Source: Mumia sp. Pv4-285
GTDB lineage: Bacteria; Actinomycetota; Actinomycetes; Propionibacteriales; Nocardioidaceae
Direction of reading: 5' to 3'
DNA: 64,000 bases
Assembly: GCF_041320275.1 (NCBI RefSeq)
Contig: NZ_CP162023.1
Coordinates: 1,302,001-1,366,000, forward strand
The notes below the pieces were generated by a model. That model made no database searches. It worked only from the letters and a program-made list of their open reading frames with translations, and was not told the DNA's origin. The translations under genes were made by a program, and so were the position numbers. Within the stretch, counting starts at the first letter, position 1, and every line of letters begins with the position of its first letter. Shown here piece by piece: positions 1 through 64,000 of the stretch.

Positions 1-1
1 C

Positions 2-397
2 GCCCGGGGCTCGACGCTGATGAACATCGTCCAGCAGGTCGCGGCGTCGATCGGCACGGCGGTGTTCTCGGTGGTGCTGACCAACCAGCTCAAGGCGGGG
101 GAGAAGCTCGGCGACCTCCTCCAGCTGCCGCCCGGCACCCCGAGCGAGATCACCGACGCGTCGCTCGCGAACGCGGCCATCGGCTCGCGCACCGTGCCCG
201 AGCTGTTCGACATGCTGTCGGGTGCGGGGCTACTGCAGCGAGGGTTCGCGGAGGCGGCTGACGCGTTCGGCGTGACGTTCGTCCTCGCGACGGTGCTCAT
301 CGCGCTCACGCTGATCCCGGCGGCGTTCCTGCCGCGCAAGAAGATCGAGCGAGAGGTCGAGGAGGGCGCAGCGGCGGCCCCGATCGTCATGCACTGA
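2..397 (+). CDS. MFS drug exporter, DHA2 (EmrB/QacA) type, C-terminal fragment
   Basis: Only the last 131 codons lie in the window; the reading frame is already open at the left edge, so the ATG at 20 is internal. The sequence GSTLMNIVQQVAASIGTAVF resembles the conserved segment found in 14-helix DHA2 proton-driven multidrug exporters. A loop (about residues 25-75 of the fragment) and a last hydrophobic helix (VTFVLATVLIALTLIPAAFL) follow, then a charged cytoplasmic tail. Family assignment rests on this short region; the substrate cannot be inferred. It is followed by a strong hairpin at 417-475. Confidence 0.75.
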   Translation, partial: ARGSTLMNIVQQVAASIGTAVFSVVLTNQLKAGEKLGDLLQLPPGTPSEITDASLANAAIGSRTVPELFDMLSGAGLLQRGFAEAADAFGVTFVLATVLIALTLIPAAFLPRKKIEREVEEGAAAAPIVMH

Positions 398-416
398 GGT
401 TCGACCCGCACCACCC

Positions 417-475
417 ATCGGCGGTGAGTCTGCCGTCACCAGCACCTGTCTGGTGACGGTCGGCTCACCGCCGAT
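417..475. terminator. Long imperfect hairpin after the MFS gene
   Basis: A 12-bp perfect outer stem (417-428 with 464-475), a 5-by-5 internal loop and a 9-bp perfect inner stem (434-442 with 450-458) close a 7-nt loop. It lies 20 bases after the MFS stop and ends 17 bases before the next promoter hexamer. There is no T-run, so termination is inferred from position and stability only. Confidence 0.5.
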
Positions 476-491
476 CTCGTTGCGCGGCCGG

Positions 492-497
492 TAGCCT
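492..497 (+). promoter_or_regulatory. -10-like hexamer of the PHP gene
   Basis: TAGCCT, then six bases, then GTG 504. The spacing predicts a leaderless transcript that begins at the start codon. Confidence 0.6.
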
Positions 498-503
498 GGC
501 GGC

Positions 504-1343
504 GTGCTCATCGACCTCCACACCCACTCCCGCCGCTCCGACGGCACCGACAGCCCGACGGAGCTCGTGGAGAACGCGGCCCGGGCGGGACTCGACGTGG
601 TCGCGCTCACGGACCACGACGCGATGACCGGGTGGGACGAGGCGCAGGTCGCTGCTGACAGGGTCGGCATCACGTTGGTCAAGGGGCTCGAGATCTCCTG
701 CCGGTTCCACCACAAGGGTGTCCACCTTCTCGGCTACGAGCCTGACCCGACGGACGCGGCGCTCCTCGTCGAGCTCGAGCGGGTGCTCGGCGGACGCCAG
801 GACCGGCTCCCTCGTACGATCGCCCGCCTCCAGGACCTCGGCATCGACATCACCGAGGCGGACGTGCTCATGGTGTCCGGCGACGCCGCCGCGACCGGAC
901 GGCCGCACGTCGCGGACGCGCTGATCGCGAAGGGCGTCGTCGTCAACCGCGACGAGGCGTTCGAGCGGTTCCTGATGCCCGGACGCCCGGCGTACGTCGA
1001 CCGGTACGCCGCGGACCTCGAGTCCATGATCCGTCTGCTCGTCGATGCAGGCGGTCGTCCCGTGATCGCCCATCCGTGGACGCGGCAGAGCCGTTCGGTG
1101 CTCACGGTCGAGAACCTCGCGAAGCTCGTCGACGTCGGGCTGGTCGGGCTCGAGGTCGACCACAACGACCACGACGCCGACACCCGGACCCGGCTGCGCG
1201 CCATCGCGCATGAGCTCGACCTCGTGGTCACCGGGTCGAGCGACTACCACGGCACGGGCAAGATCGGGTACGACCTGGGCGTGAACACCACCGCCCCCGA
1301 CCAGGCGGCGCGCCTGCTCGGTGACCGCGTCCCCCTCTTCTGA
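504..1343 (+). CDS. PHP-domain metal-dependent phosphoesterase (YciV/RNase AM-like)
   Basis: 279 residues, the usual size for stand-alone PHP phosphatases. The metal-binding signature is complete: HTH at residues 6-8, TDHD at 36-39, Glu63, His70/His74, GRPH with His135, IAHPW with His190 and SSDYHG with Asp247/His249. Family members remove phosphate from small nucleotides such as 3',5'-bisphosphonucleosides or trim RNA 5' ends; the exact substrate is not visible. The GTG start is supported by the hexamer at 492 and by the first residues MLIDLHTHS, the normal N-terminus of the family. It appears monocistronic. Confidence 0.85.
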   Translation: MLIDLHTHSRRSDGTDSPTELVENAARAGLDVVALTDHDAMTGWDEAQVAADRVGITLVKGLEISCRFHHKGVHLLGYEPDPTDAALLVELERVLGGRQDRLPRTIARLQDLGIDITEADVLMVSGDAAATGRPHVADALIAKGVVVNRDEAFERFLMPGRPAYVDRYAADLESMIRLLVDAGGRPVIAHPWTRQSRSVLTVENLAKLVDVGLVGLEVDHNDHDADTRTRLRAIAHELDLVVTGSSDYHGTGKIGYDLGVNTTAPDQAARLLGDRVPLF

Positions 1344-1445
1344 CCGCGAGCCGGTCTCTCTGCGACCGCGAGCCACTTTCTGCGCGACGGCGAGGCATTC
1401 GCCGCGCCTGTGAGTGAAACCCGCGACCGGGGCCGGGTTGTTACG

Positions 1446-1451
1446 TACGCT
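1446..1451 (+). promoter_or_regulatory. -10-like hexamer of the glycosidase-like gene
   Basis: TACGCT, six bases, then GTG 1458. This favours GTG 1458 over an in-frame start 48 bases upstream at 1410. Confidence 0.6.
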
Positions 1452-1457
1452 TCCGGG

Positions 1458-2366
1458 GTGAGCATCATCGTCGAAACGGCCCTTCCCCGCTTCGAGGGCG
1501 CTGAGGTCGTCGTCGAAGCGCCCGCACCCGGACCCGGCAACTGGACCGGCGCACCATCCGCCCTCTACGCCGACGGAGCGGTCTGGCTCGCCTACCGTGT
1601 CCGGCGGCCGATCACCGCCGGCCGTGGCGTGAGCGTCGTGGTGGCGCGTTCCGACGACGGGGTCCGCTTCGGGACCGTCGCCGAGATCTGGCGCGACGAC
1701 TTCGGTGCGGAGTCCTTCGAGCGTCCAGCCCTCGTGCACCGTGGTGAGGACGGCTGGCGGATCTACCTGAGCTGCGCCACGCCCGGCTCCAAGCACTGGT
1801 GGATCGAGGCCGTCGACGCCGCGACGCCGGAGGGGCTCGCCGCGGGGCGACGTACGCTCGTGCTTCCCGGTGACGACACCGTCGGCGTCAAGGACCCCGT
1901 GGTGCTGCACGACGAGGACGGCTGGCACATGTGGGTCTGCTGCCACCCGCTCGACGTCCCTGGCGCCGAGGACCGGATGACGACGCGCTACGCGACCAGC
2001 GTCGACGGCCTGGCCTGGGTCGACCAGGGAGAGGTGCTGTCACCGACCCCCGGCAGCTGGGACGCTCGTGGCGCGCGGATCACCGCGATCCTGGGCCGAG
2101 ACCCGCTCATCGCCCTGTACGACGGCCGCGCGGACGCCGCGTCGAACTGGTTCGAGCGCACCGGGATCGCACAGGAGCGGAGCATCCCGGGGATCCTCGC
2201 CCCTGTGCGCGACGCTCCGGTGGCGTGGTCGCCCGAGTCCGACGGGGCACTGCGCTACGTGTGTGCCGTCGACCTCCCCGACGGCCGGACGCGCTTCTAC
2301 TTCGAGGCCGCGCGGTCGGACGGGTCGCACGACCTCATGACGTCGGTGACAACCGTCCTGGGGTGA
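1458..2366 (+). CDS. Five-bladed beta-propeller glycosidase-like protein
   Basis: 302 residues. Repeated strand motifs around SFERPALVH (about 85-93), VKDPVVLHDEDGWHMWV (about 136-152) and WDARGARI (about 191-198) fit a GH43/GH32/GH130-type beta-propeller, in which short acidic motifs in successive blades line the active site. No signal peptide is seen, so it should be cytoplasmic. Many such actinobacterial proteins have no known substrate, and I cannot identify all catalytic acids. It is convergent with the sulfotransferase gene; nothing links it to the catabolic island further right. Confidence 0.55.
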   Translation: MSIIVETALPRFEGAEVVVEAPAPGPGNWTGAPSALYADGAVWLAYRVRRPITAGRGVSVVVARSDDGVRFGTVAEIWRDDFGAESFERPALVHRGEDGWRIYLSCATPGSKHWWIEAVDAATPEGLAAGRRTLVLPGDDTVGVKDPVVLHDEDGWHMWVCCHPLDVPGAEDRMTTRYATSVDGLAWVDQGEVLSPTPGSWDARGARITAILGRDPLIALYDGRADAASNWFERTGIAQERSIPGILAPVRDAPVAWSPESDGALRYVCAVDLPDGRTRFYFEAARSDGSHDLMTSVTTVLG

Positions 2367-2394
2367 CTCGCCGTGCGTGCGCGGTGACTCGCGG

Positions 2395-3369
2395 TCAGGG
2401 GGCGCCGGCGACGCGGCTCGCGAAGGAGCCACGGCTCTCCGGCTGACGCCAGTCGTCGAACGACTGCCCCGTCACCTTCTCCAGAAGGTCGATGTCCTCG
2501 AGGTAGTGCTCGATGAGCGCTGTCCGAGCAGTGCCGTCGAGCTTCGGCCGGACCGCGACGCCGCCCCGCTGGAGCACCGAGAGCAGCGGCCGGCTGGCGC
2601 GCCGCCACACGGCCGGGTGGGTCAGTGCACCCGCCCGGGCACCTGCGCGCACCACGCGGGATCCGACGTCACGACGCCAGCCCGGGGCGACGTACGGCTT
2701 CGAGTTGTCGCGCGGGATGGTCGTGACGATGCCGGGCTCGAGCCCGAGGAACACGCACACCCGGTCGAGTGTCTCGGCCGGACGGTCGACCAGCTCGCCG
2801 TAGCGCAGGACCAGGATGTTGGCCGGGTCGGCGTGGCGGTAGAGGTCGTCCAGCTGAGCGCCGTACATGCCGAGGCGGCGGTAGTGCCAGAACGGCGCCC
2901 ACCCCGCAGCCATGCGCTCCTGCTCGCGACCGAACGCGTCGACGAAGTCGCTGACCGGCTCGAGGCCGTCGGACCACAGGTGCATCCAGTTCGAGTACGC
3001 GCGGTCGACGGGATCCCGGATCACCGCGACGAGACGCGCGTCGGGCAGCTCCTCGGTGATCCGCCGCCGGGCGTTGCGGAGGTAGAGGTAGAACGGGGTG
3101 CTCTCGAGCCGCAGCTGGTCGCCTCGGGCGGGGGCGAAGAGCTTCTCGTAGTCCTCGCGGCGCCAGATCCACTCGCGCTGGCTGTGCGCGTCTCCGGGAC
3201 CCCGGTACGCCGGCGGAGGCGCGTCGGCGCACATGAAGTACTTCGGCTCCTTGGGCCGGCTCGAGAAGACCTGCGGATGGACCGCCAGTGCCGCGTGCAG
3301 AGCACTGGTTCCGGCCTTCGGAGCGCCGATGAGGAGCGCGTCCGGACGAGGTGTGGTGAGGTCCCCCAT
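2395..3369 (-). CDS. PAPS-dependent sulfotransferase
   Basis: 324 residues. The N-terminus carries the 5'-phosphosulfate loop GAPKAGTSAL (residues 15-24), and VIRDPVDRAYSNW further on matches the 3'-phosphate loop of sulfotransferases. This fold moves sulfate from PAPS to an alcohol or amine on carbohydrate or lipid acceptors. The aromatic-rich stretch between the loops resembles heparan-sulfate-type bacterial members. The acceptor is unknown. The ATG start fits the hexamer at 3376-3381. Confidence 0.8.
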   Translation of the reverse strand: MGDLTTPRPDALLIGAPKAGTSALHAALAVHPQVFSSRPKEPKYFMCADAPPPAYRGPGDAHSQREWIWRREDYEKLFAPARGDQLRLESTPFYLYLRNARRRITEELPDARLVAVIRDPVDRAYSNWMHLWSDGLEPVSDFVDAFGREQERMAAGWAPFWHYRRLGMYGAQLDDLYRHADPANILVLRYGELVDRPAETLDRVCVFLGLEPGIVTTIPRDNSKPYVAPGWRRDVGSRVVRAGARAGALTHPAVWRRASRPLLSVLQRGGVAVRPKLDGTARTALIEHYLEDIDLLEKVTGQSFDDWRQPESRGSFASRVAGAP

Positions 3370-3375
3370 GGATCG

Positions 3376-3381
3376 ATGCTA
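3376..3381 (-). promoter_or_regulatory. -10-like hexamer of the sulfotransferase gene
   Basis: Minus-strand TAGCAT six bases before the ATG at 3369. Confidence 0.55.
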
Positions 3382-3449
3382 GGAACCGCTGCGGCGAAGG
3401 TCGAGAGTTTAGGTCACGGGGTTCGGGGTACGCCTCGCCGTGAGTCGGG

Positions 3450-4868
3450 TCACTCCGTGGGGGCCCGTCCTGCGGCTCTCTCGTGGGCCCGCTCGGCCAG
3501 CGCCGCGAGCGCTGCCGGGAAGATCTCAGTGGGTGGGGTCACGAGCCCGGCGCCGACCTGACCGGTGCCTGCCACGCGCCCCGCCATCCCTGTGTTGATC
3601 TGCGGCAGGATGCTCGTCCGGCACACGCGGGTGACGTCGATGCCCGTCGGCGTGCCCGCGAACTCGAGCACCGGGATGGTCCAGCGAGGGTTCTCCGCCA
3701 GCGTGATCTCGCCCATGCGCCGCGTCGTCGCGAGCGCGTCCGGCACCGAGCCGCCCACCAGCCTGACGATCGCGGGTGCGGTGGCCATCGCGAACCCGCC
3801 GATGCCTGCGGTCTCGGTGATCGCCGAGTCGCCGATGTCGGGGTTGGCGTCGTCGGGTCCGTACGAGCCGAGGTAGAGGCCGTCGGCGACCTGCGCAGGG
3901 CCGGTGAACCACTGGTCGCCGGTGCCGGAGACCTGGATCCCGAAGTCGGTGCCGTTGCGCGCCATCGCGACGACCATCGTGGAGCCCTCGATGTCGCGGG
4001 CCGCGTCGAGCGCGAGCTTGCAGGCGGGCATGGCGAGGTTGAGGAAGAAGTGGTCGTTGCCGCCGACGAACGCGACGGCGTCCGCGACGTCGCCGGCGCG
4101 TGAGCCCGACCGGATCATCGCCGGCACGAGGTCTCGCAGCAGCATGAGCGTGCCGGCCCGGTTGCGGTTGTGGGCCTCGTCGCCCATCTGGAGCATCTGC
4201 GCGAGGAGTGCGGTGACATCGACGGGGCCGGCCGAGCGGACGGCGCGCTGGAGCACCGGTCCGAGGACGGACGACATCCACCGGAGGCGGGCGAGGACGT
4301 CGTCGGAGTACGCGCCGTAGCGGAGCACCTTGCCGAGGCCCTCGTTGAGCGGGCAGTACGTGCGAGCGCCGGTGGAGGCGTCCTCGAGCACGAAGACCCA
4401 CATCGACGGCGTCACGACACCCGCCATCGGCCCGACGGCGTGATGGTGGTGGCAGGGGTCGAGCGTGTAGCCGGCCCCGGCCCCGGCCCTGAAGAACGCC
4501 GGAGCGTCCTCGGGGTCCGCCACGAGCCCTTCGAGCGCGGCTGCGCCCATCAGGGCGCCGCGCATCGGGCCGGATGCGCGCTCCCAGTCGATCGGTGGGC
4601 CGGCGTGCAGGAAGTCGCCCCGCTGGAGCCCGAGCGCCTCGGACGCCGGAAGGACGTCCACGAGCTGGGCGGTGACGCCGAGGTACGCGGCGACCGCCCT
4701 GGCGTTCGCCTCTGCACGCAGCGGGTCGGCGGCAACGGCGGCGAGGTCGTCGGCGGTGCCTGGCATCGGTGGCTGCCAGTCGACGCGGCGCGCGACGACG
4801 GCCTGCTCGTCGATCGCGTCGGCGAGGAGGCTGGTGCCGACCGTGACGACGGTGGGGGCGGCGGTCAT
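3450..4868 (-). CDS. DUF1116 (YlbE-like) subunit of a carbamoyltransferase-type complex
   Basis: 472 residues, matching E. coli YlbE and its DUF1116 relatives (for example DPCHHHHAVGPMAGV and GTDFGIQVSG). In E. coli, fdrA-ylbE-ylbF lie in the allantoin region, and to my knowledge the three products have been assigned as an oxamate carbamoyltransferase (phosphorolysis of oxalurate to oxamate and carbamoyl phosphate). Here this is the third gene of the same trio. Its ATG overlaps the fdrA stop (ATGA at 4865-4868), which implies coupled translation. Upstream in-frame codons belong to another frame of fdrA. The substrate in this organism is inferred, not shown. Confidence 0.8.
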   Translation of the reverse strand: MTAAPTVVTVGTSLLADAIDEQAVVARRVDWQPPMPGTADDLAAVAADPLRAEANARAVAAYLGVTAQLVDVLPASEALGLQRGDFLHAGPPIDWERASGPMRGALMGAAALEGLVADPEDAPAFFRAGAGAGYTLDPCHHHHAVGPMAGVVTPSMWVFVLEDASTGARTYCPLNEGLGKVLRYGAYSDDVLARLRWMSSVLGPVLQRAVRSAGPVDVTALLAQMLQMGDEAHNRNRAGTLMLLRDLVPAMIRSGSRAGDVADAVAFVGGNDHFFLNLAMPACKLALDAARDIEGSTMVVAMARNGTDFGIQVSGTGDQWFTGPAQVADGLYLGSYGPDDANPDIGDSAITETAGIGGFAMATAPAIVRLVGGSVPDALATTRRMGEITLAENPRWTIPVLEFAGTPTGIDVTRVCRTSILPQINTGMAGRVAGTGQVGAGLVTPPTEIFPAALAALAERAHERAAGRAPTE

Positions 4869-6403
4869 CGGGCTTCTCCTGCCGTCGTTGCGGGCACCGG
4901 AGCGACCAGCGCCACGGCATGCCGGGTCGCCTCGGCGTTGGACGAGAAGACGTACGCCCCGGCCTCGGCGAGCGCCGCGGCCTGGCGTTCGAGGTCCTGC
5001 GGATCGGACCTGGTGCCGACGAGCGTGACGACGACCGGGAGCGTACGACCGTGCTCGGCCGCCGCGGTCGCGCGGGCGTCGGCGATCGCGGGGGCCAGGG
5101 AAGCCGCGGGGTCGGGCTCCGCGCCGTGCCCGAGCACCACGTCGAGCAGCACGACCGCCGTGTCGGCGTCGGCCGCCGTGTGCGCGAGGGCGGCGAGGCG
5201 AAGTGTCGGGTCGATCATGGGGTGGGCACGTCCGACCGTGAGGGCGTCGTCGCCGAAGTCGATCATCACGTGCTCGTCGCCGAGGTCGCCGGCGAGCACG
5301 GAGGCTGCGTCGAGCGCGTCGTCGCCCGTGAGCGGGATGTTGCTCCGGATCGGCCCGAGCTCTTGGGTCGCGACGAGCATGGCCTCGTCGCACAGCGTGC
5401 CGCCGACGAACAGGCCGCGCAGGCGTCCCGGCCCATGGACCGCGTCGGGCACACCCCACCGCCGCCACGTCGGCGTCGGCACGTCGAGCGTCGCGAGCAG
5501 CGCCTCGGTGCCTCCCGTCAGGTCGGTGTCGGCCGACAGCAGCACGAGCTCGACCGGGACCGACAGCGACTCCGCGTACGCGGAGATGGCGTCGGCGACC
5601 TCGGCCGCGGGAGGCTTCGACACGAGGACCACGTGGGTCGTCGCCGGATCGGCGTCGAGCCGGGCCAGCGCCGTACGGGTCGATCGTCCACCGACCGCCG
5701 CCGACAGGTCACGCCCTCCCACGCCGAGCGCCGCGCTGACGCCCACACCGGCCTGGTCCAGCAGCGCCAGGATCTGCTGCGTGCCGGTCCCCGACGCTGC
5801 GACGACACCCACCGGCCCCGGGCGGACGACGTTGGCGAAGCCGAGGCCGACGCCTCCGACGACGGCGGTGCCGCAGTCCGGGCCCATGACGAGCACGTCG
5901 CGCGTCGCCGCAGCCTGCTTGAGCGCGACCTCCTGGTCGAGCGGGACGTTGTCGCTGAACACCATCACGTCGTGGCCGGCCTCGACGGCGTCCATCGCCT
6001 CCACGAAGGCGGACGGGCCGGGCACGGACACCATGACGATCGTCTCCTCGGGTGCGTCGCGCAGCGACGTCGCTGTGGTCCGCGGGGGAGCGACCGCGGT
6101 GTCGCCGGCTGCCCGAGGTGCGCTCGCGGCGGCGAGGGCGGCGTCGACGGCGGCGAGGGCGCCTTCGAGTGAGACCGTCTCGACTGAGGCAGCGTCGAGT
6201 CGCAGAGCGACCACCATGTCGTTGGGAGAGGCGTCGGCCGGCACGTCGAACCCCATCACCGCGAGCGTCTCGAGGTTGAGCGGGGTCGCCATCGCGACCT
6301 GGGCGTCGCGCACGCCCGGCGTCGCCGCGACCTGCTTGCTCACCTGGAGCAGGCTCACCGAGTCGGCGTACACGCCGGACCGGAGGCTTACGTGGTCGGT
6401 CAT
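4865..6403 (-). CDS. fdrA: FdrA-like acyl-CoA-synthetase-fold subunit
   Basis: 512 residues. The FdrA signature is clear: VMGPDCGTAVVGGVGLGF followed by VGVVAASGTGTQQILALL, a succinyl-CoA-synthetase-like nucleotide/CoA fold that recurs in the second half (VVVTLVGTRSDPQDLERQAA). E. coli FdrA is the large subunit of the FdrA/YlbE/YlbF complex. The ATG at 6403 has an AAGGAG ribosome site seven bases upstream, and the protein from there (MTDHVSLRSGVYADSV) matches the family N-terminus. It is the middle gene of the trio. Confident for family, moderate for role. Confidence 0.82.
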   Translation of the reverse strand: MTDHVSLRSGVYADSVSLLQVSKQVAATPGVRDAQVAMATPLNLETLAVMGFDVPADASPNDMVVALRLDAASVETVSLEGALAAVDAALAAASAPRAAGDTAVAPPRTTATSLRDAPEETIVMVSVPGPSAFVEAMDAVEAGHDVMVFSDNVPLDQEVALKQAAATRDVLVMGPDCGTAVVGGVGLGFANVVRPGPVGVVAASGTGTQQILALLDQAGVGVSAALGVGGRDLSAAVGGRSTRTALARLDADPATTHVVLVSKPPAAEVADAISAYAESLSVPVELVLLSADTDLTGGTEALLATLDVPTPTWRRWGVPDAVHGPGRLRGLFVGGTLCDEAMLVATQELGPIRSNIPLTGDDALDAASVLAGDLGDEHVMIDFGDDALTVGRAHPMIDPTLRLAALAHTAADADTAVVLLDVVLGHGAEPDPAASLAPAIADARATAAAEHGRTLPVVVTLVGTRSDPQDLERQAAALAEAGAYVFSSNAEATRHAVALVAPVPATTAGEAR

Positions 6404-6422
6404 GGAGCTCCTTGGATCGAGG

Positions 6423-7223
6423 TCACGCAGCGACCGCCGCACGACGGCGTACGGCGAGGGCGACGCCGAGAGCGAGCCCAGCACCGGAGGTGTGGCCGAC
6501 CTCGAGGAGGGCGGCGAGGCGCGCGTCCGTCCCCGGAGCACCGAGCCCGTCGACGAGCGCCCGCAGCTCCGGCACCGCTTCTCCGCGTGCGGCGTGGCTC
6601 AGCAGCGTCGCGGACACGGTGGTCGTCCGGGTCGGCGCGTCGGACAGGACCCGGTCGACCACCTGACCGGCGTGTAACCCGGCGGCGTACCGCGTGACGA
6701 GCCAGCCGGCGAGGACGTCGTCGCCCAGCGGGGTGAGTCCGGGACCGCGACCGAGCAGGCCGGCGACCGCGCGCGGGTCGTCGTCGCCGAGGCGGTCGTA
6801 CGCCGTCGTGCCCGTGGGCAGGTGAGCGGCGACCGCCACGAGCAGGGAAGCATCAGAGAGGTCGTCGGCGGCGAGGGCTGGTCGGACTGCGACGCGCGCC
6901 TCGACGTAGCGACTCACCCGGAGGGTGCGGCCGTCGACGACGCAGACGCCCTCCCCGAGGACGACGGTGCGGGTCGCGGCCAGGTCGGGCCAGCCCGTGA
7001 GCAGTCCGCACGGGACGGCGACGGCGTCGCGCGCGAGGACGGCGAGGCAGCGGTCGCCGTCGCGGACGTAGACGGCGTGGCGGCTCCGGTGCACGATCTC
7101 GGTCGAACGACGTGGTCCGTGCAGGCGCGCAGCGACCTCAGCGGTGGCTGCGGACGGATGCGCGTCGCGCCGAGGACCGGCGGAACGAGCGGCATCGGTC
7201 CACGATGTGATCGTCGCGACCAT
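6423..7223 (-). CDS. DUF2877 (YlbF-like) subunit, first gene of the fdrA operon
   Basis: 266 residues. The motif GPGLTPLGDDVLAGWL is diagnostic of DUF2877, the family of E. coli YlbF. It probably acts with FdrA and the DUF1116 protein. ATG 7223 is chosen because a TACGCT hexamer sits six bases before it; an upstream in-frame start at 7307 would run through the divergent pucR gene. The two divergent promoter hexamers are only eleven bases apart, so the PucR-type regulator could control both directions from one site. The 3' end lies 19 bases before fdrA. Confidence 0.75.
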   Translation of the reverse strand: MVATITSWTDAARSAGPRRDAHPSAATAEVAARLHGPRRSTEIVHRSRHAVYVRDGDRCLAVLARDAVAVPCGLLTGWPDLAATRTVVLGEGVCVVDGRTLRVSRYVEARVAVRPALAADDLSDASLLVAVAAHLPTGTTAYDRLGDDDPRAVAGLLGRGPGLTPLGDDVLAGWLVTRYAAGLHAGQVVDRVLSDAPTRTTTVSATLLSHAARGEAVPELRALVDGLGAPGTDARLAALLEVGHTSGAGLALGVALAVRRRAAVAA

Positions 7224-7229
7224 GGCGCC

Positions 7230-7252
7230 AGCGTAGGAGCGTTCGCTACGGT
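7230..7252. promoter_or_regulatory. Divergent leaderless promoters for the fdrA operon and pucR
   Basis: Minus-strand TACGCT (7230-7235) serves ATG 7223 and plus-strand TACGGT (7247-7252) serves ATG 7259, each with six-base spacing. The whole divergent control region is about 35 bp, so the transcripts and any regulator must share it. Confidence 0.6.
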
Positions 7253-7258
7253 GAGCCG

Positions 7259-8947
7259 ATGGCGAGACTTGCCAACGATGGATCCGATCCGGACCACAAC
7301 CTGACATCAGCCCCGCACGGGCTGCCGCTCGCGGAGATGATCACGATCGACGCGCTCGTGGGAGCGAAGATGCTCGCGGGCCACATCGGGAGCCAGCGCG
7401 CCGTGACGGGGCTGAACGTCATGGAGGTCCCGGACGTCCTCGCCTGGGTGAAGCCTCACGAGCTGCTCGTGACGACCGGGTTCCCGCTGCTCGACGGTTC
7501 GCGGCGCCTCGACGTCCCCCGGATGGAGGCGCTGGTGCAGGGCCTCTACGACGCGGGTGTGGCAGGATTCGCCATCAAGCTCGGCCGCTACGTCGACGAG
7601 GTCCCGGAGACCGTCCTCACCCTCGCCGACGTGCTGGGATTTCCCATCGTGCAGATCCCGGAGGACGTCGCGTTCGACGACGTCCTCAAGGACGGCTACG
7701 CGGCGCTCAACACGTTCCAGTCCCGCGTCCTCGCGCAGATCGACGCACTCCACGCTGCGCTCACGCTGATCGTGCTGGAGGGCGGCGACCTCGAGCAGAT
7801 CGCCGCCGAGGTGTCCGAGGTGCTCGACGTCGGCGTGCTCATCACGTCCATCGACGGGCGGGAGTGGGCGGGCGCGCTCAGCGACGAGGTCCGGGCCAGC
7901 CTGGAGGTGAGCGAGTTCCTCGACGTCTCGGGGCGCATCCGCGTGGAGAGGATGCGGCGGTCACGGCCGTTCGGAGCGGGGGAGATCCGCGCCCTGCACG
8001 TCGCGGCGTCCGGGACCGAGCTCGCGCGGCTCATCGTCGTCAGCGAGAAGCGGACGCTGCAGGCCACCGACGTCTATGCGCTTGAGCGGGCCGCGACCGT
8101 CGCCGCACTCCTCATCACGCGGCTGCAGGCGGTCGTCGCCGTCGAGGGCAAGTACCGGGGCGACTTCCTCCGCGACGTCCTGACCGACCGCGCGGAGAGC
8201 CCGCAGTACGTCATCGAGCACGCCGAGAGCCTGGGCTGGGACATCGACCGTCCGCTCGTCGTCGTGGTCGCCGAGCTCGACCCTCCCGGCCCCGACGAGC
8301 CGGCGGTCTCCAGCCGGACGCGACGTGGGTACCAGGACCGGTTCGCCGCCGCATGGCGCCAGGTCGTCGAGCGGCGCGGGCGCAGCATCGCCGTGGCCGA
8401 CTTCTCGTCGCAGGTGGTGGCCCTGCTGCCCGTCAGCGCGGACGGGTCGGACGTGGTGGACGTCGTGGAGGAGGCACTCTCCGCCGTCCGCGGTGACTCG
8501 GGCGGTGGCCGCCGGCCGTTCTCGGCGGGGATCAGCCGCGTCGTCGCAGGCGTCGAGATGCTTCCCGACGCGTACGCCCGGGCGCACAAGGCTGTCGACG
8601 TCGGGCGCCGGATGAAAGGCAACAGCTCGACGACCTACTTCGACCGGCTCGGCGTGCGCCGTCTGCTCTCGCAGGTCGAGGAGGCCGAGCTCGGTGTGTT
8701 CGTGACGGAGGTCCTCGGACCGCTCGCCGAGGACACTCCGGCGGCGACCGACCTGCGCGCGACCCTGCAGGTGCTGCTCGACGTGAACCTCAACGTCGCC
8801 GAGGCGGCGCGGACGCAGCACTTCCACTACAACACGATGCGGTACCGGGTGACGAAGCTGGAGAGCATCCTCGGCCCGTTCAGCACCGATCCGCAGATCC
8901 GGCTCGACGTCGCGGTCTCCCTGCAGATCCTCCACATGCGGGAGTGA
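7259..8947 (+). CDS. PucR-family transcriptional regulator
   Basis: 562 residues in PucR layout: N-terminal purine-catabolism domain (about 35-150, with LLVTTGFPLLDG), a central GGDEF-like region (about 300-450) and a C-terminal helix-turn-helix (about 505-550: DVNLNVAEAARTQHFHYNTM, then RYRVTKLESILG). Relatives activate purine, allantoin, GABA or pyrimidine catabolic genes in response to pathway compounds. Its place between the fdrA trio and the permease-hydroxylase operon makes it the likely local regulator. ATG 7337 is an alternative start, but 7259 has the better promoter spacing. Confidence 0.82.
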   Translation: MARLANDGSDPDHNLTSAPHGLPLAEMITIDALVGAKMLAGHIGSQRAVTGLNVMEVPDVLAWVKPHELLVTTGFPLLDGSRRLDVPRMEALVQGLYDAGVAGFAIKLGRYVDEVPETVLTLADVLGFPIVQIPEDVAFDDVLKDGYAALNTFQSRVLAQIDALHAALTLIVLEGGDLEQIAAEVSEVLDVGVLITSIDGREWAGALSDEVRASLEVSEFLDVSGRIRVERMRRSRPFGAGEIRALHVAASGTELARLIVVSEKRTLQATDVYALERAATVAALLITRLQAVVAVEGKYRGDFLRDVLTDRAESPQYVIEHAESLGWDIDRPLVVVVAELDPPGPDEPAVSSRTRRGYQDRFAAAWRQVVERRGRSIAVADFSSQVVALLPVSADGSDVVDVVEEALSAVRGDSGGGRRPFSAGISRVVAGVEMLPDAYARAHKAVDVGRRMKGNSSTTYFDRLGVRRLLSQVEEAELGVFVTEVLGPLAEDTPAATDLRATLQVLLDVNLNVAEAARTQHFHYNTMRYRVTKLESILGPFSTDPQIRLDVAVSLQILHMRE

Positions 8948-8986
8948 GGGCGAGCAAGGGCTGACAGCCCCGTACGAGGTCCGTTG

Positions 8987-9003
8987 GCATGTTCGCACCA
9001 TGC
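8987..9003. promoter_or_regulatory. Inverted repeat upstream of the permease operon
   Basis: GCATG-N7-CATGC lies about 100 bases before the permease start and 21 bases before a TAGGGT hexamer (9024-9029). It is a possible regulator site; which protein binds is unknown. Confidence 0.3.
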
Positions 9004-9097
9004 AGCGGCCTCTCCGCCGCCACTAGGGTCACGTCATTGGACCGGGTGCGCTGCCCGAAACCCCCGGCGGCCGCTCGCACACTCTGAGGAGACCGGG

Positions 9098-10486
9098 ATG
9101 TCGATGTTCAAGTGGGACGTGGTGCACGACGGCAGGACGCCGCCACCGGGGGAGGCGGTCGGCCCACGCGAACGCCTCAGCTGGGGGCGTACGGCGGGGC
9201 TGGGCGCCCAGCACGTCGTCGCGATGTTCGGCGCCACGTTCGTGTTCCCGGTGGTGATGGGACTCGACCCCAACCTCGCCATCCTCTTCTCGGGCATCTG
9301 CACGATCATGTTCCTGCTCATCACGAACAACATGGTCCCCAGCTACCTCGGCACGAGCGCCTCCTTCGTCGCGGCGGTGGCGGCGATCCGTACGCAGGGC
9401 GGTGACTCCGCCGACGTCACGGGCGCCATCCTCGTCGCCGGTCTGGTGCTGGCGGTCGTCGGCGTGGCGGTGCACTTCGCCGGGACCCGGTTCCTGCACA
9501 AGCTGCTGCCGCCCGCGGTGACCGGTGCCGTCGTCATGCTGATCGGGTTCAACCTCGCGCCCGTCGTCGCCGGCGTCTACTGGCCGCAGGACCAGTGGAT
9601 CGCGCTGCTCACCGCGGCGTTCATGGTCGTCGCCGCGGTGCTCCTTCCGGGCTTCTGGGGTCGCATCGCCGTCTTCCTCGCACTGGTCTTCGGCTACCTG
9701 GTGTCGTGGGCGTCCGACGCGCTCTTCGGCCCGATCACGTCGTTCCTGCCCTCAGCCGGCGAAGAGGTGTCGCACGACCGCGTCAACTGGGACGCGGTGA
9801 GCGCGGCCGACTGGATCGGCTTCCCGTCGGGCACGCTCGGCGACGGAGTCTCGGCCGTCCACGCGCCGAGCTTCAGCTTCACGTTCATCCTTCTCGTCCT
9901 GCCCGGCGTCATCGCCCTGATCGCCGAGAACACCGGCCACGTGAAGGCGGTCGCTGAGATGACCGGCGAGGACCTCGACCCCTACATGGGCCGCGCGATC
10001 GGGGCCGACGGCCTCGCCACCGCTCTCGCGAGCTCGTTCGGCGGTTCCCCGACCACCACGTACGCCGAGAACATCGGCGTCATGTCGGCGACCCGCATCT
10101 ACTCGACCGCCGCCTACTACGTCGCCGCTGTCGTCGCGATCTTCCTGGGTCTGTGCCCGAAGTTCGGGGCGATCGTGAACGCGATCCCGGGCGGCGTCCT
10201 CGGCGGGATCACCGTCATCCTCTACGGCATGATCGGCCTGGTCGGCGCCAAGATCTGGGTCGAGAACCGTGTCGACTTCGGCGATCCTGTCAACATCGTG
10301 GGCCTCGCGGCGGGCATCATCGTGGGTGTCGGCAACGTGACCCTGGTGATCACCGACGACTTCGAGCTCGGCGGCATCGCGCTCGGCACGATCCTGGTCA
10401 TCGTCTTCTACCACCTGGTCGCCTGGAAGCGACCCGGCACGCACAGCAGCGACGAAGGCGGAGAAGAGGTGACGAGAGCACTGTGA
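9098..10486 (+). CDS. NCS2 nucleobase permease (uracil/xanthine type)
   Basis: 462 residues with a dozen or more hydrophobic segments. LGAQHVVAMFGATFVFPVVM near residue 30 and the later SFGGSPTTTYAENIGVMSAT segment are typical of UraA/XanQ proton symporters; the latter carries the substrate-binding region. The ATG has a GAGGAGA ribosome site. It is the first gene of a tightly packed operon: its stop overlaps the GTG of the next gene. In this setting it should import the ring compound oxidised by the hydroxylase encoded next, uracil, thymine or a purine; specificity cannot be decided from sequence alone. Confidence 0.85.
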   Translation: MSMFKWDVVHDGRTPPPGEAVGPRERLSWGRTAGLGAQHVVAMFGATFVFPVVMGLDPNLAILFSGICTIMFLLITNNMVPSYLGTSASFVAAVAAIRTQGGDSADVTGAILVAGLVLAVVGVAVHFAGTRFLHKLLPPAVTGAVVMLIGFNLAPVVAGVYWPQDQWIALLTAAFMVVAAVLLPGFWGRIAVFLALVFGYLVSWASDALFGPITSFLPSAGEEVSHDRVNWDAVSAADWIGFPSGTLGDGVSAVHAPSFSFTFILLVLPGVIALIAENTGHVKAVAEMTGEDLDPYMGRAIGADGLATALASSFGGSPTTTYAENIGVMSATRIYSTAAYYVAAVVAIFLGLCPKFGAIVNAIPGGVLGGITVILYGMIGLVGAKIWVENRVDFGDPVNIVGLAAGIIVGVGNVTLVITDDFELGGIALGTILVIVFYHLVAWKRPGTHSSDEGGEEVTRAL

Positions 10487-11370
10487 AGCCCGCTCCGTTC
10501 TCGTACGTCCGCCCGGCCACCGTCGACGAGGCGCTCGCCGTGCTCGCGGCCGACCCGCACGCGAAGGTGCTCGCCGGCGGCCAGAGCCTCGTGCCGCTCC
10601 TGTCGATGCGCCTCGCGCAGCCGAGCACGCTCGTCGACATCAACGGGCTGGCGGCGCTGGCCTCCGTGCGGACGGACGAGAGCGGCGTACGCATCGGTGC
10701 GCTCGCGCGGCACCGCCAGGTCGAGGCAGACGCCGATGCCTGGCGGGCCCAGCCCTTGCTGCGTCAGGCCCTGCGGCTGGTCGCGCACCCGACCATCCGC
10801 AACCGCGGCACCACGTTGGGGTCGGTCGTCCACGCCGATCCGGCGGCCGAGATGCCGGCCGTCGTGGCGCTGCTCGGTGCGCACGTCGTCGCGGCGTCGG
10901 TGGCGGGGCGTCGCGAGGTCGCCGCGGCGGACCTGTTCGTCGGTCCGCTCGAGTCGTCGCTGCGACCCGACGAGCTCGCGCTCGAGCTCGTCGTCCCCGC
11001 CTGTCCGCCGCGGACGGGCACCGCCATCGACGAGGTGGCGCGCAGGCACGGCGACTACGCGATGTGCGGCGTCGCCGCCGTGGTCTCGGTCGGTCCGAGC
11101 GGTGCCATCGAGACGGTGCGTGCTGCCTACCTGGCGGTCTCGCCGACCCCGCACGTCCTCGACCTCTCGGAGGCGTTCGTGGACGGCACGGCGAGCGAGC
11201 GCAACCTCGACGCTGCTGCCGAGATCGCGTCCGGCGCCCTCGACCCCGACTCTGACATCCACGGCACCGCCGACTACCGACGGCACCTCGCCGGCGTGCT
11301 CACGCGGCGGGTGGTCCGCGACGCGTCCGCGCGTGCGGCCGCTGCCGAGCCCGAGGGAGCAGCACGATGA
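10483..11370 (+). CDS. Molybdenum hydroxylase, FAD-binding subunit
   Basis: 295 residues of the CoxM/XdhB family. The FAD pyrophosphate loops AGGQSLVPLLSMRLAQP (about 28-44) and RGTTLGSVVHADPAAEMPAV (about 105-125) are intact. It carries electrons from the iron-sulfur subunit to FAD. The GTG at 10483 overlaps the permease stop (GTGA), and the protein from there (VKPAPFSYVRPATVDEAL) is the normal family start. The gene ends in an ATGA overlap with the 2Fe-2S subunit. Confidence 0.88.
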   Translation: MKPAPFSYVRPATVDEALAVLAADPHAKVLAGGQSLVPLLSMRLAQPSTLVDINGLAALASVRTDESGVRIGALARHRQVEADADAWRAQPLLRQALRLVAHPTIRNRGTTLGSVVHADPAAEMPAVVALLGAHVVAASVAGRREVAAADLFVGPLESSLRPDELALELVVPACPPRTGTAIDEVARRHGDYAMCGVAAVVSVGPSGAIETVRAAYLAVSPTPHVLDLSEAFVDGTASERNLDAAAEIASGALDPDSDIHGTADYRRHLAGVLTRRVVRDASARAAAAEPEGAAR

Positions 11371-11885
11371 CGAGCCCGTCGGACCTCTCCGCCCCCGACG
11401 CCCTGCACCCGGTGGCCATGACGGTCAACGGAACTGCCTACACGCTCGAGGTCCCGGCGCGCCGGCTGCTGTCGGACGCGCTGCGCCACGACCTCGGTCT
11501 GACCGGCACCCACGTCGGCTGCGAGCACGGGGTGTGCGGCGCCTGCACGATCTTGGTCGACGGGCAGCCGATGCGCTCGTGCCTGTTGCTCACCGTCTCG
11601 ATGGACGGGGCGGTGCTGACGACGGTCGAGGGTCTGACCGAGGAGGGCGACCGGCTCGGTCCGGTCCAGCAGGCGTTCAAGGACTGCCACGGCCTCCAGT
11701 GCGGGTTCTGCACCCCGGGCTTCCTGACCACGATCACGGCCGGTCTGGAGGGGAACCCCGACCCGACGCACGACGAGGCGAGGGAGATGATCGCCGGCAA
11801 CCTCTGCCGGTGCACCGGCTACCAGAACATCGTGAAGTCGGTGCTGCGCGCGGCCGAGATCCGGCGTGAAGGGGGCTCCGCATGA
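11367..11885 (+). CDS. Molybdenum hydroxylase, 2Fe-2S subunit
   Basis: 172 residues. The plant-type cluster ligands are Cys52, Cys57, Cys60 and Cys72 (GCEHGVCGAC...C), and the second cluster ligands near the molybdenum site are Cys112, Cys115, Cys147 and Cys149 (QCGFC...CRC). This is the full CoxS/XdhC set. It overlaps its neighbours by four bases on both sides, so the three subunits should be made in equal amounts. Confidence 0.92.
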   Translation: MTSPSDLSAPDALHPVAMTVNGTAYTLEVPARRLLSDALRHDLGLTGTHVGCEHGVCGACTILVDGQPMRSCLLLTVSMDGAVLTTVEGLTEEGDRLGPVQQAFKDCHGLQCGFCTPGFLTTITAGLEGNPDPTHDEAREMIAGNLCRCTGYQNIVKSVLRAAEIRREGGSA

Positions 11886-14296
11886 CGACGAAGTCGTTCG
11901 GTGAGCGCGTCGCCCGCGTCGAGGACGAGCGGTTCCTGCGCGGTCGCGGCCGTTACCTGGACGACCTCGCCGCCGATGCGCTGCACGTGGCGCTCCTGCG
12001 CTCGCCGCACGCGCACGCCCGCATCCTCGACATCGACGTCGAGGCCGTCCTCGACGTGGACGGCGTCGTGGCCGTCTACACCTACGACGACCTCACCGGC
12101 GCGATGGCCGAGCCGCTCCCGCTGCTCATCCCGCACCCCGACCTCACGCACGGACGCACCCAGTACGCCCTCGCCAAGGACGAGGTGAACTACGTCGGCG
12201 AGGCGATCGCGATGGTCGTCGCGGTCGACCGCTACGTCGCGGAGGACGCTGCCGGTCGGATCGTGGTGTCGTACGACTTCCTCCCGCCGGTCGTGGGGCT
12301 GGACGCCGCCCGCGCTGCCGAACACCTGGTCCACGCCGACGTGCCGGACAACGTCGCCGCGACGTCGACACAGGCGACCGGCGACGCGATGGCCGCGATC
12401 GCGCGTGCACCCCACCGTCTCGCGCTCGACCTCGACGTCGAGCGCAGCGCGTGCACGCCGCTCGAGGGCCGCGGCACGGTCGCGAAGTGGGACACCGACA
12501 ACGGCCGGCTCGAGGTCTGGTCGTCCACCCAGACGTCGACGGGTGTCCGTGCCGCGATCGCGGCGAAGCTCGGCCTGGACCTGTCGGTCGTCGACGTGAT
12601 CACGCCGGACGTCGGCGGCGGGTTCGGCGTGAAGGTCGTCCACCCCTGGCCGGAGGAGCTCCTCGTACCCCTCGCGGCGATGGCCCTGGGGCGCCCGGTG
12701 AAGTTCACCGAGGACCGCCGCGAGCACTTCGTCTCCGCCGCCCACGAGCGGTCGCAGCAGCAGCACGTCGAGGTGGGCTTCGACGACGACGGGCGCATCC
12801 TGGGCCTCGACGTCGAGATCTGGCACGACAACGGCGCCTACATCCCGTACGGCGTGATCGTCCCCATCATCACGACGACGCAGCTCCTCGGGCCGTACAA
12901 GCCCCCCGTCTACTCGGCCACGTTCCACAGCCTCTACACGAACACCGTCATCGTCACCCCGTACCGAGGCGCCGGGCGCCCGCAGGGCGTGTACGCGATG
13001 GAGCGCACGATGGACGCGATCGCCGCATACCTCGGACGCGACCGTGCCGAGGTGCGCGCGCTCAACTTCATCCAGCCCGACGAGTTCCCGTACGACCAGG
13101 GCTTGATCTTCCAGGACGGCAAGCCGCTGATCTACGACTCGGGCGACTTCCCGCAGATGCTCGACAAGCTCAAGGCGCTCGTCGGGTGGGACGAGTTCGC
13201 GGCGTTCCGCGACGAGATGCGTGCCGAGGGACGCCGGGTGGGGATCGGCATGGCCTGCTACGTCGAGGGGACGGGCGTCGGCCCGTACGAGGGCGGCCAC
13301 ATCCAGGTGGAGACGACCGGCAAGGTCAAGGTGTCGACCGGCCTCACCACCCAGGGACAGGGACACCAGACGGTGTTCGCGCAGATCGTCGCCGACGAAC
13401 TCGGGGTGCGGTTCGAGGACGTCGAGGTCGTGACCGGCGACACGCGGCGGATGCCCTACGCGGTCGGCACGTACGCGTCGCGCGCCGCGGTCATGAGCGG
13501 TTCCGCGATCGCCCTGGCGGCGCGCTCGGTGAGGCGCAAGGCGCTCGAGCTGGCTGCCGACGCGCTCGAGGCGAACGTCGACGACCTCGAGCTCCGTGAC
13601 GGCGTCGTCGAGGTCGTGGGAGCGCCGGGCGCGCAGATCAGCCTCGGCACGCTCGCCGTGCTCAGCAACCCGCTGCGCTACGCGTTCGACGAGGCGAGCA
13701 AGGCAGCGACCCAGTTCTCGGTCGGCGACCCCGGCAAGGTGCCGGTGCCTGAAGGCACGTCGCCGGGGCTGGAGAGCCGCGACTTCTACTCGCCGCCGCG
13801 CTCGACCTTCGCGTCGGGGATGCACGCCGTGATCGTCGAGACCGACCCGGACACGGCCGAGATCCGGATCCTGAAGTACGCCGTCGTCCACGACTGCGGC
13901 CGGCTCATCAACCCGATGATCGTCGAGGGTCAGATCCACGGCGGCGTCGCGCAGGGAGTGGGCGGTGCGCTGTACGAGCGGATGGTCTACGACGAGCACG
14001 GCCAGCTCCTCAACGCGTCGTTCATGGACTTCCTCATGCCGTACGTCACCGAGGTGCCCGAATCGATCGACGTCGACCACCTCGAGACCCCGTCGCCCCT
14101 GAACCCGCTCGGGATCAAGGGCGCCGGCGAGGCGGGAGTGATCCCGAGCGCGGCAGTGTTCGCGTCGGCGATCGAGGACGCCGAAGGCATCGTGATCACA
14201 CGGATGCCCATCTCACCCAGCGAGCTGTACGCCCTGCGGCGTGCGGCCGCCGGGTCCGACGAGGCGGCGGTCGCCGCCATGGACGGAGACTCATGA
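11882..14296 (+). CDS. Molybdenum hydroxylase, molybdopterin-cytosine-dinucleotide subunit
   Basis: 804 residues of the CoxL/XdhA family. GGGFGVKV (about 245-252) and TQGQGHQT (about 490-497) form cofactor contacts, and GIKGAGEAGV places the catalytic Glu at 750. The active-site loop reads PYRGAGRPQG (about 359-368), the form II type, and not AYxCSFR of true CO dehydrogenase, so CO oxidation is unlikely. Such enzymes hydroxylate N-heterocycles (xanthine, nicotinate, pyrimidines) with water-derived oxygen. Together with the permease and the ring-opening hydrolase at 26 kb, uracil or thymine to barbiturate is my preferred reaction, but it is inferred. Confidence 0.88.
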   Translation: MTTKSFGERVARVEDERFLRGRGRYLDDLAADALHVALLRSPHAHARILDIDVEAVLDVDGVVAVYTYDDLTGAMAEPLPLLIPHPDLTHGRTQYALAKDEVNYVGEAIAMVVAVDRYVAEDAAGRIVVSYDFLPPVVGLDAARAAEHLVHADVPDNVAATSTQATGDAMAAIARAPHRLALDLDVERSACTPLEGRGTVAKWDTDNGRLEVWSSTQTSTGVRAAIAAKLGLDLSVVDVITPDVGGGFGVKVVHPWPEELLVPLAAMALGRPVKFTEDRREHFVSAAHERSQQQHVEVGFDDDGRILGLDVEIWHDNGAYIPYGVIVPIITTTQLLGPYKPPVYSATFHSLYTNTVIVTPYRGAGRPQGVYAMERTMDAIAAYLGRDRAEVRALNFIQPDEFPYDQGLIFQDGKPLIYDSGDFPQMLDKLKALVGWDEFAAFRDEMRAEGRRVGIGMACYVEGTGVGPYEGGHIQVETTGKVKVSTGLTTQGQGHQTVFAQIVADELGVRFEDVEVVTGDTRRMPYAVGTYASRAAVMSGSAIALAARSVRRKALELAADALEANVDDLELRDGVVEVVGAPGAQISLGTLAVLSNPLRYAFDEASKAATQFSVGDPGKVPVPEGTSPGLESRDFYSPPRSTFASGMHAVIVETDPDTAEIRILKYAVVHDCGRLINPMIVEGQIHGGVAQGVGGALYERMVYDEHGQLLNASFMDFLMPYVTEVPESIDVDHLETPSPLNPLGIKGAGEAGVIPSAAVFASAIEDAEGIVITRMPISPSELYALRRAAAGSDEAAVAAMDGDS

Positions 14297-14964
14297 AGGT
14301 AGCCGGCGAGGCAGTACTCAACGCACCGGTCGACGCCGTCTGGGAAGCGCTCCTCGACCCCCGGGTCCTGGTCCGCACGATCCCGGGGTGCGAGGTGCTC
14401 GAGGCCACCGGTGACAACGCGTACGCGATGACGGTCAACGCGGGGGTCGCTGCGATCCGCGGGACGTACGCCGGCACCTGCACGCTGAGCGATCTCGCAC
14501 CACTCCAGTCGCTGGTGATGCGTGCCGAGGGTGCCGGCGCAGCGGGCACGGTCGCCGCGGACGTCGCGGTGCGGTTCACCGATCGCGGCGACGGCACGAC
14601 CGGTGTCGCTTACGACGCCGACGCGATCGTCGGCGGGATGCTCGGCGGGGTCGGCCAGCGGATGCTGGCCGCGGTGAGCAAGCGGATGGCCGGAGAGTTC
14701 TTCGGTGCCGTCGACGACGCGATCGCCAACCCTTCGCTGGTCGAGGACGGTTCTCCTCCGCTGGTCGAGGACGGTTCTCCTCCGCTGGTCGAGGCGCGAA
14801 GCGATCGAGACCCCGCCGTCGGCCAACGCTTCACCGCGCCCGCCCGCTCCGCCCGCGGCTCTGCCGCACACCCCGACGACTTCCTCCGCGGCGCCGTCGT
14901 CGGTGGGGCGCTGGTGCTCGCGGGTGTGCTCGTCGGGAGCCTTCTCGGCCGCCGGTCGCGATGA
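14293..14964 (+). CDS. CoxG-like SRPBCC protein with membrane anchor
   Basis: 223 residues. Residues 1-150 are a START/SRPBCC domain (MKVAGEAVLNAPVDAVWEAL, then RTIPGCEVLEATGDNAYAMT), as in CoxG, which tethers or matures molybdenum hydroxylases at the membrane. The C-terminus (FLRGAVVGGALVLAGVLVGS) is one transmembrane helix with an RRSR tail. The linker (about 148-175) contains LVEDGSPP twice and then LVEARSDRD, encoded by a REP-like repeat inserted in frame. The gene overlaps the hydroxylase and amidase genes by four bases each. Confidence 0.8.
   Translation: MKVAGEAVLNAPVDAVWEALLDPRVLVRTIPGCEVLEATGDNAYAMTVNAGVAAIRGTYAGTCTLSDLAPLQSLVMRAEGAGAAGTVAADVAVRFTDRGDGTTGVAYDADAIVGGMLGGVGQRMLAAVSKRMAGEFFGAVDDAIANPSLVEDGSPPLVEDGSPPLVEARSDRDPAVGQRFTAPARSARGSAAHPDDFLRGAVVGGALVLAGVLVGSLLGRRSR
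14737..14812 (+). repeat. REP-like insertion with 24-bp tandem duplication inside the CoxG-like gene
   Basis: Two perfect 24-bp units (14737-14760 and 14761-14784, each beginning CTGGTCGAGGACGG) are followed by the REP core CTGGTCGAGGCGCGAAGCG ending ATCGAGACC (14785-14812). The same core occurs twice near 61.5 kb. Total length keeps the reading frame and falls in a disordered linker. Confidence 0.8.
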
Positions 14965-16379
14965 TCGACGTCTACAGCAGCGCCCGGGCGATGGCGGCGG
15001 CGATCGCCGCCCGCGAGATCTCGGCCCGCGAGCTGCTCGACCTGCACCTCGCCCGCATCGACCAGGTCAACGGAGCCGTCAACGCGCTCGTGTCGATCGA
15101 CGTCGGGCGGGCGTACGCCCAGGCGTCCGCAGCCGACGACATCACCGCCTCGGGGGCGCAGCTCGGAGCGTTGCATGGCCTCCCGTACGCGGTGAAGGAC
15201 ACTCACCACGTCGCCGGGTGGCGGACGACCTTCGGCTCGCCGGTGATGGCCGACCACGTCTCGGCGTACGACGACCTGGTCGTCGAGCGGGTGCGTGCCG
15301 CCGGCGCGGTGGTCGTCGCGAAGTCCAACACTCCCGAGTTCGCGGCCGGCTCCCACACCTTCAACCCGGTGTTCGGCACGACGCTCAACCCGTACGACAC
15401 GGGGCGCTCGGCCGGTGGGTCGAGCGGCGGCTCGGCGGCGGCGCTCGCGTCGGGCATGGTCGCCCTTGCCGACGGGTCGGACATGGGCGGTTCGCTGCGC
15501 AACCCGGCGTCGTTCTGCAACGTCGTCGGGCTGCGGCCGAGCTGGGGGCGCGTGCCGACGTGGCCGACGTGGAACCTCTGGGAGACGGTGTCGGTGCAGG
15601 GGCCGCTCGCACGCGACGTCGGAGACCTGGCGCTGCTGCTGAGCGTCCTCGCCGGTCCGGATCCGCGGGTGCCGACGGCCGACTCGACACCCGGAGGCGT
15701 CTTCGCTGATCCGGCCCCGGTCTCCCTCGGCGGGCTGCGCGTCGCCTTCTCGATCGACCTCGGCGGCGCGTTCGAGGTCGACTCCGAGGTCGAGGCCGTG
15801 GTCCGCGCCGCCGGAGCGCAGCTCGCGGACGCCGGAGCGGCCGTGACCGACGCATGGCCGGAGCTCCCCGAAGCCGAGACGACCTTCCGGACGTTGCGGG
15901 CGTGGCTGATGGAGTACGCGCTCGGCGACATTCTCGACGCTCATCCGGACGCCGTGAAGCAGTCGCTCGCCGACAACATCCGCGCGGGCCGTCCGCTCAC
16001 CGGGCACGACGTCGCCGTCGCCTACGCGCAGCGCACGGTGCTCGCCGACCACGCCCGAGCGTTCTTCGAGGCGTACGACGTGCTGGTGATGCCGGTCAGC
16101 CAGGTGCCGCCCTTCCCGGCGGACCAGGAGTATCCGCACGTGATCAACGGCCGCCCGCAGGAGTCGTACGTCGACTGGATGCGCTCGGCGTTCTTCGTGA
16201 CGGTGACCGGGTGCCCGGCGATCAGCGTGCCCGCCGGGTTCACCCCGGAGGGCCTCCCGGTCGGGCTGCAGCTCGTCGGCCCCGCAGGCTCGGAGCGCCG
16301 TCTGCTCGCGATCGCGCGGGCGTACGAGGAGCTCTCCGGGGCCGGCATCGGCGTCGGTGGCCCGCGCCCCTCGCTGTGA
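14961..16379 (+). CDS. Amidase-signature hydrolase
   Basis: 472 residues. The Ser-cisSer-Lys triad is complete: Lys79 (YAVKD), Ser154 (GGSSGGS) and nucleophile Ser178 (MGGSLRNPA), with standard spacing. The family hydrolyses linear amides, including ureidomalonate-, allophanate- and malonamate-like compounds. As the last gene of the permease-hydroxylase operon it should act downstream of ring opening, either as ureidomalonase (malonate plus urea) or on malonamate. No allophanate-hydrolase C-terminal domain is present. It overlaps the CoxG gene by four bases and is followed by a 94-bp palindromic repeat. Confidence 0.85.
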   Translation: MIDVYSSARAMAAAIAAREISARELLDLHLARIDQVNGAVNALVSIDVGRAYAQASAADDITASGAQLGALHGLPYAVKDTHHVAGWRTTFGSPVMADHVSAYDDLVVERVRAAGAVVVAKSNTPEFAAGSHTFNPVFGTTLNPYDTGRSAGGSSGGSAAALASGMVALADGSDMGGSLRNPASFCNVVGLRPSWGRVPTWPTWNLWETVSVQGPLARDVGDLALLLSVLAGPDPRVPTADSTPGGVFADPAPVSLGGLRVAFSIDLGGAFEVDSEVEAVVRAAGAQLADAGAAVTDAWPELPEAETTFRTLRAWLMEYALGDILDAHPDAVKQSLADNIRAGRPLTGHDVAVAYAQRTVLADHARAFFEAYDVLVMPVSQVPPFPADQEYPHVINGRPQESYVDWMRSAFFVTVTGCPAISVPAGFTPEGLPVGLQLVGPAGSERRLLAIARAYEELSGAGIGVGGPRPSL

Positions 16380-16413
16380 AGGCCCGGCGCCGGCGCGCCG
16401 TACGCCGCGCGAT

Positions 16414-16507
16414 CCCCGTTTGAGGTGTGAACACCTCAAACACGGGCATCGCACCTCATAGAGCGGGTGCAATCGCCGCCCCAGGGGTGTTCACACCTCA
16501 AACGGGG
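16414..16507. repeat. 94-bp palindromic element, copy 1
   Basis: Ends CCCCGTTTGAGGTGTGAACA and its complement match perfectly over 22 bp. The left arm forms its own hairpin (GTTTGAGGTG-TGAA-CACCTCAAAC), and a central stem pairs ATCGCACC (16448-16455) with GGTGCAAT (16466-16473). It lies between two convergent genes, so it may end transcription from both sides. Confidence 0.85.
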
Positions 16508-16583
16508 CTGGGGAGCCCGAGGAAAAGAGGCCGTGCGACGCGCCGGGGGTTTGCGCGCCGCACGGCGGCTAAGGACCCGCTGC

Positions 16584-17543
16584 CTACTCGAAGTGGCGGC
16601 GCGGGTTGTCCACGAGGATCTTCGTGAGGTCGTCCTCCGTCAGGCCCTTTTCGAGCAGCGCCGGGATCACGTCCTCGCTGATGTGCCGGAAGTTCCAGCG
16701 AGGCACGGCGACCTCCTTCGCGCCCGGCGGGAACCAGTCGATGAAGCACGACGCGTCGTGGGCGATCACGACGTTGTCGACGAATCCGCGGCGTACGAGC
16801 TCGACGATCGTGTCGACACGCTGCTCGAACGGCAGCAGCAGGTCGAGGCCGAACCGGTCCATGCCGAGCAGCGAGCCCGCCTCCGCGAGCATGCTCAGGT
16901 ACTCGAGGTCGGTCGAGTCGCCGGAGTGCCCGATCACGACCTTCGTCAGGTCGACGCCCTCCTCGGCGAGCACCCGTTGCGCGACCAGGCCCGACGCGGT
17001 GTGGGGGTTGGTGTGCACGGTGATCGGCGCACCGGTCTGGACGTGTGCCTGACCTACGGCCCGCATCACCCGCTCGACGCCCGGCGTGAGGCCCTGCTCC
17101 TCGATCGCGCACTTGAGGAACGCGGCACGGACCCCCGTGTCGGCGATGCCCTCGGTGAGGTCGCGTACGAACATCTCGGTCAGCGGCTCGGGCACGTCGA
17201 ACAGCAGGCCGGGGCCCGAGTAGTGGAACTGGAAGGGGATCTCGTTGTACGTGTAGAGGCCGGTCGCCGCAACGACGTTCAGGTCGATCTGCTCGGCGAT
17301 CCGCTGGATGCGCGGGATGTAGCGACCGAGCCCGAGCACGGTCGGGTCCATGATCGTGTCGATGCCGAGGCTCTTCAGCTCGGACAGGTCGCGCACCGCG
17401 TCGGCAACTTTCTGGTCCTCGTCCCAGTCGTCGGCGTAGTTCTCGCGGAACTCCTCACCGACGATGAAGATGTGCTCGTGGACGAGCGTACGGCCGAGGT
17501 CGGCGCTGTCGATCGGGCCGGTGACGGTCTGGACTGTGCTCAT
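16584..17543 (-). CDS. Phosphotriesterase-family metallohydrolase
   Basis: 319 residues with the full binuclear metal set of the PTE/lactonase family: HEH (22-24), carboxylated Lys144 (FLKCA), His177, His206 (GHSGD) and Asp263 (HDAS). Natural members are mostly lactonases or esterases; true phosphotriesterase activity is uncommon. It is the third gene of a ligase-TetR-hydrolase operon and overlaps the TetR stop by four bases, so it probably acts on the same unknown substrate. The very regular metal site makes the family certain; function is open. Confidence 0.85.
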   Translation of the reverse strand: MSTVQTVTGPIDSADLGRTLVHEHIFIVGEEFRENYADDWDEDQKVADAVRDLSELKSLGIDTIMDPTVLGLGRYIPRIQRIAEQIDLNVVAATGLYTYNEIPFQFHYSGPGLLFDVPEPLTEMFVRDLTEGIADTGVRAAFLKCAIEEQGLTPGVERVMRAVGQAHVQTGAPITVHTNPHTASGLVAQRVLAEEGVDLTKVVIGHSGDSTDLEYLSMLAEAGSLLGMDRFGLDLLLPFEQRVDTIVELVRRGFVDNVVIAHDASCFIDWFPPGAKEVAVPRWNFRHISEDVIPALLEKGLTEDDLTKILVDNPRRHFE

Positions 17544-18145
17544 GGGGCCTCCTTGCTCCGACGGGTGAGTGCGTTGCGCCAGATGCGGTTGGTCGTCGTG
17601 ACCATCTCCTCGGTGCTCATGCCCTCGCCGAGCACGAACGAGTAGTAGGCCAGGTGCGAGATCATCCCGTCGAGGGCTCGGGCGGTCGGGTACGGATCGA
17701 GGTCAGGGTCGGCGACGCCCCGCTCCTGAAGCGCGACGATCACCTCCGCCGTGCGTCGCGCGAGTGCCTCGCCGCGTCGCCGCCGGACCTCCCGGAATGC
17801 CGGGTCGAGTGCGGCCACTTCTTCCAGGACGAGCATGAGCCGGGCGTTGCGCTGGTAGTTCTCGAAGTACCGCCGGTGCCCCTCGGCGAGCGCAGCGAAC
17901 GGATCCGGGGAGTCGAGGGCGAGCGTGGGGCGCATGACGTCGTGCTGTGCCTCGTACAGGACGACCGCGAGGATCTCCTCCTTGCCCACGAAGTGCGTGT
18001 AGAAGGTGCCGGTCGCGCACCCCGCTTCGGCGGCGATGTCGGCGATGCGGGCGTCCGTGAAGCCGTCACGCTCGAAGACCGTGCGTGCAGCGGCGACGAG
18101 CGCGGTGCGGGTACGCGTCCCGCGCGCGGTGGTCCTGGTCGTCAC
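17540..18145 (-). CDS. TetR-family repressor
   Basis: 201 residues. The N-terminal helix-turn-helix (ARTVFERDGFTDARIADIAA, then EAGCATGTFYTHFVGKEEIL) is canonical; the C-terminal ligand domain (about 65-200) is unassigned. GTG 18145 overlaps the ligase stop (GTGA) and fits the family N-terminus; longer in-frame starts run back into the ligase gene. Its likely operator is the perfect 18-bp palindrome at 19715-19732 upstream of the operon, so it probably represses its own operon and perhaps the divergent hyuAB genes. Confidence 0.88.
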   Translation of the reverse strand: MTTRTTARGTRTRTALVAAARTVFERDGFTDARIADIAAEAGCATGTFYTHFVGKEEILAVVLYEAQHDVMRPTLALDSPDPFAALAEGHRRYFENYQRNARLMLVLEEVAALDPAFREVRRRRGEALARRTAEVIVALQERGVADPDLDPYPTARALDGMISHLAYYSFVLGEGMSTEEMVTTTNRIWRNALTRRSKEAP

Positions 18146-19671
18146 CGGTCCGTGACGCCCGTCGGCTGTGCGTCGCTCGCAGGGCCCGAGAGTCCGTCGC
18201 GGTCGATCGCGCGCTTGAGGATCTTGCCCGACGGTCCCTTCGGGAGAGCGTCGGCGAACTGGAAGAGCCGCGGGACCTTGTACGCGCTGAGGCGCTCCTT
18301 GGCCCACGTGCGCAGCTCCTCGGGATCGAGCTCAGCGCCCTCCGCGAGCACGATCACGGCGCCGATCTCTTCGCCGTACGTCGGGTCCGCCACGCCGACC
18401 ACGGCTGCCTCGACGATCGCTGGGTGCTCGTAGAGGACCTCCTCGACCTCGCTCGGGTAGACGTTGTAGCCGCCGCGGATGATGAGGTCCTTGAGCCGGT
18501 CGACGATACGGAGGTCACCGTCGTCGTCGAGCGTGCCGAGGTCGCCGGTGCGCAGCCAGCCGTCCTGGAGCACGGCGGCCGTCGCCTCGGGCCGGTTCCA
18601 GTAGCCCTTCATGACGATGGGCCCCCGGATCCAGACCTCGCCGACCTCGCCGTTCGGCACGGCGTTGCCCTCGAGGTCGCGGATCTCGATGTCGACGTTG
18701 TGGACCGCGCGGCCGACGGCACCGATCTTGGGCTCGGTCTCGAGCGGCGAGAACGTGGCCCAGCCGCAGGTCTCGGACAGGCCGTACCCCTCGCGGATCC
18801 GGGTGCCGAACTTGTCCTCGAAGGCGCGGATCACCTCGATCGGGAGCGACGCACCACCCGACGACGCGAGCCGGAGGCGCGCGAAGTCCGCCGGTGTGGC
18901 GTCGCCGGCTGCGTGGAGCATCGCGACCCACATCGTCGGGACCCCGGACACGACCGTCAGCTCGTCGTCGCGGATCATCTCGACGAGCTTGCGCGGGTCG
19001 AACGGGTGCAGCAGCGACACGGACGTGCCGAACGAGATCGCGAGGTGCATGACCATGATCTGGCCGAAGACGTGGAAGAGCGGCAGCGCGGTGCCGGAGC
19101 GGTCGTCCTCGCTGAACTCGAGGACGTGCTCGGCGGCGTCCACGATCGCGGCGACGCCGGAGACGGCCAGCTCGGCGCCCTTGGGCCGGCCCGTCGTGCC
19201 CGAGGTGTAGATGATGATCGCCGTCGCGTCGTCGGGGAGGTCGACCGGTGCGTCGAGGCGGTCGCTCGTGTCCCACTCGTGGAGCGGACCGATGCTCCAG
19301 AAGGGGAGTCCGCGGCCGTCGGCGGCGCGCTCGGCGGCTACGGCGTTGTCCTGCCACGCCACGACGAGGCTGACTCCGGCGTCGTCGATGACGTACTCCA
19401 TCTCTGGAGCCGTGGCCATGACGTTCATCGTGATGAGGGTGGCGCCGGCGGCGTGGAGGCCGTAGTAGGCGGCGACGAACTCGGGGATCGTCGGTGCCAC
19501 GAGAAGCACGCGGTCGCCAGGGGAGATGCCGGCGTCGACCACCCGCTTCGCCAACGAGGCGGCCGCGTCGCGGAGCGCACCGAACGTCACCTGGGAGCCG
19601 GCGGCCCGGACGGCGACTCTCTGCGGCTCGTTGCTCGCGTGCTCGAAGACGGCGGTGGCGACGTTGCTCAA
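18142..19671 (-). CDS. AMP-forming acyl-CoA ligase
   Basis: 509 residues. The AMP-binding P-loop YTSGTTGRPKG (about 157-167), the GYGLSETCGW motif (about 295-304), the hinge region GDLGTLDDDGDLRIVDRLKD and the late catalytic lysine in PKGPSGKILKR are all present. It activates a carboxylic acid to its CoA thioester; chain length cannot be read. Malonate would suit the pyrimidine pathway proposed here, but a fatty or aromatic acid is equally possible. The start is TTG with an AGAGGAG ribosome site. First gene of the ligase-TetR-PTE operon. Confidence 0.85.
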   Translation of the reverse strand: MSNVATAVFEHASNEPQRVAVRAAGSQVTFGALRDAAASLAKRVVDAGISPGDRVLLVAPTIPEFVAAYYGLHAAGATLITMNVMATAPEMEYVIDDAGVSLVVAWQDNAVAAERAADGRGLPFWSIGPLHEWDTSDRLDAPVDLPDDATAIIIYTSGTTGRPKGAELAVSGVAAIVDAAEHVLEFSEDDRSGTALPLFHVFGQIMVMHLAISFGTSVSLLHPFDPRKLVEMIRDDELTVVSGVPTMWVAMLHAAGDATPADFARLRLASSGGASLPIEVIRAFEDKFGTRIREGYGLSETCGWATFSPLETEPKIGAVGRAVHNVDIEIRDLEGNAVPNGEVGEVWIRGPIVMKGYWNRPEATAAVLQDGWLRTGDLGTLDDDGDLRIVDRLKDLIIRGGYNVYPSEVEEVLYEHPAIVEAAVVGVADPTYGEEIGAVIVLAEGAELDPEELRTWAKERLSAYKVPRLFQFADALPKGPSGKILKRAIDRDGLSGPASDAQPTGVTDR

Positions 19672-19714
19672 GGGTTGCTCCTCTGAACGGGTGTGACCGG
19701 CGTCACGGACGCTA

Positions 19715-19732
19715 CCTGAATCATGATTCAGG
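19715..19732. promoter_or_regulatory. Perfect 18-bp palindrome, probable TetR operator
   Basis: CCTGAATCATGATTCAGG is fully symmetric and AT-rich compared with its surroundings. It lies 44 bases upstream of the ligase start and 151 bases before hyuA, in the divergent control region, as expected for the TetR repressor encoded in the ligase operon. Confidence 0.7.
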
Positions 19733-19882
19733 TTTCAAGCATGGATGAGTACCGAGGTCGTCGGCGGTGCCTGGCAGGTAGTGACAAGGTTGGGAGGGGC
19801 GCTCCGGCGACCTTCGCCGTGGGGGACGCGCGGCGGGTGCGTTGGAATCGAGGGGCAGCCCCAGACCCGATCAAGGAGCGCC

Positions 19883-22009
19883 ATGACGTCAGGTCCGAGC
19901 CGTGCCGGGACGCTCCGCATCGGCATCGACACCGGGGGCACGTTCACCGACGTCGTCGCGTTCGACGAGGCGAGCGGCGAGGTTCTGACGACCAAGACGC
20001 CGTCCACCCCGCACGATCCGGCCGAGGGCTTCCTCGCGGGGATCGACAAGATCCTGGCCTCGGCCGACCTCGCTTCGACCGGGAGCGACCGTCGAGGGCG
20101 CGACGCGATCGCCGCGGTCTCCCACGGCACGACGGTCGCGACGAACCAGCTCTTGCAAGGGCAGGTGGGGCGGCTCGGGTTCATCACCAACACCGGGTAC
20201 GAGTCGGTGCTCGAGATCGCCCGTCAGTCGGTCCCCGACGGCTACGGCAACTCGTACTTCTGGGTGAAGCCCGACCGAATCGTCGCGCGGGACCGCGTCA
20301 GAGGAGTCGACGGCCGGATGGCCTGGACCGGCGACGAGATCCGCCCGTTCGACGTCAAGGGCGCTCGTGTCGCGGCGCGATGGTTCCGCGACGAGCACAT
20401 CGACACGCTCGGTGTCTGCTTCCTTCACAGCTACGCCAACCCTGCGCACGAGGAGACCATGCGGGCGATCCTCGCGGAGGAGCACCCCGAAGCAGTGGTC
20501 TCGATCTCGTCGGAGGTGCTCCGCGAGTACCGCGAGTACGAGCGGTCGATGACCACCCTCGTCGACGCGGCGGTGAAGCCGAAGGTCGCCGCGTACGTCC
20601 GCCGGATCGCACACCGCCTCGAGGAGTACGCCGACGGCGGCGTCCCGTTCTACGTCATGAAGTCCAACGGCGGAGTGCTGTCCGCCACGGAGGTCGTGAA
20701 CCAGCCGATCAGCACGGTGCTCTCCGGGCCGGCGGCCGGTGCGCTCGGCGCCGCCCTCATCGCCTCGGTCGCCGGCTTCGACCGAGTCCTGACCTGCGAC
20801 GGAGGAGGCACGTCGACCGACGTGTCGGTCGTGGTCGACGGCGAGCCGACGCTCACGACCGAGGGCAGCGTCGGCGCGTACCCGAGCAAGATCCCGATGA
20901 TCGACGTCGTGACCGTCGGCGCGGGCGGCGGGTCCATCGCCTGGCTGTCGCCCGAGGGCACGCTCAAGGTCGGTCCGCAGTCGGCCGGCGCCGACCCGGG
21001 GCCGCTCTGCTACGCCACCGGGGGCACGGACGTGACGATCACCGACGCCCACGTCGTCCTGGGCCGGATCCCGCCGCACCTGCTCGGCGGCGAGATCCCC
21101 CTCGACGTCGACGCGGCCCGCAAGGGCCTCGAGGGGCTCGCCGCGCGGCTCGGGATGAGTGTCGAGGAAGCCGCGACGGGAGTCCTCGAGATCTCCGCCT
21201 GGAACCAGGCCAACGCCCTCCGGCAGATCACCGTCAAGCGAGGACTCGACGTTCGCGACTTCACGCTGACGACCTTCGGCGGCTCAGGGTCGCTCCTGCT
21301 GTGCCGGCTGATGGACGTGCTCGGCATCCCGACCGTGCTCGTCCCTCCGAACCCCGGCAACGTCTCGGCCTTCGGCCTGCTCACGGTCGATGTGAAGAAC
21401 GACTACGTCCAGACCGCCGTACGCCTCGCCACCGAGCTCGACGCACGCGAGGTGGAGGGCCTGTACGCCGGCCTCGCCGAACGTGCTGCGGTCGCTCTCC
21501 GGGCGGAGGGGTTCGCGCCGGCGGACCAGCGGTTCGTCCGTACGGCCGACCTCCGCTACTTCGGTCAGGCGTTCGAGGTCCGTGTGCCCGTGCCGGCCGG
21601 GCCGGTGGACGACGAGGTGCTCCGGGCCGTCGCCGACGCGTTCCACGCCGAGCACCGTGCGCTGTACGGCTACGACTTCGCCGGTGACGCCAGCCAGCAG
21701 GTCGAGTGGGTGAACCTGCGCGTCTCCGGGATCGGACCGCTGCGACGCCCGGTCGTCCGCCGCCACGAGGCCGGCGCCGACGTCGGCGTCCCAGCGCCCG
21801 CGAGCCGCCGCGAGGTGTGCTTCGACGCAGCCCGCGGGTACGTCGACAGCGGGGTGTACGACCGAGCGACCCTGCTGCCCGGCCAGGTGGTCGAGGGGCC
21901 GGCCGTGATCGAGGAGTACGGCTCGACGGTGCCTGTCCACCCGGGTTTCGTGGCGTGCGTCGACCCCTTCTTGAACGTGATCGTCAGCCGAGAGGGGAGC
22001 GAGAAGTGA
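19883..22009 (+). CDS. hyuA: Hydantoinase/oxoprolinase subunit A
   Basis: 708 residues. The N-terminal GIDTGGTFTDVV is the ASKHA ATP-binding signature of the HyuA family, and a central segment (VLTCDGGGTSTDVSVV) repeats it. With HyuB it hydrolyses lactam or hydantoin rings using ATP (N-methylhydantoinase, 5-oxoprolinase and caprolactamase are known examples). ATG 19883 has an AAGGAG site; an earlier in-frame ATG at 19745 would add a 46-residue tail unlike the family. The product's substrate is not visible; a cyclic imide or ureide would suit the island. Confidence 0.85.
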   Translation: MTSGPSRAGTLRIGIDTGGTFTDVVAFDEASGEVLTTKTPSTPHDPAEGFLAGIDKILASADLASTGSDRRGRDAIAAVSHGTTVATNQLLQGQVGRLGFITNTGYESVLEIARQSVPDGYGNSYFWVKPDRIVARDRVRGVDGRMAWTGDEIRPFDVKGARVAARWFRDEHIDTLGVCFLHSYANPAHEETMRAILAEEHPEAVVSISSEVLREYREYERSMTTLVDAAVKPKVAAYVRRIAHRLEEYADGGVPFYVMKSNGGVLSATEVVNQPISTVLSGPAAGALGAALIASVAGFDRVLTCDGGGTSTDVSVVVDGEPTLTTEGSVGAYPSKIPMIDVVTVGAGGGSIAWLSPEGTLKVGPQSAGADPGPLCYATGGTDVTITDAHVVLGRIPPHLLGGEIPLDVDAARKGLEGLAARLGMSVEEAATGVLEISAWNQANALRQITVKRGLDVRDFTLTTFGGSGSLLLCRLMDVLGIPTVLVPPNPGNVSAFGLLTVDVKNDYVQTAVRLATELDAREVEGLYAGLAERAAVALRAEGFAPADQRFVRTADLRYFGQAFEVRVPVPAGPVDDEVLRAVADAFHAEHRALYGYDFAGDASQQVEWVNLRVSGIGPLRRPVVRRHEAGADVGVPAPASRREVCFDAARGYVDSGVYDRATLLPGQVVEGPAVIEEYGSTVPVHPGFVACVDPFLNVIVSREGSEK

Positions 22010-23940
22010 GCGAGTCCCGTCTTGCGCCGACGCAGTTCCCGTTCGGCACGCTCACCGGCGACGCCGGTGCTGCGGCAGACCCTGTGCTCGTCGAGATCGT
22101 GCAGGGGAGTCTCGCCTCGATCGAGCACGAGGTGGAGACGGCGATCGCTCGGACGTCGCGCTCGCCGATGATCCGCGACGCCCACGACTTCCGAGCGGGC
22201 ATCCACGACCGTCTGCTGCGCAAGCTGACAGGGCGGTCGTACTCGGCTCTCGTCCACCCGGTCGCACGCGACTTCCCTCTCGACGAGATGCGACCCGGAG
22301 ACGTCTTCTTCCACAACGACGTCTACCGGTCCGAGGGTGGCATCGGGCACCTTCCGGACCTGTGCGTCACCGTGCCCGTCTTCGCGCGCAGCGGAGAGGC
22401 TGAGGCACGGGTGGTCGCGTTTGTCCAGGCGTTCGGCCACCACGACGACATCGGGGGAGCAGTGCCGGGCTCGATGCCGAGCGCGGCGACCAGCGTGTAC
22501 GAGGAGGGGCTCATGGTGCCCCCGATCAAGCTCTGGGACGCCGGCACCCCGAACCGGGCCGCGCTCGCGATCATGACGCGCAACTCCCGGATGCCGGAGT
22601 CGCTGGCGGCCGACCTCGACGCCGAGTGCTCGGCGTGCCTGATGGGAGCGCGGCGGCTCGGCGAGCTGTTCGAGCGGTACGGCCCGGAGGCTGTCGAGGC
22701 GTGCTTCGACGCGATCATCGACCGCACCACCGAGACGTACCGGCGCGAGATCCTGTCGAAGATCCCGGTCGGCACCTGGGTGTGGGAGGACTACGCGGAG
22801 CACGACGGCGTCGACGAGCCGATGCTGCACACCCAGCGCATCACGCTGACCCGGACGGGTCCCGACGACCCCGGCGGCGAGCGGGTGGTCCTCGACTTCG
22901 CCGGCACGTCGCCGCAGGCGAAGGGTCCGATCAACCACTGCGGGGACTACTCCGACGGCGTCTTCCTCAAGAAGTGGCTGGCGCCCATCCTGCGCAACCT
23001 CGCAGAGACGCCGGAACGCATGGCGGAGCTCGACGTCAACGAGGGAGTCGTGCCGCTGATCGAGATGCGGTTCCCGCCCAAGGGCACGCTGCTGACGCCG
23101 GAGTTCCCGGCGCCGACCAATGCGCGTACGTTCGTGATCCTGCGCCTGCTCGGCGTTCTCGCGGGCGTGCTGGCGAAGGCCGTGGACGGAAAGATGCCGG
23201 CTGACCAGGAGACGATCCGCTACACCGGCGTCTACGGCACCGACCTCGCCGGACGTCCCTACCTCATGCGGGAGGTGCTCGGCGGCGGCTCCGGCGGCCG
23301 CTACTACGCCGACGGCGAGGACACCATCCACGTGGTTCCGGACTCGCGGAACCTGCCGACGGAGTTCACCGAGTCGCGGTTCCCGTTCGTCGTCGAGTCG
23401 CTGTCGGTCGCGGTCGACTCGGGCGGTCCGGGCCGGTTCCGCGGCGGCCTCGGCTACGAGAAGCAGCTTCGGATGCTCGCCGACGCGCACTTCATGTCGA
23501 TCGCGGACCGGTCGATCCTGGCGTGCTGGGGAGTCAACGGCGGCCGCGCCGGGCGTCCGTTCGAGGTGGTGGTCGATCCCGGTGGTCCGCGTGAGCGGGT
23601 GGTCGAGGCGCTCGCGGACGCCGAGCCCGTCCGCGCCGGTGAGGTCATCCGGATCCGGACGACGGGTGGTGGTGGCTGGGGAGATCCGCTGGAGCGCGAT
23701 CCCGCCCTCGTGGTGCGCGACGTCGCGTGGGCCAAGGTGTCGCGTCGTGGCGCGCGCGACGACTACGGCGTGGTGCTGACCGACGGTGACGGCGGAGTCG
23801 GGTACGACGCGGAGGCGACCCGCGCGCTGCGGGCCGAGCGTGCCGCGTCGCGGAGGGACGACGGCGTCTTCTTCGACCGCGGTCCCGGTTACGCGCAGCT
23901 CGCCGACGGCGCTGCCCATGCGGCCGTCGACGTCTGGTGA
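22006..23940 (+). CDS. hyuB: Hydantoinase/oxoprolinase subunit B
   Basis: 644 residues. HyuB motifs include DFRAGIHDRL near residue 60, GDVFFHNDVYRSEGGIGHLP (about 98-117) and the C-terminal GGGGWGDPLERDP. It forms the second half of the ATP-dependent ring hydrolase with HyuA. GTG 22006 overlaps the hyuA stop by three bases (GTGA) and has a GAGAGGGGAG ribosome site. It is somewhat longer than many HyuB proteins because of a C-terminal extension (about 560-644). Confidence 0.85.
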   Translation: MSESRLAPTQFPFGTLTGDAGAAADPVLVEIVQGSLASIEHEVETAIARTSRSPMIRDAHDFRAGIHDRLLRKLTGRSYSALVHPVARDFPLDEMRPGDVFFHNDVYRSEGGIGHLPDLCVTVPVFARSGEAEARVVAFVQAFGHHDDIGGAVPGSMPSAATSVYEEGLMVPPIKLWDAGTPNRAALAIMTRNSRMPESLAADLDAECSACLMGARRLGELFERYGPEAVEACFDAIIDRTTETYRREILSKIPVGTWVWEDYAEHDGVDEPMLHTQRITLTRTGPDDPGGERVVLDFAGTSPQAKGPINHCGDYSDGVFLKKWLAPILRNLAETPERMAELDVNEGVVPLIEMRFPPKGTLLTPEFPAPTNARTFVILRLLGVLAGVLAKAVDGKMPADQETIRYTGVYGTDLAGRPYLMREVLGGGSGGRYYADGEDTIHVVPDSRNLPTEFTESRFPFVVESLSVAVDSGGPGRFRGGLGYEKQLRMLADAHFMSIADRSILACWGVNGGRAGRPFEVVVDPGGPRERVVEALADAEPVRAGEVIRIRTTGGGGWGDPLERDPALVVRDVAWAKVSRRGARDDYGVVLTDGDGGVGYDAEATRALRAERAASRRDDGVFFDRGPGYAQLADGAAHAAVDVW

Positions 23941-23955
23941 CCCAGCGGGTCGGCG

Positions 23956-23961
23956 TACGAT
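23956..23961 (+). promoter_or_regulatory. -10-like hexamer of the LysE-family gene
   Basis: TACGAT, six bases, ATG 23968. An own promoter implies the exporter gene is not simply the end of the hyuAB operon. Confidence 0.55.
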
Positions 23962-23967
23962 CCGGAC

Positions 23968-24606
23968 ATGATCCACGCCCACGACGTCGTCGCTTTTGCG
24001 ATCGCGGCGACCCTGCTCATCATGATCCCGGGCCCCAGCGTGCTCTTCACGATCAGCCGGGCGATGGTGCTCGGGCGTCGTGCCGCGCTGGTCAACGTCG
24101 TCGGCAACGCGACCGGCGTCGCGGTGCAGATCGTGGCGGTCGCCGCTGGACTGGGTGCGCTGGTCGCGCAGTCGGCCGCCGCCTACACGGTGATCAAGTG
24201 GGTCGGCGCCGCGTACATCGTCTATCTCGGCATCCAGGCGTTCCGGCACCGCCGAGCGGGCGAGGATGCCGTCGGCGCGCTGCCGACGGCGACGCGGACC
24301 TCGCGGGTCCTGCGCGAGGGCTTCGTCGTCGGCGTCACCAACCCCAAGACGATCGTCTTCCTCGTGGCCGTCCTCCCGCAGTTCGTGGCGCGTGAGCTGG
24401 GCGCGGTGCCCCTCCAGATGCTGCTGCTGGGGGCGGTCTTCGTGGTGATCGCGCTGTGCATGGACAGCCTCTGGGCGCTGGGCGCCGGCGCAGCCCGTGA
24501 CTGGTTCGCGCGGTCGCCGCAGCGGATGTCCCGCCTGCGGGGCGCGGGCGGGGGCATCATGATCGGCCTGGGCGTGAGCCTCGCCGCGGGCGGCCGTCCC
24601 GACTGA
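23968..24606 (+). CDS. LysE/RhtB-family exporter
   Basis: 212 residues with five to six hydrophobic segments. The N-terminal MIPGPSVLFTISRAMVLGRR is the LysE/RhtB signature (PGPxxLxxxxxxxxxGxR). These proteins export amino acids or related small metabolites such as homoserine, threonine or lysine. It lies 27 bases after hyuB, so it may remove a by-product of that pathway, but it has its own promoter hexamer and could be independent. Confidence 0.8.
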   Translation: MIHAHDVVAFAIAATLLIMIPGPSVLFTISRAMVLGRRAALVNVVGNATGVAVQIVAVAAGLGALVAQSAAAYTVIKWVGAAYIVYLGIQAFRHRRAGEDAVGALPTATRTSRVLREGFVVGVTNPKTIVFLVAVLPQFVARELGAVPLQMLLLGAVFVVIALCMDSLWALGAGAARDWFARSPQRMSRLRGAGGGIMIGLGVSLAAGGRPD

Positions 24607-24632
24607 CGGGTTCGGACGACTCCGAGCGACGC

Positions 24633-24938
24633 TCAGCCGATCTCGTCGTCGATCGCGAAGTCGAGCTTCGCCACGCCGTTCTCGAGGCTCTTCACCCGCA
24701 CTGTCATCGTGTACTCCTTCTCGCTCCCGTTGGGGTCGGAGAGGGTGCAGCTCATCGTCGCTCCGGCGCGCGACACGAGATCGTCGGGGCAGTCGACGAC
24801 GGGAGCGAGACCGATCTGCTTGGCGAGCTCCTCGGAGGCCTTGCGCTCGACGGACTTCTCCGGCATCGGAGCATGACCGCAGCCGGCGAGCAGCACCAGT
24901 GCGAGAGGCACCAGGGCGAGGGCGCGGCGTCGAGGCAT
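24633..24938 (-). CDS. DUF4333 lipoprotein
   Basis: 101 residues. The signal peptide ends in the lipobox LLAGC (Cys20), so the mature protein should be a membrane-anchored lipoprotein outside the cell. The remainder (SEELAKQIGLAPVVDCPDDL, then SCTLSDPNGSEKEYTMTV) matches the small DUF4333 fold with two conserved cysteines (Cys49 and Cys64) that can form a disulfide. No function is known. It is a single gene with its own promoter, inserted between the hyuAB and carbamate kinase units. Confidence 0.78.
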   Translation of the reverse strand: MPRRRALALVPLALVLLAGCGHAPMPEKSVERKASEELAKQIGLAPVVDCPDDLVSRAGATMSCTLSDPNGSEKEYTMTVRVKSLENGVAKLDFAIDDEIG

Positions 24939-24944
24939 GCGGAC

Positions 24945-24950
24945 AGATTA
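24945..24950 (-). promoter_or_regulatory. -10-like hexamer of the DUF4333 gene
   Basis: Minus-strand TAATCT six bases before ATG 24938. Confidence 0.6.
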
Positions 24951-25061
24951 AGGGGAGGCCGCCGCGGTGAGGAGAGGTGGCGTGCAAAAAAGGTTTGATC
25001 CCCGGCGGTGGTGGGCATGAAAGGCGGTCGATCTGCGTGCGGGCTGTGGGCAACACTTCAC

Positions 25062-25076
25062 CACTGATCGTCAGTG
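25062..25076. promoter_or_regulatory. Inverted repeat before the carbamate kinase promoter
   Basis: CACTGA-TCG-TCAGTG, perfect 6-bp arms, ends 42 bases before the TAGATT hexamer of the next gene. Possible activator or repressor site for the carbamate kinase and ring-opening hydrolase unit. Confidence 0.35.
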
Positions 25077-25118
25077 TGTTGGCGTTCTTCGCCAGTGCTG
25101 GCGAGGACCCGCCCGCCC

Positions 25119-25124
25119 TAGATT
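25119..25124 (+). promoter_or_regulatory. -10-like hexamer of the carbamate kinase gene
   Basis: TAGATT, six bases, ATG 25131. Confidence 0.6.
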
Positions 25125-25130
25125 CGACGC

Positions 25131-26084
25131 ATGCGACTTGTGATCGCCCTCGGCGGCAACGCCATGACCTCCGCGGACGGTTCGGCCCGTCCCGAGGATC
25201 AGAGGGCGGCCGTCGTCGGGGCCGTACGCAGCGTCGCGGACCTCGTGGAGGCGGGCCACGAGATCGTTCTGACCCACGGCAACGGGCCGCAGGTGGGCAA
25301 CCTGCTCCTCAAGAACGAGATCGCCGCCACGGTCGTCCCTCCGGTCCCGCTGGACTGGTGCGTCGCGCAGACCCAGGCGACCATCGGACGCCTCGTGCTG
25401 GACGCGCTGGACGACGAGCTCACGTCCCGCGGTCACGAGCCGCGTACGGCCGTCGTGGTGTCGCGCACCCTCGTCGATGCGGACGACCCCGGCTTCCTCG
25501 TGCCGAGCAAGCCGATCGGCCGGTACGCGAGCGCGGACGAGGCGGCCGCGATGCGCCTGCACGGCCAGCACTGGGTCGAGGTCACCGGACGCGGGTGGCG
25601 GCGCACCGTCGCCTCGCCGGAGCCGCGGGCGATCCTCGAGGTGGGCACCGCACGCACCTTGCTCGCCCAGGGTTACGTCGTGGTGTGCGCCGGCGGCGGC
25701 GGCATCCCCACCGTGCGTGAGGACGGTCGGTACGCCGGCGTGGAGGCCGTCATCGACAAGGACCTCACCGCTGCGCTCCTCGCGGCGCAGATCGAAGCGG
25801 ACCAGCTGGTCATCGCGACCGACGTCGAGGCGGCGGTCGTCGGCTTCGGCACCCCGGACGCCCAGCCGCTCGGTGTCGTCGACGTCGTCGAGCTGCGCCG
25901 CCTCGCGACCACGGGCGCCTTCGCAGCAGGATCGATGGGTCCGAAGGTCGAGGCGGTCGCCCGGTTCGTGGAGCACACCGGCCGCACCGGCACCATCACG
26001 TCCTTGTCCCGCATCGGAGAGGCGGTCACCGGGCAGGCCGGCACCCGCGTCGTCGCCGATCCCGCTCCGTTGCCGACCGCCTGA
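25131..26084 (+). CDS. arcC: Carbamate kinase
   Basis: 317 residues, typical size. LVIALGGNAM (3-12), LTHGNGPQVGNLL (about 47-59) and the AGGGGIP plus DKDLTAALLA segments (about 189-220) form the phosphate-binding and active-site regions of carbamate kinases. It transfers phosphate between carbamoyl phosphate and ADP, giving ATP, ammonia and CO2 in the catabolic direction. No arginine deiminase or ornithine carbamoyltransferase gene is nearby, so the carbamoyl phosphate should come from elsewhere; the FdrA trio at 3.4-7.2 kb is the obvious candidate. The ring-opening hydrolase gene follows 62 bases later. Confidence 0.9.
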   Translation: MRLVIALGGNAMTSADGSARPEDQRAAVVGAVRSVADLVEAGHEIVLTHGNGPQVGNLLLKNEIAATVVPPVPLDWCVAQTQATIGRLVLDALDDELTSRGHEPRTAVVVSRTLVDADDPGFLVPSKPIGRYASADEAAAMRLHGQHWVEVTGRGWRRTVASPEPRAILEVGTARTLLAQGYVVVCAGGGGIPTVREDGRYAGVEAVIDKDLTAALLAAQIEADQLVIATDVEAAVVGFGTPDAQPLGVVDVVELRRLATTGAFAAGSMGPKVEAVARFVEHTGRTGTITSLSRIGEAVTGQAGTRVVADPAPLPTA

Positions 26085-26146
26085 GCCTGCCCGTAGACGC
26101 CACGTCGCCGTAGCGTTCCATCCGTACCCCAACCGAGAGGAAGGCC

Positions 26147-27253
26147 ATGCCAGCAGCGATCGAAGTACGCAAGGTCCCGATCCACTCCGTCGCCGACGCC
26201 AGCGAGCTCGAGAAGCTGATCGACGGCGGCGTGCTCGAGGCCGACCGCGTCATCGCGATCATCGGCAAGACGGAAGGCAACGGTGGCGTCAACGACTACA
26301 CGCGGATCATCGCCGACCGGGCGTTCCGCGAGGTCCTCGTGGCCAAGGGATCGCGCTCGCCCGAGGACGTCGGGCAGGTGCCGATCGTGTGGTCGGGCGG
26401 CACGGACGGGGTGATCAGCCCGCACGCGACGATCTTCGCGACCCTCCCCGACGACGCGGTGGAAGCGACCGACGAGCCGCGTCTGAGCGTCGGCTTCGCG
26501 ATGAGCGACGTGCTGCTCCCGGAAGACATCGGCCGCACTGCCATGGTCGAGAAGGTCGCCGCCGCCGTCGAGGTCGCGATGAAGCGCGCCGGCATCACGG
26601 ACACCGCCGACGTGCACTACGTCCAGACCAAGACGCCGCTGCTGACCATCGACACGATCCGCGACGCCAAGTCGCGCGGCGAGACCGTCTGGACGGAGGA
26701 CACGCTCGCGTCGATGGACCTCTCGAACGGCACGACGGCGCTCGGCATCGCGGTGGCGCTCGGCGAGATCGACATGCCCACCGACGCCGACGTCCTCAAC
26801 GACCGCACGCTGTACTCGTCGGTGGCGTCCTGCTCGTCCGGGGTCGAGCTCGACCGCGCGCAGGTCGTCGTGGTGGGCAACGTCCGCGGCATCGGCGGTC
26901 GCTACCGGATCGGCCACGCCGTGATGGAGGACGCCCTCGACGCCGACGGCATCTGGGACGCGATCCGCTCGGCGGGGCTCGAGCTGCCCGAGCGGCCGCA
27001 CACCAGCGATCTCGACGGACGGCTCGTCAACGTGTTCCTCAAGTGCGAGGCCAGCCAGGACGGTATGGTTCGCGGACGGCGCAATGCGATGCTCGACGAC
27101 TCGGACGTCCACTGGCACCGTCAGATCAAGGCTGCCGTGGGCGGCGTCACCTCCGTGGTGACAGGCGACCCCGCGGTGTTCGTGTCGGTGTCGGCGGCGC
27201 ACCAGGGCCCCGACGGCGGAGGTCCGGTAGCGGCCATCGTCGACGCCGGCTGA
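26147..27253 (+). CDS. Ring-opening amidohydrolase (barbiturase / cyanuric acid hydrolase family)
   Basis: 368 residues, family length. The three-fold repeated fold is visible as three Lys-Ser pairs: Lys41/Ser83 (GKTEGNG, WSGGTDG), Lys162/Ser230-231 (QTKTP, ASCSSG) and Lys299/Ser347-349 ([23 protein letters not shown]). The family opens barbiturate to ureidomalonate or cyanuric acid to carboxybiuret. I favour barbiturase because a nucleobase permease, a molybdenum hydroxylase and PucR are close; sequence alone does not separate the two. An AGAGGAAGG ribosome site precedes the ATG. Probably cotranscribed with arcC. Confidence 0.85.
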
Positions 27254-27263
27254 AGACGCGGGC

Positions 27264-27291
27264 GGCGTGACCGATGGGGGTGGGTCACGCC
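27264..27291. terminator. Hairpin between convergent genes
   Basis: GGCGTGACC pairs perfectly with GGTCACGCC around a 10-nt loop, ten bases after the amidohydrolase stop. No T-run; likely serves both strands. Confidence 0.5.
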
Positions 27292-27337
27292 GTCCGCCCA
27301 CGTCTGCGACCGTGCCGGCCCACCGTACGACCGGTGC

Positions 27338-28213
27338 TCAGGCGGCCAGGCGCTCCCAGGCCGAGAGCAGGACGGCGACGGTCGCGGCGGGATCGTCCGT
27401 GGCAGGGGAGTGCCCCGTCCCGGGGATGACCGCCGCCTCCGTGCGCAGGCGCCGGGCCATCTGCTCCTGAGCAGCGAACGGCCACGCGTCGTCTCCGCTG
27501 CCGTACGCGACCGCGACCGGCACGTCCGTTGCGGCGAGCGCGTCGACCTGGTCTGGCACGCCGATGAGCTGCTCGGCGATCGCGCACAACGACTCCGGGG
27601 CGCTGGCGAGGAACCGCTTGCGCAGGAACGCACGCACGGGCGGGCGTACGTCGAGGTCGGTGTTCTGAAGCTCGAAGACGGTCTCGAGGCCTTGGCTCGG
27701 GACGGCCTCGATGAACCCGCGCAGCCGACGCAGCGCCGGCTCGGGGTCGTCGGCTGCTGCGACGACGTCGGGGTGCGCGAACCCGGCCGGACCCGAGCAC
27801 AGCAGCGTGAGGCTCCGCCACGCCGACGCGTCGTCGAGCACCGCCTGCTGCGCGACCAGCCCGCCGAACGAGTGCCCCACCAGGTGCGACCGGCCCTGCG
27901 GAGCGAGTGCCTCCTGGAGCGCGAGCGCATCGGCGGCGAGGCCGCGTACGGAGTAGTCGTCGTCCGGCTTGCCGACCGACTCGTACTGGCCGCGCTGGTC
28001 GTACGCGGTCGCGTGCCACCCGGCCCGCGCGAGCAGCGGGAGGATGAACGCGAAGTCCTCCTTGCTGCCCGTGAAGCCGGGGACGAGCAGCACGTGGCCG
28101 CGCCGAGTGGTGCCACCGGGGACGGGCGCGTCCAGGACGGCGAACGCGCCGCGGTCGGTCGACACGACACGAGGCGTCGCGGGTGCGGTGTCCCGCCTGC
28201 TCGAGCTGCTCAT
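27338..28213 (-). CDS. Alpha/beta hydrolase
   Basis: 291 residues. VLLVPGFTGSKEDF (oxyanion region), GHSFGG with nucleophile Ser115, Asp in YGSGDDAWPF (about 235) and His in PGTGHSP (about 266) give a full Ser-Asp-His triad. The substrate is unknown; lipases, esterases and haloperoxidase-like enzymes share this layout. ATG 28213 overlaps the SDR stop (ATGA), and upstream in-frame sequence belongs to the SDR gene in another frame. It is the second gene of a two-gene operon. Confidence 0.82.
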   Translation of the reverse strand: MSSSSRRDTAPATPRVVSTDRGAFAVLDAPVPGGTTRRGHVLLVPGFTGSKEDFAFILPLLARAGWHATAYDQRGQYESVGKPDDDYSVRGLAADALALQEALAPQGRSHLVGHSFGGLVAQQAVLDDASAWRSLTLLCSGPAGFAHPDVVAAADDPEPALRRLRGFIEAVPSQGLETVFELQNTDLDVRPPVRAFLRKRFLASAPESLCAIAEQLIGVPDQVDALAATDVPVAVAYGSGDDAWPFAAQEQMARRLRTEAAVIPGTGHSPATDDPAATVAVLLSAWERLAA

Positions 28214-28968
28214 TCGGCGATCTTCCTGCCCTTCTTGGCGACGGCGGCGACCAGACCGGCCGGCGCGTACCTGGCGAACGTCCCGAGCACCTTGTAGCGC
28301 AGCGTCGGGATCGAGATCGGCTTGCCCTTCGCGAGATCGGCGAGGGCGCCGCGGACCTGCTGGTTGGTGCTCGTCCACATCCAGCCGGGGACGTCGCTCG
28401 GGTCGACGCCCATCCGCTGGTGGAACTCCGTACGGACGAAGCCCGGGCACAGGACGGTCGTGACCACACCCTCACGCGCGTACTGGATGTTCATCCACTG
28501 GCTGAGGTTGACGATCCACGCCTTGTGGGCGGAGTAGGTGCCGCGCGGGGTGAACGCGGCGATGCTCGCGACGTTGAGGATCTGGCCAGAACGGCGCGGC
28601 CGCATCACCTCGAGCGCGGCGGCCATCAGGTCCATCGGCGCCTTGACCATGAGGTCGAGCTGGGCGTCCTCGGCAGCGACGTCGGTGTCGCCGAAGAACT
28701 TGCCGATCGAGGACCCGGCATTGTTGACGAGCAGGTCGATGCGCAGCTCGCAGATGGAGGCGGTGACGCGGGCGACGCCGTCGCGGGTCGCCAGGTCCGC
28801 CGGGACGACGTGGACCGTACGCCCGGCCGCGCGCAGCTCGTCGGCGAGCGCGCCGAGCCGGTCGACGTCGCGGGCGACCAGCACCAGGTCGTCGCCCCGC
28901 CGGGCGAGCTCGCGGGCGAAGGCGAGGCCGATCCCGGACGTGGCGCCGGTCACGAGTGCCAGAGACAT
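28210..28968 (-). CDS. Short-chain dehydrogenase/reductase
   Basis: 252 residues. The dinucleotide loop TGATSGIG (7-14), NNAG (82-85), Ser135 and the catalytic YSAHK (Tyr145, Lys149) define a classical SDR. VARD after the second strand suggests NADP preference, weakly. Relatives with this C-terminus act on ketones or long-chain acyl alcohols. ATG 28968 has a GAGG ribosome site. It is cotranscribed with the following hydrolase and divergent from the ParA-like gene. Confidence 0.82.
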   Translation of the reverse strand: MSLALVTGATSGIGLAFARELARRGDDLVLVARDVDRLGALADELRAAGRTVHVVPADLATRDGVARVTASICELRIDLLVNNAGSSIGKFFGDTDVAAEDAQLDLMVKAPMDLMAAALEVMRPRRSGQILNVASIAAFTPRGTYSAHKAWIVNLSQWMNIQYAREGVVTTVLCPGFVRTEFHQRMGVDPSDVPGWMWTSTNQQVRGALADLAKGKPISIPTLRYKVLGTFARYAPAGLVAAVAKKGRKIAE

Positions 28969-28994
28969 GGGCAGATCCTCGCAGATCGTGAAGA

Positions 28995-29792
28995 ATGGCC
29001 GCTGTGACCCCTCGCACCGCGGAGACCCGGAGCGGCCCGCGCGTGCTCGCCGTCGCCAACCAGAAGGGCGGCGTCGCAAAGACGACGACGGTCGCGTCCC
29101 TCGGTGTCGCCATGGCGCAGCGGGGCCAGCACGTGCTCCTGGTCGACCTGGACCCGCAGGCGAGCCTCACGTTCTCGCTCGGCGTCGACCCCGAGGAGCT
29201 GGAGCTCTCCGTGCGCGACGTGCTCGTGGGCGGCTCGAGCGTGCAGGACGCCGTCCTGGTGACCGACGAGGCCGTGCACCTGCTCCCGTCGACGATCGAG
29301 CTCGCGCAGGCCGAGGAGACGCTCGCGTCGATGACCGGACGCGAGCAGCGTCTGCGCGTGGCGCTCGAGCAGGTCGCGGACGACTACGACTGGATCCTGC
29401 TCGACTGCCCGCCGTCGCTCGGCGTGCTGACGGCCGCCGCGCTGACGGCGGCCACCGACCTGCTCATCCCGCTGCAGTGCGAGACGCTCGCGCACCGCGG
29501 CGTCGGCCAGCTCCTCGACACGGTGCACGACGTCCGCTCCTTCACCAACCCCGACCTGCACGTGATCGGCGTGCTGCCGACGGCGTACGACGGGCGCACG
29601 CGGCACGCCCGCGCGGTGCTCGAGGCGATCACCGAGACGTACGCGCTCGAGGTCGTCGAGCCGCCCATCCCGCGCACCGTACGGTTCGCCGAGGCACCCG
29701 CCTACGGACGCTCGATCCTGCAGACGGCGGCGACCCACCGAGGCGCTCTCGCGTACCGCGAGGTCGCCGACCGGCTCCTCGTCGGCACGTGA
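28995..29792 (+). CDS. ParA/Soj-family ATPase
   Basis: 265 residues. The deviant Walker A box NQKGGVAKTT (22-31, signature Lys24 and Lys29), the DLDPQASLT segment and the Walker B DWILLDCPP are intact. No parB lies next to it, so it is probably not the chromosome-partition pair but an orphan ParA-like ATPase that positions some other cargo. A GTG nine bases downstream (29004) is an alternative start with a better-placed AAGAAT hexamer. Divergent from the SDR gene. Confidence 0.85.
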   Translation: MAAVTPRTAETRSGPRVLAVANQKGGVAKTTTVASLGVAMAQRGQHVLLVDLDPQASLTFSLGVDPEELELSVRDVLVGGSSVQDAVLVTDEAVHLLPSTIELAQAEETLASMTGREQRLRVALEQVADDYDWILLDCPPSLGVLTAAALTAATDLLIPLQCETLAHRGVGQLLDTVHDVRSFTNPDLHVIGVLPTAYDGRTRHARAVLEAITETYALEVVEPPIPRTVRFAEAPAYGRSILQTAATHRGALAYREVADRLLVGT

Positions 29793-29828
29793 CTGTGGGC
29801 GGACGTTCCGCGCGGCGCGCGTGCCGCG

Positions 29829-29834
29829 TACGCT
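29829..29834 (+). promoter_or_regulatory. -10-like hexamer of the L,D-transpeptidase-like gene
   Basis: TACGCT, six bases, GTG 29841. Confidence 0.6.
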
Positions 29835-29840
29835 GACCCC

Positions 29841-30593
29841 GTGAGCCCCCGCGATCGACGTCCGGACGCATCGCGCGGACGTCATTCTGCGGCTCGCTCC
29901 CGACCGCGACGCTGGCGGGTCCTCGTCGCGACGACCATGGTCTGCGGCATCGGCGCCACCGGGTTCGTGCTGCGCGAGGACCTCGCCCCGGCGATGCCCT
30001 TCGAGACGGCGATGGAGCCGGCCGCAGCGGCCACGCACGGCGATCCTCCACCGGTCGGTTTCTACCCGCCCGAGGCGCCGGCGGTGACCGACGCGCAGGT
30101 CCTCCCGTCCGACACGTCGCGCAGCGGCACGCGGCCGTCGGCACCCGTGCCGGACGACTCCTCGCGATCGCTGCGCACGGCGCAGGCGCCGCTCCCGGCG
30201 AGGTCCGGCAAGGGTCGCCGGATCGTGTTCTCGATGAGCGAGCAACGGGTGTGGCTGGTCCGCAAGGACGGCACGGTCACCCGGACCTACCTCGGCTCGG
30301 GGAGCAAGACCGACAACCTCGACCCGGGCTCGTACGAGGTCTACTCGCGCTCGCGGCACGCCACCTCGTACGACCTCGGCAGCACGATGGAGTACTTCGT
30401 CCGGTTCACCCAGGGGGCGAACGCCCCCATCGGGTTCCACACCATCCCGGTCGACGACGCCGGCGAGCCGCTGCAGACCCGGGCCCAGCTCGGCACGCCG
30501 CTCTCGTCGGGGTGCATCCGCCAGCGGTCCGCCGACGCGATCGCCCTGTGGGGGTTCGCGCCGATCGGCACGAAGGTCGTCGTCGTCGCCTGA
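29841..30593 (+). CDS. YkuD-type L,D-transpeptidase-like protein, membrane anchored
   Basis: 250 residues: Arg-rich cytoplasmic start, one transmembrane helix (about 26-44), a Pro/Ser-rich linker (about 60-122) and a YkuD-like catalytic domain (about 126-250). The catalytic region has His200 (IGFHTIP) and Cys225 in LSSGCIRQ. Most YkuD enzymes read SHGCxR; here the residue two before Cys is Ser and not His, so activity or substrate may differ. Expected role is peptidoglycan 3-3 cross-linking or protein attachment outside the membrane. Confidence 0.75.
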   Translation: MSPRDRRPDASRGRHSAARSRPRRWRVLVATTMVCGIGATGFVLREDLAPAMPFETAMEPAAAATHGDPPPVGFYPPEAPAVTDAQVLPSDTSRSGTRPSAPVPDDSSRSLRTAQAPLPARSGKGRRIVFSMSEQRVWLVRKDGTVTRTYLGSGSKTDNLDPGSYEVYSRSRHATSYDLGSTMEYFVRFTQGANAPIGFHTIPVDDAGEPLQTRAQLGTPLSSGCIRQRSADAIALWGFAPIGTKVVVVA

Positions 30594-30631
30594 CGGCCTG
30601 CCTCCGTCGACCCACCCGTCGAGGCCCCACC

Positions 30632-30679
30632 GAAGAAGCAAGGCCCCACCGCACGTGTGCGGTGGGGCCTGACTTCTTC
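30632..30679. terminator. Strong bidirectional hairpin
   Basis: A perfect 14-bp GC-rich stem (30641-30654 with 30657-30670) is extended by GAAGAAG/CTTCTTC outer arms (30632-30638, 30673-30679). It sits midway between the convergent transpeptidase and RNA helicase genes. Confidence 0.75.
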
Positions 30680-30712
30680 AGTGGGCCCGACGCAGAAGTC
30701 GGACCCGAGCGG

Positions 30713-32284
30713 CTACTCGGCGGGCGCCGGGGCGCTGTCGGTCGACGCGGCCGACTCGCCGGACGAACCCGACGGACGACGGCGGCGACGGCGACGACGC
30801 GGCGCGCCTTCGGCAGCGGCAGCCCCGTCCTCGACGGGAGCAGCCGACGTCGACGGGGTCTCGGCCGACGGAGCGCTCGAGGAGTCCTCGGCGCCCTCGA
30901 CGACCGGCTGCCCGCCACGCGTACGGCGACGGTTGCGGTTGCGCGACGAACGGTCGCCGCCCTCGCGACGGTCGCCCTCGCGACGGTCGCCCTCGCGACG
31001 GTCGCCCTCGCGACGGTCGCCTCCACGCTCGCTGCCGCGCGAACGCTCGGCCTTCGGCGCGGCGGGCGCAGCCGGCACGAGACGGCCGGTGACGTCGCTC
31101 GGGATGCCGAGGTCGTGGAAGAAGTGCTCCGAGGTCGAGTACGTCTCCAGCGGCTCGTCGAACGGCAGGTCGAGGTCGCGGTTGATCGTCTTCCACCGTG
31201 CGACGTCGGCCCAGTCGACCAGCGTGATCGCGTTGCCGCTCTTGCCGGCACGCCCCGTCCGTCCGATCCGGTGGACGTACGTGCTCGAGTCCTCCGGGCA
31301 GCTGTAGTTGACGACGTGCGTCACGTCGGCGACGTCGATGCCACGGGCGGCGACGTCGGTCGCGACGAGCGCGTCGACCTTGCCCTCGCGGAACCGCGCC
31401 ATCGCCTTCTCGCGGGCGACCTGCGCCATGTCACCGTGCAGCGGCGCGGCGTTGAAGCCCCGCTCGGCGAGGTCGTCGGCGAGACGCTGCGCCGCGCGCT
31501 TGGTGCGCGTGAACACGACGACCCGACCGAAGTCGTCGGCCTGCATGATGCGGGCGACGATCTCGGGCTTGTCCAGGTCGTGCGCCTGGTAGACGAACTG
31601 CGCGGTCGCCGGCACCATCGCGGAGTCCGCGCTGGACTCCGCACGGATGTTGACCGGGTGCCGCATGTGCACGCGGGCGAGGGAGACGATGGCGCCCGGC
31701 ATCGTGGCCGAGAACAGCATCGTCTGACGCAGCTCGGGCGTGCGCGAGATGAGGGCCTCGACGTCGGGGAGGAACCCGAGGTCGAGCATCTCGTCGGCCT
31801 CGTCGAGGACGAGCGCCTTGACGTGCGACAGGTCGAGCGCCCGGCGCTTGGCCAGGTCGAGGAGACGTCCGGGCGTACCGATGACGATCTCGACACCGGT
31901 CTCGAGCGCCTCGAGCTGCGGCTCGTACGGGACACCGCCGTAGACGGTGAGGACTCGCGTGCCGCGCTTGGACGACGCCGCGGAGACGTCAGCCGAGACC
32001 TGGAGCGCCAGCTCACGGGTCGGCGCGATGATCAGCGCCTGCGGCTTGCCGGGTGCGCTCAACATCTCGAACTCGGGGTCGTGCGGCGCGATCGAGCGTT
32101 GCACGAGAGGGATGGCGAAGGCCAGCGTCTTGCCCGTACCCGTACGGGCTTGTCCGATCAGGTCGTTGCCCATCAGAGCGATGGGGAGCGTCATCTCCTG
32201 GATCGGGAATGCGTCGGTGATGCCCTGGTCCTCCAGGGCTTCGGCGATCTCGGGGAGAACGCCCAGGTCTTTGAACGTGGTCAG
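30713..32284 (-). CDS. DEAD-box RNA helicase (RhlE-type), probable CTG start
   Basis: About 523 residues. Motif I ARTGTGKT (Lys52), DEAD (about 160), SAT in LFSATMP and HRIGRTGRAG (about 341) are all present. The Q-motif FKDLGVLPEIAEALEDQGIT then DAFPIQE (4-30) is coded upstream of the first ATG (32194), but no ATG, GTG or TTG lies between it and the preceding in-frame stop. CTG at 32284 reads (L/M)TTFKDLG, the usual N-terminus with M replaced. The C-terminal tail is basic with four GDRRE repeats. It should remodel RNA and matches the rhlE position (Rv3211) in mycobacterial gene order. Confidence 0.85.
   Translation of the reverse strand: MTTFKDLGVLPEIAEALEDQGITDAFPIQEMTLPIALMGNDLIGQARTGTGKTLAFAIPLVQRSIAPHDPEFEMLSAPGKPQALIIAPTRELALQVSADVSAASSKRGTRVLTVYGGVPYEPQLEALETGVEIVIGTPGRLLDLAKRRALDLSHVKALVLDEADEMLDLGFLPDVEALISRTPELRQTMLFSATMPGAIVSLARVHMRHPVNIRAESSADSAMVPATAQFVYQAHDLDKPEIVARIMQADDFGRVVVFTRTKRAAQRLADDLAERGFNAAPLHGDMAQVAREKAMARFREGKVDALVATDVAARGIDVADVTHVVNYSCPEDSSTYVHRIGRTGRAGKSGNAITLVDWADVARWKTINRDLDLPFDEPLETYSTSEHFFHDLGIPSDVTGRLVPAAPAAPKAERSRGSERGGDRREGDRREGDRREGDRREGGDRSSRNRNRRRTRGGQPVVEGAEDSSSAPSAETPSTSAAPVEDGAAAAEGAPRRRRRRRRPSGSSGESAASTDSAPAPAE
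30962..31021 (-). repeat. Four 15-bp tandem repeats in the helicase tail
   Basis: The unit CTCGCGACGGTCGCC occurs four times without change, encoding (GDRRE)4 in the RNA-binding C-terminal extension. In-frame copy-number change is likely between strains. Confidence 0.85.
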
Positions 32285-32504
32285 GGGTCTACTCGTTTTC
32301 TCGTCGTTCGTGCCGCGCGTCTTGGGCGGCTTGGTCTCCTGTGGTCGTACGCGGCGGCGCGTCGGGAGGTCCCGGCGTACCGCTCAGCAGCGACCGCGCG
32401 GCCCGGCGACCGTGGTCCGAGAGTGCACTCGATCCACGCCTGGGCACTACCACTCTATCCCGGTGCCCCGAAGGGACGGGGCAGGCGACACCCTCGGAGG
32501 TCGA

Positions 32505-32510
32505 TACCCT
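32505..32510 (+). promoter_or_regulatory. -10-like hexamer of the ferritin-like gene
   Basis: TACCCT, six bases, ATG 32517. It selects this start among several in-frame upstream codons. Confidence 0.6.
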
Positions 32511-32516
32511 TCGTCC

Positions 32517-33224
32517 ATGGCCGAATCGACGTCCGCTCCTGACACGCCCGCCGCCTTCGAGGATCCGCTCTACCGGAAGGGTGTGATCGAGCTCCTCGGC
32601 GTCATCGCGTACGGCGAGCTGTCTGCGTTCGAGCGTCTCGCCGAGGACGCCAAGCTGGCCCCGACGCTGCGCGACAAGGCCGAGCTCGCGCAGATGGCGC
32701 AGGCGGAGCTGGGCCACTTCTTCGGCCTGCGCGACCGCCTCGAGACCCTCGGGGTCGAGCCGTACGCGGCGATGGAGCCGTTCGAGGAGTCCTTCACGCG
32801 GTTCCACGTCCAGACCGCTCCGTCGGACTGGCTGGAGGGTCTGGTGAAGGCGTTCGTCGGCGACGGGCTGGCGGCCGACTTCTACCGTGAGATCGCGGCG
32901 TACCTCGACGTCGACACCCGCGCCCTCGTGCTCGAGAGCCTGGACGGCACGGGCAACTCGGCGTTCGTCGTGACCCGGGTCCGGGAGGCGATCGCGGCAG
33001 ACCCGACGATCGCGGGGCGCCTCGCGCTGTGGGGGCGTCGCCTGATGGGCGAGGCGCTGAGCCAGGCGCAGCTGGTGGCCGCCGAGCACGACGGGCTCAC
33101 CACGGTGCTGGTGGGGGGCGCCGACCGGGCGGGCGGGATGGACCTCGCTGCGATCGGGCGGATGTTCGCGCGGATGACGGAGAACCACGCGGGACGGATG
33201 GCCGAGCTCGGACTCGATTCCTGA
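32517..33224 (+). CDS. Ferritin-like-fold protein (Rv3210c-like)
   Basis: 235 residues, mostly helical. Glu and His positions in YGELSAFERL, AELGHFFGLRDRL, LVAAEHDGL and MTENHAGRM fit a four-helix di-iron ferritin-like fold related to MiaE-type proteins, as annotated for its actinobacterial relatives. Catalytic activity is unproven. It lies divergently next to the RNA helicase as in mycobacteria, which supports orthology. No operon partner on this strand; the next gene is convergent. Confidence 0.75.
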   Translation: MAESTSAPDTPAAFEDPLYRKGVIELLGVIAYGELSAFERLAEDAKLAPTLRDKAELAQMAQAELGHFFGLRDRLETLGVEPYAAMEPFEESFTRFHVQTAPSDWLEGLVKAFVGDGLAADFYREIAAYLDVDTRALVLESLDGTGNSAFVVTRVREAIAADPTIAGRLALWGRRLMGEALSQAQLVAAEHDGLTTVLVGGADRAGGMDLAAIGRMFARMTENHAGRMAELGLDS

Positions 33225-33246
33225 GCCCGGCCCCCGTCGTACCGGG

Positions 33247-33471
33247 CTAGGACTCCCCGAAGCCGACCCGTCGGCCGCCCTCGCCGGAGAACTCGAGGTA
33301 GTTGATCTTGTCCACCGGGATCACGACGCTGCGGCCGCGCTCGTCGGAGAGGGCCAGCAGCCCGTCACCGGATCCGGCCTCCTTGAACGCTCCCAGGATC
33401 GCGTCCTTGCTGTCCGAGGTCTCCAGCGACAGCTCGCGCGGGCTGTGCTGGATGCCGATCCGTACCTCCAC
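33247..33471 (-). CDS. DUF3107 protein (TB9.4-like)
   Basis: 74 residues, complete. MEVRIGIQHSPRELSLET and IPVDKINYLEFSGE are the conserved ends of this small actinobacterial family (Rv3208A). Function is unknown. GTG 33471 has a GAGAGG ribosome site. It follows the TetR gene by 131 bases on the same strand, the conserved order. Confidence 0.85.
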   Translation of the reverse strand: MEVRIGIQHSPRELSLETSDSKDAILGAFKEAGSGDGLLALSDERGRSVVIPVDKINYLEFSGEGGRRVGFGES

Positions 33472-33602
33472 GTCGTGGCCTCTCTTCTCGTCTCACAGGT
33501 GCCTGCCGCCTGCGAGGGCTGCAGGCAGGTTCACGCTATCTCGCCGCCGTCGTCCGGCTCGCACGCGTTCGCTTCCCGCGTACGCGGCGCCGCCCGGCGT
33601 GG

Positions 33603-34244
33603 TCAGTCGGCTTCGGGCTCGTCGGTCCGCGGGAAGCCGCCGATGCCGCGCCACGAGAGCATGCTCACCATCGCGACGGCCTCTTCCTTGGTCATCGCCG
33701 AGCCCTGGTCGAGCCAGTAGCGGGCGCTGACGTGCGCCATGCCGACGAGGCTCATCGCGAGGAGCTCGGCGGCCACTTCGGGGAGGGCGGTGTCCTCGTG
33801 GATGACCACGGCGATCGCCGAGGCGGTCTCGCTGTTGACGCGGTCGACGCGGCGGCGTACCTCGGGGTCGTTCGTGATGTCCGACTCGAAGACCAGCCGG
33901 AACGCAGCCTGGTCGCTCGCCACGTAGCTGTAGAAGACGTCGATCGTCGCCTGCACCCGCGCCTTGTTGTCGTCGGTCGAGGCGAGCGCCTCGCGCACCG
34001 CCTCCACGACGGTGTCGCACGCGGTGTCGAGCAGCGCGAGGTAGAGCTCGAGCTTGCCCGGGAAGTGCTGGTAGAGGACCGGCTTGCTCACTCCGGCACG
34101 CTCGGCGATGTCGTCCATCGCCGCCGCGTGGTAGCCGTTGTCGACGAAGATCTCGCGGGCGGCCTCGAGGAGCTGGGCTCGCCGGGCGCTGCGAGGAAGA
34201 CGGCCGCCGCGAGGGCGGGGGGCAGTCGTAGTGGTCTCGGTCAC
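33603..34244 (-). CDS. TetR-family regulator, FasR-like (Rv3208 position)
   Basis: 213 residues. The helix-turn-helix AREIFVDNGYHAAAMDDIAE, then RAGVSKPVLYQHF, is strongly conserved. In mycobacteria the TetR protein at this place (next to DUF3107) is FasR, an activator of fatty-acid synthase genes that senses long acyl-CoA; the C-terminal domain (about 80-200) here is compatible in length. Assignment as FasR rests on gene order. The start is GTG with a TACGAT hexamer (34252-34257) seven bases upstream. Confidence 0.82.
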   Translation of the reverse strand: MTETTTTAPRPRGGRLPRSARRAQLLEAAREIFVDNGYHAAAMDDIAERAGVSKPVLYQHFPGKLELYLALLDTACDTVVEAVREALASTDDNKARVQATIDVFYSYVASDQAAFRLVFESDITNDPEVRRRVDRVNSETASAIAVVIHEDTALPEVAAELLAMSLVGMAHVSARYWLDQGSAMTKEEAVAMVSMLSWRGIGGFPRTDEPEAD

Positions 34245-34251
34245 GTGGGCG

Positions 34252-34278
34252 ATCGTATCTCGCTCCTACTGACGGGTA
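34252..34278 (-). promoter_or_regulatory. Promoter and possible autoregulatory site of the FasR-like gene
   Basis: Minus-strand TACGAT at 34252-34257 is followed seven bases later by the GTG. Just upstream, TACTGACGGGTA (34267-34278) is a weak inverted repeat that could be the repressor's own site. Confidence 0.4.
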
Positions 34279-34494
34279 CGCGCGGCGCGTCGGTCAAACC
34301 GGGGCGTACCGGTCTCACCGCCCGTCCTGGCGCCGGGGTCCGGAGAGTAAGACGGGTGTCCGGTGGGCGGGACGATCGAGGCATCATGGAGGGACGCCGG
34401 TCGCGGGAACACCGCGCCGTCGCACGGTGTTGACGACACCAGCGGGGCTCGTTCCCCGTACACCTGAACGCAACGCACCGACCGAGGAGACGTC

Positions 34495-35670
34495 GTGGCA
34501 CTAGCACCCCTCGTCGAGCCCGCCGACGAACTGACCGTCGACGAGGTTCGCCGCTACAGCCGGCACCTGATCATCCCCGACGTCGGGATGTCGGGCCAGA
34601 AGCGCCTCAAGAACGCCAAGGTCCTCGTGATCGGCGCGGGCGGTCTCGGCAGCCCGGCCCTGCTCTACCTCGCGGCCGCGGGTGTCGGCACGCTCGGCAT
34701 CATCGACTTCGACACCGTCGACGAGTCCAACCTCCAGCGTCAGGTCATCCACGGCCAGAGCGACATCGGCAAGTCCAAGGCCCTGTCGGCCAAGGAGTCG
34801 GTCGCCGAGATCAACCCGTACGTGAACGTCGTCCTCCACGAGGAGCGCCTCGACGTCGACAACGTGCTGCAGATCTTCGCCGACTACGACCTGATCCTCG
34901 ACGGCACCGACAACTTCGCGACCCGCTACCTCGTCAACGACGCGGCCGTGATCCTCGGCAAGCCGTACGTGTGGGGCTCGATCTACCGCTTCGAGGGCCA
35001 GGTGTCGGTGTTCTGGGCGCAGGAGGGCCCGCAGTACCGCGACCTCTACCCCGAGCCCCCGCCGCCGGGCATGGTCCCGTCGTGCGCCGAGGGCGGCGTG
35101 CTCGGCGTGCTGTGCGCGTCGATCGGGTCGGTCATGGTCAACGAGGCCATCAAGCTGATCACCGGCATCGGCGACCCGCTCATCGGCCGCCTGCTCGTCT
35201 TCGACGCGCTCGAGATGCGCTGGACCGAGCTCAAGATCCGCCGCGACCCCAACGGCGAGCCGCCGACGGCACTGCTCGAGGACTACGAGGCGTTCTGCGG
35301 GGTGCTCTCGGACGAGGCTGCCGACGCCGCCGCCGACTCGACGATCTCCGTCACGACGCTGGCGAGCATGCTCAAGGAGCGCGAGGAGGGCACGCGCGAC
35401 TTCGTCCTCGTCGACGTGCGCGAGCCCAACGAGTACGAGATCAACAAGATCCCGGGCTCCGTGCTCATCCCCAAGGGCGACTTCCTCGCCGGCAGTGCGC
35501 TCGAGCAGCTGCCGCAGGACAAGCAGGTCGTGCTGCAGTGCAAGTCGGGCGCCCGCTCGGCCGAGGTGCTCGCGATCGTCAAGGGTGCGGGCCTCGAGGA
35601 CGCCGTCCACGTCGGCGGCGGCGTCGTCGCGTGGGTGAACCAGATCGATCCCTCGCAGCCGTCGTACTGA
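34495..35670 (+). CDS. moeZ: Adenylyltransferase/sulfurtransferase MoeZ
   Basis: 391 residues. The N-terminal MoeB/ThiF domain has GAGGLGSPAL (48-57) for ATP and the conserved DNFATRYLVNDA segment; the C-terminal rhodanese domain (about 280-390) carries the persulfide Cys349 in LQCKSGARSAE. MoeZ adenylates and thiolates carrier proteins such as MoaD and CysO, feeding molybdopterin and cysteine/thiamine synthesis. It therefore supports the molybdenum hydroxylase in this window, as does moaE at 56 kb. GTG start with a CGAGGAGA ribosome site. Conserved position (Rv3206c). The 250 bases before it hold only the TetR promoter. Confidence 0.92.
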   Translation: MALAPLVEPADELTVDEVRRYSRHLIIPDVGMSGQKRLKNAKVLVIGAGGLGSPALLYLAAAGVGTLGIIDFDTVDESNLQRQVIHGQSDIGKSKALSAKESVAEINPYVNVVLHEERLDVDNVLQIFADYDLILDGTDNFATRYLVNDAAVILGKPYVWGSIYRFEGQVSVFWAQEGPQYRDLYPEPPPPGMVPSCAEGGVLGVLCASIGSVMVNEAIKLITGIGDPLIGRLLVFDALEMRWTELKIRRDPNGEPPTALLEDYEAFCGVLSDEAADAAADSTISVTTLASMLKEREEGTRDFVLVDVREPNEYEINKIPGSVLIPKGDFLAGSALEQLPQDKQVVLQCKSGARSAEVLAIVKGAGLEDAVHVGGGVVAWVNQIDPSQPSY

Positions 35671-35783
35671 CGCACCAGCGCTGACGCCCGGCCCCGCTCG
35701 TACGGCGGTGCCGGGCGTCGCTGCGTCCCGGCTCCGCCGCCCGGGCGCGCGGCCGCTCTCACGCCATCTGCGGCGTCCCCCAC

Positions 35784-35877
35784 CCGCGTTTGAGGTGTGA
35801 ACACCTCATAGGTCCCGATCCCACCCCGAGTTCGAGGTGGGTTGTCCCCGTTTGAGGTGTGAACACCTCAAACGGGG
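35784..35877. repeat. 94-bp palindromic element, copy 2
   Basis: Aligns without gaps to copy 1. Its right arm is a perfect hairpin (GTTTGAGGTG-TGAA-CACCTCAAAC, 35850-35873). The central stem pairs ATCCCACC (35818-35825) with GGTGGGTT (35836-35843): one G-C pair of the other copies is C-G here, a compensatory change. It lies between moeZ and the AbiEi-like gene. Confidence 0.85.
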
Positions 35878-35968
35878 GACTCGGGGAGGCTGTGTACGAG
35901 CGCCGCCCAGCGCACCGACCTGTGGATTCACGTCCGCGCAGGGAGCTCAGCTCCGTCACCGTCGAGAG

Positions 35969-36940
35969 ATGCATCCCGACGACCTGGCGGCCTTGGAAGT
36001 GCTCGCCGCCGCGCGCGGCGGCTACTTCGGTCGAGCGGATCTACGTGCCATCGGTATCGACCCCGAGGTGCTCGTCCCGCTCCGCAAGGCGAGCACGATC
36101 CGGCGCGTCCGCCACGGCGCGTACGCGTTCGCCAAGACGTACGACTCGCTCACGCCTGACGAGCAGTACGCCGTGCTCTGCCTGGCGGTCGCCGACAAGG
36201 TCGGACCCAACGCGGTCCTTTGCGGCGCGTCATCCGCGGCGGTCCAACGGCTCCCACTCGTCGGAATCGACCGTAGGTGGGTCGATGTCGTCCGCCTCGA
36301 CCAGCTCCCCGGCCGCCGACGCGCGGGCGTCGACCACCGCGTGTTCACCGTTGACGAGGCGGATCTCGTCGTGGTCGACGGGCGGATCGTGACGTCTCAG
36401 GCGCGGGCGATCTGGGAAGCGGGCGTGAAGCTGCCCCCACGCAGCTCGCTCGTGCTCATGGACCATGCGCTGCACCGCGGAGACGTCACGCGAGCCGAGC
36501 TGGAAGCGACCGGCGAGGCGTTCGCTTCGTGGAAGGGCTCGCAGGGCCCGCGCCTCGCGCTGACGCTCGCCGACGGTCGCGCCGAGTCACCGGGCGAGTC
36601 GCTGACCCGCTGGATGTTCTACGCGTTCCGGCTCCCGATGCCGGACCTCCAGCACGACGTCTTCGACGACCACGGCATGCTCGTGGGTCGATCGGACTTC
36701 GCGTGGCTCGAGCACGGAATGCTCGGTGAGTTCGACGGGAAGATCAAGTACGGCCGCGGCTTCGTTCCCGGGAAGTCGCCGGAGGACGTCGTCGCTGACG
36801 AACGCAAACGCGAGTTGAAGATGTGCGGGACGCGCCGAGGGATGCTTCGGTTCCTCTGGGGCGAGGTCTGGGCACCGACACGCGCGACGATCGCGCGGAC
36901 TCGCGACGACCTCGAGTGGGGACGCCGTCGCTTCCTTTGA
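35969..36940 (+). CDS. AbiEi-like winged-helix protein with nuclease-like C-terminus
   Basis: 323 residues. The N-terminal 60 or so residues (DDLAALEVLAAARGGYFGRA, then DLRAIGIDPEVLVPLRKAST) form the wing-helix typical of AbiEi-type antitoxin-like proteins, followed by RRVRHGAYAF. The C-terminal part has DFAWLEHGMLGEFDGKIKYG (about 239-258), an Asp-x(n)-Glu-x-Asp-x-Lys arrangement like PD-(D/E)XK nucleases or Vsr/DUF559. No partner toxin gene is adjacent. Such genes are common accessory genes in Nocardioidaceae and mycobacteria. The coding unit is bracketed by two 94-bp repeats (ending 35877 and starting 36964). ATG 35969 is chosen by homology-like start; an earlier in-frame codon lies inside the repeat. 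Confidence 0.7.
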   Translation: MHPDDLAALEVLAAARGGYFGRADLRAIGIDPEVLVPLRKASTIRRVRHGAYAFAKTYDSLTPDEQYAVLCLAVADKVGPNAVLCGASSAAVQRLPLVGIDRRWVDVVRLDQLPGRRRAGVDHRVFTVDEADLVVVDGRIVTSQARAIWEAGVKLPPRSSLVLMDHALHRGDVTRAELEATGEAFASWKGSQGPRLALTLADGRAESPGESLTRWMFYAFRLPMPDLQHDVFDDHGMLVGRSDFAWLEHGMLGEFDGKIKYGRGFVPGKSPEDVVADERKRELKMCGTRRGMLRFLWGEVWAPTRATIARTRDDLEWGRRRFL

Positions 36941-36963
36941 TCCCGCTGCCATGCCGTCGGTCG

Positions 36964-37057
36964 CCACGTTTGAGGTGCTCGCACCCGAGCCGCGAGGATG
37001 GCACCGCGAATGCGAGGTGCAATGCCCGCCCTTTAGGTGCGAACACCCCAAACGGGG
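36964..37057. repeat. 94-bp palindromic element, copy 3
   Basis: Same 94-bp length as the other copies. The ends CGTTTGAGGTGCTCGCACC and the complement of the right end differ at two of 19 positions. The central stem pairs ATGGCACC (36998-37005) with GGTGCAAT (37016-37023). It stops 21 bases before the next start codon, so it lies in or over that gene's promoter. Confidence 0.82.
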
Positions 37058-37078
37058 GGCACGTGGGAACCTGGGCGC

Positions 37079-37423
37079 GTGAGCGAGGACGACGGGCTGG
37101 ACCCGGACGCGTACGTCGAGGCCGTCCTGCGGATCGCCGAGCAGGTGCCTCCGGGGCACGTCGTGTCGTACGGCCAGGTGGCCGCCGCACTCGGCCGCGG
37201 AGGCCCGCGCCAGGTCGGACGCGTGATGGCGACGTACGGCGCGGCGGTGCCGTGGTGGCGGGTGATCCGAGCCGACGGGACGCTGGCGGAACAGCTGCGC
37301 GGCCGGGCCCGTGAGCACTACCTCGAGGAGGGCACGCCGCTGCGCAGCCGGCTCGACCAGGAGGTCCGCGTCGACATGCGCGCCGCGGCGTACGAGGTCC
37401 ACGGAACTGTCGGCCCGCTCTGA
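37079..37423 (+). CDS. Alkyltransferase-like (ATL) DNA-binding protein, MGMT family
   Basis: 114 residues, the short ATL form. The helix-turn-helix region (VVSYGQVAAALG, then RGGPRQVGRVM) is normal, but the alkyl-acceptor motif PCHRV of true methyltransferases reads PWWRV. It therefore cannot remove alkyl groups; ATL proteins bind O6-alkylguanine and pass it to nucleotide excision repair. Gene position equals Rv3204. GTG start chosen because upstream sequence is repeat DNA. The adnAB repair operon follows 13 bases later. Confidence 0.85.
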   Translation: MSEDDGLDPDAYVEAVLRIAEQVPPGHVVSYGQVAAALGRGGPRQVGRVMATYGAAVPWWRVIRADGTLAEQLRGRAREHYLEEGTPLRSRLDQEVRVDMRAAAYEVHGTVGPL

Positions 37424-37436
37424 TCGAATAGGAGCC

Positions 37437-40400
37437 ATGACCGACCACCCCGGGCCCCCGGCGTACGCGCTGGTGCCACCCCCGAGCGAGCGCGCCCCCG
37501 CACCCTCGCTCGACGCTCACCAGCAGGCCGTGGTCGACCATGCAGCCGGGCCGCTCCTCGTGCTGGCCGGTCCCGGCACGGGCAAGACCACGACGCTCGT
37601 CGAGACCGTGGTCGACCGCATCGAGCGCCACGGACTGCGCCCTGAACAGGTGCTCGTCCTCACGTTCAGCCGCAAGGCCGCCGAGGAGCTGCGCCACCGG
37701 GTGAGCGACCGGCTCGACCGCTCCGTCTCGACGCCGTTGGCGACCACGTTCCACTCGTTCTGCTACGGGCTCGTGCGGGAGTTCCAGGACCCCAAGAGCT
37801 ACTCCGAGCCGCTCCAGCTGCTGTCCGCGTCGGAGTCCGACTCGCGCATCCGCGAGCTGGTGGTCGGCGGGCTGGACGACCGTACGGTCGCGTGGCCGGC
37901 GCGGCTCGGTCCCGCCCTGCGCACGCGTGGCTTCGCCGTCGAGCTCGAGCGGCTGATGACCCGCACGCGGGCGCTCGGCCTGGACCCTGAGGACCTCGCG
38001 GCGGCCGGCGCGGAGACCGGACGCGGTGACTGGGCGGCCGCGGCGCAGTTCTTCGAGGAATACCTCGACGTGCTCGACGCCCAGAACCTCATCGACTACG
38101 CCGAGCTCGTGCACCGCGCAGGCATCGTGGCCGGCGACCCGGAGCACCAGCCGGCGCTGCGCGACCGGTTCCGGTTCGTGATCGTCGACGAGTACCAGGA
38201 CACCGACCCCGCCCAGGTCGCAATGCTGCGGGCCCTCGCCGGTGACGGGCGCGAGCTGGTCGTGGTCGGTGATCCCGACCAGTCGATCTACGCGTTCCGG
38301 GGCGCCGACGTCTCCGGCATCCTCGGCTTCTCCGACACCTTCCGTACGACGACGGGGGCACCCGCTCCGGTGGTGTCCCTGCGCCGTACGCGTCGGTTCG
38401 GCCCCCGCATCCTGGCGGCGTCGCGCGAGGTCGCTCAGCGCATCCCCCTGGGGCGCCTCGCCGTCGAGGCACGGGGGTTCCGTGACCCGGAGCCGAGCTC
38501 ACGCGCGGCCGGAGACGAGGTGTGGGTCCGCAGGTTCGCCGACCCGGCCGCGGAGGCCGAGCACATCGCGCTGATGCTGCGCCGCGCGCACCTCGAGGAA
38601 GGGGTCGGCTGGGACGACATGGCGGTGCTGGTGCGCTCGGGTACGGCGATGCCGCGGCTGCAGCGTGCGCTGCAGGCCGCGGGGGTGCCGGTCGAGATGG
38701 CGGGTGCCGAGGTGCCGTTGCGCACGGAGCCGGCCGTCGCGGCGCTGCTCGGTGCGATGCGACTCTCGGTGGCTCTCGCGGAGGGCCGCGATCCCGACCC
38801 GGAGGCGGTCGAGCGCTACCTCACCGGACCGATCGGCGACCTCGACGCTGCCGAGCTGCGGATCCTCTGCCAGGAGCTGCGCCGTCGCGACGCGTACGAC
38901 GACGAGGGCGAGCGACGACTCCCGCGCAGCTCCCGCGAGCTGCTGGTCGAGCTTGTCCGCGTGCCTCTCACGGTCGCTCCCCTTGTGGACGGCGCGACTC
39001 GTCGAGGCCGTGCGGGCGACGTCGCCCGCAGGGCGTACGCGGCTGCGGTTCTACTCGCCGACGCAGCCCGGCTGATCGCGTCGCAGACGTCACCCGAGCA
39101 GGTGCTGTGGACGATCTGGCGCGGCACGGGCTGGCAGGGGCGGCTGCTCGCCGCGATCGAGGGTGCTCGAGGTGACGTGCACGGTGGCGCTGCCGGAGCG
39201 GCGGTCGGGGGCAAGGATGCTGCCGCGGAGCTCCAGGTCACCGATGCCGACGCCGCCGCGGCCGCCCACCGCGACCTCGACGCGGTCGTCGCGCTGTTCG
39301 CCCTCGCCGCCCGGGCCGAGGAGAGCCAGCGCCGCCAGAAGGTCCCGGCCTTCCTCGACGAGGTCGCGCACCACGAGGTCCCGACCGACACCCTCGCCGA
39401 GCGCGGGCAGCGGGGTGCGGCCGTTCGTCTGCTCACCGCGCACCGTGCCAAGGGTCTCGAGTGGGACATGGTCGTGGTCGCCGGGGTCCAGGACGGCACC
39501 TGGCCCGACGTACGCCACCGCGGTTCGCTGCTGGCTGCCGAGCGGCTCAGCCCCGGTGACGGAGCCTCGGTCGCTCCTGCCCGCCTCGGCCTGCCCGCGA
39601 CGGCCGCCGAGCTGGTCGCGGAGGAGCGGCGGCTGTTCTACGTCGCCGTGACCCGCGCCCGCACCCGGCTGGTGGTCACCGCGGTGGCGAGCCCCGACCC
39701 GGACGGCGACCAGCCGTCGGCGTTCGTCGCCGACATCGAGCGGCACGCGAACAGCGCGTCGACGTTCCCCGAGCGCCGCCCTCGCCGTGGCATGTCGCTG
39801 CGCGGAGTGATCGCCGAGCTGCGCGAGCTCGCCGAGTACGGCGCGACGCCCGCTGTGCGCGACGCCGCAGCGCGACGGCTGGGCACTCTCGCGGCCACCG
39901 CCGTGCCCGCCGTGGCGCCCGCCCACCCCGACGCGTGGTGGGGTCTGCGCGAGGTCACCCGGTCCGAGCAACCCGTCCGGGCGCTCGACAAGCCGGTTCA
40001 GCTCTCCGGCAGCTCGCTCGACGCCATCAGCTCCTGCTCGTTGTCGTGGTTCCTCACCCACGAAGCCAAGGGCGAGACGGTCAGCTCGACCGCCCAGGGC
40101 TTCGGCCTGCTCGTCCACGCGCTCGCAGCCGACGTCGTACGCGGCGGGACGGCGGCCGATCCCGGCGCGCTCGACGCGGCGCTCGACGTCGTGTGGGAGC
40201 GCCTCGCCTACGCCGCGCCCTGGGTCGCTCAGCGTGAACGCGAGGAGGCCCGGTCGGCGATCGGGCGGTTCGCACAGTGGCACGCCGAGCAGGAGCAGGC
40301 CGCACGCCGTCGTCCGCTCGCGGCCGAGCTCGGTTTCGAAGTACGCCTGCGGGTGGCCGACGACGACGTGATCCTCAGGGGTTCGATGGACCGCGTCGAG

Positions 40401-40943
40401 GTCGACGTCGACGGGTTCGTCCACGTGGTCGACTTCAAGACGGGCAAGTACGCCCCGACGGGGAGCGACATCGCCGAGCACGCCCAGCTCGGCGTCTACC
40501 AGCTCGCGATCCAGCACGGCGTGGCCGACGACCTGCTGGAGCCGGCGGGTGACCCGAGCGCGGCAGCGGCAGCGGCGCTGGACACAGAAGCCGACGGCAC
40601 CGAAGCCGACGACGCCGCCGACGCCGACGCCGAGGCCGCCGCGATCGCCCGCAGCGGCGGTGCCGAGCTCGTCCAGCTGCGTCTCCAGGACTCTTCACGA
40701 CGCCCCACCTCACCCAAGGTGCAGCCGCAGGACCCGCCTCGCGACGACGCGCCGTTCTTCGCCTACGCCCTGCTCGAGGACGCCGTCCGCACCGTCCGAT
40801 CGGAGCAGTGGGTCGCGACGCCCAGCCCGAAGGCGTGCCAGTTCTGCCAGTTCGCCCGGGTGTGTCCGGCGAAGCCCGAGGGCTCGTCGGTCCTCGACGC
40901 CGTCGCGCCGACCGGGTTCACCGCGGAGGAGCAGGCCTCGTGA
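37437..40943 (+). CDS. adnA: AdnA-like helicase-nuclease subunit
   Basis: 1168 residues. UvrD-type motor: Walker A AGPGTGKTTT (Lys50), Walker B VIVDEYQDTDPAQ, GDPDQSIYAFRGAD and VTRARTRL. The C-terminal RecB/AddB-like nuclease has VVDFKTGKY (about 1000) and a four-cysteine iron-sulfur pattern (one Cys near 867 in ISSCSLSW, three in CQFCQFARVC near 1135). With AdnB it forms the actinobacterial double-strand-break resection machine. A low-complexity Ala/Asp/Glu linker (about 1040-1070) is unusual. It overlaps adnB by four bases. Confidence 0.88.
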   Translation: MTDHPGPPAYALVPPPSERAPAPSLDAHQQAVVDHAAGPLLVLAGPGTGKTTTLVETVVDRIERHGLRPEQVLVLTFSRKAAEELRHRVSDRLDRSVSTPLATTFHSFCYGLVREFQDPKSYSEPLQLLSASESDSRIRELVVGGLDDRTVAWPARLGPALRTRGFAVELERLMTRTRALGLDPEDLAAAGAETGRGDWAAAAQFFEEYLDVLDAQNLIDYAELVHRAGIVAGDPEHQPALRDRFRFVIVDEYQDTDPAQVAMLRALAGDGRELVVVGDPDQSIYAFRGADVSGILGFSDTFRTTTGAPAPVVSLRRTRRFGPRILAASREVAQRIPLGRLAVEARGFRDPEPSSRAAGDEVWVRRFADPAAEAEHIALMLRRAHLEEGVGWDDMAVLVRSGTAMPRLQRALQAAGVPVEMAGAEVPLRTEPAVAALLGAMRLSVALAEGRDPDPEAVERYLTGPIGDLDAAELRILCQELRRRDAYDDEGERRLPRSSRELLVELVRVPLTVAPLVDGATRRGRAGDVARRAYAAAVLLADAARLIASQTSPEQVLWTIWRGTGWQGRLLAAIEGARGDVHGGAAGAAVGGKDAAAELQVTDADAAAAAHRDLDAVVALFALAARAEESQRRQKVPAFLDEVAHHEVPTDTLAERGQRGAAVRLLTAHRAKGLEWDMVVVAGVQDGTWPDVRHRGSLLAAERLSPGDGASVAPARLGLPATAAELVAEERRLFYVAVTRARTRLVVTAVASPDPDGDQPSAFVADIERHANSASTFPERRPRRGMSLRGVIAELRELAEYGATPAVRDAAARRLGTLAATAVPAVAPAHPDAWWGLREVTRSEQPVRALDKPVQLSGSSLDAISSCSLSWFLTHEAKGETVSSTAQGFGLLVHALAADVVRGGTAADPGALDAALDVVWERLAYAAPWVAQREREEARSAIGRFAQWHAEQEQAARRRPLAAELGFEVRLRVADDDVILRGSMDRVEVDVDGFVHVVDFKTGKYAPTGSDIAEHAQLGVYQLAIQHGVADDLLEPAGDPSAAAAAALDTEADGTEADDAADADAEAAAIARSGGAELVQLRLQDSSRRPTSPKVQPQDPPRDDAPFFAYALLEDAVRTVRSEQWVATPSPKACQFCQFARVCPAKPEGSSVLDAVAPTGFTAEEQAS

Positions 40944-43900
40944 CCGCAACCGCCGAGGCGACCGCGACCGCCGTCGAGCTCCCGCAGCTCATCCACGACG
41001 CCGACCACCTCCGTACGGTCCTCGGCATCCCGTTCTCCGCCGAGCAGATGGCGGCGATCCAGGCGCCGACCGACCGGCCGAGCGCGATCATCGCCGGCGC
41101 CGGTTCGGGCAAGACGACGGTGATGGCCGCACGGGTGGTCTGGCTCGTCGGCCACGACGGAGTGCTGCCGGGCGCGATCCTCGGCCTCACGTTCACCAAC
41201 AAGGCTGCCTCCGAGCTCGCGCACCGCGTCCGTCAGGCGTTGGAGACGCTGGCGCGTGAGGCGGGGATGCCCGACCTGCTCGAGCGGTACGGCACGCCGA
41301 CCGTGTCCACCTACCACGCCTACGCCGGCACGCTCATCACCGAGTACGGTCTGCTGCGCGGCTTCGAGCCCGACCTGCGGGTGACGACCGACGCCTCGAG
41401 GTTCCAGCGTGCGTTCCGCGCCATTGCCTCGTACCCCGGCTCCCTCACGCACGCGAGCACGTCCTTGCCGACCGTCATCGGGGAGGTGCTGGCTCTCGAC
41501 GGTCAGATGGCCGAGCACCTCGTGACGCCCGACGAGGTGCGGGCGTTCGACGCCGAGATGCGTGTCGACGTCGAGCGAGCAACGGCCGAGATGAAGCCGG
41601 TCAAGCTCCACGGCGAGCTCGTCGAGGTCACACGGCGCCGCGACGAGCTGGTGACGCTCGTCGAGCGCTACCGTGCCGCGAAGTCCGAGGACGGGGTCGT
41701 CGACTTCTCCGACCAGATGGAGCGCGGGGCCCGCCTGGCGCTCGAGTGCGACGAGGTGTCGCGGTCGCAGCGGGAGCGGTTCTCGGTCGTTCTCCTCGAC
41801 GAGTACCAAGACACCTCCGTCGCCCAGCGCGACATGCTTCGTGGGCTGTTCTCAGGCGGGAGCGGCGACGGCCTCGGACACTGCGTGACCGCCGTGGGCG
41901 ACCCGTGCCAGGGCATCTACGGCTGGCGCGGTGCAGCGGCGAGCAACCTCACGGCGTTCCTGGACGACTTTCCGGCCGATCCTGACCGGCGCGGTGCGAG
42001 CCGTGACGACGACGCGACCCGGGGCAGCCTCTTCCACCTGCTGGTCAACCGCCGCAGCCGGGCCGAGATCCTCGAGGTCGCCAACCGGGTGGCCGCTCCG
42101 TACTACCAGGCGACCGAGGTCGTACGCCCGCTGGTGGCGGCCGACGGCACGGACGGCGGGACGGTCCGTGCCGCGTTGCACGAGTCGGTGGCCGACGAGG
42201 TCGACTGGATCGTCGACCAGGTCGCCGGAGCCCATGGCGACGGCGCGACTCCGTGGTCGGAGATCGCCGTCCTCGTTCGCACCAAGACCGAGGTCCCCAC
42301 GCTGGTCGCCGCGCTGCGCGCCGAGGGCGTCCCGGTGGAGGTCGTCGGGCTCTCTGGCCTGCTCGCGCAGCCGGAGGTGTCCGATGTCGTGTCGGTGCTG
42401 CGGGTGCTCTCCGACCAGACGGCCAACGCCGCCCTGCTCCGGCTCCTCACCGGCCCACGGTGGAGGATCGGCCCGCGCGACCTCGCACTCCTGGGCCGCC
42501 GCGCCAAGCAGCTCGTCGGGGCGATGCGCGAGGCGCCCAGCGCGTCGCTCGAGGAAGAGCTCGAGCGCTCGGTCCGCGGCACCGACCCGACCGAGATCGT
42601 GTCCCTCGCCGATGCGGTCGACAGTCCGGACGACGAAGGGCACCGCCTCCCGTACTCCGACGAGGCGCGCGTCCGCTTCGCCGAGGTCTCGCGCCTCCTG
42701 CGAGGGCTTCGTCGCCGTTCGAGCGGCTCGCCCGCCGACACCGCGCGGCTCGCGGTGGCGGCTCTCGGCATCGACGTCGAGCTCGCCGCGACGCCCGGCA
42801 CGGCGGCGCGGGTCGCTCAGGACAACGTCTCCCGGCTGCTCGACGTCGTCGCCGACGTCGTGGCGACCGACCCGTCGGCCGGACTGTCGGCGGTGCTGGC
42901 CTACCTCGACGCCGAGGAGGACTACAACGGCGGCCTCGAGGTGGCGTCGCCGAGCGACTCCGACTCGGTCAAGCTCCTGACGGTCCACACGGCCAAGGGC
43001 CTGGAGTGGGACGTCGTCCTCGTGCCGTTCCTCACCGCCGACGTGTTCCCCTCGACCCGGTCGCGACCGGCCTGGACGAAGAGCGCATCCGCGCTTCCGC
43101 ACGACCTCCGCGGCGACGGCGCCGAGCTCCCGGTGGTCGAGGAGCTGAGCAACGCCGGTCACAAGGAGTTCCAGGCGGCGATGAAGGCCGACGCGGCGAT
43201 GGAGGAGGTCCGGCTCGCCTACGTCGCGTTCACGCGCGCCCGCCGCCTGCTGATCGCGAGCGGCCATCGGTGGAGCCGGACCCGCAAGGACCCGTCCGAG
43301 CCGAGCGCCTACCTCGAGACGGTGGCGACCTGGCTGCGCAGCCGTGGCTCCGACGCCGAGCTGTGGGTCCCCGAGCCCGAGCACGATGCCGACAACCCGT
43401 TGCGGGGTCGTGCCGACGCCGTCGTCTGGCCGGTGGAGCCGCCCGAGGACGAGCTCGTACGCCGCCGCGAGGCCGCCGCGCTCGTCCGGGCGTACGCGGC
43501 GGACCCGCCGTCCGATCCGCAGCCGATGCTCATCGAGGTCGGCGACGCGGAGTCGCCGGAGGAGTCCGCGCAGCTCGCCAGGCTCGCCGAGATCGACGAG
43601 GAGGTCGAAAGACTCCTGACCGAGGCGCGCCGCACGCAGAGCGAGACGCTGGAGGTGCCGTTGCCGCCGAACCTGTCGACCACCTCCCTGATGGCGATGC
43701 GCAAGGATCCGGCAGCCTTCGCCCGCAGCCTCGCCAGGCCGCTCCCGCGTCCCCCCGCGCCCGCCGCACGGTTCGGCACGCGGTTCCACGCCTGGATCGA
43801 GGCGCACTTCGGCCAGCAGACCCTGATCGGTGACGACGAGCTCCCCGGGCTGCGTGGGCACGAGATCGCCGACGAGGTCGAGCTGGCCGAGCTGATCCGC

Positions 43901-44257
43901 GCGTTCGAGTCGGGTCCGATGGGCGACCGCACCCCGTACGCGATCGAGGAGCCGTTCACCCTGCGGCTCGGCGGTCAGCTGGTCAGCGGACGCATCGACG
44001 CGGTCTACCGGTCGGGCGACGAGTTCGAGATCGTCGACTGGAAGACGAACCGCCGGCCCGACGCCGATCCGCTGCAGCTGGCCGTCTACCGCCTGGCGTG
44101 GGCCGAGAAGCACGGTGTCCCGCTGGAGCGGGTGAAGGCGACGTTCCACTACGTGCGGCTGGGCACCTCTGTGACGCCGCCCGACCTGCCCGACCGCGCT
44201 GCGCTCGAGCGCCTCGTGCAGCCGATCGACGGGGGCGTAGGCTCGCCGCGTGGCTGA
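40940..44257 (+). CDS. adnB: AdnB-like helicase-nuclease subunit
   Basis: 1105 residues. Walker A AGAGSGKTTV (Lys58), LLDEYQDTSVAQRDML, GDPCQGIYGWRGA and AFTRARRLL define a complete UvrD/RecB motor; VDWKTNRRPD with LAVYRLAWA near residue 1030 is the RecB-type nuclease site. As AdnB it should be the working motor of the heterodimer that prepares DNA ends for recombination. GTG start overlaps the adnA stop (GTGA). Its end overlaps nudC by eight bases, as in the Rv3202c-Rv3199c order. Confidence 0.9.
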   Translation: MTATAEATATAVELPQLIHDADHLRTVLGIPFSAEQMAAIQAPTDRPSAIIAGAGSGKTTVMAARVVWLVGHDGVLPGAILGLTFTNKAASELAHRVRQALETLAREAGMPDLLERYGTPTVSTYHAYAGTLITEYGLLRGFEPDLRVTTDASRFQRAFRAIASYPGSLTHASTSLPTVIGEVLALDGQMAEHLVTPDEVRAFDAEMRVDVERATAEMKPVKLHGELVEVTRRRDELVTLVERYRAAKSEDGVVDFSDQMERGARLALECDEVSRSQRERFSVVLLDEYQDTSVAQRDMLRGLFSGGSGDGLGHCVTAVGDPCQGIYGWRGAAASNLTAFLDDFPADPDRRGASRDDDATRGSLFHLLVNRRSRAEILEVANRVAAPYYQATEVVRPLVAADGTDGGTVRAALHESVADEVDWIVDQVAGAHGDGATPWSEIAVLVRTKTEVPTLVAALRAEGVPVEVVGLSGLLAQPEVSDVVSVLRVLSDQTANAALLRLLTGPRWRIGPRDLALLGRRAKQLVGAMREAPSASLEEELERSVRGTDPTEIVSLADAVDSPDDEGHRLPYSDEARVRFAEVSRLLRGLRRRSSGSPADTARLAVAALGIDVELAATPGTAARVAQDNVSRLLDVVADVVATDPSAGLSAVLAYLDAEEDYNGGLEVASPSDSDSVKLLTVHTAKGLEWDVVLVPFLTADVFPSTRSRPAWTKSASALPHDLRGDGAELPVVEELSNAGHKEFQAAMKADAAMEEVRLAYVAFTRARRLLIASGHRWSRTRKDPSEPSAYLETVATWLRSRGSDAELWVPEPEHDADNPLRGRADAVVWPVEPPEDELVRRREAAALVRAYAADPPSDPQPMLIEVGDAESPEESAQLARLAEIDEEVERLLTEARRTQSETLEVPLPPNLSTTSLMAMRKDPAAFARSLARPLPRPPAPAARFGTRFHAWIEAHFGQQTLIGDDELPGLRGHEIADEVELAELIRAFESGPMGDRTPYAIEEPFTLRLGGQLVSGRIDAVYRSGDEFEIVDWKTNRRPDADPLQLAVYRLAWAEKHGVPLERVKATFHYVRLGTSVTPPDLPDRAALERLVQPIDGGVGSPRG
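44238..44243 (+). promoter_or_regulatory. -10-like hexamer of nudC inside adnB
   Basis: TAGGCT within the last adnB codons, six bases before GTG 44250; nudC may be transcribed separately. Confidence 0.55.
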
Positions 44258-45122
44258 GGGATTCACGTTCGCGGACGGCGCATACAACCGGCACTCCGAG
44301 CGGCGTGTGGACGACGCCTTCATGGACAGGCTGTGGACGGATCCGGCGACAAGGGTGCTCCTGGTCGGCGGTGAGCACGTCTCGGCCGATGCCGACGGGC
44401 TCGTCTGGCACAGCCCCGACGACGTCCCCGCTGGCGACCGGCTCTACCTCGGCACGGTCGACGGAGCGGAGCACGCCGCCGTCCTGCTCGACAAGGTGCC
44501 TGACCCGGCGCGCGCGCTGCGGGTCGCCGCGCACGAGCTGTCGACGGCACAGGCCCGCCTGGGTGTCCACGCGGTCGGCGTCGCCCAGTGGCACCGGACC
44601 CACCCGCGCTGCTCGCGCTGCGGAGCGCCGACCGCCGTGGCCGAGGGCGGACACGTACGCCGCTGCCCGGAGTGCGGCGCAGTGCACTTCCCCCGTACGG
44701 ACCCCGCGGTGATCATGCTCATCACCGACGACGACGATCGGGCCCTCCTCGGACGCCGTCCCGACTGGCCCGAGGGCAGGTTCTCGACGCTGGCGGGGTT
44801 CGTCGAGCCGGGGGAGTCGCTCGAGGACGCGGTGCGCCGAGAGACTCTGGAGGAGACGGCCGTCGAGGTCGGCGAGGTGTCGTACGCCGCGAGCCAGCCG
44901 TGGCCGTTCCCGTCGAGCCTGATGCTCGGGTTCTTCGGCAAGGCACGTACGACCGAGGTCACCGTCGACGGCACCGAGACCGCCGACGCGCGGTGGTTCA
45001 GCCGTGAGGACGTCCGCCGGATGACGACGTCGGGCGAGCTGGCGCTGCCGGGGTCGGTGTCGATCTCGCGCTGGCTGATCGAGCGCTGGTACGGCGCCCC
45101 GCTCGCCGGCTCCTGGCGCTGA
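44250..45122 (+). CDS. nudC: NAD(H) pyrophosphatase NudC
   Basis: 290 residues. A zinc ribbon (CSRCG...CPECG, about 116-138) precedes the Nudix box GFVEPGESLEDAVRRETLEE, and SQPWPFPSSLM is the NudC-specific signature. It cleaves NADH to NMNH and AMP and can remove NAD caps from RNA. In the Nudix box the usual Gly after REx2EE is Ala (EETAVEVG), a minor variation. GTG start as shown by the hexamer at 44238. Convergent with mrx1. Confidence 0.92.
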   Translation: MAEGFTFADGAYNRHSERRVDDAFMDRLWTDPATRVLLVGGEHVSADADGLVWHSPDDVPAGDRLYLGTVDGAEHAAVLLDKVPDPARALRVAAHELSTAQARLGVHAVGVAQWHRTHPRCSRCGAPTAVAEGGHVRRCPECGAVHFPRTDPAVIMLITDDDDRALLGRRPDWPEGRFSTLAGFVEPGESLEDAVRRETLEETAVEVGEVSYAASQPWPFPSSLMLGFFGKARTTEVTVDGTETADARWFSREDVRRMTTSGELALPGSVSISRWLIERWYGAPLAGSWR

Positions 45123-45143
45123 CCTTCAGGCGCCTGAGACGCC

Positions 45144-45395
45144 TCAGACGTTGAGCGCGGCGAGCTGGGCCTTGACCTGAGCGACCGACGGGTTCGTCAG
45201 CGCGGAGCCGTCCGCGAAGACGAGCGTCGGCACGGTCTGGTTGCCACCGTTGGCGCGCTCGACGACGAACGCGGCGTCCTCGTCCTGCTCGATGTCGACC
45301 TCGGCGAACGCGATGCCCTCACGGTCGAGCTGACTCTTGAGGCGCTTGCAGTATCCACACCAAGGTGTCGAGTACATCGTGAACGTGGCCGACAT
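45144..45395 (-). CDS. mrx1: Mycoredoxin (glutaredoxin-like)
   Basis: 83 residues with the active site WCGYC and TVPTLVF cis-proline loop. Mycoredoxins reduce mycothiol mixed disulfides, replacing glutaredoxin in actinobacteria. ATG 45395 has GGAGAGAAGGA upstream; a start six codons earlier is possible but lacks a site. Position next to nudC and uvrD2 matches Rv3198A. Confidence 0.9.
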   Translation of the reverse strand: MSATFTMYSTPWCGYCKRLKSQLDREGIAFAEVDIEQDEDAAFVVERANGGNQTVPTLVFADGSALTNPSVAQVKAQLAALNV

Positions 45396-45529
45396 TCGTG
45401 TCCTTCTCTCCAACTACGCTGGGTGGCGGAACGGTCGCCGCCGTACGAGACAACGCTGTGCGGCGGCCAGCCTATTCCGACGATCGGGTGCAGCCCAGCG
45501 CGCCCGGCCACAGACCCCCGAGGAGATCC

Positions 45530-47590
45530 GTGCCGTCCGCCGACACCTTGCTCGACGCCCTCGATCCCGAGCAGCGAGAGGTCGCCCTGGCGCTGCGCGG
45601 CCCGGTCTGCGTCATCGCGGGCGCCGGGACCGGCAAGACGCGCGCGATCACGCACCGCATCGCGTACGGCGCGGCGACCGGGGTCTACAAGCCGACCGAG
45701 GTGCTGGCGGTGACCTTCACCGCACGGGCTGCGGGCGAGATGCGTGGGCGGCTGCGTCAGCTCGGCGCCGACGGGGTCCAGGCGCGCACCTTCCACGCCG
45801 CCGCCCTGCGGCAGCTCGGCTACTTCTGGCCCAAGCTGTACGGCACGGGGCTGCCCGAGCTGATCGCGTCCAAGATCCCGCTGGTGGCCGAGGCAGCGAA
45901 GCGCTGTCGCGTCCAGACCGACTCGGCGCTGCTGCGAGACCTCGCGGCCGAGATCGAGTGGGCGAAGGTCTCCAACGTCCGCCCCGACGACTACCCCAAG
46001 CTGGCGCCCGACGCCCACCGCGGCCTCGACGCGGTCGACGACGCGACGGTGTCGCGCGTCATGGCCGCCTACGAGGAGGTCAAGCGCGATCGCGGCCGAA
46101 TGGACATGGAGGACGTGCTGCTCTGCACGGTCTCGATGCTCGCCGAGCACGAGCGGGTGAGCGCTGAGATCCGCCGGCAGTACAGGTGGCTCGTCGTCGA
46201 CGAGTACCAAGACGTCAATCCCCTGCAGGCCGCGCTCCTCGACCAGTGGCTCGGCGGGCGCCACGACATCTGCGTGGTGGGCGATCCGCAGCAGACCATC
46301 TACTCGTTCGCCGGCGCCTCGCCCAAGCACCTGCGCGAGTTCTCCAAGCACCACCCCGGCGCGCAGCGCATCGAGCTCGTCCGCAACTACCGCTCAACCC
46401 CGCAGGTCGTTGCCGCCGCCAACGCGGTGTTCGCACGGGCGGGCCGCGACGGCGTGGTCCTCCGCGCGCAGCGCGACGCCGGGGTCGGGGTCACCTACAC
46501 CCCGCACCCCGACGAGGTTGCCGAGGCCGAGTCGGTCGCCGCCCAGATCCTCCAGCTCCGGGCGGGCGGCACCCACCTGCGTGACGTCGCCATCCTCTTC
46601 CGGACCAACGCCCAGTCCGAGGCGTACGAGGAAGCGCTGGCCGCGCGCAACCTCCCGTACGTCCTGCGCGGTGTCGAGCGCTTCTTCGACCGGCCTGAGG
46701 TCCGCCAGGCGGTGACCCTGCTGCGTGGCCAGGCGCGCAGCGGTGATGCGGGGGAGGACGGGCTGGTCCCCGACGTCCGCACCGTCCTGGCGTCCATGGG
46801 CTACACCGAGACCGCGCCGACCACCGCAGGAGCCCAGCGCGACCGGTGGGAGTCGCTGCACGCCGTCGTCTCGATGGCCACCGACCTGCAGGCGGCGCAG
46901 CCCGACGCCGACCTTGCGGCGCTCGTCGACGACCTCGACCGCCGCGCCAAGCACGCGCACGCCCCGATCGCCGAGGGCGTCACGCTCACGACGCTGCACG
47001 CCGCGAAGGGTCTCGAGTGGGAGGCTGTCTTCCTCGTCGGCATGCAGGAGGGCACGGTCCCGATCACGTACGCGACCGACGACACGGCGGTCGAGGAGGA
47101 GCGGCGTCTCTTCTACGTCGGCGTCACCCGCGCTCGCGACCGGCTCGAGATCTCGTGGTCGCTCGCACGCACCCCGGGAGGCCGCGGCAACCGCCGTCCG
47201 ACCCGGTTCCTCGACGGTCTGCGCCCGGCCGACGAGCAGATGTCGTCAGGCGCGTCACGGAGCCGCCGGACGCGCAAGGAACGCTCGATCGCCCGGTGTC
47301 GCACCTGCGACACCGTCCTGACGACGGGGGCAGAGCGCAAGCTGGGTCGCTGTCTCGACTGTCCGTCCAACTACGACGAGGAGCTGTTCGAGCGCCTCCG
47401 CGGATGGCGCAGCGAGCAGGCGACCGCCCAGAAGGTCCCCGCCTACGTGGTGTTCACCGACGCCACGCTCACCGCCATCGCAGAGGCGAAGCCGCAGGAG
47501 CCGACCGACCTTCTCAAGGTGCCGGGGGTCGGACGCACCAAGCTCGAGAAGTACGGCGCCGAGGTTCTCGCGCTGTGCGGGTCGGCCTGA
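45530..47590 (+). CDS. uvrD2: ATP-dependent DNA helicase UvrD2
   Basis: 686 residues. Motor motifs: GAGTGKTRAITHR, VVDEYQDVNPLQ, GDPQQTIYSFAGASP and GVTRARDRL. After the motor come a tetracysteine motif (CRTC...CLDC, about 590-610) and an HRDC domain (about 620-686), the arrangement special to mycobacterial UvrD2. It unwinds DNA in repair and replication. GTG 45530 has AGGAG four bases upstream; earlier in-frame codons add a tail unlike the family. Divergent from mrx1. Confidence 0.9.
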   Translation: MPSADTLLDALDPEQREVALALRGPVCVIAGAGTGKTRAITHRIAYGAATGVYKPTEVLAVTFTARAAGEMRGRLRQLGADGVQARTFHAAALRQLGYFWPKLYGTGLPELIASKIPLVAEAAKRCRVQTDSALLRDLAAEIEWAKVSNVRPDDYPKLAPDAHRGLDAVDDATVSRVMAAYEEVKRDRGRMDMEDVLLCTVSMLAEHERVSAEIRRQYRWLVVDEYQDVNPLQAALLDQWLGGRHDICVVGDPQQTIYSFAGASPKHLREFSKHHPGAQRIELVRNYRSTPQVVAAANAVFARAGRDGVVLRAQRDAGVGVTYTPHPDEVAEAESVAAQILQLRAGGTHLRDVAILFRTNAQSEAYEEALAARNLPYVLRGVERFFDRPEVRQAVTLLRGQARSGDAGEDGLVPDVRTVLASMGYTETAPTTAGAQRDRWESLHAVVSMATDLQAAQPDADLAALVDDLDRRAKHAHAPIAEGVTLTTLHAAKGLEWEAVFLVGMQEGTVPITYATDDTAVEEERRLFYVGVTRARDRLEISWSLARTPGGRGNRRPTRFLDGLRPADEQMSSGASRSRRTRKERSIARCRTCDTVLTTGAERKLGRCLDCPSNYDEELFERLRGWRSEQATAQKVPAYVVFTDATLTAIAEAKPQEPTDLLKVPGVGRTKLEKYGAEVLALCGSA

Positions 47591-47708
47591 TCGGGCTTGA
47601 AAAATATTTCGCAAACATGGCGTTAATTGGTTTGCGCCTTGTCGCAGGGGCAGCGTAGGGTTTTGATTCGTCAGCCCCGGAACGAACTGAGAGAGGAGCG
47701 TACGCGTG

Positions 47709-47879
47709 ATGGATATGACAGCGATCAACATCAACGGCGTGGGTGTCTGTGGCACCTATGTCGTCACGTCGCGTACGCGAGCCCTCGGGTGGTTTATGCC
47801 TGCCGCCGACCTCACGTCGCCGACCGCCATGAAGCACAAGTCCCCGGGATCTGCCCGCCGGAGTCCTGATTCGACCTAA
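47709..47879 (+). CDS. whiB7 leader peptide (upstream ORF)
   Basis: 56 codons, MDMTAININGVGVCG at the start and SPGSARRSPDST at the end. A GAGAGAGGAG ribosome site stands before GTG 47706/ATG 47709. In related actinobacteria translation of such an ORF controls the whiB7 terminator: slow ribosomes let transcription continue. The sequence of the peptide here is probably less important than its translation. The function is by analogy. Confidence 0.7.
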   Translation: MDMTAININGVGVCGTYVVTSRTRALGWFMPAADLTSPTAMKHKSPGSARRSPDST

Positions 47880-47900
47880 CGGTTGATCAGACGCCACTCA

Positions 47901-47944
47901 GGCCGCGGAACCCACACCCGGGATCCGCGGCCTTTCTGTCGTTT
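47901..47944 (+). terminator. Intrinsic terminator in the whiB7 leader
   Basis: A perfect 9-bp stem GGCCGCGGA (47901-47909) with TCCGCGGCC (47924-47932) is followed by TTTCTGTCGTTT. It lies 59 bases before whiB7 and after the upstream ORF stop, as needed for attenuation. Confidence 0.85.
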
Positions 47945-48003
47945 ATCGGCAGGTCGCGTTGCCCCACCACCAGCAACCGCCTCTCTCATGACCAGGAGAA
48001 ACC

Positions 48004-48273
48004 ATGACGACCGCCGTGCTCGAGCACTCGGTGCAGCACACGACGATCCCGTGCCACGCCAACGATCCCGAGCTCTGGTTCGCCGAGACGCCCGCAGGCG
48101 TCGAGGACGCAAAAGCACTCTGCCTCGAGTGCCCGATCCGACGCGAGTGCCTGGCGGGCGCTCTCGAGCGGGGGGAGCCGTGGGGCGTGTGGGGTGGCGA
48201 GCTCTTCCTCAAGGGCACCGTCATCCCCCGCAAGCGCCCGCGGGGCCGTCCGCGCAAGGACGCCGTCGCCTGA
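48004..48273 (+). CDS. whiB7: Transcription factor WhiB7 (WblC)
   Basis: 89 residues. The four cluster ligands are Cys17, Cys40, Cys43 and Cys49; EPWGVWGGE (58-66) is the WhiB turn; RGRPRK (80-85) is the AT-hook that separates WhiB7 from other WhiB proteins. It binds the sigma-A subunit and activates drug-resistance genes after ribosome-targeting antibiotics. The ATG has an AGGAG site. Position beside uvrD2 equals Rv3197A. Confidence 0.95.
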   Translation: MTTAVLEHSVQHTTIPCHANDPELWFAETPAGVEDAKALCLECPIRRECLAGALERGEPWGVWGGELFLKGTVIPRKRPRGRPRKDAVA

Positions 48274-48305
48274 CGGAGTCACAGACATGCTGAAGGAGCT
48301 CCACG

Positions 48306-48368
48306 ATGTTCGATCGCCTCGTACGCGCTGCGTACGGCGCGCGCATCCGGCTCGCCCGGATGCTCTAG
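48306..48368 (+). CDS. Possible 20-residue basic small protein after whiB7
   Basis: ATG 48306 to TAG 48368 encodes MFDRLVRAAYG then ARIRLARML, an amphipathic basic helix. It has a near-ideal GAAGGAG ribosome site seven bases upstream and lies between the whiB7 stop and the strong terminator. Not recognised; coding is inferred from the ribosome site and position. Confidence 0.4.
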   Translation: MFDRLVRAAYGARIRLARML

Positions 48369-48380
48369 CCCCACCCGAGA

Positions 48381-48417
48381 AACGGGCGGCCCCCGCGCAC
48401 GCGGGGTGCCGCCCGTT
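48381..48417. terminator. Terminator after whiB7
   Basis: AACGGGCGGC pairs with GCCGCCCGTT over 10 bp, with a second CCCCGCG/GCGGGG stem inside. It stands between whiB7 and the convergent AarF-like gene. Confidence 0.75.
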
Positions 48418-48456
48418 CTGCTTCTCGCCCAGGGCTGTTTGCCGCCTGAGCGACCG

Positions 48457-49842
48457 TCAGTCGGCGAAGCCGGGCAGGCTCTCCTCGAGGATCCCGCGGA
48501 ACGGCGCGGTGGCGCCGAGCTGGCTGAGGATGGCGAGGCCACCGCTCCAGACACGGTGGATGAGCAGGTACGAGGGAGGCAGGTTGATCTTCATCGCAGT
48601 GCCGAGGCCCTCGCGCGCCGGACGTGAGATGCGCAGCGCCTGCTCACGCATCCAGTCGCGGTCGAACGTGAAGAGGTCGTGGCGAGCCGGCTCGACGAAG
48701 GGCTCGAGGTAGGAGCGGATGATCTCCTCGTCGATCCGGACACCGGGCTTGAGGAAGCCCTCCGTGCGCAGGCCGTCGACGACGGTCCCGTAGTCGTCGT
48801 CGACCGCCGCGCGCAGGAGCCGCCCGATCACCGGTGGGAGTCCGCCCGGGACGCGGGCGACCGCGCCGAAGTCGACGACGCCGAGCCGCCCGTCGCCGAT
48901 CACCCGATAGTTGCCGGGGTGCGGGTCGGCGTGGAGCATGCCGGCGCGGGTGGGTCCGGCGAACAGGAACCGGGCGAACAGCTCGCCGTAGTGGTCGCGC
49001 TCGCTGGGTAGGCCGTCGGTGATCACCTGGGCGAGGGAACCCTTGGACTCCATCCACGTCGTGATGAGGATCGTCTCGGTGTGGGTCACGACGTCGGGGA
49101 CCACGATCTGCGGGTCGTCGGCGAACGCCGCCGCGAACTCGCGCTGCGCCTGAGCCTCCAGGCCGTAGTCGAGCTCCTCGCGGACGCGTTCGGCCAGTTC
49201 CTCGGCCAACGGCTTGACGTCGATCGACGGGAAGGCGATCGCGAACAGCCGGCTCAGCCGCCCGATCTGACGCAGGTCGCTGCGCATCGCTCCGGCCGCG
49301 CCCGGGTACTGCACCTTGACCGCGACCTCGCGGCCGTCGTACCAGCGTCCTCGGTGGACCTGGCCGATCGACGCCGCGGCGGCGGGCAGCTCGTCGAGCT
49401 CGATCAGCTGCTCCCGCCACCGCGGGCCGAGCTCGCCGGCGAAGATCCGGTGCACCGTCGACGTGGGCATCGGCGGGGCGTCGTCCTGCAGCCGGGTGAA
49501 GGCGTTGCGGTACGGCTCGACGAGCTCGGGCGGCATGGCCGCCTCGTACACGCTCATGGCCTGACCGAACTTCATGGCGCCGCCCTTGAGCTCTCCGAGG
49601 ACGGCGAAGATCTGCTCGGCGGTGCGGATCTGCACCTCGGTCAGGACGGCGTTGGCGGGCGCCCCGACGAGCCGGCGGCCCATGCCGAGGGTCGTACGGC
49701 CGGCGAACCCGATCGGCAGCGACGCGAGCTTGGCCGCGCGCGCGATGGACCGCTGGGGGACACCGGAATCGCGGTTGCCCTTGCGGGGCTGATCGCCACC
49801 GGTGCCGGCGCGGTCGTCGGACATGCTGCCGCCGTCGCTCAT
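48457..49842 (-). CDS. ABC1/AarF/UbiB-family atypical kinase
   Basis: 461 residues. KFGQAMSVYEAAMPPEL (the KxGQ signature), AAASIGQVHRG, VAVKVQYPG (lysine about 176), LHADPHPGNY (about 300-310) and GVVDFGAVAR are the UbiB/ADCK motifs. In ubiquinone- or menaquinone-making cells such proteins support quinone lipid handling; in mycobacteria (Rv3197) the gene next to whiB7 has been linked to macrolide tolerance. ATG 49842 overlaps the upstream stop (ATGA). No clear C-terminal membrane helices. Confidence 0.88.
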   Translation of the reverse strand: MSDGGSMSDDRAGTGGDQPRKGNRDSGVPQRSIARAAKLASLPIGFAGRTTLGMGRRLVGAPANAVLTEVQIRTAEQIFAVLGELKGGAMKFGQAMSVYEAAMPPELVEPYRNAFTRLQDDAPPMPTSTVHRIFAGELGPRWREQLIELDELPAAAASIGQVHRGRWYDGREVAVKVQYPGAAGAMRSDLRQIGRLSRLFAIAFPSIDVKPLAEELAERVREELDYGLEAQAQREFAAAFADDPQIVVPDVVTHTETILITTWMESKGSLAQVITDGLPSERDHYGELFARFLFAGPTRAGMLHADPHPGNYRVIGDGRLGVVDFGAVARVPGGLPPVIGRLLRAAVDDDYGTVVDGLRTEGFLKPGVRIDEEIIRSYLEPFVEPARHDLFTFDRDWMREQALRISRPAREGLGTAMKINLPPSYLLIHRVWSGGLAILSQLGATAPFRGILEESLPGFAD

Positions 49843-50792
49843 GCCGTCATTCTGACACCTCGGGCAACCCGGACACGGCGGTCGAACCCCGAGCCGACCG
49901 AGAGGATCTGGCAGGGGCAGTCCGGCTGGAGCGCCACGGGGGAGGGCGGGCTCGTACGCCGGTCGTCGCCGAGGATGACCACAGCGCCGTCGACGTCGGT
50001 CGGCCGCCCGTCGCAGTAGGCGAGGACGGTGGCGGCCAGCTCGACCGCCATCGCGTGGCCGCTGAGCGCGTCGAACGCGTGCGGGTGCGAGAGCGGAGCC
50101 TGGGCGATGGGCCGCGAGAGCTGTTCGAGAAGCACGGGCCACGCCGGGTCGTAGCCAGCCCGGTCCACGTCGTCGCAGCGGACGCAGGGCGTCAGCCCGG
50201 GGCGTACGAGGGGGCCGAGGCGCAGGTGGTGGGCCTCCTGCACGACCGGGAGGTGGGGGATGCCGGCGCCGGTCAGGACGTCGAGCGCCTCCCGTGGGCC
50301 CGGCCCGGCAGAGATCACGACCACCAGCGCGGGCAGGTCGACGGGGCCGAGCGTCGCGGACACGCCCGCGTCGGTGAGGACTCGCCGGAGGCGGTGGGCG
50401 AGCTGCTCGGTGTGGGGTTCGCAGGTGATCTCGACCGGCGCGGAGGCCCGGGTCGCGAGGCGCGCGCTGACCTCCGTACGGGTGATGCCGCCGATCGCGA
50501 GTGCACGTGCTTCGCCGATCAGCGCGTCGCCGCGGACGTCGTCCCACCACTCCGCGTCGACCACCGCCCCGGCCCGCACGAGCGCGTCGGCGGCCTGGAC
50601 GAGCTCGTCGACCGGCACGCCCGACGTCGCCGCGATGGTGAAGAGGTCTCGGGTGCCGTCGGCCGAGCGGAGCACCTCGGAGACCCCTGAGCTGTCGGTC
50701 ACGACGACCGCCGAGCCGGGGACGGTGCCGACCTGCAGAGCATGGGCGCTACGGCGCACGACCGTGCTGCCGGGGCGGAGCAAGGGCTTCAT
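49839..50792 (-). CDS. ThiF/TOMM-cyclodehydratase-like protein
   Basis: 317 residues. The sequence CVRCDD followed by DRAGYDPAWPVLLEQL (about 200-222) and the overall N-terminal winged-helix-like start (RRSAHALQVG) match the stand-alone TOMM leader-binding/ThiF-like proteins. In peptide-modifying systems this domain binds precursor leaders, but no YcaO, protease or precursor is seen here. It sits with the AarF-like kinase in a conserved two-gene operon, so it may have a house-keeping role. ATG with GAGGAG; stop overlaps the kinase start. Confidence 0.7.
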   Translation of the reverse strand: MKPLLRPGSTVVRRSAHALQVGTVPGSAVVVTDSSGVSEVLRSADGTRDLFTIAATSGVPVDELVQAADALVRAGAVVDAEWWDDVRGDALIGEARALAIGGITRTEVSARLATRASAPVEITCEPHTEQLAHRLRRVLTDAGVSATLGPVDLPALVVVISAGPGPREALDVLTGAGIPHLPVVQEAHHLRLGPLVRPGLTPCVRCDDVDRAGYDPAWPVLLEQLSRPIAQAPLSHPHAFDALSGHAMAVELAATVLAYCDGRPTDVDGAVVILGDDRRTSPPSPVALQPDCPCQILSVGSGFDRRVRVARGVRMTA

Positions 50793-50865
50793 CCGGGGTG
50801 CTCCTCGGGCATGGTGGGCGAGGGGGTCGGTCCACCCTGCCCGAGGAACGGAGTGCGGAGGGACG

Positions 50866-51188
50866 CCGTCCACAGGTGGGTCGACGATCCACAGACTCCG
50901 CACGAGGTGGTCCCGGCCAGGCCAGCCGCCTGCCTTCCCCTTGCCGACGCCCAGCCCGGCCAGGACCCGATCTCACGCCACGCTAGGTCGACCTCGTGAG
51001 GTCGGCAATCCCAAGTCGCGTGTCGTTGTCCACGCCTGTGGACAACCCTGGGGAAACCCTGTGGGAACCGCCGAGGAAGGCTGTGGAGATCGTGTGGCGA
51101 CCGGTGCACAACGGGGGGACGTCGTGAGCGGTCGCAGCTTCTGCACAGCCTGTGACCTGCCAGAACGCCCTGGATCACCTGTGGACAC
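50866..51188. other. Cluster of six DnaA-box-like 9-mers in a 430-bp non-coding stretch
   Basis: Sites: CCGTCCACA 50866, CGATCCACA 50885, TTGTCCACG 51026, TTGTCCACA (reverse) 51037, ATCTCCACA (reverse) 51082, GTGTCCACA (reverse) 51180. The sites at 51026 and 51037 form a perfect inverted pair. No AT-rich unwinding region, dnaA or dnaN is near. Apart from the next gene's promoter I see nothing else between 50793 and 51225. Confidence 0.5.
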
Positions 51189-51213
51189 AGAAAATTCGTC
51201 CCCGCGGCAGGCG

Positions 51214-51219
51214 TACCGT
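51214..51219 (+). promoter_or_regulatory. -10-like hexamer of the M48-like gene
   Basis: TACCGT, six bases, ATG 51226. Confidence 0.6.
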
Positions 51220-51225
51220 GGCGTC

Positions 51226-51786
51226 ATGGCCTCCCCCCTCGACCGGACGTCGGGTCCCACGACCGCCTCGCCCCAGGTGGAGATCCGCCGCAGCGCCCGC
51301 AGACGCAAGTCTGTCCAGGCGTACCGCGACGGAGACCGCATCGTCATCCTCATGCCGGCCGGCTTCTCGCGTGCCGAGGAGAAGCGCTGGGTCGAGACGA
51401 TGGTGGCCAAGATCGAGAAGCGCGAGCGCCGTACGCGGCTCGACGACACCGACCTCCACGCCCGAGCCGACGCGCTCAGCGCGGAGTTCCTCGACGGTGC
51501 CGCTGACGCGGCGAGCGTGCGGTGGGTCGACAACCAGAAGCGACGCTGGGGGTCGTGCACGCCCGAGGACCGCACCATCCGCCTGTCGAGCCGGCTGCGC
51601 GACCTGCCCGACTGGGTGATCGACTACGTCCTCCTCCACGAGCTCGTCCACCTCCTCGTGCCGCACCACGGGCCCGAGTTCTGGGCGTACGTCGAGCGCT
51701 ACCCGCGCACGGAGCGTGCCCGCGGCTTCCTCGAAGGCGTCGCCGCGGGCGCCGCGTGGAAGACGGACGAGGACTGGGAGGGCTGA
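51226..51786 (+). CDS. SprT/YgjP-like M48-family metallopeptidase
   Basis: 186 residues. The zinc motif HELVH (138-142) with the following His148 in PHHGPEFW and an upstream RWGSC segment (RRWGSCTPEDRTIRLSS) are the YgjP/DUF45 pattern. Family members are intracellular or membrane-associated zinc proteases of poorly known role. ATG 51226 is chosen by the promoter hexamer. A repeated GGGCTGAGCCC sequence covers its stop. Confidence 0.82.
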   Translation: MASPLDRTSGPTTASPQVEIRRSARRRKSVQAYRDGDRIVILMPAGFSRAEEKRWVETMVAKIEKRERRTRLDDTDLHARADALSAEFLDGAADAASVRWVDNQKRRWGSCTPEDRTIRLSSRLRDLPDWVIDYVLLHELVHLLVPHHGPEFWAYVERYPRTERARGFLEGVAAGAAWKTDEDWEG

Positions 51787-51828
51787 GCCCGACTGAAGGC
51801 TGTCCCATTGGTGGGCTGAGCCCGACTG
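51781..51828 (+). repeat. Duplicated stop-region sequence
   Basis: GGCTGAGCCCGACTG occurs at 51781 and again at 51814; the first copy includes the peptidase stop codon. Each contains the palindrome GGGCTGAGCCC (the first preceded by G at 51780). Probably a short tandem duplication. Confidence 0.65.
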
Positions 51829-51938
51829 GAGGGAGGTGCCGGAGATCTGACCAGATCCCGTCAGGTTCTGCCGACGCGGTTCTGGCGACCTGGGGTGAAG
51901 ATGGGCCCATCAGATGTGCCCGCCCCCGGAGGAGCCCC

Positions 51939-53840
51939 ATGACTGCGCAGCACAACCCAGAGCCGCAGCTCGAGCCCGGTGCGGCCTCGCCGTCGCACCC
52001 GCTTCGACGCCGCACCGTCATCACCGGATCCGCCGCCGCTGCGGCGCTGGCCGCCGCCGGCTACGCGGCACCCGCGTCCGCCCACGGCAAGGGCCACGGC
52101 CACGGTCACGGTCACGGCGGTCGTGGCACCACGACCTTCACCGTCCTCGGCACGACCGACCTGCACGGCAACGTCTTCAACTGGGACTACTTCAAGAACG
52201 CCGAATACACCGACTCGGCCTCGAACGACATCGGCCTCGCCAAGATCTCGACGCTCGTCGACGCGATGCGCGAGGGCCACACCTCTCCGTGTCCGCTGCT
52301 CATTGACGCCGGAGACACGCTCCAGGGCACCTCACTCGCGTACTACTACGCCAAGATCGAGCCGATCGGCCGCAAGGTCGTGCACCCGATGGCCCGCGCG
52401 ATGAACGCGATCGGCTACGACGCCGCCGCGCTCGGCAACCATGAGTTCAACTACGGCATCCCGCTGCTCCGCACGTTCGAGCGGCAGTGCGACTTCCCGC
52501 TGCTCGGCGCCAACGCTCAGGACGCGGTGACCGGTCTGCCGGTGTTCCCGCCGTTCGTCATCAAGAAGGTGCGGGTCGGGCGCGAGACGATCCGCGTCGG
52601 CATCCTCGGGCTCACCAACCCGGGCATCGCGATCTGGGACAAGGCCAACGTCGAGGGCAAGATGGTGTTCCCGGGCCTCGTCGAGGTGGCCAAGCACTGG
52701 GTCCCCAAGATGCGCCGCGCGGGTGCGGACGTGGTGATCGTCTCCGCGCACTCCGGTGCCGACACGTCTTCCTCGTACGGCGACGCCCTCCCGTACCCGG
52801 AGAACTCCTCGAGCCTGGTCGCCGAGGAGGTGCCCGGCATCGACGCGATCCTGGTCGGCCACGCGCACGTCGAGATCGGACAGCGGATCGTCAAGAACAA
52901 GGCGACCGGCAAGGACGTCATCCTGACCGAGCCGCTGCGGTGGGGCATGCGGCTGTCGGCGATCGACGTCACGGTCAAGCGCAAGCGGCGCGGGTCGGGC
53001 TATGAGGTCGTCGGCGTCACCTCGCAGGTGCTCAACGCCAACACGGTGGCCGAGGACCCGGAGATCGTGAAGATGCTGACGGCCGACCACGAGAAGGTCG
53101 TCACCTACGTCAACTCGGTGATCGGCACGTCGCTCACGGCCATGTCGGCGGCGACGGCGCCGTGGGAGGACACCGCGGCGATCGACTTCATCAACTACGT
53201 GCAGGCCGACGCGGTCAAGAAGGCGATCGCCGGCACGCCCGAGGCCGATCTCCCGATGCTGAGCATCGCGGCCCCGTTCAACCGTGCGGCGGCGATCCCC
53301 GCGGGTGAGGTCTCCGTACGCGACGTGGCGGGGCTCTACATCTACGACAACACGCTGCTCGGCATCGTGTTCACCGGGGCGGAGGTCAAGGCGTACCTCG
53401 AGTTCTCGGCCCGCTACTTCAAGCCGGTCTCGGGCACCGGGCCGTTCCCGTCGAGCCAGGTCACCAACGCCGTGACCGACACCGCGCCGAACGGCACGCC
53501 GGACTACAACTACGACATCATGGGCGGCCTCGACGCCGCGTTGACCTACGACATCGACCTCGCGCAGCCGGTCGGTTCGCGCGTGGTCGGGCTCGCGTAC
53601 GGCGGGGCACCGGTGGCTGCGGACCAGCGGTTCGTGATCGCGATCAACAACTACCGCCAGTCCGGTGGCGGCAACTTCCCGGGCGTCAAGACCGCGCCGG
53701 TCGTCTACAACGCGCAGGTGGAGATCCGGCAGCTGCTGATCGACTGGGTCACGGAGGTCGGCACCATCGATCCGGCGCTGTTCGCGTCGCTCGACTGGCG
53801 CCTCGTCCACGCGGGGTCACCGATCACCGTCACCGCGTAG
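51939..53840 (+). CDS. Tat-exported 5'-nucleotidase / cyclic-nucleotide phosphodiesterase
   Basis: 633 residues. A twin-arginine signal (RRRTVITGSAAAAALAAAGY, then ASA) is followed by an unusual HGKGHGHGHGHGG run that may bind zinc or copper. The calcineurin-like metallophosphatase domain has TTDLHGN (about 73), GNHEFNYG (about 166) and GHAH (about 306); the C-terminal 5'-nucleotidase domain covers about 360-620 with the NNYRQSGGGNFPG loop. It releases nucleosides and phosphate from extracellular nucleotides. ATG with GGAGG upstream. Confidence 0.9.
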   Translation: MTAQHNPEPQLEPGAASPSHPLRRRTVITGSAAAAALAAAGYAAPASAHGKGHGHGHGHGGRGTTTFTVLGTTDLHGNVFNWDYFKNAEYTDSASNDIGLAKISTLVDAMREGHTSPCPLLIDAGDTLQGTSLAYYYAKIEPIGRKVVHPMARAMNAIGYDAAALGNHEFNYGIPLLRTFERQCDFPLLGANAQDAVTGLPVFPPFVIKKVRVGRETIRVGILGLTNPGIAIWDKANVEGKMVFPGLVEVAKHWVPKMRRAGADVVIVSAHSGADTSSSYGDALPYPENSSSLVAEEVPGIDAILVGHAHVEIGQRIVKNKATGKDVILTEPLRWGMRLSAIDVTVKRKRRGSGYEVVGVTSQVLNANTVAEDPEIVKMLTADHEKVVTYVNSVIGTSLTAMSAATAPWEDTAAIDFINYVQADAVKKAIAGTPEADLPMLSIAAPFNRAAAIPAGEVSVRDVAGLYIYDNTLLGIVFTGAEVKAYLEFSARYFKPVSGTGPFPSSQVTNAVTDTAPNGTPDYNYDIMGGLDAALTYDIDLAQPVGSRVVGLAYGGAPVAADQRFVIAINNYRQSGGGNFPGVKTAPVVYNAQVEIRQLLIDWVTEVGTIDPALFASLDWRLVHAGSPITVTA

Positions 53841-53882
53841 CCCCGCACGCGTCTCCGGCCGCCGCGCCTGCCCCTCACGCCC

Positions 53883-53976
53883 CCCCGTTTGGGGTGCTCA
53901 CACCTCAAGCGCGGCGATCGCACCGAAGATATGGGGTGCGATCGCGCCCCATCGGGTGTGAACACCTCAAACGGGG
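53883..53976. repeat. 94-bp palindromic element, copy 4
   Basis: Outer arms match at 20 of 22 positions. The central stem is perfect: GATCGCACC (53916-53924) with GGTGCGATC (53935-53943). It lies between the convergent nucleotidase and NUDIX genes. Confidence 0.85.
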
Positions 53977-54040
53977 AGCGGACGTGGCGGCGAAGCGGGG
54001 CGGAAGCGGCGTGGCGGCGGGGCGGCGCGGAACGGCAGCG

Positions 54041-54586
54041 TCAGGCCAGGGCGAGGCGCGACTGCGCGGCGGCGACCAGCGCGCGTACGGAGTCGTCCGT
54101 GTCCGGGAGCGCATCCACGTCGAACCAGGCGAGGTCGAGCGACTCGTCACTGATCGCGGGTACGGCGCCGGTCGCGGCGACGGCCAGCATCTGGACGTCG
54201 AGGTGCTGGGCGTCGTCGCGTCCGCCGCAGACGAGGCTGTGGCGGTCGAGGCGCAGCGGCTCCGGGTCGACGTCGAGCCCCGCGATGCCGGACTCCTCGG
54301 TGGCTTCGCGCAGCGCCGCCCCGCGCACGGTGACGTCACCGTCCTCGCAGTGCCCGCCGGTCTGGAGCCATCGCTGGAGCTTGCGGTGGAGCGTCAGCAG
54401 CACCTGCGAGCCGTCTGCCGACACGATGAGTGCGCTCGCCGTCAGGTGGTGCGGCAGGCAGGTGCGTTGGAGCGCGTCGGGCCGGTCGCGCAGGTGCGCC
54501 AGGTAGTCCTCGCGCAGCGCGTCCTGCTCGGCGTCGGGCGCGGCCCAGCCGGACAGGACGGCGTACGCGTCGGAGTGCAGGCTCAA
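54041..54586 (-). CDS. NUDIX hydrolase
   Basis: 181 residues. The Nudix box reads GGHCEDGDVTVRGAALREAT then EESG (77-100), the variant with an extra residue and Asp for the first Glu, seen in IPP-isomerase-like and house-cleaning members. The substrate is unknown. The start is TTG 54586, overlapping the stop of the DUF2342 gene (TTGA), which indicates coupled translation. Confidence 0.8.
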   Translation of the reverse strand: MSLHSDAYAVLSGWAAPDAEQDALREDYLAHLRDRPDALQRTCLPHHLTASALIVSADGSQVLLTLHRKLQRWLQTGGHCEDGDVTVRGAALREATEESGIAGLDVDPEPLRLDRHSLVCGGRDDAQHLDVQMLAVAATGAVPAISDESLDLAWFDVDALPDTDDSVRALVAAAQSRLALA

Positions 54587-56115
54587 CGGTCGGAGCCGGG
54601 GCGGCCTTCGCCCTCGCCGCCAGCACCCTCGTCGCCAGCACCCTCGTCGCCGTCGCCAGACCCGTCGGCCGGAGCGTTGCCGTCCGTCTTGTCGGCATCA
54701 GGCGTCCCGCCGTCGAGCAGGTCCGCGAGCGCGGCGTCGAAGTCGGCGTCGCTGGTGCTCTGCGCCACGTCGTCGTCGCCGTACGCGAAGCCGAGCGGGT
54801 CGTCGAGGTCAGCAGGCGTCGGCATCAGGTCGGGGTGCGACCAGACGGCGTCACGTGCCTCGGCCCCACGGCGGTCGCGCAGCGCCGCCCACAGGGCCGC
54901 GGCGTCGCGGAGTCGGCGGGGACGCAGCTCGAGACCGACGAGCGCCGCGAACGTCTGCTCGGCCGGACCGCCGGCTGCACGGCGTCGCCGCATCGCCTCG
55001 CGGAGCGCCGGGGCGCTCGGCATCCGGCCGTCGGTGGCCTGCGTGACGACGTCGTCGACCCAGCCCTCGACGAACGCGAGGAGCGCCTCGAGCCGGGTCA
55101 GCACCGCCTGCTGCTGCGGGGTGCGCTCGGGCTCGAAGAGGCCACCCTGGAGCGCCTCTTGGGCGGCTTCGAGGTTGGTGGGGTCGAGGCCGCGCATCTT
55201 CTCCTCGATCGAGGAGACGTCGATCGTCGTGCCGCGGCCGAACTCCTCGATCGTCGCGAGCATCCGACCGCGCAGCCACGGGGCGTGGGCGAAGAGCCGC
55301 TGGTGCGCGCACTCGCGCAGCGCGGCGTACAGGAAGACGTCGGTGTCGGTCTGGTCGAGGCCCTCGCCGAACGCGCGGACGTTCGCCGGGAGGAGTGCGG
55401 AGACGCCGGCCGGCCCGAGGGGGAGACCGACGTCGGTGGTGGAGAGGACCTCGGTCGCCAGCGTGCCGATCGCCTGACCGACCTGGCTGCCGAACATCGC
55501 GCCGCCGGCCTGGTTGAGGATGCCGACGAGGGGCCCGGCCATCGCCTTGGCCTCCTCGGGGAGCGCGTTGCCCATCGCCGCGACGACGTGCTCCGCGATC
55601 GGCTCGACCATGGCGCGCCAGGTCGGCATCGTCGACTCGACCCACTGCGAGCGGCTCCACGCGACGGAGCGCGTGGACGCGGCGGGGATGTCGGTCGCGG
55701 TGTCGAGCCAGACCTCGGCGAGACGCATCGCATCGTCGACGGCGGACGACTCGGTGCTCAGCGGAGACGGGTCGGGCGACGCGACGACCGTACGGCGTGC
55801 CACGTCGGTCGCGAGGTCCCAGTTCACGGCGCCCTCGTGGGGCGCGAACATGCGCTGCATCTGCTGCATGAGGAGGTTCATGTCGGGCATCTGCCCGCCT
55901 CCGCCTCCGAACATCTCGCCGAACCCGCCGAACAGTCCCTCCATCGGGGTCCCGGCGAACGGGTTGCTGCCGGCCGGGGTGTCGCCGCCGCCCTGGGAAG
56001 GACCGGGGACCTTGCCGAACCCGATGCCGTGATCGGGCGTGCGGTCGTCGCCGCTCGGCTTCCCCTCCGGGTCGTCGGGAAGGTCGTCGGGCTGGCGGTC
56101 CGCGTCGTCAGGCAT
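54583..56115 (-). CDS. DUF2342 zinc-metalloprotease-like protein (Rv3195-like)
   Basis: 510 residues. The Gly-rich N-terminus (NPFAGTPMEGLFGGFGEMFG) and the helical core with SQVGQAIGTLATEVL and LRECAHQRLFAHAPWL match the DUF2342 family, annotated as zinc metalloproteases on distant grounds. A standard HExxH is not visible; ECAHQRLF is the nearest equivalent. The C-terminus (about 440-510) is an acidic Gly/Asp/Glu low-complexity tail. ATG 56115 fits the hexamer at 56122. Confidence 0.78.
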   Translation of the reverse strand: MPDDADRQPDDLPDDPEGKPSGDDRTPDHGIGFGKVPGPSQGGGDTPAGSNPFAGTPMEGLFGGFGEMFGGGGGQMPDMNLLMQQMQRMFAPHEGAVNWDLATDVARRTVVASPDPSPLSTESSAVDDAMRLAEVWLDTATDIPAASTRSVAWSRSQWVESTMPTWRAMVEPIAEHVVAAMGNALPEEAKAMAGPLVGILNQAGGAMFGSQVGQAIGTLATEVLSTTDVGLPLGPAGVSALLPANVRAFGEGLDQTDTDVFLYAALRECAHQRLFAHAPWLRGRMLATIEEFGRGTTIDVSSIEEKMRGLDPTNLEAAQEALQGGLFEPERTPQQQAVLTRLEALLAFVEGWVDDVVTQATDGRMPSAPALREAMRRRRAAGGPAEQTFAALVGLELRPRRLRDAAALWAALRDRRGAEARDAVWSHPDLMPTPADLDDPLGFAYGDDDVAQSTSDADFDAALADLLDGGTPDADKTDGNAPADGSGDGDEGAGDEGAGGEGEGRPGSDR

Positions 56116-56121
56116 GTCTCC

Positions 56122-56154
56122 AACGTACCCGCGAGGCCCGCGGCACCCTAGGCT
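56122..56154. promoter_or_regulatory. Divergent promoters of the DUF2342 gene and moaE
   Basis: Minus-strand TACGTT (56122-56127) lies six bases before ATG 56115; plus-strand TAGGCT (56149-56154) lies eight bases before ATG 56163. Confidence 0.55.
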
Positions 56155-56162
56155 TGTTCGCC

Positions 56163-56588
56163 ATGAGCGATGTACTCCGGTTGATCGACGTGCGGGACGA
56201 GCCTCTCGACATCTCCGAGGTGTACGACGCGGTGGCCGACGACGCCGCCGGAGCGGTCGTGCTCTTCGTCGGCGCTGTCCGTGACCACGACTCCGGCAAG
56301 GAGGTCGACGGCCTCGAGTACTCGGCGCACGCGCGGGTCCTCCCGGTCCTGCAGGCGCTGGCCACCGAGGTGTCGGCCGGGACGCCCGTACGAGGGGTCG
56401 CGGTGGTGCACCGGGTCGGTGACCTCGACGTCGGTGAGCTGGCAGTCGTGGCTGCGGTGTCCGCCCCGCACCGGCCGGAGGCGTTCGAGGTGTGCCGCGC
56501 GCTCATCGAGCGGCTGAAGGCCGAGGTCCCGATCTGGAAGCACCAGCTGTTCGACGACGGCACCGACGAGTGGGTCGGCACCCCGTAG
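56163..56588 (+). CDS. moaE: Molybdopterin synthase catalytic subunit MoaE
   Basis: 141 residues. FVGAVRDHDSGKEVDGLEYS near residue 35 and the C-terminal LKAEVPIWKHQLF with DEWVG hold the conserved active-site lysines and the MoaD tail pocket. It inserts sulfur from MoaD thiocarboxylate into precursor Z. MoaD is not in the window. The gene supplies cofactor for enzymes such as the molybdenum hydroxylase at 10-14 kb. Single gene with its own promoter. Confidence 0.9.
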   Translation: MSDVLRLIDVRDEPLDISEVYDAVADDAAGAVVLFVGAVRDHDSGKEVDGLEYSAHARVLPVLQALATEVSAGTPVRGVAVVHRVGDLDVGELAVVAAVSAPHRPEAFEVCRALIERLKAEVPIWKHQLFDDGTDEWVGTP

Positions 56589-56623
56589 GGGCGCGCCTGG
56601 GGCGGCCGTGCGGCCCGGGTGCC

Positions 56624-56629
56624 TAGACT
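56624..56629 (+). promoter_or_regulatory. -10-like hexamer of the small membrane protein gene
   Basis: TAGACT, six bases, GTG 56636. Confidence 0.6.
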
Positions 56630-56635
56630 GAGCGG

Positions 56636-56905
56636 GTGAAGATCCTGCTGTGGCTGGCGGTGCCGCTCGCCGTGACGGCGCTCGCGATGGTGTGGGCAGC
56701 GTGGTACGCCCGCCGCGGCGCCGACGAGTCAGCGCGCGGCGGCGCCCGCCCCGGCCGTACGTGGGGTCCCGGCGACCCGGCGTACGCGCGGTTCAGCGAC
56801 GCCGTACGCCGCCCGCTGCCCGAGGCGGTCCACGCACGGCAGGCTCCCCAGCGCGCCAGCGGTGTCGTCGTACGCCGTTCGGGGCCGGTGAACGGGAAGC
56901 GATGA
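56636..56905 (+). CDS. Small single-pass membrane protein
   Basis: 89 residues, not recognised. One N-terminal hydrophobic helix (ILLWLAVPLAVTALAMVWAA) is followed by an Arg-rich cytoplasmic tail. It overlaps the PDZ-Lon gene by four bases (ATGA), so the two products may work together at the membrane. Coding is well supported by the promoter and overlap. Confidence 0.7.
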   Translation: MKILLWLAVPLAVTALAMVWAAWYARRGADESARGGARPGRTWGPGDPAYARFSDAVRRPLPEAVHARQAPQRASGVVVRRSGPVNGKR

Positions 56906-57951
56906 CTCGACGTACTTCCACCCTGGCTGCGGCCGGGCTGCTGGTCGTGAGCCTGTTCGCGGTGGCCATGCTGCTGCCCGTCCCGTACGTCACGATGCGC
57001 CCGGGCCCGACGGTCGACGCGCTCGGCGACTACGACGACAAGCCGGTGCTCGAGATCGAGGGCGCCAAGACGTACCCGACCGAGGGCGAGATCCGTCTGA
57101 CCACGGTCTCGGTGACCCGTGCCGACTCGCGCGTGAGCCTGCCGCAGGCGGTCATGGCGTACGTGAACCCCAAGGAGGCCGTCGTCCCGCGCGACCTCGT
57201 CTATCCCGAGGGTCAGACGGCCGAGGAGTCGAAGCAGGAGAACGCGGTCCAGATGCAGTCGTCGCAGCTGACCTCCGAGGCAGCGGCGCTCACGGAGGCC
57301 GGCTACGAGGTCGAGTCGGTCGTCACGGTCGCGTCGGTGGCCAAGGACGGACCGTCCGCGGGCGTGCTCGAGGTCGGTGACGTCCTCGTGAGCGTGGACG
57401 GGAAGAAGGTCACCGGGACGGAGCAGGCCGTGTCGCTCGTCTCGTCCCAGGAGCCCGGATCGGTCATCACGGTCGAGATCCGACGCGACGACAAGCCGAA
57501 GACCGTCGAGGTGACGTCCGAGAAGTCGCCCGACGACCCGACGAAGGCACGCATCGGCGTGAGCCTCGGCTCCGACGTCGAGCTGCCGTTCACGATCACC
57601 AACAACCTCGGCGCGTCGATCGGCGGCCCGAGCGCCGGCCTGGTCTTCGCGCTGTCGCTCTACGACATGCTCACCCCGGGCGCGCTCACCGACGGCGAGA
57701 CGATCGCCGGCACCGGGTCGATCGATGCCGCCGGCACGGTCGGTCCGATCGGTGGCATCCAGCAGAAGCTCGCCGGCGCTGCCGACGCGGACGCGACCGT
57801 GTTCATGGTCCCCGACGGCAACTGCGAAGAGGCGGCGGCCTCGGACGACTTCGGCATGCGACTCGTACGGGTCGCCACGCTGGACGACGCCATCAATGCG
57901 CTCGAGAAGCTCTCCGACGATCCGAAGGCCGAGGTGCCGACATGCAGCTGA
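56902..57951 (+). CDS. PDZ-domain Lon-like (S16) membrane protease
   Basis: 349 residues: an N-terminal membrane helix (about 8-28), a long extracytoplasmic region, a PDZ domain (about 130-215, with GPSAGVLEVGDVLVSVDGKK) and a Lon-type domain with catalytic Ser in IGGPSAGLVFAL (about 235) and Lys in GPIGGIQQK (about 290). It equals Rv3194c. It probably degrades membrane-near or secreted proteins. Overlaps neighbours on both sides, forming a tight four-gene conserved operon. Confidence 0.88.
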   Translation: MTRRTSTLAAAGLLVVSLFAVAMLLPVPYVTMRPGPTVDALGDYDDKPVLEIEGAKTYPTEGEIRLTTVSVTRADSRVSLPQAVMAYVNPKEAVVPRDLVYPEGQTAEESKQENAVQMQSSQLTSEAAALTEAGYEVESVVTVASVAKDGPSAGVLEVGDVLVSVDGKKVTGTEQAVSLVSSQEPGSVITVEIRRDDKPKTVEVTSEKSPDDPTKARIGVSLGSDVELPFTITNNLGASIGGPSAGLVFALSLYDMLTPGALTDGETIAGTGSIDAAGTVGPIGGIQQKLAGAADADATVFMVPDGNCEEAAASDDFGMRLVRVATLDDAINALEKLSDDPKAEVPTCS

Positions 57952-58460
57952 CACCCACGAACCCCCTCCGCGAGACCGCGCTCGAGATCGCGGAGGTCGC
58001 GCAGTCCTCCGGCTGGGACGTGCCGCCGCGCCTGTACGCGCTCGTGCGCACGGCGTCGCTGATCGCCGACGAGCCGGCGCTCGCCCGCGAGCTGGGGGTC
58101 GGCCCCGACGAGGCCGACGACTCGTACACCGCGGTGGAGCAGGACGAGCTCCCCATGGAGCGGTCGTTCGAGGACTTCGTGTCCGAGATCGTGTGGCCGC
58201 CGCAGGTCGACGGTACGGCGGTGGTGCTGGAGCGCCTGATGCTTCCGCCGGAGGCCGAGGGCGCCCTCCCGGAGGACGACTCGGTGGTCGACTTCGCCGC
58301 CGAGCACCCCGACCGCCAGGAGGTGCGGCTGACGGTCGCCGTCACCCGTGACGGACAGGCGCACTGCATCGTCGAGGCACGCGGGAGCGATTCACTCGCC
58401 GAGGGCCCGGATCTCGTTCCGGGACTCGTGACGATGCTTCGGCAGACTCTTGTGGAGTGA
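57942..58460 (+). CDS. PPA1309-family protein
   Basis: 172 residues, recognised from MQLTPTNPLRETALEIAE and the acidic Pro-rich middle (PPEAEGALPEDDSVVDF). The family occurs in Propionibacteriales and related actinobacteria without a known role; no enzyme motif is visible. It overlaps the Lon gene by ten bases and is followed 60 bases later by the UPF0182 gene. Confidence 0.8.
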   Translation: MQLTPTNPLRETALEIAEVAQSSGWDVPPRLYALVRTASLIADEPALARELGVGPDEADDSYTAVEQDELPMERSFEDFVSEIVWPPQVDGTAVVLERLMLPPEAEGALPEDDSVVDFAAEHPDRQEVRLTVAVTRDGQAHCIVEARGSDSLAEGPDLVPGLVTMLRQTLVE

Positions 58461-58520
58461 CCTGGCACACTGGCATCCCGGAACGCAGCCGTGCGCGAGC
58501 ACACCCAATGAAGGAGACTC

Positions 58521-61478
58521 GTGAGCGAAGGATCCGCCGCCGCCCGACCTCAGCCTGACGTAGGCCGGCAAGGACGACGTGTCCTCATCCCCACCATCAT
58601 CACGTTGGTCGCGCTGCTGTTCCTGGGCGCGATCTTCACCGGTGTGTGGACGGACAGGCTGTGGTTCCGCTCGGTCGACTACGCCAGCGTGTTCTCCACG
58701 ATGCTCAGCACGCGGGTGCTGCTGTTCGTCGTGTTCGGTGTGCTGTTCGCCGCCGTCGTGCTGCTCAACGTGTGGCTCGCGTACCGCGCGCGTCCCAGGA
58801 CGCCGGCGATGGCCCGTCCCAACGACCCGGTCGTCCGCTACCGCGACGCGATCCACCCGCTCCGCAAGCCGGCGATGGCTGCGCTCGGCGTGGTGCTCCT
58901 GCTCTTCGCCGGATCGTCGGCGGCCGGGCAGTGGCGCACATACCTGATGTGGCGCAACGGCACCTCGTTCGGCAACGACGACCCGACGTTCGGCCGCGAC
59001 ATCTCGTTCTTCGTCTTCGACTACCCGTGGCTGCGGTTCCTGACCGCGTACGGGTTCGCGCTGCTGATCGTGTCCGTGCTCGCCGTGGCGTTCGTCTACT
59101 ACGTGTACGGCGGCATCTCGCTGTCGGGCAAGAACCGCCGCATATCGCGCGCGACCCAGACGCACCTGTCGATCCTCATCGGCCTGATCATGCTGCTGAA
59201 GGCCTTCGCGTACTGGTTGGACCGCTTCGGGTTCTCGGTCGACAGCGGCAGCCTGCTCACCGGCATCTCCTACACCGACGCCAACGCGCGCATCCCGAGC
59301 AAGAACATCCTGCTCGCCGTCTCCCTGCTGTGCGCGCTCCTGTTCTTCGCGAACGCGATCTGGCAGAACTGGCTCCTCCCCGGCATCAGCCTCGCGCTGC
59401 TCGTCCTCACCTCGGTGCTGATCGGCGGCATCTGGCCCGCGATCATGCAGTCGTTCCAGGTGAACCCGGACGAGCCGGACCGCGAGGAGCCCTACATCGC
59501 GAAGAACATCGAGGCGACGCGCGACGCGTACGGCATCGCCGACGTCGAGGTGCGCGACTACAACGCCAAGACGACGCTGACGCCCGAGCAGCTGACCGAG
59601 TCGGCGGAGTCGCGTGTCAGCACGCGCCTGCTCGACCCGACGCTGGTCTCGCCCGCGTTCGAGCAGCTGCAGCAGGTCCGTGGCTACTACAACGTCCCGC
59701 CGACGCTCGACGTCGACCGCTACGCCATCGAGGGCAGCGACACCCCGCAGGACATCGTCATCGCCGCCCGCGAGCTCGACCTCTCCGGTCTGCCGGACAA
59801 CCAGCGCAACTGGGCCAACGACCACACCGTCTACACCCACGGCTACGGCGTGATCGCCGCGCAGGGCAACCAGCGCGACAGCCAGGGCGAGCCCGTCTGG
59901 GTCGAGCGCGACATCCCGCCGGTGGGCGAGCTCAAGCTCGACAAGCAGCCGCGCATCTACTTCGGCGAGGGCTCCCCGTCGTACTCGATCGTCGGTCGCC
60001 CGGACGGCGCCGAGCCGATCGAGGTCGACATCCCGCGCGGCAACGGCACCACTGAAGAGGACACGGACGATGCCGACGCCGCGGCCGCCGACGCCGACGG
60101 CGAGACGGCCACCCAGAACATCTACGACGGTGAGGGTGGCGTCGGCATCGGCAGCATGTTCCGCAAGCTGCTGTACGCCGTGAAGTTCAGCGAGCCCAAC
60201 ATCGTGCTCTCGAACCGTGTCAACGAGAACTCCAAGATCCTGTACGACCGCAACCCGCGCGACCGCGTCTCCAAGGTCGCGCCGTGGCTGACGATCGACG
60301 GCGACCCGTACCCCGCGGTCGTCGACGGCCGCGTCGTCTGGATCATCGACGGCTACACCACGTCGTCGAACTACCCGTACTCCGAGAAGGTCTCGCTCGA
60401 CGAGGCCACCTCCGACACCCTCACCGGCTCCGGAGCGCAGGCGCTGCTCCCGTCGGACCAGGTCAACTACATGCGCAACGCCGTCAAGGCGGTCGTCGAC
60501 GCGTACGACGGCACGGTCGACCTGTACGAGTGGGACACCGAGGACCCAGTCCTCAAGACCTGGATGAAGGTCTTCCCGGACACGGTCAAGCCGAAGTCCG
60601 AGATCTCCGCCGACCTGCTCCAGCACCTGCGCTACCCGGTCGACATGTTCAAGGTGCAGCGCAACATCCTCGGCGCCTACCACGTCACCGAGCCGCAGAC
60701 CTTCTACGAGGGCGGCGAGCGCTGGAAGATCCCGGAGGACCCGACCGCCAAGGGTGCGCTCCAGCCGCCGTACTACCTCTCGATCCAGCGTCCCGGTGAG
60801 GAAGAGCCGCGGTTCTCGCTGACGAGCGTGTACCTCCCGAACAACCGCCAGAACCTGGCCTCGTTCGTGTCGGTGAACTCGGAGGCGAGCGACGCCGAGA
60901 ACTACGGCAAGCTACAAGTCCTGCAGCTGGGCTCTGCCACCACGGTGGACGGCCCGAACCAGGTCGCCAACAAGTTCGAGGCCGACAGTCGCGTCTCGCA
61001 GGCTTTGCTGCCGTTCAAGTCGGCCGAGACCAAGGTGCTGTTCGGCAACCTGCTGACGCTGCCTGTCGGCGAGGGACTGCTGTACGTCCAACCGGTCTAC
61101 ATCAGACGTAGCGCGACCGAGGGCTCCTATCCGGTGCTCCAGTTCGTCATCGCGTCGTTCGGCGAGGGCATCGGCTTCGGCACAGACCTCGACGAGGCGT
61201 TGCGGGTCGCGCTCGGCATCGAGGGTGCGCCGGCGCCAGATCCTGAAGAGGGCGGCACCGGCGGTGACGGTGACGGCGGTGCCACACCGACCCCGGCGCC
61301 GACGCCGCAGAGCGTGGAGCAGCTCCTCGAGCAGGCGGACGCCGCGTACGACGCCGCCCAGAAGGCGCTCGAGGCCGGCGATCTCGGCGAGTACCAGGCG
61401 CAGGTCAACGAGATGGCGCGCATCCTCGACCGTGTCAAGGGCCAGGTCGGCCAACCGACGGCAACACCCACGCCCTAG
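58521..61478 (+). CDS. UPF0182 integral membrane protein (Rv3193c-like)
   Basis: 985 residues. Seven or so hydrophobic segments occupy the first 320 residues (for example IPTIITLVALLFLGAIFTGV, LLFVVFGVLFAAVVLLNVWL, ILIGLIMLLKAFAYWL), then a large outside domain (about 320-910) with EPYIAKNIEATRDAYG and QSFQVNPDEPDREEP motifs, and a Thr/Pro/Ala-rich tail with a short coiled coil (LLEQADAAYDAAQKALEAGD). No function is known. GTG start with AAGGAG upstream. Conserved in nearly all actinobacteria. Confidence 0.92.
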   Translation: MSEGSAAARPQPDVGRQGRRVLIPTIITLVALLFLGAIFTGVWTDRLWFRSVDYASVFSTMLSTRVLLFVVFGVLFAAVVLLNVWLAYRARPRTPAMARPNDPVVRYRDAIHPLRKPAMAALGVVLLLFAGSSAAGQWRTYLMWRNGTSFGNDDPTFGRDISFFVFDYPWLRFLTAYGFALLIVSVLAVAFVYYVYGGISLSGKNRRISRATQTHLSILIGLIMLLKAFAYWLDRFGFSVDSGSLLTGISYTDANARIPSKNILLAVSLLCALLFFANAIWQNWLLPGISLALLVLTSVLIGGIWPAIMQSFQVNPDEPDREEPYIAKNIEATRDAYGIADVEVRDYNAKTTLTPEQLTESAESRVSTRLLDPTLVSPAFEQLQQVRGYYNVPPTLDVDRYAIEGSDTPQDIVIAARELDLSGLPDNQRNWANDHTVYTHGYGVIAAQGNQRDSQGEPVWVERDIPPVGELKLDKQPRIYFGEGSPSYSIVGRPDGAEPIEVDIPRGNGTTEEDTDDADAAAADADGETATQNIYDGEGGVGIGSMFRKLLYAVKFSEPNIVLSNRVNENSKILYDRNPRDRVSKVAPWLTIDGDPYPAVVDGRVVWIIDGYTTSSNYPYSEKVSLDEATSDTLTGSGAQALLPSDQVNYMRNAVKAVVDAYDGTVDLYEWDTEDPVLKTWMKVFPDTVKPKSEISADLLQHLRYPVDMFKVQRNILGAYHVTEPQTFYEGGERWKIPEDPTAKGALQPPYYLSIQRPGEEEPRFSLTSVYLPNNRQNLASFVSVNSEASDAENYGKLQVLQLGSATTVDGPNQVANKFEADSRVSQALLPFKSAETKVLFGNLLTLPVGEGLLYVQPVYIRRSATEGSYPVLQFVIASFGEGIGFGTDLDEALRVALGIEGAPAPDPEEGGTGGDGDGGATPTPAPTPQSVEQLLEQADAAYDAAQKALEAGDLGEYQAQVNEMARILDRVKGQVGQPTATPTP

Positions 61479-61532
61479 CGGCGGTCTTGAGACGCGCTCG
61501 TCTCTCGCCCTCCTCGACCGACGGGAGTGCCG

Positions 61533-61685
61533 CTGGTCGAGGCGCGAAGCGATTCGAGACGGGTCTCGAGACGGGCTCGTTCCTCGCCCTCCTCGACCAG
61601 CGAGGGTGGGTCGCTGGTCGAGGCGTGAAGCCCTTCGAGACGCCCTCGCAAGCTCGGGCTCCTCAGGACAAGCGATCGAGACCAC
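61533..61685. repeat. REP-like repeat cluster
   Basis: Two forward units, CTGGTCGAGGCGCGAAGCG at 61533 and CTGGTCGAGGCGTGAAGC at 61613, each end in TTCGAGAC. Fragments of the inverted form (CTCCTCGACCAG near 61590, GATCGAGACC near 61675) separate them. The same core is inserted in the CoxG-like gene at 14785. Confidence 0.75.
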
Positions 61686-61697
61686 TCGGCGACGCCT

Positions 61698-61739
61698 ACG
61701 CCCACTGAGCGACGTCTATCCGCGTCGCTCAGTGGGCGT
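61698..61739. terminator. Perfect 17-bp hairpin between convergent genes
   Basis: ACGCCCACTGAGCGACG pairs perfectly with its complement at 61723-61739 around an 8-nt loop. It lies between the UPF0182 and flavoprotein-TPR genes. No T-run. Confidence 0.65.
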
Positions 61740-61768
61740 GAGTGTCGCTGTGTCCGTTTCAATCCGCC

Positions 61769-64000
61769 TCAGGCGGGTGTCGGCGTCCGCGTCACCAGCG
61801 ATCCCGCGCGGCGCGAGTCGAGCGGGGACGGGCGACGGTGCAGCCGTGCACCGAGCAGCGCCTGCGCGCGCTCGGCGTGGCCCGCACTGACGAGGCAGAA
61901 CAGCAGCGTCTCCTCGACGATCTCGCGCTGAGCGGCAGACCCGCCGACCTTCGCGAGCACGGGCACGGTGTCCTCGAGAAGCGTCGCGGCATCGTCCCAC
62001 CGACGCTCGGCGGCGGCGAGCAGCGCGTCGCACACGGTCGCGACGACCGAACGCATCGTGGCGTCGTCCGACCGGCGGCAGTGCTGCGCGAGCGCGGCGA
62101 GCCGCGAAGGCTGCTCGGAAGCGGCCAGCGCGATCGCCGCGTGGAGCGCGACGAACGGTGTCTCCGGCCGATCCACCATCGCCGGGTCGACGGCGTCGAG
62201 GACGCTGGCGATCGGTGGCGGCGCCGTCTCGCCGTCGAACGCGCCGCCGGCAGCACCGGGTACGCCACGGCTGACGGCCGCATCCCAGTCCGACGTGGTC
62301 AGGCGCCAGCGCCACAGCAGCGACGCCGAGTCGATGAGCGCGCGGACGCCAGTGACGGTCGGCGGGGCCAGCTGCGAGTAGTACCGACGGCGTACGGCCT
62401 CCGTGTCCCCGAGCGCGAGCTCGTGCAGCGCCGCGTGCCAGGAGAAGTGTGCGCGGTGGCTGGCCGACCGGCCGCTCTCGGTGACCCAGTGGTCGAGCCA
62501 GACGCGGCCTCCCTCGTGCTGGCCCGTCTCGTACATGACGTGGGTCTGCGCGTGCACGGCGTGGCCCGACGACGGCTCGCACGACAGCGCACTCTCGGCG
62601 AGCAGCCCCGCCTCCTCGAAGCGATTCTGATCCTGACGGGTGAACGCCAGCAGCGAGATGTACCACCAGTGGTCGCCGTACGCGGGTGCGAGTCCTTCGA
62701 CGAGGTCCCACGCCTCCTGCTGGACGTCGGTGACGCCGGAGAAGGCGATCGTCGGCACCGCAGCGGAGACCGCCAGGATGTCTCGCGGGTGTCCGGCGAT
62801 GTGGTTCATCAATGCGCGAGCGCCCTGGTGCCGTACGTCCTTGACGCGTTGAGCGACCACGTCGACGAGGCTGCGCTCGCGCTCGTCGCCGCGCTTGAGC
62901 ACCGCCTGCAAGGCGGCTTCGAGCGAGGCCTGGACGTCGGCGTCGGCACCCGCCTCGTGACCGAGGAGCGCGAGGGTCGCGTGACCGAGAGCGAAGTCCG
63001 GGTCGAGCGCGACGGCCTCGCGCAGCGGGACCTCGACGTCGTCCTGGAGCCGCATGAGCCGCTCGAGCCCGGCGTTGTACGCGGTCGCCGCCTCGGCCGT
63101 GGTCGAGATCGGCAGGCCGAGGGGATCGCGCGGACGTGCCGCCGGGTGGTGGCCGCTGACGATGCGTCCGTCGGCAAGGCGGCGCGGTAGCGGCGCGATC
63201 GCGTCGAGCACGGCGGTGGAGAGGGCGAGCGCCTGGCTACGGATCTCGGGAACCGCCGTCGACTCCCAGAGCTCGCCGCGTCGAAGCGCGCCGAGCGTCC
63301 ACAGCGGAGCATCGGTGCGCCCCTCGGAGTCGACGAGCCGCGCCTGCTCCGTACGGAAACCCATGCCCGCGGTCGACACGACGGCGGTCGACGCGCCGCC
63401 ACGCGGCCGCAGCAGGTCGTCGAGGAACGGGTCGCCGAGGAGCCTGATGTCGGCCTGTGGACCCGTACAATTCACGACCCAGCCCACGTCGTACGAGGTG
63501 CTGCCCTCATCGCTTCTGCCGCCGACCCGCACCCGCAGCCCGCCGGTCGGCAACGGCTCGGCGTCGACCACCGATCCCGCCGACAGCACGAGGCGCCCCG
63601 CGTCGCGAAGCCCGTCGACGAGAGTGGCGCTGGACGGAGGCATGCGGTGGCGGAGGACGTTCCAGGCGCCCGCGTCGGAAGCGAGGAACGCGGCGCGGTC
63701 CTCCTCGCTGAGCCGTCCCCAGAGCGCGCTGACCTGGAACCGCAGCCCATCGACCGCCGGACGCCAGTCACCGCTGTCGCGCTCCACCGTCTCGAGGTGC
63801 CGGCGGACCTGCGCGCGGATGTCGCTCAGCGACGTGCCCCACTCCGACACGTCCGGGATCGCCGCAAGCTTGAGCGCCGGCACGTGCGCACGGGGGAGGC
63901 GCCCGTGGCGGGATATCGCGTGGACGACACGGTCGGACCGGTTGGCCTGGTCGGTGAGGGAGAGCGTGACGTCGACCATCGTGAGGCCCGTGCCGACGAG
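61769..64000 (-). CDS. Flavoprotein-TPR (TTC38-like) fusion, 5' end outside the window
   Basis: 743 codons are visible and the frame stays open to the right edge (the last bases read LVGTGLTMVDVTLSL, a mid-protein FAD/NAD-binding segment), so the true start is beyond 64000. The N-terminal part (to about residue 290 of the fragment) resembles YdhS-like FAD/NAD(P)-binding oxidoreductases, with GWVVNCTGPQADIRLL. From DPLGLPISTTAEAATAYNAG onward it matches the TTC38 tetratricopeptide family to the C-terminus. A fusion of these two families is uncommon to my knowledge. Substrate and partner are unknown. No frameshift or stop is seen at the join. Confidence 0.75.
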   Translation of the reverse strand, partial: LVGTGLTMVDVTLSLTDQANRSDRVVHAISRHGRLPRAHVPALKLAAIPDVSEWGTSLSDIRAQVRRHLETVERDSGDWRPAVDGLRFQVSALWGRLSEEDRAAFLASDAGAWNVLRHRMPPSSATLVDGLRDAGRLVLSAGSVVDAEPLPTGGLRVRVGGRSDEGSTSYDVGWVVNCTGPQADIRLLGDPFLDDLLRPRGGASTAVVSTAGMGFRTEQARLVDSEGRTDAPLWTLGALRRGELWESTAVPEIRSQALALSTAVLDAIAPLPRRLADGRIVSGHHPAARPRDPLGLPISTTAEAATAYNAGLERLMRLQDDVEVPLREAVALDPDFALGHATLALLGHEAGADADVQASLEAALQAVLKRGDERERSLVDVVAQRVKDVRHQGARALMNHIAGHPRDILAVSAAVPTIAFSGVTDVQQEAWDLVEGLAPAYGDHWWYISLLAFTRQDQNRFEEAGLLAESALSCEPSSGHAVHAQTHVMYETGQHEGGRVWLDHWVTESGRSASHRAHFSWHAALHELALGDTEAVRRRYYSQLAPPTVTGVRALIDSASLLWRWRLTTSDWDAAVSRGVPGAAGGAFDGETAPPPIASVLDAVDPAMVDRPETPFVALHAAIALAASEQPSRLAALAQHCRRSDDATMRSVVATVCDALLAAAERRWDDAATLLEDTVPVLAKVGGSAAQREIVEETLLFCLVSAGHAERAQALLGARLHRRPSPLDSRRAGSLVTRTPTPA

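Follow-up and report, generated by a model that had tools for sequence, protein, structure and literature searches.

A barbiturase gene cluster of Mumia sp. Pv4-285 with a candidate ATP-yielding ending by an AllFGH-type carbamoyltransferase and carbamate kinase

In the oxidative pyrimidine pathway described for Rhodococcus, barbiturase is followed by ureidomalonase, with urea and malonate as products (cited passages of PMC3758960). In the present study, we examined a locus of Mumia sp. Pv4-285 in which a barbiturase gene stands with genes for a carbamoyltransferase and a carbamate kinase (CK), and which raises the question of whether this pathway ends there in urea or in ATP. The window analysed is a stretch of 64,000 nucleotides of contig NZ_CP162023.1. 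A first-pass annotation had proposed an energy-conserving route from uracil through barbiturate, and every gene class that it named was recovered between 3450 and 27253 (Table 1). The phosphotriesterase, TetR, hydantoinase A and B, LysE and DUF4333 genes had not been named there.

Gene content of the locus and the predicted pathway

Table 1. Genes and candidate operators of the barbiturase locus in the window.
Feature	Coordinates	Strand	Evidence and remarks
AllG (DUF1116/PF06545), AllFGH-type carbamoyltransferase subunit	3450-4868	-	PF06545, E 4.7e-99; PDB homologue 3clq
AllF (FdrA-like, succinyl-CoA-synthetase-alpha-like)	4865-6541	-	PF00549; NF004760 384 bits, below cut-off 433; PDB 3dmy Protein fdrA; true start probably near 6421, as the FdrA match starts at residue 53
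AllH (DUF2877)	6423-7307	-	PF11392, 1e-21; N-terminus uncertain
PucR-family regulator	7259-8947	+	PF07905, PF17853, PF13556; true start probably downstream of 7275
Candidate operator TTGGCAAGTCTCGCCA	7260-7275	.	between allHFG and pucR; conserved in same-genus genomes compared
NCS2 nucleobase permease, RutG-like	8984-10486 (ORF; likely ATG 9098)	+	PF00860, 1.4e-70; RutG 361 bits, below cut-off 759
Candidate operator TTGGCATGTTCGC	8984-8996	.	before permease operon
Mo hydroxylase, FAD subunit	about 10483-11370	+	PF00941, PF03450
Mo hydroxylase, 2Fe-2S subunit	11367-11885	+	PF00111, PF01799
Mo hydroxylase, large subunit	11882-14296	+	best PDB match quinoline 2-oxidoreductase; NF040766 (NCBIfam), named CO dehydrogenase
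CoxG-like protein	14293-14964	+	PF06240
Amidase-signature enzyme	14961-16379	+	PF01425; NF005686 474 bits, above cut-off 465
Phosphotriesterase	16584-17543		
TetR	17540-18307		
Acyl-CoA ligase	18142-19671	-	
Hydantoinase/oxoprolinase A (HydA), caprolactamase-alpha-like	19745-22009	+	PF01968; NF050156 below cut-off
Hydantoinase/oxoprolinase B (HydB)	21706-23940	+	PF02538
LysE exporter	23968-24606		
DUF4333 protein	24633-24938		
Candidate operator TTGGCGTTCTTCGCCA	25079-25094	.	before carbamate kinase
Carbamate kinase	25131-26084	+	PF00696; NF009007 316 bits, above cut-off 266; TIGR00746 343.5, below cut-off 358.25
Barbiturase (ring opener)	26147-27253	+	PF09663, 485 bits

We read the locus as one of oxidative uracil catabolism via barbiturate with an energy-conserving AllFGH-CK ending, at a probability of about 0.8. 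The permease would take up uracil or a related base, the molybdenum hydroxylase would convert uracil to barbiturate, and barbiturase would open the ring to ureidomalonate, the CH2 homologue of oxalurate. In the central step, AllF, AllG and AllH, which by profile matches are encoded together in the window, would cleave ureidomalonate with phosphate to carbamoyl phosphate and malonamate, and CK would use carbamoyl phosphate and ADP to form ATP, CO2 and ammonia. In Mumia, the cluster amidase would probably convert malonamate to malonate, though this is not universal, and activation of malonate to malonyl-CoA may in many lineages fall to a CoA-transferase. The CK gene is the sole CK match in a search of the whole genome. 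For the molybdenum hydroxylase, an aerobic CO dehydrogenase of form I was considered and rejected: the active-site loop of that form is AYRCSFR, and the large subunit in the window reads PYRGAGR.

The ring opener and its association with AllFGH and carbamate kinase

The ring opener gave 674 bits against PDB 5hwe ('Barbiturase'), with 311 of 368 identical residues (84.5%), and at most 316 bits (5t13) against the other six PDB sequences found; 5hwe and a protein of R. erythropolis NBRC 15567 are the same in 367 of 368 residues. The check proposed beforehand, whether it groups with barbiturases or cyanuric acid hydrolases, came out for barbiturase on pairwise scores only. Arg188 of cyanuric acid hydrolases is reported as Gln in the barbiturase subgroup (PMC4051656). 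At this position, matched by motif, Asn was found in the window protein and 5hwe, and Arg is kept in two cyanuric acid hydrolases, in an enterobacterial plasmid protein (L232) and in L167; the motif reads SNG in the window and SRG in the two hydrolases, and Gln was not seen in the sequences compared. Since L168, a 40% relative whose genome lacks AllG, also has Asn, this residue alone is no proof of barbiturase. Overall, the high similarity to 5hwe, whose structure was solved as that of a barbiturase, suggests that the window enzyme hydrolyses barbiturate to ureidomalonate.

Co-occurrence across Actinomycetota, a further check put forward earlier, gave a clear result. In a phylum sample of 396 genomes, all 22 carriers of a barbiturase-type gene (68-100% identity) also had AllG, against none of five with only a 40-44% relative; AllG was found in 27 of the 374 without a barbiturase-type gene. 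Among 39 relatives, 17 of 18 with a PF09663 gene carried AllG versus 2 of 21 without (Fisher p 6e-8, kinship ignored). In 15 of these 17, some 16-31 kb separate the two genes, which keep the divergent arrangement of the window; in the remaining two they are on different contigs. The pair in G018 spans its contig's coordinate origin. Furthermore, CK stands directly upstream of barbiturase on the same strand in 73 of 80 named loci (median gap 33 bp). It was not found near barbiturase in L040 and L102, both outside Rhodococcus, nor on L149 and L157, and in Nonomuraea there was none within 18 kb on each side of barbiturase or 8 kb on each side of AllG. For 17 of the 22 barbiturase-type genomes in the phylum sample, the barbiturase region was examined in a stretch of limited length; 14 hold barbiturase, AllF and AllG on one strand (compact clusters), and in 12 of these CK lies between barbiturase and AllF. 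Judged by the co-occurrence in the relatives, the gene set of the window is not a chance neighbourhood.

In the AllG tree, the barbiturase-linked proteins form one clade (support 100/97, 32 of 60 rows). The E. coli AllG falls outside it and groups with L171 and L170, the latter having an AllD-family gene nearby. The motif INTGxAH becomes INTGxAG in barbiturase-linked AllGs: Gly takes the last position in all 61 such rows and in none of the 23 others, which have His, Asp or Ser. In the window AllG, 45% identical to that of E. coli, this residue is Gly430 (3579-3581; numbered 432 in the row comparison), and the Embleya and Nonomuraea AllGs, examined afterwards, both have Gly. According to the cited passages of PMC11326118, the transcarbamylase activity of E. 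coli AllFGH has been demonstrated, with kinetics measured in the reverse direction only, from oxamate and carbamoyl phosphate; no biochemical test of ureidomalonate as a substrate was found in the literature. L174-L176, which belong to the group adjacent to the barbiturase clade, carry molybdenum hydroxylase, HydA, HydB, AllF and AllG with no barbiturase, so that a molybdenum hydroxylase with AllFG need not mean barbiturate. Taken together, co-occurrence, linkage and the AllG clade give strong comparative support to the core of the first-pass proposal, from barbiturase through an FdrA-type carbamoyltransferase to CK.

The urea ending of Rhodococcus, accessory genes and candidate operators

The distribution of these genes suggests two endings of the barbiturase pathway, urea in Rhodococcus or phosphorolysis to carbamoyl phosphate and then ATP. 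Of the 48 named barbiturase genomes (49 with Mumia sp. Pv4-285 added), 44 have AllG, and the four without it are the four Rhodococcus/Rhodococcoides genomes. A CK of at least 57% identity is present in 45 of 45 other barbiturase genomes and in none of these four, only these four of 49 have the barbiturase-adjoining amidase at 77% identity or more, and urease alpha occurs in all four versus 8 of the 45 others. Since the replacement probably took place only once or a few times in evolution, the statistical independence of these counts is overstated. The full-length Rhodococcus barbiturases are 83-85% identical to the window barbiturase, and the amidase, a candidate ureidomalonase that would deliver urea to urease, stands beside 12 of 12 of them in the Rhodococcus set. 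Two Rhodococcus genomes with barbiturase (G483 and G485) carry an AllG of another type, unlinked to barbiturase. Urease alpha (PF00449) had no match in the whole genome of Mumia sp. Pv4-285, in agreement with the earlier remark that no urease gene was seen.

An orthologue of the Rhodococcus-type amidase was sought in the Mumia genome and rejected, the best match being the window amidase at 39% identity. The amidase had been assigned the malonamate step; its gene is present, but the step is not universal, as 17 of the 45 genomes with AllG apparently lack an amidase of this type (best matches 1e-35 to 1e-50, the query being the related Rhodococcus amidase) and only 2 of 14 compact clusters showed one. 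A conserved role of the acyl-CoA ligase in activating malonate, as suggested earlier, is not supported: among 80 barbiturase loci, a single one, from a Mumia, has a counterpart with 45% identity or more, as for TetR and the phosphotriesterase. CoA-transferase III lies within 10 kb in 45 of the 80 loci and is the better general candidate for malonyl-CoA formation. HydA and HydB occur in 42 and 53 of the 80 loci, respectively, and are conserved with the molybdenum hydroxylase even in Rhodococcus erythropolis; this pair was overlooked earlier and is without a role in the proposed scheme.

The motif TTGGCN4-5TCGC, defined post hoc, matches the window three times, at the promoters of allH/pucR, of the permease and of CK; among 73 loci of the 80-locus set, only two have it upstream of CK. 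With a related pattern and one mismatch allowed, the window had three matches, including one within pucR, where 0.57 were expected, and 2 of 100 shuffles did equally well. PucR probably controls the three promoters with the common motif. HydA has a different upstream palindrome, the hydantoinase genes apparently lying outside the shared motif, and the acyl-CoA ligase also faces a palindrome of another kind.

Alternative readings and comparison with known systems

The window amidase might hydrolyse ureidomalonate to urea and malonate as in Rhodococcus, with AllFGH and CK serving another carbamoyl compound from a HydAB ring opener, e.g. hydantoin, or parabanate giving oxalurate. This fits the subfamily NF005686 common to both amidases, their 39% identity and the conservation of HydAB, which in L174-L176 accompanies the molybdenum hydroxylase, AllF and AllG in the absence of barbiturase, but we consider it improbable: urease alpha is missing in Mumia sp. 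Pv4-285 and in 37 of 45 AllG genomes, the Rhodococcus-type amidase at 77% identity or more is absent from the AllG genomes, the palindrome before HydA differs, and the compact clusters, within their limited stretches, join barbiturase, CK and AllFG with HydA in 1 of 14 (L162, at its end) and HydB in none. Similarly improbable, in our view, is an AllFGH of the usual oxamic transcarbamylase kind that uses oxalurate from the breakdown of purines or allantoin and lies close to barbiturase by accident. PucR is a purine-catabolism-type regulator, and E. coli AllFGH has oxamic transcarbamylase activity (cited passages of PMC11326118). However, for the family of AllD (PF02615), which forms oxalurate in E. 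coli, only 9 of the 49 genomes with barbiturase have a match above cut-off, Mumia sp. Pv4-285 being below it, and the strict tie of AllG to barbiturase in the phylum sample, its separate clade and the diagnostic Gly also argue against this.

A cyanuric acid hydrolase in a cluster for cyanurate or biuret is hardly credible. The NCBIfam equivalog CyanAcHdlAtzD does score 476 on the ring opener, above its cut-off of 360, and on plasmid L232 a ring opener of the cyanurate-hydrolase type stands together with a permease, AllHFG and CK; against this stand the scores with PDB entries, and the window has Asn in the ring opener and Gly in AllG where L232 has Arg and His. We thus retain the barbiturate route with the AllFGH-CK ending. 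If it is true, most sampled barbiturase-bearing actinobacteria conserve energy at the ureidomalonate step, AllFGH, assigned to oxalurate in 2024, is a multi-substrate family with a sequence mark for one substrate, and the barbiturase-adjoining Rhodococcus amidase becomes a concrete gene candidate for ureidomalonase. The novelty over the described urea and malonate ending would be the capture of part of the pyrimidine as ATP.

With somewhat better than even odds, AllH-AllF-AllG and CK make up a portable cassette that ends the breakdown of N-carbamoyl amides with a yield of ATP and that evolution has attached to different ring openers: to allantoin genes (oxalurate), to the barbiturase of actinobacteria (ureidomalonate, Gly for His in AllG), to an enzyme of cyanurate-hydrolase type on plasmids of enterobacteria (L232) and, on a plasmid of E. 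coli (L235), to a cysteine hydrolase. In this reading, Actinomycetota would degrade pyrimidines oxidatively mainly by the barbiturase version, and the urea route of Rhodococcus would be the exception. Rhodococcus has a related permease and molybdenum hydroxylase in the barbiturase neighbourhood, with amidase and urease where Mumia has AllFGH and CK. The E. coli allFGH-allK system (oxamic transcarbamylase and catabolic CK; cited passages of PMC11326118) has three homologous subunits and a CK, but stands with allantoin genes, and the Mumia AllG belongs to another clade. The E. coli yahEFG-yahI-yahJ genes, whose products carry putative or domain-based names only in the sequence record, have the subunit order H-F-G and a carbamate-kinase-like gene, whereas no barbiturase gene lies in the stretch and YahG, with His, falls outside the barbiturase clade. 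In ammonia-oxidising archaea and comammox, a genome-based proposal places allFGHK next to biuH in a ureide route, with biuret/triuret hydrolases in place of barbiturase (cited passages of PMC12625717; 'barbitur' has no occurrence in its main text). In Rubrobacter xylanophilus, a predicted ureidoglycine transcarbamylase and CK likewise replace an amidohydrolase in nucleobase breakdown, but the enzyme is ATCase-like and serves purine catabolism (cited passages of PMC4016543, where barbiturate has no occurrence). In enterics, the cited passages of PMC11326118 report allFGHK in urease-negative species and none in urease-positive Klebsiella pneumoniae, the same trade-off against urease as in the barbiturase genomes.

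The locus and its ring-opening enzyme

In the present analysis, family-model searches of the window recovered in the locus every gene class that the first-pass annotation had listed there, in the arrangement shown in the table. The genome of Mumia sp. Pv4-285 is one contig of 4.65 Mb, in which the window lies at 1302001-1366000, and the nearest named barbiturase locus is that of Mumia sp. zg.B17 (91% identity).

Features of the Mumia sp. Pv4-285 locus and of related loci (window positions unless a fetched locus is named)
Feature	Position	Strand	Remark
AllH, AllF, AllG		minus	
AllG residue 430	3579-3581	minus	
PucR; permease; three-subunit Mo hydroxylase; CoxG; amidase		plus	
Mo large subunit	11882-14296	plus	NCBIfam aerobic CO dehydrogenase, 1509 bits (cut-off 950)
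Phosphotriesterase-TetR-acyl-CoA ligase group		minus	Downstream of amidase
Palindrome (18 bp) CCTGAATCATGATTCAGG	19715-19732		Between divergent acyl-CoA ligase and hydA
Hydantoinase A and B	19745-23940	plus	NCBIfam caprolactamase-like, below cut-off
Carbamate kinase and ring opener		plus	After hydantoinase A/B
NmrA-like NAD(P)-binding protein gene	L191:3293-4129		After HydB
NmrA-like NAD(P)-binding protein gene	L193:5678-6511		After HydB
Amidohydro_3-family gene	L154:11399-12793		Adjoins barbiturase, distant compact cluster
Amidase	L044:11233-12726		Directly 3' of barbiturase, R. erythropolis

The NCBIfam label of the ring opener is cyanuric acid amidohydrolase, which we take to be too broad for this protein. 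The PDB entry 5hwe ('Barbiturase') was matched across the whole length with 674 bits and 311 of 368 identical residues, whereas six other PDB sequences (five cyanuric acid amidohydrolases and one ring-opening amidohydrolase) gave at most 316 bits. On these scores and this identity a cyanuric acid hydrolase was rejected, and the barbiturase-family call of the first-pass annotation stands. Judged by homology, the ring opener is a barbiturase. Entry 5hwe has 367 of 368 residues in common with a protein of Rhodococcus erythropolis NBRC 15567, and identity between the window protein and the full-length copies of Rhodococcus is 83-85%. In the alignment, the window protein and 5hwe read SNG at the place where two cyanuric acid hydrolases read SRG. 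In the portion of PMC4051656 available to us, Arg188 is described as replaced by Gln in the barbiturase subgroup; at this position, matched by motif, we observed Asn and not the published Gln, and Asn is also present in a 40% relative (L168).

Association of barbiturase with AllFGH and carbamate kinase

The carbamoyltransferase trio, AllF (FdrA-type), AllG (DUF1116) and AllH (DUF2877), travels together with carbamate kinase (CK) and barbiturase, and the co-occurrence that the first-pass annotation had named as a check was found both in whole genomes and in gene neighbourhoods. Among 39 relatives, a PF09663 gene occurs in 18 genomes, 17 of which also have AllG; of the 21 others, 2 have AllG. 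The one PF09663 genome without AllG (G020) is 85% complete. A survey of 396 phylum genomes gave 22 with a barbiturase-type gene (68-100% identity), all of which have AllG, and five with only a 40-44% relative, none of which has it; AllG overall was found in 49 of the 396 (Fisher 7e-23, kinship ignored). CK lies directly upstream of barbiturase on the same strand, with a median gap of 33 bp, in 73 of 80 named loci; of the remaining seven, four are of Rhodococcus type, and the others are L040, L102 and L089, the last with a contig that stops at this point. Gene counts in loci were taken from tblastn, as the ORF caller had picked some shadow ORFs.

The barbiturase region was fetched from 17 of the 22 phylum genomes. 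In 14 of these regions the genes for barbiturase, AllF and AllG all share the same strand, with CK between barbiturase and AllF/AllG in 12; the other three are two short contigs and one divergent arrangement. Within the limits that stretch ends and divergence set on detection, the 14 compact clusters hold the permease in 11, PucR in 9, AllH in 8, the Mo large subunit in 7 (L149 with a 30% match only), the window-type amidase in 2, HydA in 1 and HydB in none. The fullest order (L150) is PucR on the opposite strand, barbiturase, permease, CK, AllH, AllF, AllG, the FAD, FeS and Mo subunits and CoxG. An unannotated Embleya replicon carries the gene set except for the amidase; CoA-transferase, carboxyltransferase, CK and barbiturase are consecutive there. 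In Nonomuraea, barbiturase and AllG are about 41 kb apart on the same replicon, and no CK was found in the stretches around barbiturase (18 kb each side) and AllG (8 kb each side). The Amidohydro_3-family gene of L154 could be a cytosine deaminase supplying uracil.

The barbiturase-linked AllGs form one clade of 32 rows (UFBoot 100, SH-aLRT 97) in a 60-row tree, which was drawn from 91 AllGs after thinning of near-duplicates and removal of the long branches L184 and L035; an earlier tree held 72 of 86 extracted AllGs. E. coli AllG groups with L170 and L171 (100/100), and L170 has an AllD-family gene in its vicinity. In the own genome the AllD family stays below cut-off, and an oxalurate source for the trio was rejected. 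Residue 430 of AllG is Gly in all 61 barbiturase-linked rows and never in 23 others (19 His, 2 Asp, 2 Ser), a tally of 84 of the 86 rows (L184 and L035 out) in which some genomes are present under two handles. The AllGs of Embleya and Nonomuraea, looked at after the tally, both have Gly. We read the Gly for His as a putative substrate change from oxalurate-like compounds to ureidomalonate, which is one carbon longer; within one clade, shared descent alone would also preserve the residue.

Accessory genes, downstream steps and regulation

HydA/HydB are conserved neighbours of the Mo hydroxylase, in R. erythropolis as well (L044 and L193 among the loci), and are possibly a second ATP-dependent ring opener supplying an AllFG enzyme. 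Loci L174-L176 have Mo hydroxylase, HydA, HydB, AllF and AllG without barbiturase, and in L191 the NmrA-like gene precedes CK. Two plasmids hold further combinations. In L232 (Klebsiella oxytoca, CP026716.1), a cyanurate-hydrolase-type ring opener with the Arg kept is accompanied by a purine permease, DUF2877, FdrA, DUF1116 and CK, a set that may serve the phosphorolytic breakdown of cyanurate or carboxybiuret. Among the matches listed, 28 of 30 plasmid rows are enterobacterial ring openers, with 47.9% identity to the window protein, L232 being the one neighbourhood read among the 28. The further AllHFG-CK combination, L235 (E. coli, NZ_CP141198.1), has a cysteine hydrolase, DUF2877, FdrA, DUF1116, CK, a cytosine permease and LysR. 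The AllGs of both plasmids have His at residue 430.

For malonate, activation by the acyl-CoA ligase had been suggested; as a conserved step this was rejected, since a counterpart of at least 45% identity occurs in 1 of 80 loci, another Mumia. Of the 80 loci, 45 have a CoA-transferase of family III no more than 10 kb from barbiturase, 14 have a carboxyltransferase and 13 have both, a gene content that fits the conversion of malonate to malonyl-CoA. The window-type amidase, searched with a related Rhodococcus amidase, is seemingly missing in 17 of 45 genomes, and no substitute was found in these 17. The CO dehydrogenase name of the Mo large subunit is likely misleading, because its active-site loop reads PYRGAGR and its context is pyrimidine catabolism; a CO dehydrogenase was rejected on this loop.

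The pattern TTGGCN4-5TCGC has three matches in the window, counted over both strands (in the allH/pucR gap, before the permease and before CK), and is kept with small changes in five same-genus genomes, at least in part of the alignment shown. As a shared promoter motif it is suggestive only, because it was derived by inspection of the very promoters in which it was counted and because a related pattern, which with one mismatch allowed also matches inside pucR, was equalled by 2 of 100 shuffles. A general PucR operator reaching past the genus did not emerge: upstream of CK the pattern occurs in only 2 of 73 loci, of which one (L039) is itself a Mumia. The palindrome before hydA differs from this pattern; none of 100 shuffles gave a match within 3 mismatches, and it is perhaps a TetR operator of a separate regulon.

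Two probable endings of the barbiturate route

For the whole-genome check, 50 of the 80 loci were chosen (27 metagenome or uncultured genomes and isolates L107, L113 and L118 were omitted), and 48 genomes were checked (L072 and L089 not included). AllG is present in 44 of the 48 and missing only from the four Rhodococcus/Rhodococcoides genomes. With the own genome added (49 genomes), CK of at least 57% identity is found in 45 of 45 non-Rhodococcus-type and in none of the four Rhodococcus-type genomes, one of which has a 45% relative. Urease alpha occurs in all four Rhodococcus-type genomes and in 8 of the 45 others (one partial); a whole-genome search gave no match in the own genome, in agreement with the earlier statement that no urease gene was seen. 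An amidase directly downstream of barbiturase (matches of at least 77%) is confined, among the 49, to the four Rhodococcus-type genomes. In 28 Rhodococcus genomes, all 12 full-length barbiturase copies (11 genomes) adjoin this amidase and none has CK within 1.5 kb; outside the 12 are a thirteenth copy, truncated where its contig ends, and one spurious match. Two of the 11 genomes (G483 and G485) have an AllG of another type, unlinked to barbiturase and outside the barbiturase clade in the tree.

The described route runs from barbiturase through ureidomalonase to urea and malonate (PMC3758960, in the part available). Given this route and the distribution of AllG and CK versus amidase and urease, one ending looks hydrolytic (amidase and urease) and the other phosphorolytic (AllFGH and CK). 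The replacement in Rhodococcus was probably one or few evolutionary events, and the adjoining amidase is a gene candidate for ureidomalonase. In the phosphorolytic ending, the Mo hydroxylase would act on uracil, AllFGH would phosphorolyse the ureidomalonate, malonamate and then malonate would be the intermediates, and PucR would control the locus.

In the open-access literature, surveyed in part, we found no paper connecting barbiturase to AllFGH or CK, and an earlier description elsewhere is possible. In nitrifiers, AllFGHK beside biuret genes has been proposed, with barbiturate not mentioned in the available sections of that paper (PMC12625717). For E. coli AllFGH, carbamoyl transfer between oxamate and phosphate has been shown, the kinetics coming from the reverse direction (PMC11326118, available in part). 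The trade-off between the two endings was likewise described in the latter source by Kim and Kim for oxalurate in enterics, and for the purine route of Rubrobacter, the accessible text of PMC4016543 proposes a carbamoyltransferase and CK in place of an amidohydrolase.
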